Shown here: in pieces, positions 1-64,000 of the stretch
Layout of the letters: each line of letters opens with the position of its first letter
How positions within the stretch are numbered: position 1 is the stretch's first letter
Assembly (NCBI GenBank): GCA_002189035.1
Contig: NEEC01000011.1
Coordinates: forward strand, 1,612,001 to 1,676,000
Length of the DNA: 64,000 nt
Direction: 5' to 3'
Source: Utricularia gibba
Taxonomy: Eukaryota > Streptophyta > Magnoliopsida > Lamiales > Lentibulariaceae
Program-made: the position numbers and the translations under genes
Notes under the pieces: model-generated
Told to the model about the DNA's origin: nothing
Databases searched by the model: none
What the model saw: the letters and a program-made list of their open reading frames with translations, nothing else

Positions 1-1234
1 AAGTGAAATTACATCGAATACAACTGTCATGATTTGTAAACGATTTTGTAAAGGTGTGAGAAATGTAAATGATGAAGCTTGAGTAACAAGTAAGAGGGTT
101 ATAAACAAACAACAAAAATAAACATAAACGATGAATTTTAAATAAAGCAAATGTTCCAAGGTTTGGAATCTTGCCCAATTACGTTCATTGTGTCTCCACT
201 CTTTTCCGATTTTCTCGTGTACTTGGTAATATGTGTAATGAATTGTCTACTATCCCTTACACTCTCTTGCAAGAAGGCACATGAATAGCCCGATGTTGCT
301 TCTTCTTGGACAAATGTGAAGATAAGAGGTCCTACCAACATACCTTCACGGTCTAATTGCGCGCGTGAGCTTGAGTGTTGCCAATGACCCAATGAAACCA
401 GATACGAGGTCACTATCTGTCCATTGATCCGGAGGTACGGCCACAGTCAAAACGTTTCTATCTCTTGCCAAAATGACATGAGTTGATACTCTCCACCTTA
501 CTCCTCTCCAAAACTCACGGGTAGTGATCAGTTAATCATGAATCTTGAATAAGAAGATAGTTACAGAAATACTATAACATAGTCGCACGAAGACATACAG
601 AACCCGTTTGGATTCAAAGAAGAGATGAAGATAAACTAATAAAACATAGATTTGGAAGTATACTAACCCAAAAATGGAAGTTTCTTGCCATAAACTTCCA
701 TATAAACTAAAAAAATAAAGCAGATTCTAGAGAAAAGTTGAAGGAAAATCCTCTAAAGAGATAAACAAAAGTCTAAATTAAACTGGAAGTTCAATCCTTC
801 TTGTCTGAACAGAAGTGAACTTCAATGAGAGTCTGAGTTTTCGTGTCCCCTTGGTTCTGTTGTGAATTGGAGTAACTTGCACGAAAGTTCTGCCCTAATA
901 TTGGTATGCTAATGATTTCGCATGTCAGGGACGCCTGTGTTCTGCACATCAGGGCTCATGATTAGGCGTTTACAGTCTTTTGGAAATCAAGGAGACATCC
1001 GTTCAGGAAGATACATTTTGTTGCCATCCATCGCCTTCTATCTCTCACTTTCTGTCACATTACGCCTTTAGAAAATTTAAATAAAACTAGCAAAAATATT
1101 AGATAGAATACAAGATTTTAGATAATTATCCTAAATTAGATAAAAACCTCAATATTATATTATAGATTCCTAATTAGACAACTTTAATCACGCCTGGACA
1201 TAAAAACAAATTAAAAGAAAGTGAGAAAATGACA
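1..1234 (-). mobile_element. Ty3/gypsy-type LTR, minus orientation, cut by the window edge
   Basis: Read on the minus strand this block matches, with divergence, the LTR at 50810-51938. It starts with the same TGTCATTTTCT at 1234 and shares the stretch around 1000-1120 (cf. 50850-51060) and the block at 138-540 (cf. 51430-51800). The long open frame at 138-413 lies inside the LTR and is not a gene. The LTR end near position 1 is less similar, and its terminus lies off the window. STN7-derived sequence begins within a few bases of 1234, so this insertion abuts the duplicated gene region. I cannot tell a solo LTR from the edge of a whole element. Confidence 0.65.
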
Positions 1235-2061
1235 CTGAACAATCAAGCATTTCCAAACATATTTGAATTCTTTGTCAATTTTGAGCCCAATAAGTTCTGA
1301 TCTGCTTGTTAATGGGCTACTCCTGGTGTCGTTCCTGGATTCTTTGATATGTTTGTTCTTGTACTTGTTGTAAGGATTTTCAGACCAAGTTACAAAAAGG
1401 TTGTCTCATCAATCTTTTTTTTTTTTTAATGATCATCTGATGCAAGCTTTCCCCTTGCAGGATGAGTTTGTGGTAGGGAAGAAGTGTAGGCTGAAAATGA
1501 CAAGAACAATAATAAGAGAATCAAGAAATCACACCTTTGTTAATACAATATTTTAAAGATATTTCTAACTATTCAAATAGATTAATTATATCAAAATTCA
1601 AGTAGTTCATTATAAAAATAAAGACCTCCTTTTATAGTGTAATAAAAACTGGATAAAATACAATCAATTTCGTAATTTTAGAAAACTTGATCAAATACTC
1701 CATTACCTAGTCTTACATAGGACTAGTAATTCGGTTGTAACAACCTAAAACTAAGCCAAGTCTTAGAGTAATGAATTTCCTCTTAATTTTCTTTTCCAAT
1801 AATTAAATCATTGTAATTAATTATTACATCAAGAAATTGGGCGAGGGATAATTTGGAGTTGTTCACAAGGCGACTTTCAGTAAAAAGATTTCATCCAAGG
1901 TATAAGTTTGAGAAAGCATCTCATATTCACAGACTTACAATTAAGTAACACAGACTCTGAGCTTGTTCTTTGATAGACTGTGGAATATAGAATCTGATGG
2001 TCACTCAGATTACGTGATGGTTCCTACTTTTCCACTATACTACAAAGACTTGGGATCCCTT
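1235..2061 (+). pseudogene. STN7 kinase pseudogene fragment (5' flank, end of exon 1, intron 1, exon 2, start of intron 2)
   Basis: The stretch is homologous to the complete STN7 gene at 20020-21170. Bases 1240-1315 match its upstream region (cf. 20024-20097). They join directly to the last part of exon 1 (1316-1410, encoding ...ATPGV.PGFFDMFVL...), followed by intron 1 with its T tract, exon 2 (1461 onward, 1837-1895) and the start of intron 2 up to the shared GACTTGGGATCC at about 2050. About 680 bases of promoter and exon 1 are missing, joined at a shared TGGGC. Exon 1 also has an in-frame stop (CTT GTT GTA AGG against CTT GTT GAA AGG shows a broken frame nearby). Exon 2 is interrupted by a 347-bp solo LTR. 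It cannot encode a kinase. Confidence 0.85.
1485..1831 (-). mobile_element. Solo LTR (347 bp) inside STN7 fragment exon 2
   Basis: This insertion interrupts the codons GGG AAG AAG ATG GGC of the STN7 fragment. On the minus strand it begins TGATGTAATAA and ends CAGCCTACA, the TG...CA ends of an LTR. It is flanked by AGAAG (1480-1484) and AGAAA (1832-1836), a 5-bp target duplication with one later change. A TATA-like motif, CACTATAAAAGGAGG, lies on the minus strand at about 1627-1641, where an LTR promoter would be. No internal retrotransposon sequence is present, so it fits a solo LTR left by LTR-LTR recombination. The family is unknown; its size is more copia-like. Confidence 0.7.
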
Positions 2062-4098
2062 AAACGTCGTCGTATCTAGCCACATCATCCGCCCCTTGAT
2101 AACTGTTTCTCTCTTTAATTTAACCTGCAACAATGTGCCACATGTATGGAATCATATGTTGTGTGGAAACGGTAATGTGGAAGCCAGGAAACATATGCCT
2201 CCAAGAACCCTTATTCCTCGATCTGTGACGCTACCACCTTTCATTTCGTGAGCTCAGTAAAATCCTGTGCTTGCGCTCATAATCCCAAAGTTGCATGTAT
2301 GAAGTAATCAACACCCTCGGTGCACCATTTGTGAGATGTCACCAACGATTAATATCTCTAACTCATTCCCTCTATTTAGGCTTTTGCAATACAATATGTG
2401 CTAGTTGGATGTTTGCATTATATAAGTATTTAATGCTATGTATCCTTGTCAAAAATATTTCTCCTTTAAAGTACTTCAGAAAACATGCATGTGTTTAGAA
2501 TGAATTCGAATACTACCAAGGAGAACTTGATTATGCAGTCAAACTTATCTGGGAATTCCATTATGCATGGAAAAATTGGGTTAAAATGCTTCTATCCTCT
2601 GCTCGGACCAGGTGCTGCTCATTGATATATGGGTTGTACTTGTGCCGATCAAATGGTGGGCTACGGCAACGTAGCTCGTGGGCAGGGCCGACCCAGTTGG
2701 CGGGTTGGGCCGTAGACTATGGGCTTGGTAAATGGATCTCATGCCCCGAGACACGCAAGATGGGCTGTTGGTTACCCAGAGGAGTCCATCTCGTAGGCCA
2801 GACGATGCAAGATTGGCTGGTCAAACCAACCTGGAACATAATTCATAATGAAAATTAATTGTATTCCCTGGATATCTATCTATGGTTTTGGTTCCCAGGG
2901 CACATGGCTCGTACAATCTTTGCGTCATGGCTAACAGCAGCTCAGGGACAATAAACACAGCTCAAAATAAATAAACGTAAAATAACAATGTTGGTGGTGC
3001 CGAAAATCAGTGTCGTAAAACAGAGAAGGAAAAGGAAAAAAAAAGAAAACAAGAAACACCCGACAACAAGGATCAAAATCAATGAACAACACCCATCTCG
3101 GAGTAAACTGGAAAAATTGGTTTACAAAACCTAAATCAGTCCCATCACCTAAATTAGACCATAAGTAACCAGAGCGGCTAAATCAGCCTACCGATAATAA
3201 ATCAATCTAGAATGACTAGTAAATCTGTTATGTTACGAAAGGCGACAGAAGAGAGATTGTGTCAGGCACTTGCCATTCAAATACAGTTTGAAAGGTAACC
3301 AAGTTACAAAAATTCAAAGCAGTAGTAAGTTATTTGTTGATGGATTCCACCAACAACATAAAGCAAATCCTATCATCCGTGTAAAGTAGCTGACCTTATC
3401 AACATCGATTTGCCAGAGCTTCTCTATGAATAAGATTCATAAAACGCCAGTTCGTGAGAAATTCATGCTCCATTCATTATAATTCTTGTAACTCTTTTTT
3501 TTTTTTTTTCTAGTGAAGCTATTCTCTCATATGAGCTATCTTAGATCCGTGGTTTTCTGTAATGATTGTTTTCACATGAAAAATCTTAGTCTCCTTTACA
3601 CCAGTCACATTAACCCGAAAACTAAATATAAGTCAAGCTTGAAGTCGGCCACTCACTTCACTGACGGATTTCTACCCACAACAAATGAATGACGCGTAGT
3701 CAATCACACTTGAGTTATGTGACAAAAATGGACAAACTTACTTAATCCTTGATTTTTTATATTAAACTTTTGGAATGATGTAGTGATAGAGATGGGGCAG
3801 TGCGCTAATGCCTATCTTCGGCTTTAGTGATGATAGGCAAATGTTGGGATGTAGTTAATTTCTTAAGGGCTCAGGAATGTAATAAAAATATATATCTGTA
3901 GTACGGAATTTAGGGTTGCTGCTTGGCATCGGAATAGATCAAGAGCTCTATAGACACACTTTCAGAAGGATCTCACAAGAAGGATAATGAAGATGCGATT
4001 AATTATTGGGAATACTGATAGATCGGAAGACATGACATGATGAGGATAAAACACTGCGGCAAATTGGAGTGGTTTGGAAGACCAATTGGGGAGTTTAA
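2062..4098. other. Intergenic: end of STN7 fragment and 3' flank of LBD copy 1
   Basis: No gene is recognised. From about 2617 the sequence matches the flank of LBD copy 2 (9085-9400): shared GGGTTGGGCCGTAGACTATGG-like text, GAGACACGC.AGATGGGCTG and the block at 2890-2980. The part at 3690-4098 matches both 9400-9825 and 17460-17817 and is the conserved 3' flank of all three LBD copies. The open frames at 2295-2498 and 2586-2858 have no recognisable domain. Confidence 0.6.
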
Positions 4099-4638
4099 TC
4101 AGGTGGGAGAACTGCTCGGCGAACTCAGGGATGAAGACGCGTCACCTTTCACGCGCCGGCGCTGAACTTTGTTTCCACTGCTGGGTGAAGAAGTGTATCT
4201 TCTGATTTCACTGCCGACGATGGGTAGCACCGGGAACTGCCACTCAGACATGCCATCCTCGGTTACCCGTTTCAGCAGTGGAGTGCCGTCGAGAACCGCT
4301 TGTACGGCATCCTCGCAGCGGTGGCCTTCTCCGGAGGCGTACAGCCCGACGGATCCATCCACTGGGTTGATCACCCGCCCGCAGGCTTCCGACAGCAGTG
4401 AGCGACAAACTTCTGCAATGTAATATTAACATTTTTTTCTAAACAATGAAATCATGAAAACCCTATCATGAAAACACATACCCGGACGATATTCTGCAGG
4501 GGCTTTGCTGAGGAGTTTGACGAGGCCAGTTCGACCGTAAAATTTTGCAAGAAATCGGGTGGCGTTCGCCTGCGCTTCCCTGAGGACGCAACTCTCAGCG
4601 CAGGCTTTGCGAAGAGCCCGGCAGCCATTGCAACTCAT
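4099..4638 (-). CDS. Class II LOB-domain protein, copy 1 (9-codon deletion in the LOB domain)
   Basis: LOB/AS2-domain (LBD) proteins are plant-specific nuclear DNA-binding factors. Class II members (Arabidopsis LBD37-42) are linked to nitrogen and anthocyanin responses. Exon 1 is 4482-4638 and exon 2 is 4099-4412, with a 69-base GT-AG intron in phase 1, giving 156 aa. The start is MSCNGCRALRKAC, the canonical class II N-terminus, and carries the zinc-binding C block CX2CX6CX3C (C3, C6, C13, C17). The GAS-type segment [16 protein letters not shown] and the class II run [19 protein letters not shown] follow. Compared with copy 3, 27 bp are lost in frame just after CVLR, deleting 9 residues between the C block and the GAS block. 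The C-terminus is basic and serine-rich and shorter than in most Arabidopsis class II members. The frame is open, but function is uncertain. Confidence 0.65.
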
Positions 4639-5127
4639 CTCGTAGTATTGCAGAGATGGAGGACACTGAGGCTTTGGGAAGGCAGCAGACCAGCAATTTA
4701 TAAACCAAATTGTTGGCACACAGACAATGCGGGAATATATGTGCCCAATCAACATTTCCTATTTCTTATCGTGTCTTTAAATATTTATTTTAACCAATGA
4801 GAGCTCATCAATTTACAAAAAAAAAATAAAAAATTCAATTAGAACGACCCCATTGAAGTAATTGGTTTCCCCATTTGGAGATACTATTTTATTTCTTTAA
4901 TAAACGTGTGATACAATATATATGTGATTCATATTTCATGTGGATTTTTTTAGAATTCTTTTTTTGTCTATTCTATATATATTTACTAAAAAAATATCAT
5001 TAGGTAAAATGTACTGTTCATTTACCCATGTATGGCTGGCCATTGGTTGGTGGACTAGCTTTGGGTATAAAATCTCAAAAACTAATAAAGAAAATATACA
5101 AGACTCATATATATTGTCTACAAAATT

Positions 5128-5830
5128 AGGGTTACAACTACCCACTACACCAGAGGGTGTTTAGAAAACTACCCACTATGTATTGTATGTATTATCAAAT
5201 TTAGAAAATTACTCATCCTTTAATGAGCATGTATATATTGTATTATAAATATTATAATTTATATTTTTTCATATGCAATAATTTTTTTGAGTAAAATGGT
5301 TTTGTTAATTTTCTATATATTTTTTTCAGAAATTATTTTTGTTTTGTGAAATCTATATTATTAATATTAAAATTATTAAATAAAGATGATTAATTAAAAA
5401 AATGGGTTGGTTTTTATTATTGAAAATTAATAATATTTTTACTTGTTTAAAATATGCTTTTAGAAAGATTTTTTGTTGATTTGTTAGGATGATTAATATT
5501 TTCTTGTAAACAATAATCTGTTTTAACTAATGATTTAATGATATAAAAATTGATTATTCAAATCAATACCTAAAAAATATTTTCGTATCGTGTAACAAAA
5601 TACAATAATCCTTCTTTAATAATTTCAATATGTGAAAAAATATTCAACAAAAACCATTTTACTGAAAATCATTATTACATATAACGAAAATACGAATTAT
5701 AATATTCATAATAAAATATATACATATAAATCAAAAAGATAATTAATTTTCTAAATTTGAAAATCCACATGGGTATTTTTATAAACCCCAATTACTGCTT
5801 TCCGTAATTTTCAAAATAACTCACAAATTT
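5128..5830. mobile_element. MITE-like insertion 1 upstream of LBD copy 1 (about 0.7 kb)
   Basis: The block is absent from the equivalent place in copies 2 and 3, where TCTACAAAAT runs straight on to CCTTATTCGTACAAG. It is extremely AT-rich. Its ends are roughly inverted: the text around CAAATTTAGAAAATTACTCAT (5194-5214) recurs inverted near 5738-5762 as TTAATTTTCTAAATTTG. No coding sequence is visible, which suggests a non-autonomous DNA transposon. The exact ends and target duplication are not resolved. Confidence 0.5.
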
Positions 5831-5865
5831 GTTCTTACACGTTCCATTAACCGCACAGCCTTTTT

Positions 5866-7030
5866 TGGCCAATTTGTTAAAATGCTTGTGTCAGATTAAA
5901 AAATTTGTGAAAATACCTATGGTTTTTTTATCCTTACGTAAATACCTGTAGTTTTATATTTTTTTTGTCAAAATGCCTGTGTTTTTATTATTTTTTAAAA
6001 ATGTTATTATTAAAAATATATGTAGTTTTTTAAATTGAAAACAAATTTTAACCACTTTCACTTTCTTTTTATATTTACTCAATAAAAATTTAGAAATTTG
6101 ACTAAATATTGTAATTACACATTATATATATATATTTTTGTTTAGTGATAAAATACGTTTGAAAAAATATTCGAATTTGTACTAATTTCGAGTTATATAT
6201 TTATTTTTGTAACATTTGAAAATTTATGATATATTAGATTAGTTGTTTACTAAATTTGATAATATTTTGATTTATTAAGAGTTTTTATATATGAATACTT
6301 TTCGATATATTAACTTTTATTTTTTCAAAATACAATAGTTTAAAAACCATACTTTTTTGTTTTGTTGTTTCTAGGTAATTAAAAATGTAATCAGATTTAC
6401 ATTAATAAATTTTTAATATTCATCTAAATTTTAGATTTTTTTATTTCTTTAATCATTATTTTTTCTTTATTAACAAAATTCATCCATTTAAATATTCTTT
6501 TAGACAAATAATTCAGCCCTTTTATTAAAATAAAAGTTTTTATAAAATTATCTATTAATATTTTGTTATTATGAAAAGAATTATATTGTTTTCATCTTTT
6601 TTAACATAAATTCATTGTTATACTTTAATTTTTATTGAAATTAAAAAATAAATTTAAAAGATCAACAATTTACTTTGTATATTAATTCATGAACATTTAA
6701 CTATTACTCTATTAATTTTTTATATTACAATTTTTATTTTCTATTTTTTAGTTATTATTTTTTTGTCATTAAGGGTAATCCATCAAAATAATTTTTTGAT
6801 TAATAATAACTTTGAAATAAACTAACGTGTCTTAATGTATGATTGTATACATTTCAATAAAAATTAAAATGGGTATTAAAACATTAATTTCGAAATGACA
6901 GGCATTTTTAAAAGAAAAAATTGAATCACAGGTATTATGATGAAATCAAAAAAACAACAGTTATTTTGAAAAGAAAATTTTATGATACAATCATTTAATT
7001 AAATTACTGGCCTTTTTTTGACGTCTGACA
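5866..7030. mobile_element. MITE-like or non-autonomous MULE insertion 2 upstream of LBD copy 1 (about 1.15 kb)
   Basis: Copies 2 and 3 read CAGCCTTTTGGGCATTCACCAG at this spot; copy 1 has about 1.15 kb inserted. The ends are imperfect inverted repeats. The left end, GGCCAATTTGTTAAAATGC near 5876, pairs with the complement of the right end, TCATTTAATTAAATTACTGGCC near 6990-7012. Internally, repeats of the type AAAATACCTGTRGTTTT at 5910-5990 recur inverted at 6895-6960. There is no coding content. Long, degenerate inverted repeats suggest a Mutator-like non-autonomous element. Confidence 0.5.
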
Positions 7031-7059
7031 GCATTCACCAGTCATTCTATCGTGATGAG

Positions 7060-7160
7060 TGAAGCAACCAATTGGCTGGTCACGTGGCGGAGGCCCTGCA
7101 CATGTCTGACTGCCGCAGTGGCGTGCAGGGCGCAGCCAATCCATCTTGCCACGTGGGGGA
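7060..7160 (-). promoter_or_regulatory. Paired G-boxes with CCAAT in the LBD copy 1 upstream block
   Basis: CACGTG palindromes lie at 7081-7086 and 7150-7155, with GCAGCCAATCC between them. The same arrangement occurs upstream of copies 2 and 3. G-boxes bind plant bZIP and bHLH factors. Here the pair sits about 2.4 kb from the start codon because of the two insertions, against about 0.5 kb in the other copies. Confidence 0.45.
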
Positions 7161-7360
7161 AGCCCGATCACACAAATCGGACAGCAAGTGTACAAGTGTT
7201 CACCGAGTGACGTAATTCCATGATTTTTGAATTATTTGGGAGGTTTAATTTGAAAAACTGGGCAAATGTTTCCTAGTGGATGGTGAATATGTGGAACAAC
7301 TTGGTGGTTAATTAGATTACCCCCGACCGCTGCAACCTGGCAAATACGATTAGATTGTAT

Positions 7361-9084
7361 TTGACCGGCATATTTAAATATATTTAAAAATATTTGAATA
7401 CAAGTATATATTTGAAATAATAATGGGGGGCGGGGGCTTACACTATTTATAAGTAATTATAAATAGTTAATTTGTTAAATAGGCGTTTTTTCAATTTATA
7501 AGTAGTAAATTATTAGGAGATTTCTTTGTTGTTGTGTTTTGGCAATGAACGGCACCAAACTTGTTACCGTGAATTAATGAAATAAAAATCACAAAGGGTG
7601 TGTTTCTTTAGTTATATTTGTGGGAATTTTCTTAATTGATAAATTAAATAATGTATTTGGTACAGAGATGAGAACTAATGGATATTGTTTATTTGATATT
7701 GAAATGTAAAAGAAGGTTGAATTTGACAATCATAACTCTCAATTGGAATTACTAGTTCAATAATTTTACTAACATTTTCACTTTCAACTTTTATTGAATA
7801 ATTCCATATTTAATTTTTTATTTCTCATTATCCATTCATATATTTTTCATCTACTTGCTTATTGATATCAAGAGATTCTTCGTTCTCCATCCTTCAAGTT
7901 GCCAGAGAATTGGATTTTAGTAGAATATATCAATTTTAAAAAACAAATAATACAACATAAAACTTTATAGCAATGGAGGTGCTTTATATTACTCTTTTTC
8001 ATAATTAACTTTTTAATAAGAAATGGGGGGTTGGTGTGGTATTGATTAAAGGAAGGCTTGTGGAAAAGATGTGAACCCTAGGCCAAATGGGACATCATTT
8101 ATTCGAATTTTAAAATGTATGGTATGATGGATATGTATTTTTTTAATTGTAATAATGTATTTAATTATAATATGAAAATAAATATTTTTTTCCTATTTTC
8201 ATAACCAACTTTAAGTCATGTAAAACACTCTCATTCTACAAGAATCGCAACTAGGTTTAGGGTTTAGATGAACACCATAGAAATTGATTTATGATGATGA
8301 TGAGATGGAAAAGAATTCAGGATTAAATTCAACTACAAAAATCGCATCTACAATATTATATAATAAAGAAAAAGAATGGAAGATGAAATCGACCTCTTCG
8401 ATCGACAATTAGTATGGGATTTTTTTTTTGGAATAAAAGGTAGCAATTGGAAGGTCATTCGATCGTTTTGTAAAAAAGGATGATAAATTAATTTTTTTTC
8501 ACCTATAAATACATTAATCCCATTCCACTGATTTAAATATACCCATCACTTTTCAATTTAATTTATCATTTAATTACATATAAACGTACTTCAAAAAAAT
8601 TACTTAATTTTTGAATCTCATATAACTGGTGGTTGAGGCTGGGTAACCACCCTCTGCTTCTTTGTTTTGGAAAAGGGTCGGGATCTTCAAACCTTCCCTG
8701 TTACTGGTTGAAGGGAGCAATATATACAGATGATGAGTAAGAGCAATTTGGCATAAATGAAAAATAAATGGAAAATTAGGCATTCCAGTAGCTATACTGG
8801 ACCGGCCACACCAAAGGATGGGTTTGGCCGTTGATAGGCCGGATCAGGCAGCAGAAAATTAGGCCGGGCGGGAGAAACCCTGTGACCATGATATGGGCTA
8901 AGGCATTGTTGCGAGGTGTGAGACGCGGGGTGCGTGAGCTAAAGATTCATTGATTTTAAGAATCCAATTTTTAAACTGCGTTAAGAATATGTTATTTTAA
9001 CAATAAAAAAATAAGATTAATTTATCAAATATAAAAATTAACTTATAAATCTCTTACCGAATAGTGCAATGTAGCTTCTTACGC
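7361..9084. other. Intergenic AT-rich region; partly duplicated at 11240-12500
   Basis: No gene is recognised. Bases about 7500-8025 match 11250-11360 plus 12150-12500: shared CACCAAACTTGTTA/CACCCAACTTGTTA, GAGATTCTTCGTTCTC and ATGGAGGTGCTTTATATTAC. The rest is simple AT-rich DNA with a GC-rich patch at 8800-8945 whose origin is unknown. Confidence 0.5.
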
Positions 9085-9825
9085 CTCATAGATAGATGGG
9101 TTTGTACGTGCGCGGACGCATTTGGCGAGTTGGGCCATGAACTATGGGCTAGGTATCCATCTTGTTCAATGGATCTCCTGCCCCGAGACACGCGAGATGG
9201 GCTGTTCTAACGAAGCTGGGGATTAGGGTAAACTATATTCCAGCATTGCGTGCTGATTATATTTTCATAATAAAAATGAATTATCTTCCCTGCATATATG
9301 CCCATGGTTTGGTTCCCAGGGCACATGGTTCGTACAATGTTTTCGTCATGGCTGACAACACTTCAGGGACAATAAATAAACGTAAAATAACAATGCATGG
9401 CTCGTAGTCACTCACAGTTGAGTTATGTGACGAAAATGGACAAACTTAAGTTCACTTTAATCCTTGATTTTTTATAGTAAAGTTTTGGAATGATTATAGT
9501 GAAAGAGATATGACAGTGCGCTGATGCCTATTTTCGGCCTTTAGTGATGATAGGCTTAAATGATGGGATGGAATTAAATTTCAAATGGATCAGGAATAGA
9601 ATAAAAATATATATCTGTAGTACGGAATTTAGGGTTGCTGCTTGGAATCGGAATAGATCAAGAGCCCTTTAGCCACCCTTTCAGAAGGATCTCACAGGAA
9701 GGATAATGAAAATGCGATAAATTATTGGGAATATTGACTGACCGGAACACATCAAGACATGACTAGATGAGGTTAAAACACGGCGGCAACTTCGAGTGGT
9801 TTGCAACACCAATTGGGGAGTTTAA
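9085..9825. other. 3' flank of LBD copy 2 (duplicated block)
   Basis: This is homologous to 2617-4098 and, from about 9345, to 17396-17817: TCATGGCTGACAACACTTC, GGGACAATAAATAAACG, then GTACGGAATTTAGGGTTGC. It marks one end of the duplicated unit. The open frame at 9162-9407 has no recognisable domain. Confidence 0.6.
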
Positions 9826-10390
9826 TCAGGTCGGAGAACTGCTCTGCGGACTTATGGATGAAGACGCGTCACCTTTCACGCGCCGCCGCAGAGTTTTGTT
9901 TCGACTTCTGAATGAAGAATTGTGTCTTCTGATTTCACTGCCGACGAGGGGTACCACCGGGAACTGCCACTCGGACTTGCCATCCTCGGTTACCCGCTTC
10001 AGCAGTGGAGTGCCGTCGAGAACCGCTTGTACGGCATCCTCGCAGTGGCGGCCTTCCCCGGAGGCGTACAGCCCGACAGATCCATCCACTGGGTTGATCA
10101 CCCGCCCGCAGGCTTCCGATAGCAGCGAGCGACAAACTTCTGAACCGTAATATTAGCATTTTTCCTAAACAACGAAATCCTAAAAACCCTGTCATGAAAA
10201 CACATACCTGAACGTGATTCGGCAGGGGCTTGTCTGAGCAGGTTGAGGAGGCCAGTTCGACCGTAGAATTTCGCAAGAAACTGGGTGGCGTTCGCCTGAG
10301 CTTGCGGGATTCTATCGACTGAAGTGCGTCCCTGAGGACGCACCTATCATCGCAGGCTTTGCGGAGAACCCGGCAGCCATTGCAACTCAT
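9826..10390 (-). pseudogene. Class II LOB-domain gene copy 2, frameshifted
   Basis: Exon 1 is 10208-10390 and exon 2 is 9826-10139, with a 68-base intron. The ATG opens [17 protein letters not shown], with all four C-block cysteines, and reads correctly to SIES. Near 10304 one base is missing compared with copy 3 (GAATCCCGCAAGCTC against GAATCCCCAGAAGCTC). The frame then runs out of register, while the correct continuation [17 protein letters not shown] is found in another frame. Exon 2 is intact ([16 protein letters not shown]... to stop) and the splice sites are intact. Exon 1 is 183 bases against 184 in copy 3, so the coding length is no longer a multiple of three. A sequencing error is the alternative explanation. 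Confidence 0.8.
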
Positions 10391-10799
10391 CTTTCAGTAT
10401 TGGAGAGATCGAGGACAGTGACGCTTTGGGAAGGCAGCAGAGAATTTATAAACCAAATTGGTGGCACACAGTGCAGAAATAAATGAATGTCCAATCAACG
10501 CTGCGTTTTTATTATCGTGTATTTAAAAATTATTTTAACCCATCAATTTTTGTAAAAAAAAAAATCATTAAAACAATCCCATTGAAGTAACTGGTTTCCT
10601 GATTGGGAGTAAATGAGATACAAATTATTTTTATTTAATAAACATGATTTTAAAAAGATTTATAAAAATTATTCTTTCATGTAAAGTTTTTAAATTAATT
10701 AAAATTTAATTCTTTTTTATTTATTCTAAATATATTAATAAAAAAGATAAAAATAATAAAGAAAATATAAAATACTCATAAATTTGATCAGTCTACAAA

Positions 10800-10990
10800 A
10801 TTTGACCCTTATTCGTACAAGTTCCATTAACCAGCACAGCCTTTTGGGCATTCACCAGTCGGCTGGTCACGTGGGCGAGGCGGTGCTGGCCTCCTTCATG
10901 TCTGACTGAAGGAGTGGTGTGCAGAGCGCAGCCAATCCATTTAGTCACGTGGGCGAAGCTGGATCTCACAAATCGGGCATCAAGTGTACG
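10800..10990 (-). promoter_or_regulatory. Paired G-boxes with CCAAT upstream of LBD copy 2
   Basis: CACGTG occurs at 10868-10873 and 10946-10951, with GCAGCCAATCC between, about 0.5 kb upstream of the start codon at 10390. The whole block (10815-11010) is conserved in the three copies despite AT-rich surroundings, consistent with promoter elements of the minus-strand gene. Function is inferred from motif and conservation only. Confidence 0.45.
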
Positions 10991-11361
10991 AGTGTTGAAC
11001 GAGTGACGTAGTCCCATGAATTTTGAATTATTTGAGAGTTTTAATTTCAAAAACAAAGGAAGTGGTTCGTGGTGGATGGTGAATGTGTTGAGCAACTTGT
11101 TGGTCAATTAGATTATCCCAACCACTGCAACCTGTCTACACATCCCGGGAAATACCATTAGATTGTATTTGACTGGTATATTTAAATGTATTAAAGAATA
11201 TTTTAATAGAAAATATATATGAAATAACAATGGGGCGTTTTACACTATTTATAATGGCACCCAACTTGTTAACGTTAATTAATGAAACAAAAATCACAAG
11301 GGTATGTTTCTTGATTAATATTTGTAGGAATTTGATTAATTGATAAATATTACTAAATAGT

Positions 11362-12149
11362 GTTATGACTTGATCATAGCACTAATTTCTTGGTGAAGAT
11401 ATCATTTCTATCTTCTTTACTTTATGAATGATTTGAATGTAGCAAAACCATTGTTTTTGTATATACTGTTGGGTTATTTTCTAAGTTTTGTACAAAGGGA
11501 TTGACCCATTAATATTTGCATTATTTTATCCTAACATCCCAACTTTAAGGAATGAGTCATCAGAAATCAAATCAGTTTTTACAATTATACCCTATTGCAA
11601 TTTCTCTAGACCTAAGGAGTGAGCATCTGGTGAACAATTATGTTCGTTTGCTTGTGCAAATTGCAAAATCATGAATTCTATTCAAAAAGAAGAAAATTTT
11701 AGAGCAATTTTGAATTCATTGATCAAATTGTATCTCAAAAATTTATGAAGGGATTTTCAACAACATCATATTTAAGAGAGAGATCAATTTAGAAAAAAAA
11801 AAGAAGAGAAAAAAAAGAAGGAAAAAATAAGATGAGAAGAAGAGAGAGAAATGGCTAAAGAATTGGAGCAAATCCACAAAACTGGAAGATAATGAGTTTT
11901 TTGGAGTAAGAAAATCAAAAAACAAGCATACTAGAATTGTTCGATGGATGTTCACTCATTATTACTCAAAATATGGAGACTCCAGCCGAAATTCCCACCT
12001 GTCCCAAGCTCCTACCGCATTACAACATGAGAAAAAGTCCACATGATTGCGTAAGCTTGCTGAAATTAGTGGATCACTTGCGCAAGTTTACTGACTCGCC
12101 TATATTCAAGTATTGAGCGATCCACTTTTCATTTCACCGTCATATGACA
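11362..12149. mobile_element. Unclassified insertion of about 0.79 kb in the duplicated block
   Basis: The equivalent sequence in the first unit (7560-7700) continues without this block: ATAAATTAAATAATG...CTAATGGATATTG, against ATTACTAAATAGTG [insert] CAACTAATGATATTG. The insert is flanked by GTTATGAC on the left and CATATGAC on the right, a possible short target duplication. It includes a purine-rich stretch (11780-11860) that makes a spurious minus-strand frame at 11743-11955. No domain is recognised. It could be a solo LTR. Confidence 0.4.
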
Positions 12150-13079
12150 ACTAATGATATTGTTTATTTGAAAATTGAAATGTAAAGAAGATTGAATTTG
12201 GCAGTCATATCTCTCAATCGGAATTCTAGTTCAATAGTTTTACTAACATTTTTATTTTCAACTTTTATTGATAAATTTTAGATTTAATTTTTTATTTCTC
12301 ATTATACATTCCTACATTTTTCTTCTACTTGCTCATTGATATTGAGAGATTCTTCGTTCTCGATCATTCAAGTTGCCATACAGTTGGATTTTAGTAGACT
12401 ATATCAGTTTTAAAAAACCAAAATACAATATCAAATTTTATAGCAATGGAGGTGCTTTATATTACTCTTTTTCATAATTGAATTTTCAATAAGAAATCAC
12501 CTAAAAAGTGTTTGATATATCATTATATATATATTATCCGACTTTATAAAATTCACTATATTAAGCTTTCGTGAATACTATAAATGTAGTAACAAGCACA
12601 TTTGGATTATCTTTCTCCTTTGAAAGTTGTCTAATAATTTTCATGTAGTCGTGTTAATTAGAAGTGCAAGCACCTTAATTTATCTATAAATTAGACATTT
12701 TAAGAGTAGTTAAAATAGATTGACACATATCACAATTTTGATTGCAAATATCAAATACTACACTCATTTGCTTCTTGTGACTCACCCAAGTTAATAGTAA
12801 TGAAATATTGTTTTCTTCAAGTTTAATGTCTATGAACTCTTCTATGTTGAGATTATGAGTTGTGCTTGTATGGTGAGGTATATCACTTATACTTGTATGA
12901 TATGACATTCTTTGGAAAATTTTCCATCAAGTCAAAGAAGTTGTTTTTATAATATTAGAGAAATCAATAGCTTGATTAGCAAATGAGGCTGCTCTTTTCC
13001 TAAATTTTCTACAATCAACATATACCCAAAGAATCAAAGAAAGATTTAATATGTAAAATTACAAAAATATCAACAAAAG
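12150..13079. other. Intergenic AT-rich region
   Basis: Up to about 12500 this duplicates 7690-8025. The rest is AT-rich with no recognised gene; the minus-strand open frame at 12684-12908 has no known domain and no repeat elsewhere in the window. Confidence 0.5.
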
Positions 13080-13649
13080 CAATTAGGAAAAAAAACCTTA
13101 AAATTGGTGTAATTATACAAAAAAACATTAAATTTTGTTATATTTATCATTTATTATGTTAATATTAATTTTTATATAGAATAAATGATTGAACTAAGGT
13201 GATACACTTCAAAATCATATGAATTTTGGCTTCAATCTGTTTCCCATTTTCGGGTCAAGCATCCCCAAACATATTCGAATTCTTTATTAGCTTTGAGTCC
13301 AATAAATTCTGATCTGTTTATTAATGGGCTTGCAAGTGGGCTTCTATTACAAGTCTACAGTCATTTTGGGCCAAGATGGTGGCCCCCATTTGCCAGCCCC
13401 ATTAAGATGCATATATGGGGCAAATTAATTGTCTTACTAACTATTGATAAGATAATTCAAAATCATATCCAACGTTATATTGTACTGTTCCACATCATTT
13501 CCACATCATCATTTCTTGTTTAATTTTTACACAATAATTCAATCACCATTGTATATTTATATTTTGTATAAAAATTCAAATAAATAATATATTATATTTA
13601 TTTATTTTTATATTATATTAAAATTAATCTATTCAATGTAATAATACAT

Positions 13650-14098
13650 ACGAGACACTGACATATTCAGATTTTAACATTAAAATTCTAAAAAGTTAGT
13701 GTAACATTATTTAATTTATCTTTTTTCTAATTTAAAATTCAAAAACGAATCAATACTACACAAATGATACTAGCATGTTCAGATTTTAGCATTAAAATTC
13801 TTGAAAAAATGTGGTATAACACTAAATTAATTTGTTTTTTTCAATTCAAAATTAAAAAATAAAATAATAATATACATGTAATAATGACATGTTCAGATTT
13901 TAACATTAAAATTCTTAAAAAGTTATGTATAATATTAAATTAATTTATCTTTTTTCCAATTCAAAATTCAAAAACAAAGAAATAATACACATGTGATATT
14001 GACATATTCAAATTTTAATATTTAAATTCTGAAAAAGTTTGGTATAATATTAAATTCATTTATCTTTTTTTTCGATTCAAAATTCAAAAACGAAATAT
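13650..14098. repeat. Tandem array, four units of 112-115 bp
   Basis: Successive units start with CATRTTCARATTTTARCATT at 13662, 13774, 13888 and 14003, spaced 112, 114 and 115 bases. Each contains TTAATTTATCTTTTTT and ATTCAAAATTCAAAAACGAA near its end. The array lies subterminally in the MULE, where tandem arrays are common in plant elements. Confidence 0.85.
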
Positions 14099-14801
14099 AT
14101 ATTAAGATACATATCTCATATCATCATTTTTTCTCATTTTCTTGCTTTTACAATTTCAATGGCTTCCTCTTCAATTAAGATCCGATTGTACTAGGGAGTC
14201 AACTTGTTTTATGGAAACAATTATATGTGCTATGACTCATCACCGCGATTTTTTGCTTTGATTGTTCGGGATAGCTCAATTTCCTTGCTACTGTCGTTGA
14301 TTTACGAAGTTATGCATGTATCTTCAACTAAGTATTCTATTAGAATCATTGTCAATTATATTACTATGGATCCAAAAATGTGTTTTAAAAGGTATTGCCA
14401 TCCTCTTGATTAAACATATGATAGTTTATCTTTGATTTTCAATCAAAGTGGTATGGTTTCAAGTGTTGATATGTATATTAGTGCAACTCCAAACTTAATG
14501 AATTTGATCATTCAACAATATACTGATATGTAAAATTTTTTTCCAAATAACATTTATTATTATTAGTTTTAAATTACATTAAAGATATTTTTTTGAATTC
14601 ATATGATTAAATTGTGCTAATGGTATATTATATGTTTAATTTCTAGTTAACTTTGGATAAACATCAACCTTTCATAATAATCCATGCACTTCACCAGCAT
14701 ATCACAATCCTTCATCACCAGAATTATCTTGTGATGAAAACATATTATGGGATTCATATCATTTATGTAATGAAAATGTTATTGAGCAAGCTGAAAATTA
14801 A

Positions 14802-16614
14802 ATGATGCAAGAAGTAATTCCATCTCCACTTTCTTCAAGTGATGATGATGAAGAACAAATAGAAGCCAAGTTTTATAAAAGCGATGTGACAATGGAAATT
14901 TCAACAGCAATTGAATTTGAGAAGAATTTAAACTTTTTTTATGGAAAAAGTGGTGATTCATGCAAAGGAGTTTTCTTTAAAGATAAAACTTCAATGATAG
15001 AAGTATTGAATTATTATTATATCATAAAGTTGAAAAGTCTTTCCATGTTGAGAAGAGCAACAACTAACAATATGAAATAAACTGTATAATCGAAATGCAA
15101 CGCCGCCATGTGAATGGCGTGTTAGAATATGGAATATCAGTGTCACTCAGTTTTGGACTGTGACACAATACGAGAACCCTCATACTTGCTTTTCTAATAG
15201 TTTCAAAAGTGCTAGAAATAATTGCATTATTAGCAAATTTGTATCTCTTCATATCATGAACAAGGTGAAAGCGAATCTAAAGATACGTGTTTCTGATATC
15301 ATTGATTATATTGATGAAATTTATAATTTTAAGATATTATATAAACTTGGATGGACTACTGTTAGGCATGCTATCATGCATATGTATGGTACTTTGGAGG
15401 AATCAGTGACAAAACTCTCTTGTTATTTATTATCTATTAAAAAATACAACCTAGATAATTTATTTTTATTATTTTACAAATATTGATGTTTGTTTATTAA
15501 CTATATTTGAATATGATAATCTTCATTCTCATGATGGCATGCCAATGCTACATCATGTATTTTGGGCTTTTGTATCATGTGCCCATGCTCTTAGGTATTG
15601 TCGTTCAATTATTACTGTTGATGGAACACATCTATATGGAAGATATAGATATCAATCTCTAATAGCATGCACACTTGATGGCGATTGCACTATAATTCCA
15701 CTTACATTTGCTATTGTTGATGAAGAATCTTATAAATACTGCTATTGGTTTTTTAACCTTTTGGTTAAGCATATCGTGAAAGGACGTCGTATTTATCTAA
15801 TAACTGATCGTGGTGTAGTATTGCTATTTGCAATTAAAGATATGTCTGCTTTCAATGAACTTATAGGAGATTACATATTTTGTATGCAACATCTACTTAC
15901 AAATTTCATGTCTCATTTCAGGTTGAAACACTTGATTAATTTATTTTGGGAAGCTGCCTTCAGTTCAAAAACATAAAAGTTTTAGACAATTATGCAAAAA
16001 ATCATAAATAAGAATGAGGCAACATTTGAATATTTCCATGAAATCGATACAAAGCGATGAATATTATCATATGATGATGACATTAGGTAACTCTAAATAG
16101 AATAATTTTATTCATATTATTATTATATTTATCTTATATTTCTTATTTTTACAGAAGTGGTGTACATACCACAAGTATCTTTTAATCATTGAATAGTGTT
16201 TTATGTAGGGTACGAAGATTACCTCCAAAAGCTCTTGTTAAGGCCATTTTCGAGTGATATGTTAAGATTTTCACCAATAGTAAAGTGAATATGGATTTAC
16301 TCATGAAAATGAGTCAATTATTTACTCCATATTTGCTAACTGTTTATAAGAGATGTGATGACAAATCAACCAACTACAGGACCAAGAAATACAACGCAGA
16401 GAAAATGATTGCCACTGTGATATCTCGGAGCAAAAGTTCTAAAACTTGTTTGTTTGACAGATTTCACATGCATTTGTGGAAAGTGACAGCAAAAAATTAT
16501 TCTATATTCAAATGCTATTCAGGTAAGAATTATCTTCTGATGTATCATGTTATTTGTAATATCATAACAATTGTTAATTTTATTTCTCTTCTAAGTGTAC
16601 AACAATTTCAATAA
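14802..16614 (+). pseudogene. MULE transposase pseudogene (plant MuDR type)
   Basis: The order of MuDR transposase parts is visible across several frames. At 14802-15080 there is an acidic N-terminal region ending in a F.DKTSM.EVL..Y segment. Next is the DNA-binding-like region 15085-15486 (W..RIWN...TQYENPHTC, then GWTTVRHAIMHMYG...EESVTKL). At 15539-15976 is the MULE catalytic core, with VDGTHLYGRY (first Asp), LTFAIVDEES, LITDR (second Asp) and CMQHL. At 16285-16614 there is a C-terminal part. Frame changes and stops between the pieces make it non-functional. Confidence 0.85.
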
Positions 16615-17395
16615 AGATGCAAGTTCTTATATTTAAAAATATTATCAAGTAAAGATTCTTGCGAAAATATACAAAAGACAATTTAATCCACCAACTCCTT
16701 AAAGTGGATGAAGTGCATCTCCATTTGATCTTCTTCACAATCCAGCAAAAAAAGTGAATATCAGAGTTCGTGCTAGATCAACAACATTTTTAAGCAGCTT
16801 AACTCATATATATTCGAAGAGAAGATCAAGAGTTGATTAATTTCAATTTTAGATATTTTCGAGAATATGTTTTAGAGACTTTGAGATTTTAATTCAAAAA
16901 ATATTGCTTATGCATTTATTATATATTTTATTACATAATTTTTGCATGTATTTAATTGTTTATGTTTTAATTTTTTGGTTAATATAAATATGTAATATAA
17001 TTGTATTGTAGTATATTATATTTAAATTTTTCAATATAAAATATGATTAAATATATATATTTTTAGAAAATTCTGTATTTATATGAATTTTGGTGCAAAA
17101 AATAAATAATAAATGATGATGTGGAAATGATATACTACATTATAAGATAAAGTTGACTATGATATGGAATTATCGGTCTAATGGTTGGTGAGATAAAGAA
17201 TTTACTTTGTATATGTGTGCACCACTCTACTCTTGTGGTCTGTATTTTCTTCTCATCCGGAACAAATTTGTTCCACAAATTGTTTTTTTAGGAAAATATT
17301 GAAATTTGTTCTCGGTGCTGGTGGTGAAATTTTCAATATTGTCAATGATCCCTTTCTGGGTGTTGGAGTTGGGTGAAATTTTCAATATTGTCAAT

Positions 17396-17817
17396 TTGCG
17401 TCATGGGTGACAACACTTCGGGGACAATAAATAAACGTAAAATAGCAATGCATGACACGTAGTCACTCACAGTAAAGTTGTGTGACAAAAATGGACAAAC
17501 TTAGGTTCACTTTAATCCTTTATTTTTTATATTAACATTTTGGAATTATGTAGTGATAGAGATGGGGGAGTGCGGTGATGCCTATTTTCGGCCTTTAGTG
17601 ATGATAGGCCTAAATGGTGGGATGGAATTAATTTTCTAAAGGGTCAGGAATAGAATAAAAATATATATCTGTAGTACGGAAATTAGGGTTGCAGCATGGC
17701 ATCGGAAATAGATCAAGAGCTCTTTAGCTACACTTTCAGAAGGATTTCGCATGGAGATGCGAGGTTAAAGCACCGCGGAAACTTCTAGTGCTTTGCAAGA
17801 CCAACTGGGGAGTTTAA
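17396..17817. other. 3' flank of LBD copy 3 (duplicated block)
   Basis: The block repeats the sequence at 9345-9825 and 3694-4098 (ACAATAAATAAACGTAAAATAGC, TAGTCACTCACAG, CTGTAGTACGGAA). It starts directly at the broken edge of the STN7 exon 1 remnant, marking the duplication junction. Confidence 0.6.
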
Positions 17818-18377
17818 TCAGGTCGGAGAACTGCTCGGCAAACTTCTGGATGCGTCATCTTTCACGCGCCGCCGCTGAGTTTTGTTTCGATTTCCGGATG
17901 AAGAATTGTGTCTTCTGATTTCACTGCCCACGAGGGGCAGAACCGGGAACTGCCACTCAGACCTGCCATCCTCGGTTACGCGCTTCAGCAGTGGAGTGCC
18001 GTTGAGAACATCTTGTACGGCATCCTCGCAGCGGCGGCCTTCCCCGGAGGCGTACAGCCCGACGGATCCATCCACTGGGTTGATCACCCGCCCGCAGGCT
18101 TCCGATAGCAGCGAGCGACAAACTTCTGAACCGTAATATTAGCATTTTTCCTAAACAACGAAATCCTAAGAACCCTGTCATGAAAACACATACCTGAACG
18201 TGATTCGGCAGGGGCTTGGCTGAGGAGGTTAATGAGGCCGGTTCGACCGTAGAATTTCACAAGAAATTGGGTGGCGTTCGCCTGAGCTTCTGGGGATTCT
18301 ATTGACTGAAGTGCGTCCCTGAGGACGCACCTATCATCGCAGGCTTTGCGGAGAACCCGGCAGCCATTGCAACTCAT
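17818..18377 (-). CDS. Class II LOB-domain protein, copy 3 (intact)
   Basis: Exon 1 is 18194-18377 and exon 2 is 17818-18125, joined by a 68-base GT-AG intron in phase 1, giving 163 aa. The LOB domain shows the C block CX2CX6CX3C (C3, C6, C13, C17 in [17 protein letters not shown]), the linker [16 protein letters not shown], the GAS-like [11 protein letters not shown] and the class II signature [20 protein letters not shown]. No class I leucine-zipper-like coiled coil is present, as expected for class II. The C-terminal tail is basic and Ser-rich ([11 protein letters not shown]...) and short for the class. This is presumably a nuclear transcription factor. It is divergent from the intact STN7, 2.0 kb away. 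It is the only copy with a complete LOB domain, although codon-level constraint cannot be tested here. Confidence 0.75.
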
Positions 18378-18779
18378 CTCGCAGTATTGGAGAGATGGAG
18401 GACACTGACGCTTTGGGAAAGCAGTAGACCAGGAATTTATAATCCAAATCGGTGACACACAGTGCAGAAATAAATGAATGTCCAATCAACATTGCGTTTT
18501 TTATTATCATGTCTTTAAAAATTATTTTAACCCATCAATTTTTGTAAAAAAAAAAAAACAATTCAAACGATCCCATTGAAGTAATTGGTTTCTTGATTCG
18601 GAGTATAGGAAGATACAATCATATTTATTTAATAAACGTGATTTAAAAAATATTTACACAAATTATTCTTTCATGTAAAGCTTTTTAATTAATTCTTTTT
18701 ATTTATTCTAAATATATTTATCAGAAAAAAGCTAAAAATAATAAAGAAAATATACAATACTCATAAATTTGGTCTTCAA

Positions 18780-18990
18780 AATTGGACCCTTATTCGTACA
18801 AGTTCCAGTAACCCGCACAGCCTTTTGGGCATTCACCAGTCGGCTGGTCAAGTGGGCGAGGCCCTGCTCATGTCTGATTGGGAGTGGCGTGCAGGGCGCA
18901 GCCAATCCATTTAGTCACGTGGGAGAAGCCCGATCTCACAAATCGGGCATCAAGTGTTCAACGAGTGACGTAGCATGATTTTTTGAATTA
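18780..18990 (-). promoter_or_regulatory. Conserved upstream block of LBD copy 3; one G-box intact, one mutated
   Basis: The block matches 10800-11010. The distal motif of the pair (relative to the other copies) reads CAAGTG at 18849-18854 instead of CACGTG, while CACGTG is kept at 18916-18921, and GCAGCCAATCC lies between. It is about 0.5 kb from the start at 18377. Confidence 0.45.
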
Positions 18991-20410
18991 TTTGAGAGGT
19001 TTAATTTGGAAAACTAAGGAACTGTTTCGTGGTGTATCTTGATGTGCTGAGCAACTAGTTGGTTAATTATATTCTAATTATTTTTTAATGTAAGCAAAAA
19101 AATTAAAGAATAAATGTTTCAAATTAGCATATAACTCAAAATTAAAGGATATCTTTTATAAATCTTATTTGATTTAAAAAAATGTTATATTTTGAATACT
19201 AAACATACACTATGTTTATATAAATGAAAAGAGAAATGTATGTGAATTGAGATTACAATACCAAGCATTTTAAAATATTTGAATTTCCCATCATATATGA
19301 ACCCGACTATTATTTTATTCAATTTCAATGGACATGTACGCATTCTAATGAAGCCTTGGTCTTAAATGGGAACACTAATTATTGATTATTATTCGTTCCA
19401 TTGCGGATAGAGGCTTCACGTGTCCAAGTTCTCGATACGAGAGATGCAAATGAATGTAATGTTTTATTCTCTTCTTCTTTGATATTTTTTGTTTTACATA
19501 ATCAATCATCATGGTTTTATTGTGAAGATCCTTTTACTTAAAAACAATATTATGAAGATCCTTTTATTTAAGAATATATATTCCTTTGTGCATAACCAAT
19601 TTGAAATACTGTCATTATATTTTTTATTTTTTATTTTTCCTCAATTACTCAATGTCCTCAGCAAGTTTCCTATCCGACTATTGGTATACACCCAAATTTG
19701 ACTATTAATATCAAATGTTATGACTCGTGTTCTGGTTGTATGATATTATTTATTTTAAATATTCAATCCTAATTTTCATTGAATTTACTTAATACTCCTA
19801 AAACTACAATATCTTTTTTATATTTATTAATTATTATGTTAATATTAACTTTTTTAAAATCTAGGCTTTACTCAGACGCCTTAAATGATTTGACTAGGGT
19901 CCTAGACTTCAAGATCATATAAATTTTGGCTTCAATTCGACTCCAACTCGAAATTTGATCTCCAGCTGGTTATGTCAGATTTCGGGTCAAACCTGGTTGA
20001 CATTTCTTGCTTCCCATTTCCGGGTCAAGCATTTCCAAACATGTTTGAATTCTTCGTCAGCTTCGAGCCCAATAACTTTTGATCTGCTTATTAATGGGCC
20101 TTAAAGTGGGCTTTTACGGGAATTCATCAAGCGTATGCCATTTGGGCCAGGAGGGTGGACCCAGTTTGCGGGACCCATTAAGATGCATACGTGTGCACTA
20201 CTCTACTCTTGTGGTCTGTATTTTCTTCTCATCCGAAACAAATTTGTTCCACAAATTGTTTTTTAGAAAAATTATTGAAATTTCACAACCACGAAGGGAG
20301 GAGTCAGGAGAGACGTAGAATCAACGGTGAAGAACGGGGGTGGATGCTCATTCACCAGGATGGCTACTGATTCAGTTTGAAATCCGATTTTCAACGACAG
20401 TTTCCTGGAG
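18991..20410. other. LBD copy 3 / STN7 divergent intergenic region
   Basis: AT-rich to about 19790, then the conserved STN7 upstream block. TGGGCC and TGGGCT (site II-like) motifs cluster at 20090-20160, and a pyrimidine-rich segment (20195-20235) precedes the start codon. Remnant copies of this block at 1240 and 13080 define it as part of the duplicated unit. The minus and plus genes may share it as a bidirectional promoter, which is inference. Confidence 0.5.
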
Positions 20411-23244
20411 ATGGCTGCTGCGGTTAGCACCGCGTCTAGTATTGGATTAAGCGGAGTGCATAAGCAGAAGCTTCACTCATTCGACTCAAAATTGGTGTCC
20501 TCCTTTCTGGGAAAGAAGCCGAAGCTCACCCCTGCCTCTGATTTCAGAACCCACAAAGCATTACTCCAATTTGGACACAAAAAGTTGGCGGTTCTCGCTG
20601 CTGGTGGTGAAATTTTCAATATTGTCAATGATCTCTTTCTGGGTGTTGGAGTTGGGCTCCCGTGTACAGTTATGGAGTGTGGAGATATAATTTACAGAAG
20701 TACACTTCCAAGAAATAATGGGCTTACTCTTACTATTCCTGGTATAATTTTGGCTGTTGGAACTGTCTCTTATCTGTGGGCTACTCCTGGTGTCGCTCCT
20801 GGATTCTACGATATGTTTGTTCTTGCACTTGTTGAAAGGATTTTCAGGCCAAGTTACAAAAAGGTTGTCTCATCAATCTCTCTTTTTTTTTTTAATGCTC
20901 ATCTTATGCGAGTTTTTCCCTTGTAGGATGACTTTGTGGTAGGGAAGAAGATGGGCGAGGGATCATTTGGAGTTGTTCACAAGGCTGCTTTCAGTAAAAA
21001 GGTTTCATCCAAGGTATAAGTTCAAGAAAGCATCTCATATTCACAGACTTACAATTAAGTAATACAGAGTATGAGCTTCTTCTTTGATGGATTGTGGTAT
21101 ATAGAATCTGATGCTGCCTCAGATTACGTGATGGTTCATACTTTTCCACTATTCTACAATGACTTGGGATCCAAATTGTGTTATGTGGGAAAAATAAACT
21201 TAATCAAGGCAATTTGATTGTGCTGTAATGTAACAATAGGACGGTGAGTTGGTCTTGAAGAAGGCTACAGAGTTCGGTGCAGTGGAGATTTGGATGAATG
21301 AGCGTGTGAGAAGAGCTTGTGCTAGTAGCTGTGCTGAATTTGTTTACGGTTTTCTCGAGGTTTGTTGTTCCATATACTAAGGAATTGAAGTTGGCCAGCT
21401 GAATCAGCTCCAAACTGGAGGATTTTCCTCTCCTTCAAACTTAAATGGTTTTGTTAACAACTGCAGGGTTCTGGAAAGAAGGGACCCGAGTATTGGCTGA
21501 TATGGAAGTATGAAGGGGAATTGACGCTCTCTGATCTACTCCAGAGCAAGGAATTTCCGTACAATGTGTGTGAGAAATCGTGAACACTGAGCCTTTTCTT
21601 CACACCACATGGATTTTAGATTTCACATATGACTGCATATAGAATGTATATGCAACTCAATATAAAATACAAAATATAAAATCTACTCTAAAAAGAGCCT
21701 TCAATCTTGAAATGGGAGGAGCTTCATAGATTGCTCATTTTCACCAGGTGGAGGAAAAGATCCTTGGAAAAGTTCAGGATTTGCCAAAGGGTCTGGAAAG
21801 AGAGAACAGAATTATACAGACTGTTTTGAGGCAACTCTTATTTGCATTGGATGGTCTGCACTCTACTGGGATTGTTCACAGAGACATCAAGCCCCAGAAT
21901 ATTATATTCGCTGAAGGTAATGCCGGAACATCCTCCTTTTATAGTTCGCACCACCATGCCTACAATGCGTTCGCAGAGATTCTTTTACATCTCCATCTTC
22001 ACTGCTGAGAAGTTGGAAGCAGCTCACTCGTTCACATCACTGTTCCAGCGGTACTTGAGGCATCTATCTACATATTCACTTTGCTTGTACTTTTAGGTTC
22101 TCGGTCGTTCAAAATCATTGACCTTGGAGGTGCTGCGGATTTGAGAGTTGGAATCAATTACATTCCCAAAGAGTTTCTATTGGATCCCAGGTACTTTGTG
22201 TGTTACGGAGCTTTCTTGCACCCTGTATATTACATGATGATCCAAGAATTTTACTTGCATTTGGTCTTCTTGTTCAGATATGCTGCACCAGAGCAGTACA
22301 TTATGAGCACTCAGACTCCATCTGCTCCCTCGGCACCCGTTGCAACTGCACTTTCTCCTGTTCTTTGGCAGGTTTTCTATCAGTTTTTATCAGATCCCTT
22401 CACTTCGCTGATCCTGATCTGGATATCATCTCATTCCTATTTTACTCTTACTGCTCTAACAGCTCAATCTTCCCGACAGATTCGATATATACAGCACCGG
22501 TTTGATATTCCTACAAATGGTAAAGCCTATTATTACATCTCAAGCCCTCCCATTAAACATCTGCTTCTCTTCATGTTGACTCTCTGTATCCACAGGCATT
22601 CCCATCACTGCGATCCGACAATGCCCTCATACAATTTAACCGCCAACTGAAGAAATACGATTTTAATCTACGATCATGGCGAGAAACGGTGGAGCCTCGT
22701 GCCAATGCGGAACTCAAACGGGGTTTTGAGTTGCTGGACTTGGACGGAGGAATTGGATGGGAGCTCTTAACGTCTATGGTTCGATACAAAGCCCGTCAAA
22801 GAATCAGTGCCAAAGGAGCTCTTGCTCATCCCTACTTCGACAAAGAAGGCCTCTTGGCCTTATCTTTCATGCAAAATCTACGCCTGCAGCTCTTCCGAGC
22901 AACACAGCAGGATTACGGAGAAGCAGCCAAGTGGATAACCAATCTCATGGCGAAATCAGGAACCGCGAAAGAGGGTGGCTTCACGGAAGCTCAACTCCTA
23001 GAACTCCGGGTACGAACCACCAACTCCCTTCCTATAAATGATATAACTTACCTCAGCATTTCACCAAACACCTGATATGCAGGAGATCAAACCCCCAAAG
23101 AAGTCGAAACTTCAACGAATCGCAGTCGTATCAGCTCTCCGGATGCAGCGGAAGATCATTCGCACCATCAATGAAACCGTTGATGAGCTTAGCCGGCCGC
23201 AGAAGAGCGTTTGGTGGAACAAATGGATTCCAAAGGAGGAGTAA
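20411..23244 (+). CDS. STN7: Serine/threonine kinase STN7, chloroplast (state transitions)
   Basis: STN7 is the thylakoid kinase that phosphorylates LHCII and drives state transitions when the plastoquinone pool is reduced. Exons are 20411-20863, 20927-21013, 21240-21359, 21467-21565, 21748-21916, 22097-22190, 22278-22371, 22463-22519, 22596-23009 and 23083-23244. All junctions are GT-AG and in register, giving 582 aa. The protein has an N-terminal transit-peptide-like region, the lumenal redox cysteine pair (C85, C90 in [11 protein letters not shown]) and one membrane span (about 104-128). The kinase domain has the glycine loop GEGSFGVV (about 161-168), a lysine in LVLKKA (about 187), HRDIKPQN (about 297) and IIDLGGAAD (about 316-324, with the family's DLG in place of DFG). 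The C-terminus is [10 protein letters not shown]. The length fits Arabidopsis STN7 (562 aa). This is the only complete copy in the window. Confidence 0.95.
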
Positions 23245-23927
23245 CTCAACTTTGTAGATATCAACACGAACTCTGCGTCGTCAAAGTTGATCGTACTTAT
23301 CATAAGATAATGCACAACACAAATATCGCTGGATGGGCCTCCTTAACTCATTCCTAGGCCTGGGCCAATTCAGTAACAGCACTCGAGCAGCGGCCCGGCC
23401 CAAACTAAGAGCCTGGAAATTCGAGAATGTTCACGGCCAGCTTTCGTATTCTGGGCCTGTTGTGTGCTATTCATTTATTAAAATGATATTGTTTAATTTT
23501 TGAAAATTCATTTATCAAATTTTGTAATTAACTTCAAAATTATTGAATTTATTAAATATTTTTTAAAATATAAAATAAGAAATTATTTATAAAACTATAC
23601 TATTTATTTCTTGTTATTCTAAAAATATATTTACTAAATTTTACAATATTTATTTTATTTTATTAAATTTTATTATATAATTTTAAATTATACCACGAAA
23701 TATTTTTATAATCTTAGATTTTATTCATATAATTTTAAAACTGATTCTATTATACATAATGTTAAGTATAGCTTAAAGTTACAGAACAAGCTCTATGTTT
23801 CCATAAATGAAATTATTGTTGTATGTGCAATATAAATAACAATATTAAAAATGAGACATAAAGTATATAAAAAAAATAATTCGATTCAAAATATGTTTTC
23901 AATAGAAAAAAATCAATTATCACACTA

Positions 23928-23963
<36 letters not shown>

Positions 23964-26306
23964 TATTTCCACCATAACAAAAACTGTTTGAAAAAAAAAA
24001 TCATAAATATTTTGAGCAACCTGATCAGCATACTAGGTGCCAGTCTACAGTAGCTATTAATATCCTTTTGGCCACCTTTTAATAATTAATCTAATGGCCG
24101 GTAGTTAATTTAGCAGGCAACTGTATTGGACAAACGAACCCTTTTGTTTAATAATAAATGACCCATAATTTAGTCAATAATAAGATTATTAACTTTCACT
24201 GATTTTATTAAGACCATAGGATATTTTGGAGACAAGGTCAATTTTGTCTTCTCACATCTAAAGCTCCTTGACTATGCTTGTTTATAATAAAATAGAAGTT
24301 GTATTTCTGAAATTCACTAAAAAAACACACATCTTGATGTTTTATTTTTTAGAACGGAAATCATCAATATTTAAGAAAAAAAATGATTTTGTAGTACTTT
24401 TTTAAAAAATAGGCACCTATATATTAAAGGAATGGGCTAGTGATTCAATTGTTGGGGATAAAAGGATTCAATTTATTAGTAAATATAGGTTACTGAGGCA
24501 GTGCAAAAATAGAACTTATTTGTAAATATAACCAAATAATTATAAATATAATTATGAATAAATATAGAAAAATATGTGTAATTTGCTATAAAAATCACTT
24601 AGCATTTTTTTGTTATTTCGAACATGAATAAATTTTTCCTTCCCAAAAATTCAATAAATACCAAAAATGAAGAAAATTGCAAGTTTATTACAATACTAAA
24701 TGATGTTAGATCATTTTTATATATCTGCTCTAAAACCTCAAACAAAGAAAACGTTCTACATACTTCTAGAACAAAATAGAACGTCGAATTATGGATGGTA
24801 TTCAGATACAAAAGATGAGATTAATAGGGAACTGAAGTGAATTAAAAAAAAAATAGAGCAACCTTGAATTGAATGCCCTAGTGAGGGGAGGGCATCAGTC
24901 AAAGAAACACATGGAAATAATAGAGCTAAGTTTAATACTCAAATTATTGTTCTGCCCCTACCCTCTCATAGCCTTCCTTTTCCAAATAACAAAACAGATA
25001 TCTCCATAGTCGATGCCACTCCAACTCTACATTTCTCCAGTTGGAAGACAATTGGGATCCAAAACTAGCCATTCTCTTTTGAGTATGTGAAAAAAATGAT
25101 TACTGCATAGGTAAAATTTTGATCATAATGTGTAACACAGATGACCATTTTTCTAAATAACCCAGATCGCAACCTAAGATGGTGAACACTGTGCTCAGGC
25201 AATCTCTCCGCGATTTCACTTGAAACATTATATAGACTTGGAAAGTAGACCCAATGTAGCTGCTAACTTGGCGAGCTGCCACGAACTTTCCATGCTGCTT
25301 CGGTGTCACAACAGCACATGAATGAATCGGTGGTATCCGGGATGGAGGAGCTACGGAGGAGTGGGTATGGGAATCACTCGCCTAGGAGCAACAATTATGT
25401 TTTACTTACCACGTAATTATTTTTTAGTGTTAACAAACCTAGAGGCTCCTCTATCTGGTGAATCACCAATTGCATGATGTAACCGCTGTAAATTCTGGTT
25501 AAGCCTTTTTTCTACTTGCCCCCACCCACCCCTACACACAGAAATAAGTACAATATCGTATAAAAAAATCACTTCTCCAAGTTTACACCAAAGAATAACA
25601 CATGCTCTTAAGAGGATTTTGATAGTTGGACATAGAAGTTTTATAATCAAGCTTACATATATATCATTTTTTGATTAACTAGTATATATATATATCAATC
25701 TTGTATAATTATAATACTTATATATTTATTTTTGAGTATATAGATGATAGACATAAATGAATTAAGAGCTAGTTATATTATACTACTCACATACTAAGAT
25801 TTTTATTCTTGAATATTAAACATTATATACGATTGATTATATGTATATTCAATTACATTATATTTAAGCATATTAATATTATCAAACGACATCTAATTGT
25901 GATAATAACAAGTAGTTCTGTGAATCAACTTGTGTAAACCATTTTATGAGCTCATGCGTTGGTTACATATTCGATTTGTATGATTGTGATACTCAACCAT
26001 CTTTGTAGATGATATGTACACGAGGGGGTACGGGTACGTATGGATCTGCACATAGAGATGCATACTCGATGGGCGATCTCGATCACTGATCGAGTTAGCG
26101 TCGAGTCACCATCACTTGGCACCCCATTTCAACTCCTCTAGAAGTGTAGAGTCACATAATTTTTTGGACGGACTTAGCACGACTTTTGTGCTGTACAAAT
26201 TCTTTTTCACTTCTCGTTTTTCTTTTCCTCCAAGCTCTCGCTTAGCTTTTGTCTCTTCAATTCCAATCTGCGTCAGTTTGTTGAAATCTAGAGCTCCCCA
26301 ACCGAA
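23245..26306. other. Intergenic between STN7 and TCP gene
   Basis: Contains GGCCCA/TGGGCC motifs at 23335-23460, a TA microsatellite at 23931-23960, and AT-rich DNA. At 24860-25330 base composition is more balanced, but I recognise no protein in any frame. The TCP gene leader lies at about 26100-26306. Confidence 0.5.
23931..23960. repeat. TA dinucleotide microsatellite
   Basis: A run of about 14 AT/TA units directly visible in the sequence. Confidence 0.9.
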
Positions 26307-27338
26307 ATGTTTCATCCATCTTCAATGGGAGCTTCAAGCTCCTTCTCATGGAGACTCCCGGGAGAAAACCCTAATCATCAACAAGAAGAACCCCATCTTC
26401 TCTTCCACTTTCCTTCGCAGTTTTATGATGTCGTCAACAACAGTGACAACGATGTTTCGATGAACCATCATCAGATTCAGGTGCAGAATCCGGTGATCTC
26501 CGGGAATCTGCTTGATCACACTGATAGAAACCCTAAAAATTTCGGTGTTCTGGATGGTACGAAAGTTGATGCGCAGGGAGGGAGTAATAGCAGTGGTGTT
26601 CGAAGAAGAAGCCTTGGAGTGATACCGAGGAGGAAAGCTGGGAAGAAGGATAGACACAGCAAAATTTGTACCGCGCAAGGGATTCGTGATCGTCGAATGC
26701 GGTTATCGCTGCAAGTAGCTCGTAAATTCTTCGATCTTCAAGATATGCTCGGTTACGATAAGGCGAGCAAGACGATCGAGTGGCTGTTTGCCAAATCCAA
26801 GAAGGCCATCAAGGAGCTCAACATCAATAACAGCAACAACAACGAGCAATCTCTCAACGTTAGCAGCGGTGACACGAAGAGCGATTCATTTGTATCCGAT
26901 TGCGAAGTGATTTCTGAGATTGAAGAAAGCTCAAACAAAGATGCAGTAAAGCTTGAGCCCACGGGGGATCTGAAAGAGAGCAATGAAAAGAAAAGAAGAA
27001 CAAAAGACAAGAAGATGATCAAGGACACGAGCCCTACTGAATTAGGGTTTTCAAGCTTCGAACAAGATCCCATTTTTCCAAACCATGTAAGAAATTTGCC
27101 ATATGGGGAAGACTACACTTCTCTCGAGCAGCATCCAGCTGACTGCGGAACCATCGAGAAGCTTCTTGGGATACCGAGTTCATCGTTCAGCGCAGGCTCT
27201 TACATGGATCCGAACGTTAGCTTCATGGGGCTTCTCGGTTGGGACATTTTCACTGCCCATGAAAGAGGTGGATCCACTAGCAGTAATCAAGTTTCACCTC
27301 CAGGTAATTCGACTCCGATTTACCCATCCAACCATTGA
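26307..27338 (+). CDS. TCP transcription factor, CYC/TB1 (class II, ECE) type
   Basis: Single-exon frame of 343 aa. The TCP basic helix-loop-helix domain occupies about residues 112-171: [19 protein letters not shown] (basic region), [19 protein letters not shown] (helix 1), then [21 protein letters not shown] (helix 2). This pattern is the CYC/TB1 class. The acidic motif SDCEVISE (about 197-204) sits where the ECE motif lies. A basic stretch at 226-240 ([15 protein letters not shown]) is in the position of the arginine-rich R domain but is lysine-rich and degenerate. Relatives control floral symmetry (CYC) or axillary bud outgrowth (BRC1/TB1), and I cannot assign the clade. The ATG at 26307 was chosen because it is the first in frame and starts a typical N-terminus. 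Some family members have a late 3' intron, so the last residues are less certain. Confidence 0.93.
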
Positions 27339-30300
27339 AGGTAAAAGAAGAAAAAAAAAACCTAGAAATGCAGGGCGGTTATATCCATAATCGTTGGTGT
27401 AATTCAGGTATGTGTAAATTATTCAAGCTATATCAGCTGTGAGAGCTCTGAATTCCTATCTGTTTTCATGAATAATTCATGATTCAAATATGAATGTGTT
27501 GTTGATCATCGAACAAGAAACCCCAATTATGAGGCCTTGATGACTAGCGGCCCATTCAATAATCAATGATTGGATCTTCCTCTTTGTTTCTCGGTCTACA
27601 TCTTTAGTTTCCACCGAGGAACAACGCGTTTTGGATCAAATCTCATTTTCTTCAAGTTCTGTCGTCCTCTGCATTTTAACAGTCCATTCGAAATGTTAAT
27701 GTTAATGTCTGAATATTCTGCTTATTCGTTTACCCTAATTCGCGCATGCAACAATGCTGTAGTAAAAGGAACAAAAACAAAGCACAATTCATGACATTAT
27801 ATCAGGGATATTAAGAGCAGAACAAGGTGTTTCCAAATAATAAATATGGAAATGCAACGTAAATCGAAGTTTTTTATTTTAGTTATGACTCCCCTTTCAC
27901 AGTTATTGCACTTGGAAGTCATCACGAAGTACATTATTCCATTTCAAAAAATTGAAAACACAGGTTCTTCTAATGCTGCAGTTGGACCATCATCATGGGT
28001 TTTTATGAAATGGTAGATGTTTGTATCAATGCAACCCAATTGCATGTAATGTGCTATAAAAAAGAATCGTCTTTTTTTATTATGACGGGGCGGTTCGAAA
28101 ACACAAATGATACGTGAATTTTCACTCTTGGGACATATTTTTACCTAAGCTTACTATTATATTATTTTTTATGATAAGGTATGACCCAAAATTGGGACAT
28201 CCCTAAACTTACTTGGTAGACACCCGGTGCAAAGAAAGTTAAAGTACGTTCATTACACTAATCTTGAAAAAGAGCCCAACAAAAAAAAAAGTTAAATCAT
28301 GTGACATTACTGCACTCCATTCTACATGAAAATGAATAATATCATGTAAGTAAGAGGTGATTGATTATGTATCATGAGTTACTAATAATATATTTAAATT
28401 ATGTATACCAAAATATATATCTCTTACAATGTTATTATTGAAATTTTGTTTGATTTCTAAATTTTACGTATACGTATTTAAAATAATAATTTTTTAATAA
28501 ATATATTTAGAATAGATAGTTTATAGTAGTTAATAGTATAAAAAAGTCACATATGCTCAATTCGAAGTATTTTACGATTGTTCTACAAAGCACTCGTACA
28601 TTCAAAACCATGTTTAAGAAACAGACATTATTATGATCATACGAATATTTAAATAATTAAATTCTCCTACAAAACATCTCTTTTGAGTCCCCTAAATATG
28701 CATAGCTTGTCCATTTTCCAATCATTAATAGATAACATTAACATGACCTAAAACCTGGAGTTTGTAGACAGGAACGTGTAGCAACCTGCTTCAAGCGCAG
28801 CCTGGATCACTTTCTTTATTTATATAGAAAAATAACCCTAGGTCATTCGTAATGAATTTTTTGTTAAAAAAAATTGTTTTCATAAATATTAAAAAAAGAA
28901 ACTAATATAATAATGAGACATAAATGCGAGAGGAAGGAATTTAATATGGCAGCCGACATTGAACCGTACCCAGTCCTTTTCACTTTGACTACTCGGTCCT
29001 TTCTATTTATTTATCTTTTATTCCTCTTTCCTAATAAATTTATATCCCTTAATAAACAAACACCGCACACCAATTGCAACGTATAGTTTTTTAAATTTAT
29101 TTTCAAATATTATAAGAATAAGAGTGGCAGCCCCCACCACTCAGCTTTTCTTAGATAATTATCAGTTGTTTCTTTTATAAACAATTTTGTCTTCAAAATT
29201 AGTGTACGACCCCTTCTGAAATCATCTCGAAATGATTATTTTTTTCGTTATTCGTAAATATTCATTTTTATCTGATAATTATTTTATAAGTTAATTTACT
29301 ATTCCATAACTTTCAAGCAATTTTTTAACTTGAAGTTTCACATAATATGTATTTATTAAATAATCTCCCAAGATCACGTTTGATTTGAGTGTGCGGTGCC
29401 ACATTTAGATTGATTAGAACTAAATGGAACATTGTGATCTTTGGGCTTTAATTTTACGATCCACCTTTTGGGCCTAAACAACATCAATTGGGCTTTAATT
29501 TTACAACCAACTTTTTGGGCCAAGACAACATCAAGTGGGCTTTAATAAATATTGCATACAATCAATAAAAAATTAATAATCATTTTCCTCAATATGGACA
29601 CTTTTTTAAATAGTCCCACTTTGCCTCCATGTTCTTCACTATATATGTGTTTTTAAAACAGAAAATTGCATTAATAAACTCCAAAGTTTAACATTTTGGT
29701 AAAATTAGTTTGCAGTTTTTAATATAAATTGTATATTTAATCCTCATTGGCAATATCGATTCCCAATATTTCATTTATCTGTAATGCTTTCAAACTTAAA
29801 ATATTGTGGACTAATCTTTTAATCATTGATAAACAGTTTTGAAACTATATTGAAAAAGTATGAATCAACTTTGGAATTATTTTCAAATATTAAGTTAGCA
29901 TTAAAATATAAGATAATCATTACAATTTTACAAATATCGCATACCATTAACACCAACCATCCATTTTTAAAAGTTTTATAAAGTGTTTAATAATATAATA
30001 TATAAGATTTATAATTAAGTTTATGCATTAAACCGTTATTTAATTAACTAGCATATATATGTAGCCTTAATATAAATTACATAATCATTTTTTGAGCATG
30101 TGTATGATATACACCAATAGAGGGGAGAGAGAATGCTCATTACATCTATAGCAGAACATATTTTTCTTATTTATACCCTTTTAAAAATTATTTATCCTCT
30201 CAAGAAGTATTTATTTATTGAGAAAAAAATAAAATTAATATATATATATATATATCTTTATTCTTATATATCAAACAATGTTTTCGATTGTTATACCTCA

Positions 30301-31461
30301 TACATTTATTCTTAAATATCAAACATATAATTTGTTATATACTTTATAAGTAAATAGATATATATTCAATTACAATATATTTAAACGTATTAATACTCTA
30401 CCATCAAAGAACCTCTTAGTATTGTATATATTTAAGATTGTAAAAATGAATGTTGGAATTTAAAATTAAAATTCTATCCATCAATCGAATTTTCATTTTC
30501 TTTCCGAAATCAAAACTAATAGATTTGAACTTTAGTCACTGGTTCCCTATCGAAAATGGAATCATGAAGACACGTGCTAATTATCCTCTAAGCAACGGCA
30601 TGTACATCGAATTATAAGATAAAAGAATTGCATAAAGATTATTCTAATTTTTAGATTATTTTTAAAATCCTACCAAATGGCTTTATTTAAAAATAATATT
30701 TAACTATTTAGCTATCGCATCAGAATAAACCATTAGTACTTGTTTTAACTATAGTGACATCTTTGACAGATTCGTTTAACATTTAAACACATGTGTCTTA
30801 TGAACAACGTGTGTTTGGTAGATAGATTTTTCAAAATATGCATGTTTTACAAAGCATATGTAACATCTTTATATTTATACCATTTTAATTCTAATATAAA
30901 TATAAATATATATATAATATTTATTTTTAATACTTATATTCAAAATCTATATATTAAATAAATTTTTAATTTTAATCAAATAATATGTATTTGTTCAAAT
31001 ACAAATAACTCAATTATATTATTAATTGAAATGCGTACCAAACTCCCTTATCCATTAAAATAACTTTCAAACATTTTTTTTCTTGTAGGTTGTAAATGAG
31101 GGAGAACCTGATGCCATTCGAATCTCGACACTAAGCACTTAGCACAGAACCTGAGTTAAAGGGAAAGTTTTGAACCCTAGGAACATTTCTGACCTAATTA
31201 CTAGTTTTTTATATATTAATAAAGTAATATTACCGTCAGCCAGAGTTGTGGTTTCGCATGCGGGTAACTTCAAAAGTCAATACATTTAAAACTATATAAT
31301 ATACGAAGTCGTGGTCCATAATTTACATAATAAATATCTCCAAATTGTTGATTTAATTACTTCTGAAATCTGATTTTCATAATCCTCTGAAGTAGCCATA
31401 AATGCCCAAGAGAAGATGAAGGAAGCATAAGAAGGGTTATCCCGAGCACCCACCGGAAGAA
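27339..31461. other. Intergenic, AT-rich
   Basis: No gene recognised on either strand. It contains a 47-bp tandem repeat at 29441-29545 and a TA microsatellite at 30237-30256. The open frames at 27570-27794 and 30133-30315 look random. The first few hundred bases are probably the TCP 3' UTR. Confidence 0.5.
29441..29545. repeat. 47-bp tandem repeat, about 2.2 copies, with GGGCC/GGGCTTTA motifs
   Basis: TTGGGCTTTAATTTTAC starts at 29441 and 29488, and GTGGGCTTTAATAA starts at 29535, so the period is 47. Each unit also contains TTTTGGGCC and ACAACATCAA. TGGGCC/T motifs resemble site II promoter elements, but no gene is adjacent. Confidence 0.85.
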
Positions 31462-31827
31462 ATGGCGCGTCCGATGGCGATCGATGGCGACCATGTTTAC
31501 CCCGTGATCGGTTTAGCCGTCGGGTTGTTCGTCTCGGTTTCCTTCTTCGTCTTTCTTTGCGCGAGCCACCGGAGAAAGATCGCGTCCAAGGCGACTCCTT
31601 GCCTGTCGCTTCCCAAGGCGGTAGAGACGAAAGAGGGGGGCGGGAAGAGGGAGGATGCCGCCTTGTGGCAGAAGGCGATCCTCATGGGAGACAAATGCAG
31701 GCCGCCGGAGTTCCCCGGAGCGATTTACTACGATTACTCCGGGAATCAGGTGCCGGAGATGCCGCGGTCGCCTAGGTCGGTGCACATGGGCTCCATGACG
31801 AGCTTCTCTTATGTCATGGCCAAGTAG
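31462..31827 (+). CDS. Small conserved plant protein with one membrane span, function unknown
   Basis: Single-exon, 121 aa. Residues about 14-34 (YPVIGLAVGLFVSVSFFVFL) form one hydrophobic span, followed by the basic stop-transfer-like SHRRKIASKA. The C-terminal half has the signature ILMGDKCRPPEFPGAIYYD and GNQVPEMPRSPRS, which I recognise from a family of short uncharacterised plant proteins. The coding region is GC-rich (about 60 percent by eye) in very AT-rich surroundings, which supports real coding. The ATG at 31462 is the first in frame. No function is proposed. Confidence 0.82.
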   Translation: MARPMAIDGDHVYPVIGLAVGLFVSVSFFVFLCASHRRKIASKATPCLSLPKAVETKEGGGKREDAALWQKAILMGDKCRPPEFPGAIYYDYSGNQVPEMPRSPRSVHMGSMTSFSYVMAK

Positions 31828-34800
31828 AAAGAAGAAAGACGGTGGGAGCATGCCAGACCACTTTACCAAACGTTGTAATAGCACAAGCAATAAGTTGAAT
31901 GGTGGTTATTCGATCCTCAAATGTGGCACATCATATACTATACTAATTGGAGAAGTGTGTAGACAATAGCTTTTGGAAACTGCAAAGAGTTTCATGCTGA
32001 ATGGGGGCTGGCGATTCGTGCCGGTGGGATGCGGAACAAGTCGTATTGAAAATGATCTGATGGATAGAACTATCATATATGAAGTTTAATTACACAAGAA
32101 ATCATATTAAAAAAATTAAATCCAACTAATTATTAATGATTCATAATCTTTTATATATTTAATTATTTTATTTTTATTTTCAAATGTGAGATTGTGTATT
32201 TTAATATAAAACTATTCATTCTAATAGGTCGATCAACTCAATGCACAGACCATCACAAATCGTTTTCTGATATTATGACAATAGTCTGCTATCATGATCA
32301 AGAACACGAAGCATGTCATATTTTAAAGCATGATCTGATTAAGATAAGATGACAGTGTGACAAAATTCATTTTTTAATAATTAAACCATCTTATAATATA
32401 GTTTTATTGAGAGAAATGGAGTAGTACCTTGGCGCATGCCACACTTTTACTCGAATTACTGTAGTACAAAGACTTTTAGTACGCGTTTTTCGTCAGCATA
32501 TTTGAATTAATCGTGCGGTAATAAATTTCCTTAGAATTTTTTAGTACAATTATTCACCCGCAAGTAGCAGGAAACTACGATCAATTAATAATTGAATCCT
32601 TGACTTAAAAAATATATATTTAAAGAGCAGTATTATTGTCGAAATTTCAAAACTCGTGCCTAATTAAATTTATAGGTCCCTAAGAAAGAATTAATACTCG
32701 AAAAAATGCGATTTTACTTCATTTTGTTTATTTTTAATATCATGAAATCATTAGTTTAAGACCAATATCATTTTTTTAGTTTTGTTTATACTTTCAAATA
32801 TATATATATGTGTGTGTGTGTGTGTGTATGTGTGTGCATATTTATATAGAATTTTTTTCCTCAAGTGCATTTTTTTAACAATAGAATTTTGATATATTTT
32901 ATTTTCTATTTATTTTAAACCAAAAATTATTTTAAATACAAATTTTTAATACATATTTATCAAGCATCCTTTTAATTTTAATTACACAATTGGAGATGCC
33001 TCCTAAGGTTGATGTTGAATTATTTTGCTATAGTTCTGAAAATTAATATTTTGATTCAAAACTTCGCTTTTTTCAATTCCTCACATTTGTTTTTGAAATT
33101 TCCAATACACCTAGAAAAAAATTAATGCTTGAATTCAATTAATATTTTATCGAACATATGGATTTAGCCTAAGTATTTAATAATGTTTTTAAAAGTATTA
33201 GTGTAGGGTGGGGCTCAGATATCCTAAGCGTGTGTGAACTTTACTATTGACGGCTGATGCCAATTGGCCATCGAAGAATTAATTTGCTACAGATTTTGTT
33301 TCAGACATATTACTTTTTCATTAATTACGTTAATTTAATGACTTTGAAATTAGATGTAGCACCTCAAAATGATCCTCGATCCGGCCAGCCGGTGCAACCG
33401 GTCTGCACGTGAACCGAACTGGTTCAGCTGAGGAGCGCGTACTGGTGGGATTTGAAACTGAATTGAAAATGGATTACAATCGGGCTCCAAAACAGACTTC
33501 TTCTCGTTGTCCCATTCATTGTGTCCCAACCTATCTAGTGATTTATGTAAAGATTTAGTTGTTTTTGAGGTTCAAATAGATAAAGAATAAAAATAGTATT
33601 TTTTTTCTATTTATATATCTTGGTCCATAGAGTTTTTGTGGAATAAGGTAGAACAAAGAAATTACAATTAATTAATTTATCAGTATATATTTCTTTATAT
33701 TCACTGTAATAAATTATAAATTTTTATCGAATTTGAATATGAATGTAATCCTTATTTTAAACTCATAGAAACGTTTCACTAAGATATGATGATCAAGCTG
33801 ATGAACATCACATCATTATAGCCAAGAAAAAACAACACATTTAATGTGATTCACGTGATGAATTCTATGGTATTCTAAGATTATAATCGCAAATCGAGAT
33901 TAATGCATAAAAACATACATATTTTATAACAAGCACCAAATCAGTAGATTGTATAAGTACGAAATACAGGAACCAGGCCAAATACATACCAACTACCAAA
34001 AAAATGAAAATATATGACTTGATTCGCACGGCCCCATTTGACACAATATAATCAAATATAAAATTAAGTTGCTAAATGAGCTTATTATGCACAATCAAAC
34101 CATGGCCCAAAACCATATTAATTCATTGTAAAGCCCAAATGCTTCCCAAATCTCTCCATTCTTATTTTGGAATGTAACCTCTAACTTTTCGGAGTTTCAC
34201 ACTTACAAATTTTGAGTAGATCTCCATTAGTAGATCTCTATGGTTGGTCCTCCATCGAGAGCATGAGCGGCCATGGAGTGGAGTTTCATATCTGATGGAG
34301 TACTAAATCGTTTGAGACAAATCGGTTGGTAAAAGGTTTCAAAAGTATTCAGACAAACTGCTATAGACTAACAAATCGATTGGTGTCAGAATTGAGCAAT
34401 GGTGGTCGTTTTAGGTAGTCTAAAAAGTAATCGAATAACATGGGTATTAGAATAGTCGATAATTATATATCAGCGAGATCATAGTATGACTATTAGACGT
34501 AGAAAGCAATCGACATTTGTAAAATTCGATCGGATTGACTTTTCCTATAAATATTAAGAAGTCTAAAGAAAAAAAAAGGTTAAATTTTACATCCTTCTTG
34601 TAATCATTACTGTTTTCATTTTATAATGAAACCTATTTTTCTAGCAAACTTCATCATGAGATCTATAGTTTTTCTATCCATACATGGTTTCCATGTAAAA
34701 ATTATGATATCCCTTTTATTACTTTCATTCCCTTTTATTACTTTCATTCAAACAACAATTCATAAAACCTCGCAAATCTCAAATCGTATCCGATCAATTC

Positions 34801-35389
34801 AGTCCCATCATCCATAAATCGGTATCCGTTAGTAAAAACCAATTTACTACCCCCAACAATATCGATCTTGTGGATCATTGAATGAACACAAATCTAGAGA
34901 TTTCATCGTTGGTCACCTTTATTGTTGTAAGTTGAAACTTGGACATGGTTTGTTATGGATGGCTCTAATTTTTACTTGTTTGCTTTCCTTTTGTCTTCAT
35001 AACCCAAACCTTCCTTTTCTTTCCCATTTGCTATGATGAAGATAGAGTTAGTTTCTTCCAAGGTTGCAGATTTGAATCACTTGACATCATCACTCATTAT
35101 AGTGGTGATGAAGATCCTCTTGCGCAGCACAAGAAAGCGTCAAAATTTCAGTAAAAGGGACACAAGAATGCTGAAGAAGGAAAACCAGCTTCTTGTTTTT
35201 GTTTTCTTCTTGGTCTTAAATTGGGCATGGTCGCAATTGGCATCTGATGATCGGGAACAGGTGAAAGTTTTCAGCGAAAGTGAAATGTGCACAAACAGGC
35301 TGCTTATAGAGTTACATTGTTGAAGAAGGGTTCTGCGGTATCTCACTCGGTACATCAAATGAGCAAACTTGAAGGGAATGGATATTAGA
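31828..35389. other. Intergenic, AT-rich
   Basis: No recognisable gene. It contains a (TA)n(TG)n microsatellite at 32803-32837 and a GC-rich patch at 33370-33440 (CCGGCCAGCCGGTGCAACCGG) of unknown nature. The plus-strand frame at 35033-35323 probably overlaps the 3' UTR of the minus-strand CML gene and shows no domain. Confidence 0.5.
32803..32837. repeat. Compound TA/TG microsatellite
   Basis: ATATATATATGTGTGTGTG-type run directly visible. Confidence 0.9.
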
Positions 35390-35954
35390 TCAGGAGGAAA
35401 CAGGGAGCCCAAGGTATTCAGTAGCAGATTTACCCAGGATGTTAGCGAATTCATTAAAGCTAATGACTCCATCCCCGTTTACATCTGCTTCCCGCATCAT
35501 CTCGCTGAGTTCCCGGTACGTCAACGGGTGACCCATTTTCGCCATTTGTCCCGCGAGCTCCGCCGCCGTGATGTATCCGTTTCCGTCGCGATCGAACGAC
35601 TGGAAGACCTCCAGAAGCTGTTCTTGATTGATCAGTACCTGATGTTAACAAAAACAAAAATAAGTCACAATATTTCGCACACTCTCGGAAAAGATTGTGT
35701 TCCTATGATACCTGAGCAGTGATGTCAGGAAGAATTGCGACGACCAATTCGTCGAATTCGACGGATCCGTTTCCGTTGGCGTCGATATTTGCGAGAAGGG
35801 AATGGATCTGGTCGCCAGCAGGTTTCAGGCCCAGGGAGCGGAGGAGGGCGGCGAGCTCGAGGTGGGTGAGGCTGCCGTCGCGGTCCATATCGAACCGATT
35901 GAAAATGTCTTTCAATTGCTGGATTTGGTTGTCACTGGAGTCCAACACCGCCAT
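35390..35954 (-). CDS. Calmodulin-like protein, four EF hands (CML15/16/18 type)
   Basis: Exon 1 is 35712-35954 and exon 2 is 35390-35638, with a 73-base GT-AG intron in phase 0, giving 163 aa. Four complete EF-hand loops are visible: DMDRDGSLTHLE (22-33), DANGNGSVEFDE (58-69), DRDGNGYITAAE (97-108) and DVNGDGVISFNE (133-144). Segments such as LELAALLRSLGLKPAGDQIH and AAELAGQMAKMG match the Arabidopsis CML15/16/18 group. The role is presumably calcium sensing in the cytosol or nucleus by binding target proteins. The start MAVLDSSDNQIQQLKDIF was chosen because it gives the family length. An in-frame upstream ATG at 36122 would add 56 low-complexity residues and is more likely 5' UTR. Confidence 0.93.
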
Positions 35955-38900
35955 CAATGGAGGAAAAAGAAAAAGAAAACGGACCGGAGAGAAAGGGAAG
36001 AGAAATGGAGGGCTAGAGAGAATCGAGGGTTGGGATTGACGGAGACGGGAGAACCCCCGTTTCTGATTGACTCCCTCCTTGACGTCTTCTCTTCTTTTTT
36101 CCACACACGGAAATGTCGGCACGGAAGTTGACGTTTATGCCAAATTTGGTAAAAAAAATATCAAATATGGTTAAATAATTTAACCTATTTATTTAATTAA
36201 AATGTATGAAACTCATTTTATTATAAGAAAATTCAATTTAAATCCCCCATTAAATCATAGAATAAACTCAATTCATTTGTAAATGAGTATGAGATACTTA
36301 TAAATTCTTAAAGAACTTTATGAGTGATTAATGAACTAGGGGCATGAATGAATGGGTTAAGTTCACATTCATCATAATTAAGATAATTTAAATAATCATA
36401 TGTTTCTATTATTTACATTTATACAAAGCACCATATCATTATAATTAAAAGAATATTTCTTAAATATATTTAGAATAGATTAAAAAACTAAATCTTAAAT
36501 ATTTTTTAAAAAAGATATATTTAAGAGAGGGATGTTGCTTTTGAAAGCCAAAAAAATCTCCATCACAGAAAAAATGATGATGATTTCTAGTATGAAACAG
36601 GTATCTAACATGGCTGCTGCACCTAGGAAATCAAACAATTTCATGTAAAATGCAAGAAGCAGTAACAAAAATTTTAATGAGCAAAGATTAGGCCCTTTGG
36701 AATCCTTTGTATCTTCTGCATGTTTGGCACAGCCATTCGAGGAGTCGAAGGGCATCAGCTAACAACAGCAGAAGAGTAAATCACTGTGGCACCACGCTCG
36801 TATAGTCTGTATAAAACACATGTTTACAGACTATGAAAAGTGGTGCATCACTATCGTATATTATTCAGAGAAGGGTGGTCTGTTCATTGACTGCATCACA
36901 AGGCGCTCATCAGTATTTCAGGAATCTAGGTGTGCTGGAGATAAAAGCTTCAAAAGGGTAACCAGCAATGTGACTACAGCGCCAAGAAAATCTATACCGG
37001 GACACTGAAAGTTCCAACAAAGAAGGCTAACAACGAAGGCAGTATGACTAAAGTATATGAAATGCTACTGATAGGGCAACTGCTGTTGCTGACATATAAC
37101 CAACAAACAAGAAATTCGAAACTGCTGACTCCAGAGAGATCAAGCCTAACCAGATTCACCAAAATGCATCCACGACCCCAAGCAAAGTATTGAATGAGAT
37201 TCTAAACATGACACCCGAAATATAAAGAAATACAACTCACCAAAACAACATGACAATTGCACAAGGGAATGAAAAATCCAGAAAAAAAGAACAGTAATGA
37301 GAGGACTTTGAAAACCATTACTCGTTAACAGGTTCAGCATTGGAATTCAGACAAATGAAAACAAGAAACGTAATGATCCAGGAAACTACAATAGCTATTA
37401 CAAAACTGTTCAGATACTAATTTCCAAGCAATTTCCGGCCATCTCTAAAAATGAAAAAAAAAAAACATATCCGACGATCCAAAAACAAAAAAAAAAAAAA
37501 ATAAAGGTGGCAATTGGAGAAATTTGAAGACCATTATTGGATTAGAAAAATTCAACATTGAGATTTAGGTGCCTGATTCCCATCATCTTTCTGGTCAGCT
37601 TCCTTTAAATTGAAAAAAAAGAACAAATCTCTGGGAGGAAGATGTCGGCAGAATTTACAAAACTCAAAAAACTCTGGCATTGCTTCTCACCCAACATAAT
37701 TTAGCACCAAATGTACCTAAACTCGATATTTTCTTCACAGCCTCGCATTCACAGCTGCGAAGGGCTACTCGGTGCAGCATCCACCCCACGCATAAAAAAA
37801 ATAGAATCAATAAATCTATCCACCTGAAACCGGGGCGGGGACAAATTCCTAGCTGCTTTTACAATTTCGCAGCTAGGGTTTTCTACATACCTGATTTTGC
37901 CCGTTACTAAATGAGTAGAGGAGCCATAGGGATATGATTGAAATTTTTATCACTGGGCTTGGGCTGTTAAAAGCCCATTAATCTTGAATTGAGCTTCAGT
38001 GTATGGGCCCAATTCTAAAATGGATGACAATGAGTACCCATACATGTTTTCAGATTCAGCAGTCCGTTGGGCCGAAAATGATCCAATGACCGACCCAGTA
38101 CTCATCAAAGCCCACACTGTTATATTAAGATTTAAGGGTTTACCAAATACCATATTAAGTTTCAATTAAAGTTTCTCAATAATTATTTCTAATAAAATAA
38201 AAATTGGATCTTTAAAAATTTGAATTTTTAAATTTCTAATTTTTTAGAAATAGAAGACATTCATATTTCATAATAAAAATACTTTTAGAATGATTTTTTT
38301 AAAAAAATATAAACTATTCCAAATTTATGACTACATGAAGATATGTACAAACCTTTGATGTTATGTATTTTTTTTCAATATATCACCAACTTGTTGAAAT
38401 CTAGTATCTGATAAGTCAGAAGAGCATACAAAATATAATTTACGAAATATCATTGAAGGCAATCAATCATGTGAATTCATAGAGACGGAAGTTTCTTGTA
38501 GTAAACATTAATAAGTTTATGACTGATATCGCCTTCCATAATATTAGACGAGAACTTGTATCTCCAAAAGTTTTTAAAATGGTATTTTACAAATTTAACC
38601 AAAACATTTGTTATAAATATAATAGAAACATTAATGTTAATAAAAAAGTTGTTAATCTTTGAAAATGAACGAAAAAGATAAAAAAAATTAAAAAAGAACA
38701 AAAAAAATTGTAAATAGGTGAGATAAGAAAGAGATAGAATGAATATATTTGTATGATAAATGGTGAAATGAGTAAATTTGTAAATATTATAATTTGTAAT
38801 GCATATAAATATATAAATAACCCCGATAACCAACATTTTACTGCATGTAGTAAATAAATATTAAAAAAATAAATTCAAATACCCTTTAGATTCAAGCTGC

Positions 38901-39088
38901 TGGAAGACAGTAAGGAGGAATCTAACAAGATCTGGTGAAAAGAATATTCACAGACAACTGAGATGAAAGAAAGGAAAGAACATATTTACAGATGGCTGAG
39001 GAGATGTTCTTCCTTCAACTAAGTCAACTCCAGGGGAGAAGAAGTAAACAACTCACGTTATCTAGACGGGGGAGGGCGGGTACCTCAA
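35955..39088. other. CML 5' region and intergenic region; possible small minus-strand gene at 37540-37920
   Basis: 36123-37540 is AT-rich without a recognised gene. On the minus strand, an AG acceptor at about 37598 is followed by a short open stretch (KEADQKDDGNQAPKSQC, then stop) that could be a terminal exon. I could not find matching upstream exons. The region 38480-38840 is very AT-rich. The 3' UTR of the PI4K gene lies just left of 39089. Confidence 0.3.
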
Positions 39089-39253
39089 TCAAAACCTGCA
39101 AGAAGTCCCGAGCCTCGGCCGCTGCTTCTGGCCGATGGATGAAGCTTTGCGCTTGGCGAACGCCGGAGTGAGCAGGTCGGCGAACTTGTCTAGAAACAAC
39201 CCCCATTCGCCTTCGTCCATGTCCGCCAGCTTCACGAAGGTGGTGCTAGGGGG
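39089..39253 (-). pseudogene. Out-of-frame conserved C-terminus of the PI4K-gamma gene
   Basis: In the frame offset from the main reading frame the minus strand encodes STTFVKLADMDEGEW, then GLFLDKFADLLTPAFAKRK, and ends LGTSCRF before a TGA at 39089-39091. This is the invariant C-terminal segment of plant type II PI4K-gamma proteins. It follows the main frame with no room for an intron, so a one-base deletion (5 G instead of 6 on the plus strand) or a sequencing error in the homopolymer is the simplest cause. Confidence 0.8.
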
Positions 39254-41028
39254 AGTGGGTCGTTGGCGCTCCTGTGTCCGGAGGAGGAGTTGGTGAGAGC
39301 GCCGAGATCGGGCCGGGCTCTGGGATAGTCGGAGTGTTTATACTTCATCTCGCCTAAGCTGGCGTTCTTCAGAGACATGGACAGTTTAGAGATGGCACCG
39401 AGCTTTGGTGGAGCATGAGTAGCACATAGTGCTTGTTCCACAACGTCGGGCTCGGGCTCCACGTTCTCCTCCTCTTCTTCTTCGAGGCTCTCCTCTAGCT
39501 TGAAAAGAGGATTACGACCAGTGACACTCCCGGAGCTGAAATGGAAGTTGTATCCTGAGAAAAAGTCTTGAGGCGAGGGATTCCTGCTGGGCTCAGAGGC
39601 ATCATCTTCACAGTCGATGTCAAATTGGAAGTCATCCAAGTCTGATCCATGGTTCAGAGATAGCATCTCCTCGGCAACAAGCCTCCTTGCCTCAATACAT
39701 ACCAGCTCAAGTTCACTAGGTTCCTCTTCGCCACTTCGAAACTCCCGGCTCATCATCTCACCGATTTCAGCAAGGCAAAGCCCATAGGAAGCAGCTTCCT
39801 TCAGGAATGTAGTGCAGAGGAATAGGACTCGGAGACAGGCTTCACGGATCATGGGAAGCTCAGAACGCAGCATTTCTGCATCATGAACAGGGTCAAGATT
39901 TTGAATGTACTCAAGCTCGTCATCGGAGAATGGGATTGAAGACTGAGGCCAATGGATCCACTCAAAGTAGGGATCCTCTAAACTCTCAGGCAAACAAAGG
40001 CCATGATCAATCGGAATCAGTTCCACTTGACTAAACTGCCCTACACCATCGAGTTTTCTCACCAATAGGTTACCTGCGTGCCTATCTGTGTTAAGGATTC
40101 TAATATCCAAGATTCCGATTCGATGAACAGCAGCAACAGGGAAACTTGATGTTCCATGATCACTGGCATCAAAGTCATGGGGAATGAACTGCTGCAAGGA
40201 TGCAATCTTGCTACACAAATTCTTATCCTGAGTCATGATTCCAGTCATGCCACCATTCACATTGAAGATCGAGTGAGTAATCTTCACAAGTGCAGTAGGT
40301 GGAACATTAGCAAAATGATCGTAGTCAAGCAGATAAGCAGCCACCTCTCTGTAACCTGTTTCCCCAACTCTCACAGATCGTTTTAAGCCAGGCTGCCCGA
40401 GAGCTTTACCGACAAAGCCCTTTGGATTGTTAGGCGCAAAAGGCTCTTCATCTGTGGGCTTCACGATTGCTACACGTTCTCCTCTGATGTTTCGGAAATA
40501 GTATGCACCCCCAAGCCCACTATGAACTCGAATAGGATCAATTCCATTCTTCACTGCCTTGACAATTTCCTTGACTATCTTTCTTGTCTTGGCAATGTGT
40601 TTTGAATTCCCTATTATCTCAATCGGACCACTCTCATCTCTTTTCTGAACGTCCCGACCTGTGGGGGAGAGACAGGGAGTTGAGGAGCTCCGATGGATCA
40701 AATTCCTAGTCAACAAGAGAGGGGAATCATTCCGAATGGCACTTAGATCATTTTTCAGAACCATATCACCAAACGTCAGCGAACTCTCCTCAATTGGGAA
40801 ATTCAGAGCAACCTGCAACCTCCTCTTTACCATATGAGCATTGTCATTTCTGTCCAATTCCAGACCCAAAACACAACCAGTCTCAGTTTGTACAAAAACC
40901 CTTCTTCTACCAGTAGGTTTGCTTTCGAACATGTTGGATCCAGGGTAATCCCCAGTACTAAGTGGATTCTTTAAAATAGCCACAGCCATCTCAGTCTGTA
41001 CAGGGCTATCGAACTTATTAGACATCAA
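39232..41028 (-). CDS. Phosphatidylinositol 4-kinase gamma (type II), C-terminally frameshifted
   Basis: Plant PI4K-gamma proteins couple ubiquitin-like domains to a PI3/4-kinase fold; some act as protein kinases. This single-exon frame is 598 aa. Residues about 43-115 form one ubiquitin-like domain (RRRVFVQTETGCVLGLEL...LTFGDMVLKNDLSAI). The kinase core follows, with GLGGAYYFRN (about 171), VAIVKPTDEEP (lysine about 190), the catalytic loop NTDRHAGN (313-320) and IPIDHGLCLP (338-347). A very acidic stretch, EESLEEEEEENVEPEP, lies in the C-terminal region. The frame ends at 39232 after ...PLPLAPPS. The conserved C-terminus (FVKLADMDEGEW...LGTSCRF) is present just downstream in a neighbouring frame, to a stop at 39089. 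One base lost in the G run at 39249-39253 explains this. The start at 41028 matches related N-termini (SNKFDSPVQTEMAVA). Confidence 0.92.
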   Translation of the reverse strand: MMSNKFDSPVQTEMAVAILKNPLSTGDYPGSNMFESKPTGRRRVFVQTETGCVLGLELDRNDNAHMVKRRLQVALNFPIEESSLTFGDMVLKNDLSAIRNDSPLLLTRNLIHRSSSTPCLSPTGRDVQKRDESGPIEIIGNSKHIAKTRKIVKEIVKAVKNGIDPIRVHSGLGGAYYFRNIRGERVAIVKPTDEEPFAPNNPKGFVGKALGQPGLKRSVRVGETGYREVAAYLLDYDHFANVPPTALVKITHSIFNVNGGMTGIMTQDKNLCSKIASLQQFIPHDFDASDHGTSSFPVAAVHRIGILDIRILNTDRHAGNLLVRKLDGVGQFSQVELIPIDHGLCLPESLEDPYFEWIHWPQSSIPFSDDELEYIQNLDPVHDAEMLRSELPMIREACLRVLFLCTTFLKEAASYGLCLAEIGEMMSREFRSGEEEPSELELVCIEARRLVAEEMLSLNHGSDLDDFQFDIDCEDDASEPSRNPSPQDFFSGYNFHFSSGSVTGRNPLFKLEESLEEEEEENVEPEPDVVEQALCATHAPPKLGAISKLSMSLKNASLGEMKYKHSDYPRARPDLGALTNSSSGHRSANDPLPLAPPS

Positions 41029-44000
41029 ATGATGAACAGGAAACCGGAACTAGTTATCAGCTTGCACAGCTGGCAACTAAGACGGCAAAAGTGGAGAGCT
41101 TGTTCTAACTCTCTGAAACCAAATTCCTAGCTCAGATGCTAACTGTGTTCTATCCACAGTAACATGAATAACCGATAAAAACGAACACCTAATCTACCAC
41201 CCTCTGAAAAGGAAAAATGACTAACACTCCAGAAAATTTCGGCAGCTCAGAGAGAGATAGAGAGGAACTAGGATACAACTACATGGAGAACGTCATGAAT
41301 GATTTCTTGACACGCGTCCAATCACAATCTGCAATCCGAAAAAATCCAGATAGTCAGAAAACAATTCTATAAACGAAGCAAAAAAGGAAAATTTAATGAA
41401 GCTTTCAGAAGGAAACACCCAAAAAAAAGCCTGTATTACTCAAATACCACGTTTGCTATACAGATTAGCATCCTATTACTATCCACCCAAAATATTTTAC
41501 TCGTTAACTATGAAAGGCATCATGTGACAATGAAATAATTGGAAATTTTATCAACCATCAAAGTTGAAAAAGACTCTTGTAGTAAAATATGCTTGAAGCA
41601 CAGAAGTTTCAGCCCAGCTCTTTCTGAATTTCAAGTTCACGCTCACCCAAAAGTGAAGAAACCGAACAATTCAAAAGTCACACCACTCAAACACGCAGTA
41701 CACCGCAAATCTTCAGATCCGACCAGGGATAAAAGAATTACAAGAGTTTACTACCTTTCCAACCGCTCATTGCAGCAACTCGAGCCTATACTACCCGAAA
41801 CACGTTAATCAACGCACCCGCATGCAAAATCAGAATTAGAGAACTCCAGTCAATTAGAAAAAACGCAGAAGGTACATGAATCAAAAGAATCAAGCAACAT
41901 CCTGAAAATCTAACTCAAGGATTAGCCAGATCTGAAGAAACCACGCTTCTACTCGTCTTTCCGTACCAATTCTACGACAAGGACCACCAGTTCCCCAGCG
42001 CGAATCAAGCAAACAGAACCAACGGCTAGGATCCGATTCCGGCAATCTACTCGCTGTGCATCACCACCGAAACCCTCTCCGCCACTCTCCGGCTCACGCT
42101 CAACTGCTCCCTTGTCCCAGAGCAATAGATACCGAATGGCATTTATCCACACGCGCGCGATTCGTCTATATAGACAAAGAGTTGAACACCAGAAACGTGA
42201 AATCCAACTCCACCGTGGTTAGACATTCAACCGGAACTCGAGTTAAAACACCACAATTTTGTGGAAGTGTCTAGAATTCGAGATCTCCGCCGTCCAATCG
42301 AGCTCATACCACTCATCGTAGCCGTCCATCGCGCTGAAAGCGATAGCGCGATGACGTGCCAAATGCCGAGTTCCGTTCTTTTCCATTCGTTTGACCTAAA
42401 AATCGTTGCAGTCCTCCGCTGCCTTTGATATTTTTCACCTCCCACACATTTAATTATTTCCGATAAATTTTCTAGTTCTTAAATTCAATTTTTAAAATTA
42501 AAAAAAATAATATTTTTTAAAATAATTGCATTTAATAGTCCTACATTATATGCGGACCAAAATAAGAGTGCATTCTGTATAATTTCTGAAAATAAATTTA
42601 TGAAAAATGTGCATGAGAAACGAAATCATACATATATATATTTAGAATAATGCATTTAAGTCACTAATTGGTTTTAAGACAACCTAGTGGCGGTCCAGAG
42701 GTGGTTTGACTAGTCTGTTCTCATCCGTTTTAAATTAATTTTCGTGCATAATAATACCATTAATAATTAAAATATTTAATTCCTATTCCCGTCATCTTTA
42801 ACCGTACACTCTCCTATTGAATCTCAATTCTCAATGAAATCAACATTTATCTTTAACCTCGTCTATGAATCTTTTTTTGGCTTCATCATATACATGAAAA
42901 TCAGCATTTTCGTTTCGATTTTTACTTGGTTAATCGATTAGTGAAAAAATAAATTTTAATATATTTACAGAGTGTTTGGTAGATTGATTTAACTGTTTAA
43001 ATATCTATATGTTAATAACAATGTATATTTAGTACATTAATTTAACAATACATAAGTGTTTTACAAAATTAATGTAAAACACTCAGAACTAGGTATTTTA
43101 AAACTCAATTTCTATGTGGTTTTTTCCAAATAACTCAATTTATAAAATATTTATTTTAAACATACGAATCATAATGTTATTTTAACCACATATGTTCAAA
43201 ACATATATACTAAACAAACTGTATTCTTAATCACATAATACATATTTATCTAAATACAAATAAATCAAATACATTATCAATTATACTAATGTTTTAAAAA
43301 TGAGTTCAACTAATTTCCTAATTTTGAGATGAAGTTTTTCCAATGAATTGAATTTTATTTATATAAAAATAAACCTATTATTTTAAAACAGCGGGGAGAC
43401 CTACTGCTGGCGCCCATAGATGCTGCTCATTTACGTCGCCGCGTTTGATATTCGCTCAGGAGGGGAAAATGATATTTTCGACTTAAATAATAATTAAATA
43501 ATGGCAACGAGGGAATTGGATTTGGTTATGTGCACTTTACGGTGGCTTATCTACCTTTTTAAGTGTCGTGGGGTCCACTCTAATTCCAATCAATCCTTTT
43601 CCAGCTTAGGGGAAAAAAACCATAATTTTATACATTTTTGTAATAAAAAAGTATCAAATAATCGATGGTCCGAACTGGGAAATTGATTGAATTGACAATG
43701 GGACAAATGGTCGGATATCAATCATCTCTATATCTCTTTAAGCAAAATCATGACAAAAAAAGAGCATCAATCTATGATTAAATAAGTATTTTTAAAATTG
43801 GCATGAAGCTTTTAAAATTGCATATCATTATTTGAAAACTTTTAGGACTTGTTCTATTTGCATAATTTTTTAAGGTGATTATTTTTTATTTTAAAACTTA
43901 TAATCTTTAACTATTAATAGTAAAATCAGAAATTCGAATTCTGTGATTAACTTCAGAAATTATGAATATATGTGAATCTATGTTTTGTTTATTAAATTAG

Positions 44001-44883
44001 ATATTAACTAGAAAAATTATATTACTCAATTTTTATCTTTTTTAAAAATACATTTACATCATAACATTAAATTATATAATAATTTAATATATTAAACTTT
44101 ACAATATATATTTTATTTTGTTCAATTTATAATATAATTTTATTCTATCCAATCAAATAATTTTATAAATTAAAAATTAATTATGTTCACATAATTTTAA
44201 AACTGATTCTATTATATATAATATGAAGCATATAACAAACTCATATAATTCATGTTTGAAAAACAGAATGAATCCATTTAATGGTTTAATCATGTATTTA
44301 GTGTAAAATTATTTATAATGTATTAGATTCATTAAAATTTAAGTATATTTTAAAATATATTTTTTAAAAAACTATTACCTAAACAGATTGAACATATTCT
44401 TCAGTTTAGTTATGAGTTTTAGATAATTTTAAATTGATCCATGATTTTAAAATATCACAAGATCGCCTTTGTATTTGCTTGGTTTATGTGTGCTTGCTGG
44501 GCTCAAACTTCCATATTTTGGGCCCATGGGCTCCAATGATTTTCCTAAAACATGCTTGTAAGGTGGATCGCTGAGGGAAAACTGCATTGTGGCAAAGATA
44601 GTGAAGATGTTTATGTTCAGTATCTTCACTGCGAGTGCTCTTCTTCTCATCTGTTCCTAAATGATTAATATTGGCTAAAAAAATCCAAAATCCACAACCA
44701 AAACTCATACACTAGCAACGAAAGAAAAAATTGAGGGAATGGTTCTGGGGATGCTACCGGAAGATCTTCCCTTCACAATGTTCCTGCTATTCTACCGAGA
44801 CTTGAGGCTAGAGAAGAACAATAGCAACGCGTACGCAATTCTGATGCGAGTCCTAGGGCTTTCCACCATCCCTCGATAGATTT
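41029..44883. other. PI4K-gamma 5' region, then AT-rich intergenic DNA
   Basis: 41029-42450 is comparatively GC-balanced and probably holds the 5' UTR (perhaps with an intron) and promoter of the minus-strand kinase gene. No other protein is recognised in it. From 42450 to 44440 the DNA is AT-rich with no recognisable gene, except a short GC-richer patch at 43390-43600 of unknown nature. 44440-44880 flanks the copia element. Confidence 0.45.
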
Positions 44884-45118
44884 CAGAATAGGCGAACAAA
44901 GGAGCAGAGTAATATTGAAGAAATCTAAAAACCCAATTCCGAAGGTCAAGAACTCGAAGGGTGAGAAGAAAACTCTCTATTGATTTCTTAATTCGAAAGA
45001 AGCGAAATATCCTATTTATATTTTGTACAAAATTGATATAATAAATTGAATTATACAAAAAAACACTCAAGGTTGTTCTGCACTCTGTGACTTGCTGCGA
45101 TTCCCTTGGTGTGATAAG
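44884..45118 (-). repeat. Copia 3' LTR (approximate limits)
   Basis: The block lies next to the polypurine tract at about 45119-45135. Its 3' part is repeated directly at 50046-50136 and its 5' part is repeated inverted at 48971-49090. Exact termini are not clear, since no clean TG...CA pair is visible. Confidence 0.6.
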
Positions 45119-45770
45119 ATCCTCCCCTCAAGCTGGATGAAGGATGACAGATGCATTCCCAGCTTGCACACGAGACTGTGGAAAGCAGCGGCAACCTCAT
45201 ATATATCATCTCATCAAGAGGGCCATGCAAGAAAGCATTATTAATGTCAATTTGATGCAGAAAATAACCTCGACCCGCTGCTAGAGCAATCAACATTCTG
45301 ATAGTAACCATCTTAGCCACTGGAGCATAACACTCAAAATAGTCTACACCTTCAATTTGTGTGAAGCCTTGTGCCACAAGTCTGGCCTTGCGCCGCTCAA
45401 GAGAACCATCAGCTTTAATCTTATTTTTATAAATCCATTTTGATCCTATGGCCCTTTCTCCCGGAGGTAATTCTACAATTTCCCATGTATGATTTCTTTC
45501 CATGGCTGAAATTTCATTTTTCATTGGCTGATCCCATTCCACATATTGTTTGGCTTGGTGATAGGTTTGGGGTTCAGAGAACATAGTCACCGGAGCCATA
45601 ACGTATGCATCTAGTGCTGATATGAGACATGAAGGTGGGTCCAGAGAATTCTTGGGAGGAAAAGTCAAACTAGAGGTGGACTTAAATAAGGTGGGTTGGG
45701 CAATCATAACGTAATCATGATGCCAAGAGGGAGCTTGATGGAGACGGTGGCTACGACGAGCCGCCTGGAC
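45119..45770 (-). pseudogene. Copia reverse transcriptase, N-terminal part only
   Basis: The text W..AM..E..A...NHTWE-type is visible as YVEWDQPMKNEISAMERNHTW, then ELPPGERAIGSKWIYKNK, ARLVAQGFTQIEGVDY, ETYAPVAK-type ECYAPVAK, and LHQIDINNAFLHGPLDE. These are the conserved opening blocks of copia RT. After YMRLP the frame runs straight into the polypurine tract and the 3' LTR. The catalytic YVDD box and all of RNase H are deleted. Confidence 0.9.
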
Positions 45771-46002
45771 ATTATCATCAGAGGAAGATGTAGAAGATTA
45801 TATAGGCTTATCAGTGGAAGAAGAGCCATTTTCAGAATTATTCACGTCAAGTGAGTTCTCTGGTGAGGATGACACCTCAGCAACTGGATGTGGGGGAACA
45901 AGGACAGACATTAACAAATCAGAATCAGCTGCACCAATTGGTAAGGAGGGCCAATTATCATCTGGAGGAATAAAGGAAGAGGAAAGTGCCCTTCATATAA
46001 TT

Positions 46003-47006
46003 TTACGTCCCTAGAACAAATATGTCCCCACTTTCCAACTCATAAAGCTTATAACCCTTATGAGCTGATGGATAACCAATGAAGGCACACTTCTTGGATC
46101 TAGAATCCAGCTTGTCTTGATGTGGGGAAAGATTACGAGCATAGCACAAACACCCAAAGACACGTAAAAAAGAATAATCTGGGGCTTCACCCATAAGTAC
46201 TTCAATTTAGGACTTCCAAGCTAAGATAGAGGATGGCAAACGATTGAGGATGAAGGTAGCTGTAAGAAGAGCCTCTCCCCAAAATGACTTAAGTAGGGAG
46301 GATTGGAAAAGTAATGCTCTTGTTATCTCTAAAAGGTGGCGATGCTTACGTTCTATCCTCCCATTTTGCTACGAAGTATAGGGGCAAGAAAATTGTTGTG
46401 AAATGCCATGTAAGTCAGCATGGGTTTTCACAACATGGTTCTTGAACTCACTACCATTATCCGATCGAATGTATTTTACCGTGTACCCTAAGAGTTTTTC
46501 CATCCTTTTCACAAAGGCAAACAGCAGAGCATGAAGGTTCTGTTTGCTAGAAATTAGGAATGTCCAGGTAGTACGAGAATGGTCATCAAGGATAGTTAAA
46601 AAATATTTTTGTCCAGTGCGGGTTGTTGTTGAATATGGACCCCAAGTGTCACAATGGAGGAGATACAAAGGATGAGGAGCTCTAGAATCTGAGAACCCGA
46701 AAGGTAGATGTGTGAATTTAGCAAACTCACACACATCGCAAGGCTCATTATGGGTGGAACAGTCAAATGGCAAATGTTTGGCTGTTGAGGAAGAAATATG
46801 GCCTAGTCTATGATGCCATAACAAATGGGAATCGGTAGCATGCGTGTGGCCAGAATATAAAGCCATTGACTTTAAAAAACCACTTCCATAATTTAACAAG
46901 AACTGTTTCTATCCTACAGGCAATGTTTCTCGCAAAACAAGTGAGTACAACTGGAGGGTTTTAGGCAAAAAGGAGCATTGTCCAATACATAGAGTCCACT
47001 TCGTAG
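46003..47006 (-). pseudogene. Copia GAG-pre-integrase and integrase, broken
   Basis: HHRLGHISSSTAKHL and C..C (PCDVCEFAK) form the zinc-binding HHCC-type segment. HCDTWGPY and KYIRSDNGSEF provide the first two catalytic Asp residues. After QFSCPYTS there is a stop at about 46369; the frame then continues with integrase C-terminal text (APDYSFLRVFGCLCY...KCAFIGYPSAHKGYKLY) at 46003-46205. Multiple stops make it inactive. Confidence 0.9.
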
Positions 47007-47011
47007 GATCC

Positions 47012-48398
47012 TAATAAACGAAAATTCCTAATGTCGTTGCAAAAATAGAAAATTCGTTATCAAATAAATTTATAGTCCCTAATCCTCACAAAATACAAAT
47101 TAAACTGAAAATGCACAGTGGAATTTGGGGTCGATCACAAGGAGCTTGTGCTTGCTAAGTGTTTTAGTGAATGCATAATTCAGGCTAACAGTAAGTCTTA
47201 GTCTAAGCTCGAACCAACAGTGGTGAACAAGTTCGGTAAACGAGATCAGTAAATAATATCGGGTCTTAACGCTAAGGTAACAGGTACTGGTTCTAACTCA
47301 AAATAATACTAACGTGCCTTAAGGATCTACAGGTGGTGTGGTGCCAAAATTCCTAATTTAATCCACCATCTTCCTACACTCACAACTTCAAATAACCCAA
47401 GTCTACCCAAGTCATTTATCATATTTTCGGTTAAGCTAGTCCCCCATATCATCACCCACATTGCAATCAGGTCTACCTGCATGCAAAGCATATAGAACTA
47501 GGTCTACTCGATTCTACTGGTTCTACCCCGAACTAACACCTACTGTGCCTGCCTTGATTTGTTGGTCTATCGCTAAACCAAGCATCTAAGTTATGAAACT
47601 TTTTGTTCCCCTCCTTAGGTCTACCCATGGCTTGATAGAAATAAAAGCTAAGGAATAATGGTCGATCTTATTAAGTCTCTTAGACCTACACCACCATCCT
47701 TCAACTTAAGGCACTCCTAGGGTTTAGCTACTCATGCTTTGAAGGTAAAATGGAATAGCATTAACATAAAACAACGAAAATGTTGAGGGAATCATGCAGA
47801 AGTTGGTTGCAGAAGCTAAAAAAACATAAACAAACGAAAATAAAGCAGTAAAGCTTCTGGATTCCGTATGTCACTGTTCACAAGCCGGAATAGTGGCGTT
47901 GAACTGGATCTTGATCTTCTTCCTTCAAGCTGAAGGTTCTTCTCCAGAAAAATCCCTTTTCTTCCTCCTTCTCCTTTAGTTTCTTCTGTGTTCGTGTTGG
48001 GGTTGGGGGAGAAACCCCTTGTGTGTGCTCTCTGAAAATTATGGGGTGAACTCCTCTCTTTTTACGACTCTCTCTCCTCATCTTTTCTCTCGCCTCTCAT
48101 TGACCAAGACAAGTACATTCTCTGACAGATCTGCTGCTCCAGGCCCTGACTTGTAGACTATCACCGTGACAATGTACTCATTGCCCCCTGCACCCTGGTG
48201 ACTTGGGTTGCTGCTAGACTTCAAAATCGGGTTAGACATGGGGTGGGCTAAATCAAAGGATTTAGCCCACTAATTACACTAAAAATCACATTTTCTTAAA
48301 TTACATAAAAAAACTTAAAACTATAAAATAAACACTTAAACATAATTAAAAATTTATAATTTTTCATATTCTAAAACATGAAAATTTGTGTGTTATCA
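47012..48398 (-). mobile_element. Solo-LTR-like insertion (1387 bp) inside copia
   Basis: It is flanked by identical GATCC at 47007-47011 and 48399-48403, a 5-bp target duplication. On the minus strand it begins TGATAACACACAAATTTTC and ends GTTTATTA, so the ends are TG...TA. It splits the copia frame between the protease region (QDQVSKSMLG) and the pre-integrase region (DPTKWTLCIGQ), which are collinear if it is removed. No retrotransposon protein is seen inside. The frame at 47878-48081 has no domain. This fits a solo LTR of another, unidentified family or a small non-autonomous LTR element. Confidence 0.7.
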
Positions 48399-48403
48399 GA
48401 TCC

Positions 48404-48970
48404 CAACCCCCAGCATAGATTTAGAGACCTGGTCCTGCAAAATGGAGCAGGTACCAATAAATATAAAGGAGATGGATGGTGCTAGTTTTGAAACAGAAAG
48501 TAAGTTATGCTGAAAGCTAGGAGCGTAAAGGACATCATTCAAGGTAAGGGTTTTGGACAAAAGAATAGATCCTATATGAGTGGCCAAACGTGTGGAACCA
48601 TCAGGAAGTGAAATAGCTATGGGATCAACCAAAATAGTAAGGTTTTGAAACATGGTCTCATCAGCACATAAATGAGTCGTAGCTTCGGTATCTAGTATCC
48701 AATCCTTACTATGCAACAAATGTAATGCAGTAGAGAATTCCACATGTGTACCTACAAAATCTTTGAAGACATAATGAGCTTGTTCGGTAGGCTCTGTCTT
48801 TGTGGGAGTGTTCATGAGCTTCAGAAGCTCTTGTTGTATGATCTTCCAAGAGCTTTCCTTTTGCGAGTCTGTACCGCTGCTCAATTGTCCACTAACCAGT
48901 TGATCAGGAAATTCAGGAGCCATAATTTCAGCCATGTTGATAGTTTGTACCTGCTGATGACCCTTCTTTT
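48404..48970 (-). pseudogene. Copia protease region, active site altered
   Basis: HSKDWILDTEATTHLCADETMF corresponds to the aspartic protease, where copia normally has D-S/T-G-A. Here Gly is replaced by Glu (DTEA). The end motif VLYAPSFQHNLLSVSKL is well kept. Upstream lies gag text (KKGHQQVQTINMAEIMAPEFP). Confidence 0.85.
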
Positions 48971-49090
48971 CACACCAAGGGAATCGCAACAAGTCACAGA
49001 GTGCAGAACAACCTTGAGTTTTTTTTTGTATAATTCAATTTATTATATCAATTCTGTACAAAATATAAATAGGATATTTCGCTTCTTTCG
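48971..49090 (+). repeat. Inverted copy of the copia LTR start inside gag
   Basis: Bases 48971-49090 are the reverse complement of 44990-45112 (CGAAATATCCTATTTATATT, TTGTTCTGCACTCTGTGACTTG, TTCCCTTGGTGTGA). The insertion lies just after the gag zinc knuckle (CYKLNGYPNKRK) and is bordered by AAGAAG-type sequence on both sides. Confidence 0.85.
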
Positions 49091-50009
49091 TTTATTAGGA
49101 TATCCATTCAACTTGTAGCAATTTTCTCGCAAGTGTCCATCTCGTTTACAATAAGTACAATGTCTTCCCTTTGGATCCTTGTTTTGGATTGGAATAGTTG
49201 AAGATGGTGGTGATTGGTTAATCATGGCATGGCTACCAACATGTTGATGCGCCATAAAAGCACTCTCCTATATTGTCGTCTTAACACTCAGGTTTAGCTG
49301 TCCCTCCACCGTTATCATCATAGCATAAGCTTGGTCCAAATCTGGTTCTGGCTTCATGGTAATAATCTGATTAATGGTGGCAGCAAATTGCTCATTCAAC
49401 CCATTTAGGAACTGCACTAGTCTAGTTCGTTGCGCTGCCTTTGTCTCTTTTGCATATGACACATTGATTGGTAGGCATGAGTCCATCCAAATCTGTCCAC
49501 AAATTTTTCATGCAAGAGTAATACTCACTAACTGACATTTGTCCTTGTGAAATATGGTACAATTCACGCTGAATGTGAAAAATTGCTGCTAAATTCATTT
49601 TCTCAAATTGCTTCTCTATCGTGTCCCAGAGCTCCATTGCGGTTCTTGATGAATTGAAATTGTTGACCAACTCCTGTGATATGGAGTTCATCAGCCAGCA
49701 TCTCACCATTACATCTACTCGATTCCATGCATTGTAGGTTGGATCTGAAACTGGTGGTTGTGGGAGTCTACCATTTACAAACACCAATTTATTCCGTGCT
49801 TTCAGAGCCATAGTCATACTTCTACGCCAAGAGAGGAAGTTTTTGGTGGTCAAAGACGGAGTCACCAAGATGAGACTCGGATTTTCAGACCCATGAACAT
49901 ATAATGGGTCTGAAGCATCAAACCCTTGGTGTTGAAGGATCTGTAGGAATTTTCTCAGATCGAAGAAGTCACCACAAGTTTCAGTTCAAGTTTCTGGAGA
50001 ATCGGTCAT
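49091..50009 (-). pseudogene. Copia gag (UBN2-type) with zinc knuckle, frameshifted
   Basis: The ATG at 50009 is followed by a TGA at codon 8. The frame then reads DPLYVHGSENPSLILVTPSL, LSWRRSMTMALKARNKLVFV and ELWDTIEKQFEKMN, typical copia gag text. A frameshift near 49440 moves to LPINVSYAKETKAAQRTRLV and QFLNGLNEQFAATINQI. The zinc knuckle CX2CX4HX4C (CTYCKRDGHLRENC) lies at about 49117-49160. Confidence 0.9.
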
Positions 50010-50045
50010 TGTGTTAGCTCCACGCTCACCGCACCAAGAACAGGT

Positions 50046-50139
50046 GAACAAAGGAGCAGAGTAATATTGAAGAAATCTGAAAACCTAGTTCTGAAGGTCA
50101 AGAACTTGAAGGGTGAGAAGAAAACTCTCTATTGAAGGT
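50046..50139 (-). repeat. Copia 5' LTR remnant
   Basis: Direct repeat of 44894-44983. Homology stops at CTCTCTATTGA, where the left copy continues with TTTCTTAATTCG and this copy repeats GGTCAAGAAC, so the LTR is truncated here. Confidence 0.8.
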
Positions 50140-50809
50140 CAAGAACAAGATGAGAAGTCTATAATACTACCCCAGAGTGTAAGCTTGTGTTGGGGTTGTT
50201 GTGTTCACCTGTTAATTGAAAATGTTGACGTATTTTGTGGTTTGGGTTTTGTTGCTATTCGTTGCCTCTATGGAACATTGGATCCTCGATATTGTATATA
50301 TAGTTATTGGATTTCGTTTGTTAGTTTGGAGGGTCTATGGGTGATATTGTTGTGTGTAGTGGGATATGGCTAGTCGGTCAAGAGCGATTCAAAGGCACTT
50401 ACTACTGGGGCTGTGAAGGGAGGGGGGAGGGGTCATTGTATTTGGATGCTCTTCCTACACCTGATATTACATCCTTTATCTATAGATTGTATATTATCAT
50501 GTCACTAAGCAGGAAAATCTCAAGCAATGGTCGAATGAAATTGAGCGCTGTCTATGCCACCAATAATGTGGTTGAAGCCAAGTTTTTCGAGCTCAACACA
50601 GGTTCAAGTATGTATATCTTTGATTTATCCTATGAAATCCATGGCTTGACAACTAGATTAAGCCACTTTCAGCATTTGGTAGTCTTCACTTCCAAATCTA
50701 CGCCTTTTGGTTTGTGCTATAAAAATTGGTGTCTAAATCCCTACTCTCAGCTCTTGTGTCTACGAATGCTTCGAAGTTGGTGAAGTAGCGTGCCTATTTT
50801 ACTGTTAAG
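50140..50809. other. Unassigned DNA between copia remnant and gypsy LTR
   Basis: Two plus-strand open frames (50113-50373, 50337-50783) overlap but show no recognisable domain. Nothing else is identified. Confidence 0.4.
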
Positions 50810-51938
50810 TGTCATTTTCTTACTAATTTTTAGGTTTTTATCTAGTTTAGGGTAATTATCCTAAATCTTGTATTTTATCTATTAATTTTACTAGTTTTAA
50901 TTGAGTTTTTCTAGAGGCGCACACGTGGCAGGAAGTGAGAGAAAGAGGATATCAGATGGCGACAAATTGGATCTTCCCGAGCTGACATTCCCTTGATTTC
51001 CGGAAGACTGCAGACGTGTAATCATGAGCCTTGACGTGTGGAACACGGGAATCTCTGATAGGCGGCATCATTAGTGTACCAGTGTCAGACATTTGCTTGC
51101 AAGTCATCCTAAGTTCACCAAAATCACAGGGACACGATATCTCAGACTCTCATTGAAGTCCAGTTCTGTTCAGACGTGAGAACAATTAGTTTTAGTTTTC
51201 TCTTTTGTTTTTTTCTCTCTAGAGGATTTTTTCTCTAGCTTCTCTCTAGAACCTTGTTTGCATTTCCTTTAGTTTGTATGATCGTTCACAGCTAAAAACT
51301 TCCGTTTCTAGGTTGGAACACCACCAGATCTATGTTTCGTTAGCTTATCTTCACATTTTCTTTGGATCCGAACGGGTTTCGTATGTCTTCGCGTGACTAT
51401 GTGGCAGTCTTTCTATAACAGTCCTCTTATTCAAGGTTCATAGTTAGCTGATCACTACCTGCGAGTTTTGGAGAGGAGGAAGACAACGTTTTGTCTGTGG
51501 CCGTACCTCAAGATCAATGGACAAGTAGTGACCTCGTATTTGGACTCATTGGGTCATTGGTAACACTTGAGCACACGCACGCAATTCGGCCGTGAGGGTA
51601 CGCTGGTAGGACCTCTTATTCTCACGTTCGTCCAAGGAGGAGCAACATCGGGTTATTCTCATGCCTTTTTGCAAGCGAGTGTAAGGGAGGGTAGGCAATT
51701 CCTTACTCTTATAATCGAGTACTCAAGATGACCAGAGAAGAGTGAAGACGCAACGAACATAGCTGGACATGATTCAAAACCCAGGAACATTTACTTTATT
51801 TAAGGTTCATCGCTTACGTTTATTTTAGTTGTTTGCTCAAAACCTCTCTTATTCCCTTACTCAAGCTTCATCATCAACGTTTCTCGCACCTTTTACCTTC
51901 AAAAGGTTTCGGGGTACCTCACCTTTCACTCAAAAACA
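50810..51938 (+). mobile_element. Ty3/gypsy 5' LTR (1129 bp)
   Basis: Starts TGTCATTTTCT (50810) and ends CTCAAAAACA (51938), with a primer-binding site seven bases further on. Its homologue in inverted orientation is 1-1234, and a more distant one is at 63.4-64 kb. The internal region appears lost: only about 150 bases of leader (T/C-rich, to about 52085) follow before unrelated sequence. Confidence 0.75.
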
Positions 51939-51944
51939 ATTTTT

Positions 51945-51962
51945 TGGCGCCATTGACGGGGA
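51945..51962 (+). other. Retrotransposon primer-binding site
   Basis: TGGCGCCATTGACGGGGA closely resembles the TGGCGCCGTTGCCGGGGA-type tRNA-primer sites found after the 5' LTRs of plant Ty3/gypsy elements (Athila/TAT group), with two differences. Confidence 0.75.
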
Positions 51963-52136
51963 GTTGAATTTTTTTATGTGTTTGGTGTTGTGTGTGAGTT
52001 TCGTTTTCTTTTTCCTTTTTTTTCTTGTCTTTTCCTTCTTCTTTCTGTTTTTCTTCCCTTTCCTTGTTGTCTCTTTTCCATATTGATATAACTATCTGGT
52101 AATTATTATCAATATAGTTTCATAGTAAATCAATAC

Positions 52137-52262
52137 GAAAAATGTATAAATATTGTATATTTTTCGGGCGCTGCTCAAAGTAACATGTAGCGTCCAGTAT
52201 CTTGTGGGCGCCACTTCGAATAAGAAGCAGCGCCGTGGCGCAGTGTTTGAAGTAACACATTC
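52137..52262. repeat. GC-rich GGGCGCTGCTT/AAGCAGCGCC repeats, left block
   Basis: Contains GGGCGCTGCTCAAAGTAAC, GTGGGCGCCACTTCG and AAGAAGCAGCGCCGTGGCGC. The same words recur at 59870-60150, about 7.7 kb away. The two blocks may be the degenerate ends of one older element. Confidence 0.5.
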
Positions 52263-52499
52263 GGCATAAATCTTTTGAAACATGTCTCATCCGGTAGCCT
52301 TATACAATATCGATTTACAAAGAGGAGACCGAGAGTTGTAGGATTACATCAGAAAATATTAATTCTTCTGTATTCCTTATAAGAATGCTGTATTTTGATC
52401 ATTGGATGGATCATTTTAATAATTGAAATTGAAGCCTCTTTAATATAATTGGGCTATTACAATAAGACTACATGTACTTATATTTTAGAGACTCATAAA

Positions 52500-53700
52500 A
52501 CCACCAATGCTCATGTCCTTCTACAATTAGAGGCTTCCTACGTCGAAATGTTTCCACGTAGCTACGTACATCATCCACTTCATAAAATCCTTCCAAGAAT
52601 AATCAAAGGTATCCATCACTTTGTAGTGCAATGTCATCCCTTTGCGTAATGCTGTGAGTAAAGACATTGCATTGTTTACGTGTTGAAAACGATTAAAAAA
52701 AACTAGCACATATGGATTCTACAATAGAGGCATGCAATGATAACACGTTACCAGATTTAGGAGCGATTTTTTTGGTGAATCATCAATTAATAATATATTA
52801 CTAGTATTGTAACGATAATTGAAGGTTGTATCGTCATCCCATACACATCACAAATCCTTAAATATAATAGTATTGAAGCTTCCACTAATGGCAATTTGTG
52901 TGTCAGTGTACTTACTTATACCCCAACAAAATGCTAGATCTCTTCGACGGCAACCCGCAAGGATGAAGTCAACTATTTTACGTATAAGTCTACTACAAAG
53001 CAAAAAGAGTCATTAGTGATTAAAATACACCAATGAATTGTTATTTTATAAACTTACTCTTTTCGTGAGGACCAAATGGCCACATCAAACATTTCCAAGC
53101 ATCAAGATATAAATTTGTTACAATTTGGTCTTAAATAAACTATAATAAAAAAACGAATGTCATCACTGCACAAGTAGTTAGAGTGACAAAATTGTACTAC
53201 TTACTCGCTCTTCACTCGATGATGCAGTTAGGTTTTCCTATTGCATGTCCCTTGTCCATGTACACAACATCTGCAAGTAGATCGTTAATATCTAAAATGA
53301 TTAATTTCTTTGGACTTGAAGCACCAACTTCGTGCAGAGTGAACATTGGATATCTTATTTGATATTGGTAGATGGTTTTCTTCAATTAATCTACTTTCTT
53401 TCTAGCCTCCTCAAGCTCAGAACGCAATTGCACAACATCATGATCCTCTACTTGTTGTGGAGCAGATGAACCAACTGTCTCCTCCTCATAAACATCATGA
53501 TGTGTTGTATGTTCTCCTTCTACCTCATGTTATTCGAGATGAGTCTACACAGTTCTTATCCTACGAGAATTGTCACATCAAATACGTATTGCACCTCTGA
53601 CATTCGAAATTGGTGATTCAATATCTCTCTATCTCATGTCTTTTGCTATTAGTAATGCTCCAAGACACTCTTTGTCGTCTTCATCCAACAGTTGGATACC
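52500..53700 (-). pseudogene. FCP1/NIF-like HAD phosphatase pseudogene with coiled coil, TE-associated
   Basis: Minus-strand fragments, in order, resemble the plant NLI-interacting-factor (FCP1-like) phosphatase family. First is an acidic/coiled-coil stretch EDHDVVQLRSELEEARKK (about 53390-53470). Next is KKLIILDINDLLADVVYMD (about 53260-53320), in the position of the family's DxD active-site strand; here it is D-I-N, so the second Asp is absent. Then comes RKIVDFILAGCRRRDLAFCW (about 52930-52990), IIFKDL, and ILLIDDSPKKSLLN (about 52755-52800), the conserved second acidic motif. Stops and frame changes interrupt it. A gypsy-type transposon domain on the same strand lies on the other side of the young MULE. 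The phosphatase call rests on these motifs and their order. Confidence 0.6.
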
Positions 53701-53864
53701 TTATAATATAAAAAATAACTATTAGTTGAAAACATAAAAAAAGTTAAGAAAATCAAAAGAGTCTTGCAAAGGAAGCATTTTCTACCCGTTGATTTTCCAA
53801 CATTGGACGAGATTGAAAGATGTTTAGATATTCTTATTCACATGTCTTTCGGTGGAGTGACCCA

Positions 53865-53875
53865 TACGAAACTAG
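53865..53875. repeat. MULE target-site duplication, left (TACGAAACTAG)
   Basis: Identical 11-mer at 58976-58986 directly beyond the other end of the element. Confidence 0.85.
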
Positions 53876-56800
53876 GCTGAGTTGGTGATATACATCTTTT
53901 TACAATTTTAGTTTGCAAAATACATCCTTTTGGTTAATGTTGGGAAAATACATTTTTATGTATTTTTGTTTTTTTTTAACTCAGCAGCTTTTTTTACCTC
54001 AATGAAATGTGGAATTTTGGATTTGTCTGTCCAATTTTTCAACTGGGTTTCTTGAGATTTGCATTCTCATTTACCGGGTTTGTGTTAATGCGATGAACTA
54101 AGTGAGTTAGAGATTGGGGTCCTATGGATCTTGGGTTTTGATTTTTTTGTCATTCTGATCAATATTGATCTTTGGTATCTCATCACTTTTCCGTATTCTT
54201 GATAGAATACGAAAAATACATATTTTTTTTAATTTTTGTTTTATTTACAAGTGATATAAATGAGTGTTTTTATCGATCGAAGGTAAATTATCCATTTGAC
54301 TCAAAGCCAATATTTGAAAAAATAGATCAAGTATTCAACTGCATTTTAGACAATTTTAAAACATCTACTTCTTCTTAAATACACCACTTATTTTATTTCC
54401 AATAAGTTTCACAAGGCCCTTCTTCCTCTGGGTGCCAATGTTTGTGCCACTCCGACTCTCGAGTTGCGGATGCCTTGGAAGATATGATATCGAATTCCTA
54501 GCAGCTATGCCTTGCGGAGCCCAAGGGGGATGTGATATTGAATCACATGCCGTTGTTGAGATGGGTTGTATAGCAAGACCCAATTCGAGACCATCATACG
54601 ACGAATGTCTGAACGAGGAGCCTCCCGGTTTGTTGTATCCTGTGGACAGTAATGTGCTATCTCGCCTAGAATGTGGTACCTCACTGTAAGAAGGGATCGG
54701 ATACGCCGAAGACTCTTTGAACGAGGGCGCATATCCATAATCCTGGCTTGGAGGAGGAGGAGTATTCAAATCAATCGAGCTTGGTCCCTTACTTGCATCC
54801 TGTTGTCTCCTAGAACGCCTCGATGTACTATTATGTGAATCTTCCAGTCCATGTTGTTGCATTGACTGGTTCCGGGTGATGCCAGATGAGGCTTCATTCG
54901 GTTTCCGTCGCCTCTCACGTCTAGTTGCTCTCTGCTCAAAATCTGGTGGCCCCTTGTACCTTGTTGACTGTGTTCGACCGACGGTGACTCGTTTACGTGC
55001 TGGGTCAACCAAGAGCTCAAAGGGTGCGGGTTCCCATTCACTCTCATCTCTTACCGGATTAATGCTACCTCGGTACATATTAACCATTGTGGTTACAAGG
55101 TAGTATACCGAGGCTCGAGTCCTTGGATTAATACGAAATTTATGAAGGGCCTGCATGTAATCAATGCATTTAAATCATAGGAAAAATGATATAACAGATA
55201 TCGTATTATTACCTTTTGTGCATGACGACAAGGGTAACGGTCTATGTTCCAAATCCCGCAGGCACACTCTCCTTGGATAACACGCACCCTTCGGGATTGA
55301 GAAGAGTGTGGAGTCTCCTCTATGATGTCTGCCACCTGATTCTCAGTATCATACACAATGCATTGTAGGAATGGCAATGCTCTCGCTTCCTCTCGATATG
55401 CTTCCTCCACTACTCTCCCAAAAAGTATGCCCTCTTTATGTCTCTTCATCGCTGCTGCTCGATATTTCTCAAAATACTCTCTTCCTTTCTCGAAAGTAAC
55501 CTGAAATTTTCTTGAATATTATAAAAGATTGATAGTATAAAGGCTCAAACATTATTGCATATCATAATACCTTGGCAATTTGGGTTGGAGGTAAGCGTCG
55601 AGCTTCCCTTAGGGCACCGTTCAAAGCTTCCGCAGGATTGGTGGTCATTATGGTATACCTGTACATGATGTTTGTAGATAATATAATTTGTGATGTCATA
55701 TCAAATTCATAATTTTAAAAAATAACCTAAAAACTACTAACCGATGTCCTCCATCATATAGCAATGTCCACTCCTCAAATGGAATATCTTCCAAATAAGC
55801 ATGTGCCTTTGGACAGTGCTCTTTCAAGTGATTCCATGCATTTTGAAAATCTACCTCATTCCTAGCATAAGAAACCCTATGCACCATGTTGGACACACCC
55901 TTCGATCGTCTTCCAATATGCGTCTGAACATTCTTGCGGAGGTGCCAATTACAAAAACGATGCACGCCATAATGGGGAAACCATTCCTTGTAGTTCCTAT
56001 ATGCTGCTAATATGCCTGCGGCACGGTCACTTATGATACATACTCCTTCTCTATCTCGGACAATATGCATTCCAAGCAATCCTAAAAACCACGTCCAATC
56101 CTCCTCACTCTCACTTCTTACGAAGGCGTAAGCGACAGGGCAAATCTTGTTGCTCCCATCAACGGCAACCGCAACAAGCAGCTTGTAGTCATAGCGACCG
56201 TATAAGTGTGTGGCGTCGACACATAGCACCGGACGAGCATAGGCGAAGGCTCGAATCGCAAAACCGAATGCCCAAAAAACCCTTCTTAGATAATGTGGGC
56301 CCTGGGTATCCTATGCATCATCACCCCAATTGACCACAGTGCCTGAGTTTCTATGACGAACCTCTTCTAGATACCGTGGTAGCTCTATCACAGACTTCTC
56401 CCAGGTACCGTAGCAAAGTTCGTATGCACGGATCATGCAAGCCCAGGCCTGCCACTTGCTAACCTCATACCCCCACTTGTCTCTGATAATCGACTGCACC
56501 CCTTTGATTGTGAGCGTGGCTTTCAAGTATGGTTTCAATCGAGGCGCAATGAATTTGATTGATAGGTTGGCATGATGACCAGCTCCCAATGAATCAGTCA
56601 CATCGCAAGTATGTGGCTCCACCAGCATAGTAATCCTCCATGTGTTCGTCTTCTTGCTAGGTCCCCCACGCAGCGCAAATGGGCAATTACTACTTCCATT
56701 TGCTGCTTGTCGACAAATGACGGAATAATTCTTTTTGTCACTCTTATACACCTTGAACTCTCGTTGTGCCACCGATACATGATATCTCATCACTGCATCC

Positions 56801-58975
56801 ATCATACTTTGTCTATCATTAAAATGCATACCCTCACGCAGATGCATCTCCTCTGCCTGTTGTGTATCCATAGATGGGATTCGATCATAATAATCTGCAG
56901 GGGGACCTTCTTCCAAGTCATCAAGAGTTGCATCATTGTCATCTACCCCAATAGATGGTGTAGCACCTATGTTTCCGTCATCCAACGCGGCTACTGCCAT
57001 AGCCACCTCCTCTGGGGTTGGGATAAATTCATCATCAGAGTCACTCTCGACAGTATCTGCAATGTAATCAGAATCATCATTACTGTTGTACTCTGGAAAT
57101 TCCTCATGCTCCTCCATGGGGTCATTGTCAGAGGCAGCATTTTCATGATGAGGCTCAGATGGTTGGGGATGTGGAAAATCGAACGGGTCGAAATCTTGTT
57201 CAATGTAGGACGACGGGAGTGAGTTGTACAAATTTTGATAGTATTCTGAATCGAAATATTGTTGATCTTGAATCGGTTGCGGAGCCATTGGCACTGTTAT
57301 TCATGAAAATAATTAGTAAAATGTATAGTTATCAAAATTACTTCTCTTCCTATAATGAATTAATAATTTTTTTACTTTAACCTCAATTCTCTTTATTCAA
57401 ATTAATTTTTACATTTATTTTCTTTTTATTACATATTGTTATTAACTTTCTTTTTAATTATTTAAAATATTTATACTTTACATCAATATTTTATTATTGA
57501 AATTCTTAAATTATTTTGTAAATTTTATTTTAATAATAGTTATTTTTCATCAAAATTATTATTTATTTACGAAAATTAATTTCATAAGTGATATTAATAA
57601 TAAAAATGCTAAAAAATTACTTACGATTCTATGCTGAATTAATATTTTTTTTATTTTAATCTCAACTTTTTTTATTCAAATTAATTCTCCACTTATTCTT
57701 TTTTTATTATAAATAGTTCTTAACTTTTCTTTTTGATTATTTAAAATATTTTATGTTTTTATATCAATACCTATTACTAAAATTCTTAAATCATTTTTTT
57801 AAGTTTATTTTAAATAGTTCTCAGAATTCATCGGCCAATTAATATTGCCACAACCAAAGATCTTTCTTTATGTGCAAATTAATTTTATAATTGATATTAA
57901 TTATAAATTAGTTTTTAAACTTAATTATCTAAAAATTTAGTTTATTCATTATTAAATAAAAATAAATACTATCATCAATATTAATATGATGTATGCTAAT
58001 ATAGTGATCACTTAATTATAAATCTGATGAATTGTGCATATTAATAAAATATTATGTAATCACACTCATAATAAGTATCCAAACATTATGCATTACAAAA
58101 TCAATATTTATATTTAGATTATGCAAAATTTATAGTTTTAATGCATGAAAAATAAATATAAATTATATTCTGAAAATATTGTACTTACCGGAATAACTAG
58201 AAGAAGCACATTGACTCATGCTATCATCAATAATATATAAGTCCACATCATATTGTGAGTTGAATGGATTCAAGGCATACCGTAGACCGGATTCATCAGA
58301 AATTGGGAAGAAGTTGAAGTCGTGAGTGTTGACATCGTAAAATTTGACTTTGATACGAACAATACGAAAATCTACAACTATATTTACCTCACGTTGTAAA
58401 ATCTCGATAAATCGTTCTAGTGAAATTGTAGGTTTCACTAGAATCACCTTTACGGGTCACGATCATATACAACAGAATTGGAGTATTGATCTCTTAAGAT
58501 ATTTCCACCGGAGAATATACGGATTGAAACCTTTGACATGATGATTGTGAGCAGCAATTTTTTGCAGGAAACTAAACGTAGGATATAGATGGAAGATGAG
58601 AGGTGTGGAAATGAAAAAGAAGTCAATTTAAATAAGAAGGAATTGAGACATCATTTAATATTCAACTAACTAAATGCTTTTGAATTAGTCATGGGCATGC
58701 TACGGCCATTCATTTTCAGCAGTTTAATTAAATTAAAATGAAACAATAATTTTATATTTAACCACCCATGTGATCTCTTCAAATAATTCATATGGTATAA
58801 CATTTATAAAAAATAGTTTTGTATAATTGTTAATTACATTTATTAAATAAAAATAATATATTAAAGATGTATTTTGTAAACTAAATATACAAAAGTATGT
58901 ATTTTGCAAACTAAAACCAAAAGGATGTATTTTGCAAACTAAAATACTGAAGTGATGTATTTTACCAATTTTTTC
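53876..58975 (-). mobile_element. Autonomous-type Mutator-like element (5.1 kb) with TIRs and 11-bp TSD
   Basis: Both ends carry an inverted repeat of about 60 bases. The left end has TTTTAGTTTGCAAAATACAT then CCTTTTGGTT (53910-53940), matched by the complement at 58902-58950. Additional subterminal copies of TGTATTTTGCAAACTAAA sit at 58870-58950. The identical flanking 11-mer TACGAAACTAG shows a transposition event; 9-11 bp is typical for Mutator. The element contains one five-exon transposase gene and was inserted into an older element, whose flanks join across it. Confidence 0.9.
54365..58466 (-). pseudogene. MULE (MuDR) transposase, five exons, nearly intact, one in-frame stop
   Basis: Exon 1 runs from about 58447 to 58189 (PB1-like domain, ISLERFIEILQREV...). 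Exon 2 is 57293-55742, exon 3 is 55658-55571, exon 4 is 55500-55213 and exon 5 is 55150-54365, all with GT-AG borders in register. Exon 2 has a long acidic leader, the MuDR DNA-binding region (FNDRQSMMDAVMRYHV, NCPFALRGG, HTCDVT), and the MULE core with VDATHLYGRYDYKLL (first Asp), IISDRAAGIL (second Asp) and HYGVHRFCNWHL. Exon 3 has YTIMTTNPAEALNGALREAR and exon 4 the SWIM zinc finger CACGIWNIDRYPCRH. An in-frame TAG at 56311-56313 sits just before RRVFWAF. The ATG at 58466 is one base out of frame with exon 1. Confidence 0.9.
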
Positions 58976-58986
58976 TACGAAACTAG
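58976..58986. repeat. MULE target-site duplication, right (TACGAAACTAG)
   Basis: Exact copy of 53865-53875. Confidence 0.85.
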
Positions 58987-59345
58987 TCCACCAATCTCCA
59001 TAGAAGTCTCATAAACCTGTGACTATTTTAATTCCTGTCTTTGATGATATTGTGAAATGATTTGTGTGAGCAACCTTGGAACACTTTGCAATGCTAAACA
59101 ATGCACCAACACTAAGCGAATATCCATCAACTTCACATAACCTCATAAATGCAACAATATTTTTAATAGAAGCTGGTGTTAAATGAGATAATGGAAGCCG
59201 TATTGAACGAAGCACGGACTCAACAAAGAGTTGGATAGATAACCTTAAACCACATCTGAAATGTTCGATGCTAATTGCAAAAGCACGAGTGCCAACACGA
59301 TGTGGTGGTTGATCTGAAATTTGTTCATCTTCTTTCTATGATATA
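58987..59345 (-). pseudogene. Putative gypsy-type transposon domain fragment
   Basis: In minus-strand orientation the text FRCGLRLSIQLFVESVLRSI, then LPLSHLTPASIKNIVAFMRLCE, resembles the plant 'putative gypsy type transposon' domain (the pattern G-L-R-P..PF...LL...HLTPNS...I..F..LCE). It lacks a start, ends at a stop at 59009, and is separated from its probable continuation (53.86 kb leftward) by the young MULE. Confidence 0.45.
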
Positions 59346-59869
59346 ACTAAATTTTCAGAAACTAAGTATCTTTGTCTAATCTTGTCTCCAAAAGTCATTT
59401 ATCATTGTGAATATAAGTGGAGTTAGTATAAAACATAAAAAAACAAAAAGACACCATATAACTTTAATGAATTGGTTGGATTTGAAATGTTGTGCGAGAA
59501 GAAGAAAATTTTTCTCAAGAAAAACAATTTATGTGAAGAAAAATTCACATACACGGTGAAGATGAAGGTGAAAGTTGGTAAAGATGCAACGGAAGAGGAG
59601 ATGAGGAGATGAGGATAAGAGGGTGTAGGGTTTGAAAAGAGAGTTGGTATATATTTAATTGAGGTTGGTATATATTTAATTTTTTGAAGTATTTTTAATT
59701 TTTCCAACAATATTTGAAAAAATTAACTATAATTTTTTTTAATAAAGTCATGAGTATATTTTTACTAACAAAATAGGACATTACAACTACAAATTGCAAA
59801 GAAATAAATAATTAACAATTTATTATTACATAATTTTGACTTTCTAAGCATTGGACGTGGTTGCTATGC
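59346..59869. other. AT-rich spacer in the TE nest
   Basis: No domain in the minus-strand frame 59423-59710, which is low-complexity. Contains a short direct repeat, GAGGTTGGTATATATTTAATT-like, at 59640-59690. Confidence 0.4.
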
Positions 59870-60150
59870 TAAGCAACGCCTAGACATGCCTGGATGTCAC
59901 TTACAAATCATAAGCAGCGCTCAAGGATGCTATGGGCATTGCTTATGGATATAAGCGACGCCCAGAAACGCATTGAGCATTGGTTCATAATGCCATGGGT
60001 GCTACTTAGATGTATAAGCAGCGCCCACCACCACCTTTGGGTGATGCTTCATGATATGAACAACGCCCATCATAGCCAAGTGTCACCTAGAAATATTCGT
60101 AGCTTCCAACATTGTCGTGGGCACTGCTTACGTGTCTATGCGGCGCCCAA
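59870..60150. repeat. Degenerate tandem/inverted repeats built on TAAGCAGCGCCCA and TGGGCNTTGCTTA
   Basis: TAAGCAGCGCTCA (59910), TGGGCATTGCTTA (59934), TAAGCGACGCCCA (59950), TAAGCAGCGCCCA (60016) and TGGGCACTGCTTA (60118) alternate in direct and inverted order with spacers of about 20-40 bases, so the block can fold back repeatedly. The plus-strand frame 59894-60157 runs through it and is not a gene. Confidence 0.65.
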
Positions 60151-60309
60151 GAGGTGAAAGAGTGCTGTTTTGTGTATGAGAGTGTAAAATAATTTATATG
60201 ACATTCTTTACAATACAATAATAATGACATGCTAATTCATTTTTTACTTACAGAGAAAAAACCCATAACTCTTTCAAACTTAGACTTTTTTCCATGAACA
60301 CTCTATGTA

Positions 60310-62640
60310 GTAGAGGTGCTGGACTCGTGTGTATCATACATCCGTTGTGTCATAGAATAATGCATCGATGATCTAGGTTGCACATTGATGGGGTATTGGT
60401 TCAGATGGGACGATGTCGGAAATGATGCACGATGTCTCTGTGACTGACTTTCTTGAGTGAACTATGTTTCAAGTGACTTGTCCCGTCTGCCCGTATATCG
60501 CCCCAATTTTCTACCTTGATAATCCATTGGCATTGTAAACCTCGTTAATTGGGGTCTCCCATAGTAGATATTTTTTTTACGACTGGAGTCATGGACCATT
60601 AAAAACGGTGCTGGTGGCCATCTATCCTCATATTGCAATGGCTGAATTTGATTCTCATATATTCGAATTTGTTAGTCAAGATGTAACATGGAATTGATCA
60701 CATCCTAAGGATCAATGTTTGGCATTCGGCATGCCTTCACAAATGAAGTTACAAGTGAGTATAATGTAAAAGATAAAATACATAATCAACAGAGTTGAGC
60801 ATGTACCTGCTGAGCATGAGAGCATGGAATTCCAAAGTTTTGCCACTTCCTACACTCTCACGTGCCTTGAATAACCATCACTATGAACTTCTTTTGTTTT
60901 TCATTTTTCCTGTGAGTAGTAACTAGAACCTTCTTTTGAGCATGATCAGCTACCTTTATTGATGCATGAGGGACTGGTTTATTTCAATGTGGGTATTGTT
61001 TATGAGGTTGGTCTGCGAACATAATGTGTCGCTGTCATTGATGTTGTGTCTTTTTTAATCTATTAGAAAAGTAGTGCTCACATCGCGCTAATGTAGCCTG
61101 CTCATAAAAAGGAAAACATTGGTAACTATATTTGTGGATATGCATCTAGAATTAATGGTACTTGTTCCAATGAGCACAGGGGTAGGTGTCTCGCGCCCTT
61201 CAATACTCCATTCATACCTTCAACTTGATTTGTTGTTAAGGTCCTGCATCTACATAATATGCAATAATGTAGATTAAACATTAGATGAGCACGAAAATAT
61301 TCATGACTGCACCTTGCTCCTCCATCATACGCTAGAGTCCAGGATTCAGGTTGTAATCGATTCAGGTACTCCCATGCTTCTGGGTGTATTTTGTAAATTT
61401 CTTCCATTTAGAGGCTCAACTTATTTGTCGATGTGGCATACACAGCTTTCATAAATATTTCACGCATACGTGGAAATTTGCCATACTTTCTGAGAAATTT
61501 GGACCGCAGGTGACATATACAATATCTATGAGAATCCTATAGTTAGACATGAATGCCCTAACTTTTGGTGTTGTATTTTCTATAGAGGGGCACCAGTCTG
61601 ATATAATGCAACATGCCCTGTGCAACCACATGTCGATCCAATAATTGAATAAACCAATGTCACGAGTCATCATTTTCACTGTCAACAACCACAAATGCAA
61701 GAGGCAAAAGAAGACTAGAAGCGTCAACTGTTACAGCAATCAATAATTTATGAGAGTATCGCAATACAGGTGGGTGGCATCCACCATGATCATAGGTCGA
61801 CAAAAATGGAATGCCCGAATGCATTGTCCAAAAGACCAAAATACATATTTCAATACCTTGGTTTCATATACATCCGACTGCCTATATTGATATTCCACAA
61901 TGGTGCATGAATTTCTAAGTTGTACTTCCAAAAGAAATTGAGGTAGAAGGGGTACTGAAAACTCCCATGTCCCATAAATAATTTCATAGCTTTTTTGCAT
62001 GCCATACCATCCCGAGAGTAAGAGATACTATAGCTTGTTTTCTCTTTGATAACTTGTTGAACAATGGTAACTTTCATACCGAAGTCTACTTCAAGAAAAG
62101 GTCTTGCACATTCTGCTATATACGTCAGTGTGATATTTCGATGAGATAGTGACTTTGAACCCAGACGTTTACATGTGTGCAGCTCCTCTAGTGCAGCTAT
62201 CTTCCAAACAACATCACGAATGAAGTATGCACAACGAATCCGTCATTTGCATCTTTGCTCTTTCATCTTGTAACAACGATATTCGACATGCATCCCATCT
62301 TGCACTTTGTATGTCCTAAATTCACATCCAATTTTGATTGTGTACATCACCACTTCATTATGAAAGGTGTCCTTTGATGCAAATCTCTGATGTTTAGAGA
62401 AGGGAGAGCTTATCAAATGAAGAGGGTTTGTGACGTCCATGGAGTATTCATCTTCGTCTTCCAAGTTATTGATAATAAAAGATGGAGGTATCCATCATCC
62501 ATCTCCAACATTAGCTCGCCTATTTGATGATTCAAACATGATCATCTCGTCCTCTTCTTGTGTTTCCTCAGTTGCATGTTCATCTTCGTCAAGTGGCTCA
62601 TTGCCCTGAATATCAAAGTCGACATCGCAGTGTTGCATAT
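60310..62640 (-). pseudogene. Second MULE transposase, heavily decayed
   Basis: Minus strand. An acidic leader (DFDIQGNEPLDEDEHA) lies at about 62590. The MuDR N-terminal region (FSKHQRFASKDTFHNEVVMYTIKIG...FR.YK) is at 62243-62464, and KAMKLFMGHGSFQYP... at 61850-62000. VDATHLY (first Asp) is at about 61780, followed by LHRACCIISDW (second Asp region). EEIYKIHPEAWEYLNRLQP and WTLAYDGGARC with TTNQVEGMNGVLKGAR are at 61126-61407. A SWIM remnant, ECRKWQNFGIPCSHA, preceded by a stop, is at about 60815-60860, and a C-terminal tail (YEDRWPPAPFLMVHD) at about 60600. There are many stops and frameshifts. It is related to, but clearly older than, the 54-58 kb element. Confidence 0.85.
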
Positions 62641-63399
62641 AATCCACTAGAATGTCATTGCAACCTACAGGATCATCTATACATCGTACTCATGTGTTTC
62701 CTCACCTCCGCACATATAGATTATACAATAGTCAAGCTAAATTTCAGGAACAACACATTAAAAAAATTCTTTCGCTTTCTATGTCACCATACCTTCAATC
62801 ATTTCTTCTTCAGCACAGCAAATATTTAAATCAACGTTAAAGACATCTTCTGGGACTTGCTTTAACATGTGTTCCACGAAAAAGCCGAAACCATTTGTGC
62901 ATGGCTTGGATTGAAAGCATACAAAAAAATACAATCTACTGTAACTGGAAAACTCGAGTACAGTTAGAAGAAGAATAAAAAAACTGAATTATTATTCGGA
63001 TTTCGTTTTGTGCTGGGTCTATGCCTCAAACCGAATACAATTCTTCATGAAGAGAATTTAGTGAAATACAACTCTCAAATCTTCAGATGGATATTGGTGG
63101 TAGATCATAGGCTCTATAATTGTTCGAGTATTCAATTGCGTTACCTCCATAAAAGATCTTGGCGATGATGCTGCCGGTATTCATCTCCTTGTTTGCAAAG
63201 ATTGCAGCACTCACGTACTAACTTATAAATGAGAGGCTAGTATTGAGTGAAAGATGAAGAAGTATGAGAATACACTGTTGCGTGTCGTTTCCTTAACAAA
63301 TCTTAAATATAGATAAAACGTAAAAAAAAAGAAGCATAGTACGAATATTAATCTCAGGGAGTTGTTTTTCATGAAAACTGTTTTGTAAAAAAACTTCTA
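62641..63399. other. Unassigned DNA
   Basis: The plus-strand frames 62560-62829 and 62652-62840 are antisense to the acidic leader of the decayed MULE or random. Nothing else is recognised. Confidence 0.4.
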
Positions 63400-64000
63400 C
63401 AAAATGTCACGGTTTTGTAAAAGGGGGTTTTTGAAATGCAGAAATGAAAGATACAACCTTAGTGATGAACCTTGAGTACGGGATGTAGTTCCTAGGAAAG
63501 AGATTACATATCCTTCCTTTGTTCATCCTTGCCTCGGTTTTCATTGATTTCTTCCGAATAGTCTACTCTCCCTTACACTTTGATTGACAAAAAGGCACGG
63601 GAATAGTCTCATGTGATTCTCCCTTGGACGATTAAGAAGACAAGAAGATTGCCTTCGATTGCCTTCAAAACCGAATTGCACGCATGTGCCCAATTGTTGC
63701 CAATGGCCAGTGGTAGGCTCGAGGTCACAACCTGTCCACTGTCGTGATACTTAGGCCATAAACAATCTGCTACTTCCCTCGAACCGGCAGGGTTGGAATT
63801 GGTGCTCTTCACCTTGATCTTCAACAAAATCCGCGAGGAGTGGCCTGCTACTTATGGACCTTCACTATGAATCGTTACAGAAAGACTACAACAAAATACG
63901 TGGAAGTATGCGAAATCCGAAATGAATTTAGTGAAAAAACGAGTATATTGCTTAGGATTTGGAAGGAAACTCCATCTTCTTCCAGAAACTAAAAGGTTTT
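63400..64000 (-). mobile_element. Diverged gypsy-type LTR, minus orientation, cut by the window edge
   Basis: 63540-63840 parallels 150-540 in the same orientation: CTACTCTCCCTTACACT, AAAAAGGCACGGGAATAG, TTGCACGCATG, GTTGCCAATGG, CGAGGTCAC..CCTGTCCACTG, all in the same order. Similarity is lower than between the copies at 1-1234 and 50810-51938. Left limit uncertain. Confidence 0.5.

Follow-up and report, generated by a model that had tools for sequence, protein, structure and literature searches.

A class II LBD gene of Utricularia gibba has been amplified into a tandem array of five units (U1-U5) that lie in a single orientation and have common flanks. One intact STN7 kinase gene stands at the right end of the array, so that a whole STN7 borders the last unit only. 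The remaining four units consist of an LBD gene and its upstream block, with STN7 content reaching at most up to intron 2. We consider it probable that the LBD gene was amplified locally, that the duplicated block ended inside (or before) STN7 and that none of the extra units ever lost a functional kinase gene.

The window is the 64,000-nucleotide stretch C255:1612001-1676000. Window coordinates are used here, and negative numbers denote positions upstream of it. Self-alignment and tblastn of the spacers covered 116 kb without N, including 52 kb fetched upstream, and the genome searched was the 100.09-Mb assembly (516 contigs).

A self dot-plot confirmed the tandem LBD array with common flanks that had been described in an earlier note on this DNA, and showed it to be larger than stated there. 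The count of three LBD copies is correct for the window itself but not for the array, as the left edge of the window cuts through it and leaves U1 and U2 upstream. Self-comparison of the three copies within the window gave 78-88% DNA identity across about 1.3 kb (E = 0). As the note had also claimed, the flanking blocks (3' flank, G-box block and STN7 5' flank) recur in unchanged order among the units, which is visible in the self-alignment. The copies are thus adjacent, run in one orientation, have common flanks and are monophyletic. Looking for copies without common flanks or for dispersed ones, by self dot-plot and in the homeologous region, left tandem duplication standing. In every LBD gene of the array, an intron of 57-69 bp separates two exons:

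-12302..-12868, minus strand: LBD of U1, intact, 165 aa (C255:1599075-1600048 region; from the genome search and fetched upstream DNA)
-5191..-5738, minus strand: LBD of U2, frameshift in the tail only, beyond the LOB domain (C255:1606204-1607153 region; from the genome search and fetched upstream DNA)
4099..4638, minus strand: LBD of U3, exons 4638-4482 and 4412-4099, open, with an in-frame 9-residue deletion in the LOB domain (Pfam PF03195, E = 4.6e-17)
9826..10390, minus strand: LBD of U4, pseudogene, 1-base deletion in exon 1 that causes a frameshift
17818..18377, minus strand: LBD of U5, exons 18377-18194 and 18125-17818, intact, 163 aa (Pfam PF03195, E = 5.6e-19)

The frame status of the window copies is as previously reported: U5 is open, U3 is open minus nine residues (DALQSIESP) and U4 is frameshifted. 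Within the array, pairwise Ks is 0.10-0.27 and Ka/Ks 0.14-0.43 over aligned LOB codons. Synonymous change exceeds replacement change among the copies (U1-U5, p = 0.006). The LBD copies show weak purifying selection; two are intact, and three are altered to differing degrees. Among the Arabidopsis class II genes (LBD37-42), the array LBD presumably resembles LBD40-42. U1 and U5 carry the CX2CX6CX3C motif at residue 3 and lack the LX6LX3LX6L zipper pattern, which assigns them to class II by the published definition (CX2CX6CX3C present and, unlike in class I, no complete LX6LX3LX6L; PMC8446603, PMC5698300).

Genome-wide, there are about 20 class II LBD loci, 15 of them dispersed in addition to the array of five, and partly of a derived RKAC type. 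Published counts are 6 in Arabidopsis and tomato, 7 in grape and 9 in pepper, with 4-9 in the listed diploids (PMC8446603, PMC5698300); compared with the species in these two studies, the class II set found here is unusually large. A related class II gene lies at C255:1563765-1564337, 48 kb upstream of the window, in the opposite orientation to the array. Its neighbourhood (-41.9..-40.8 kb) matches regions of contigs C3 and C142 that also bear class II LBD genes, and more distant class II copies are found on other contigs.

The kinase gene at the right end of the array has the following structure:

20411..23244, plus strand: STN7 kinase gene, intact, 10 exons with GT-AG borders, 582 aa

The protein contains a protein kinase domain (Pkinase, E = 1.5e-21), and its closest solved relative is MsStt7d 4ix3 (E = 1.7e-35; next best 1.2e-10). 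In STN7/Stt7 kinases, whose characteristic activity is the phosphorylation of light-harvesting complex II, N-terminal CX4C cysteines are important; here the pair is present as CTVMEC at residue 85, together with a glycine-rich loop, HRDIKPQN and DLG. A genome search found one STN7 locus in the assembly, although weak matches or N runs elsewhere may hide more. A paralogue on contig C2 with 40-48% identity is STN8-like, an identity inferred from that percentage.

The earlier note described the LBD copies as alternating with STN7 remnants. This holds in two of the four spacers, U2/U3 (1313-1484 with 1831-2058) and U4/U5 (17308-17373), and fails in U1/U2 and U3/U4, where tblastn with the whole 582-aa STN7 found no STN7 piece. 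All spacer pieces derive from the 5' flank, the first two exons and intron 1, together with part of intron 2. With the same query over the 116 kb, the spacer matches were limited to residues 61-180 (1313-1399, 1831-1899 and 17308-17373). Sensitive tblastn over the 116 kb found no trace of residues 181-582, that is exons 3-10, in any spacer, and a genome-wide DNA search agrees. Nor was the STN7 3' flank found in any spacer. Two pairs of matches, -18851..-18463 with 23454-23794 and -15842..-15713 with 25770-25896, had been considered as a copy of this flank upstream of U1; they were dropped when the genome search showed them to be dispersed repeats.

The pieces and the DNA between them are arranged as follows:

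1243..1484, plus strand: STN7 stub between U2 and U3, in which the exon 1 end, intron 1 and exon 2 start follow directly on 75 bp of 5' flank
1485..1831: LTR-like insert of about 347 bp, solo-LTR-like, splitting STN7 exon 2 of the U2 stub
1831..2058, plus strand: STN7 stub, remainder of exon 2 and most of intron 2, 91% to 20945-21172; homology ends at 2058
2059..2195: transition from the STN7 intron 2 stub to the array left flank; 2061-2195 matches the U1 left flank at 87.5%
13119..13417, plus strand: what remains of the U4 STN7 5' flank on the left side of the MULE, ending with target-site copy GCATATATG (13409-13417)
13418..17208: MULE DNA transposon, 3.79 kb, within the STN7 5' flank of U4
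17209..17373, plus strand: STN7 stub of U4, with target-site copy GTATATGTG (17209-17217), 5' flank and 66 bp of exon 1
17374..17395: filler at the U4/U5 junction, about 22 bp long, with the neighbouring STN7 exon 1 fragment as its template

In the U2 stub, 1243-1317 corresponds to 20025-20099 at 89% and 1313-1484 to 20777-20950 at 91%. The internal deletion between them, of about 0.68 kb, joins two copies of TGGGC and so lies at a microhomology. A 1.34-kb repeat is present inside the 5' flank of the stub (-100..1242). The LTR-like insert is a member of a dispersed repeat family with TG...CA ends and the flanks AGAAG/AGAAA; its 3' end (CA at 1831) is inferred, as the repeat-family query ended at 1828.

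At the junction beyond this stub, the sequence beginning with 2061 matches the U1 left flank from -16654 onwards. The joint 2058|2061 therefore connects the equivalent of 21172, the most 3' STN7 base in any extra unit, to that of -16654, the most leftward flank base in any unit. In its layout it looks like a tandem-duplication break, and a later deletion is also possible. The U1 left flank gives short matches to contig C328 in collinear order and thus looks ancestral.

In U4, the exon 1 part of the stub is preceded by an internal deletion of about 307 bp. The MULE has terminal inverted repeats with arms of about 132 bp that are 74% complementary, a coding sequence divided among several ORFs and a transposase domain just above the threshold (PF10551, E = 1.8e-06, 28.7 bits vs a cut-off of 27.6). 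Its 9-bp target-site duplication reads GCATATATG/GTATATGTG vs GCATACGTG in the intact locus, so the two copies have diverged. About ten near-full-length relatives of this element occur genome-wide, with 78-86% identity. At the U4/U5 junction, 17372-17395 is 100% identical to 20606-20629, which is the basis for calling the filler a templated insertion.

A homeologous region, C328:2012001-2042000, is collinear with the array region on both sides, with RAV, LBD and TCP in equal order. The left-hand anchor is a B3/AP2 (RAV-type) gene at -20.5..-19.5 kb, which matches C328 2033.1-2034.1 kb; the name RAV rests on the translated sequence and on our own reading of it. The right-hand anchor (26.1-27.6 kb) matches C328 2023.8-2025.2 kb:

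26076..27560, plus strand: TCP transcription factor gene (PF03634, E = 2.2e-37)

Between the anchors C328 has a single LBD, at 2027094-2027562, and the interval from anchor to anchor is about 8 kb there vs about 46 kb in C255. On the protein tree the array copies form one clade with support 93/89 (four usable rows), and their Ks to the C328 LBD is 0.69-1.08 vs 0.10-0.27 inside the array. Taken together, the single C328 gene, the monophyly of the array and the higher Ks to C328 suggest that one LBD is most likely the ancestral state. They also indicate that the amplification is private to the C255 region and would be younger than its split from the C328 region. The region between RAV and TCP on C328 gave no credible STN7 match, and STN7 was most likely lost from it. 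In Arabidopsis, STN7 (At1g68830), RAV2/TEM2 (At1g68840) and TCP12 (At1g68800) are, we assume, close neighbours; if so, a RAV-STN7-TCP block would be old.

The array appears to have grown in steps, as the earlier note proposed. Its observation that window copies 2 and 3 have nearly identical introns is borne out, with 1/68 sites differing between U4 and U5, and copy 1 (U3) is more distant at 13-15%. In non-coding DNA, U1-U3 diverge from one another by 0.10-0.11 and U4 from U5 by 0.12, whereas the two groups are 0.18-0.21 apart. These two subfamilies, {U1,U2,U3} and {U4,U5}, together with the single-unit homeologous region, support stepwise tandem duplication. Only the 5' half of the unit shows this grouping: U4+U5 is supported by 52/67 informative sites in the upstream part, exon 1 and intron, and by 7/24 in exon 2 and the 3' flank (halves differ, p = 4e-5). 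The units are thus mosaics, a pattern that would be expected from unequal crossing-over or gene conversion. The U2 stub differs from the intact STN7 by 10.6% in introns and 5' flank, vs 24.5% for the LBD upstream part of the same unit pair (p = 9e-7). The lower value suggests that the oldest LBD split had already happened when the stub was captured or homogenised.

From these data the following course of events may be proposed. One class II LBD between the RAV-type gene and STN7 would have undergone local tandem amplification, with at least one duplication breakpoint in STN7 intron 2, joined to DNA left of the LBD. Extra copies would then have been born with a 5' stub of STN7 or without any STN7. 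Unequal crossing-over and/or gene conversion may have added further units, reshuffled them and produced the mosaic LBD copies. The stubs were presumably eroded by end-joining deletions, one with templated filler and one at short microhomology, and by transposable-element insertions.

The earlier note read the array instead as a duplicated LBD/STN7 pair that lost STN7 in every extra unit, through dosage sensitivity or chance. In full, this rival has complete pairs copied at each step and the kinase gene of every additional unit removed afterwards, either by selection on the dosage of this thylakoid protein or neutrally in a deletion-prone genome. Spacer deletions with end-joining signatures are indeed present. 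Moreover, there is one STN7 locus found, plus the STN8-like gene on C2, and none in the homeologous region, which suggests that a single copy was regained after an older duplication. However, no trace of exons 3-10 or of the 3' flank remains in any of the four spacers, although the LBD flanks of those units persist at 78-88%, and one junction links STN7 intron 2 straight to the array left flank. Whole-pair duplication would require several deletions, each taking the identical 3' part. It is simpler to assume, from the lack of anything 3' of intron 2 and from this junction, that a complete STN7 was never part of the extra units, and we regard loss from complete pairs as unlikely. Of the two causes that the note offered, chance comes closer, and dosage-sensitive loss finds no support. 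Resistance of genes to duplication has been proposed as a concept (PMC4092219). With one locus found genome-wide, a general resistance of STN7 is possible; the array itself is no evidence for it or for dosage selection on STN7.

Some observations count against a block that ended within STN7 from the beginning. The U1/U2 and U3/U4 spacers contain no STN7 piece, and the original break is not seen there; the 2058|2061 joint could be a later deletion instead of the first break; and, judging by divergence, the U2 stub appears younger than the LBD split. A close variant, possible though rather unlikely in our view, places LBD-only duplications with a right edge upstream of STN7 first; two units would later have gained STN7 5' sequence from the right end of the array through unequal crossing-over or gene conversion. 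It would account for U1 and U3, which lack STN7 sequence and whose upstream blocks stop short of the STN7 5' flank, for a U2 stub about half as diverged as the LBD upstream part, and for U4, where the DNA to the right of the MULE resembles the intact STN7 more closely than the DNA to its left (p = 3e-4). On the other hand, this variant requires more events; the contrast in U4 may equally reflect constraint on the 5' UTR/exon in the intact copy or extra mutation beside a transposable element; and the spacers have lost much other DNA, so the absence from U1 and U3 is weak evidence. Tandem arrays are also generally prone to misassembly. Here the units differ by 10-25% in non-coding DNA, with distinct insertions and frame damage, and both flanks are collinear with another contig. 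We rejected an assembly artefact on the grounds of unit divergence and give it practically no credence.

The upstream blocks of the LBD genes carry paired G-boxes, which in U1 and U2 lie at -8903/-8815 and -2832/-2744. In the window the blocks are:

7031..7659: upstream block of U3, paired G-boxes at 7081 and 7150; no STN7 sequence beyond
10854..11348: upstream block of U4, paired G-boxes at 10868 and 10946
18835..19073: upstream block of U5, in which the first G-box is mutated (CAAGTG) and the second, at 18916, is intact

The paired sites are 70-90 bp apart in all five units, about 0.5 to 3.4 kb from the LBD start, and 9/10 of them are intact. This retention of the cores is suggestive. Each unit keeps at least one of its paired G-boxes, so the copies may form a co-regulated class II LBD dosage array, kept for useful extra LBD dosage; we find this idea quite improbable. 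Two related proposals were abandoned. The block as a whole is not strongly conserved DNA, with an inter-subfamily divergence of 0.19 vs 0.22-0.27 just upstream of the LBD, and the short cores alone stand out. A bidirectional LBD/STN7 promoter finds no support either, as the intact pair is 2.0 kb apart and the G-box blocks persist without STN7.

To the right of the array, three further features were noted by eye. A single-exon ORF on the minus strand (39232-41028, 598 aa) is phosphatidylinositol 4-kinase gamma-like with a ubiquitin-like part. At 44885-50135 there is what looks like a degraded Copia-type retrotransposon, with integrase- and reverse-transcriptase-like ORFs and short repeats at its two ends that are nearly identical. 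A second MULE-like transposase region, distinct from the MULE of the array, spans 54365-57294 (ORFs of 263, 177 and 327 aa).

What looks like repeated loss of a neighbouring gene in a tandem array can stem from a duplication breakpoint and not from selection. Before a missing neighbour is tallied as a gene lost after tandem duplication, one should establish whether the complete gene ever belonged to the duplicated block. In the present case, part of the order of events can be read from the single-copy homeologous region, from the junctions and from the layers of insertions.

The array is a known kind of event, an ordinary and well-preserved case of tandem-array evolution. Breakpoints of tandem duplications can yield partial (truncated) gene duplicates. 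The present case is alike in that the block probably ended inside a neighbour gene and gave rise to stubs that would never have encoded a protein. It differs in that the stubs stand in two spacers and were later damaged by end-joining deletions and by the insertion of a MULE and an LTR-like element, in layers that can still be read. The intact STN7 resembles the STN7/Stt7 state-transition kinases in its CX4C pair, glycine-rich loop, HRDIKPQN and DLG, and shows nothing unusual compared with them. Templated insertion is a known mark of alternative end joining (PMC7407515). The U4/U5 junction, with its deletion and filler of about 22 bp of local origin, is similar, as is the U2 stub with its deletion at a 5-bp microhomology; in our case such repair is deduced from the scars. 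Finally, the tandem cluster of subclass If LBD genes on grapevine chromosome 13 (PMC5698300) is likewise a lineage-specific tandem expansion of LBD genes. The grapevine cluster belongs to class I, whereas the array described here is class II and its duplicated block probably cut a neighbouring kinase gene.
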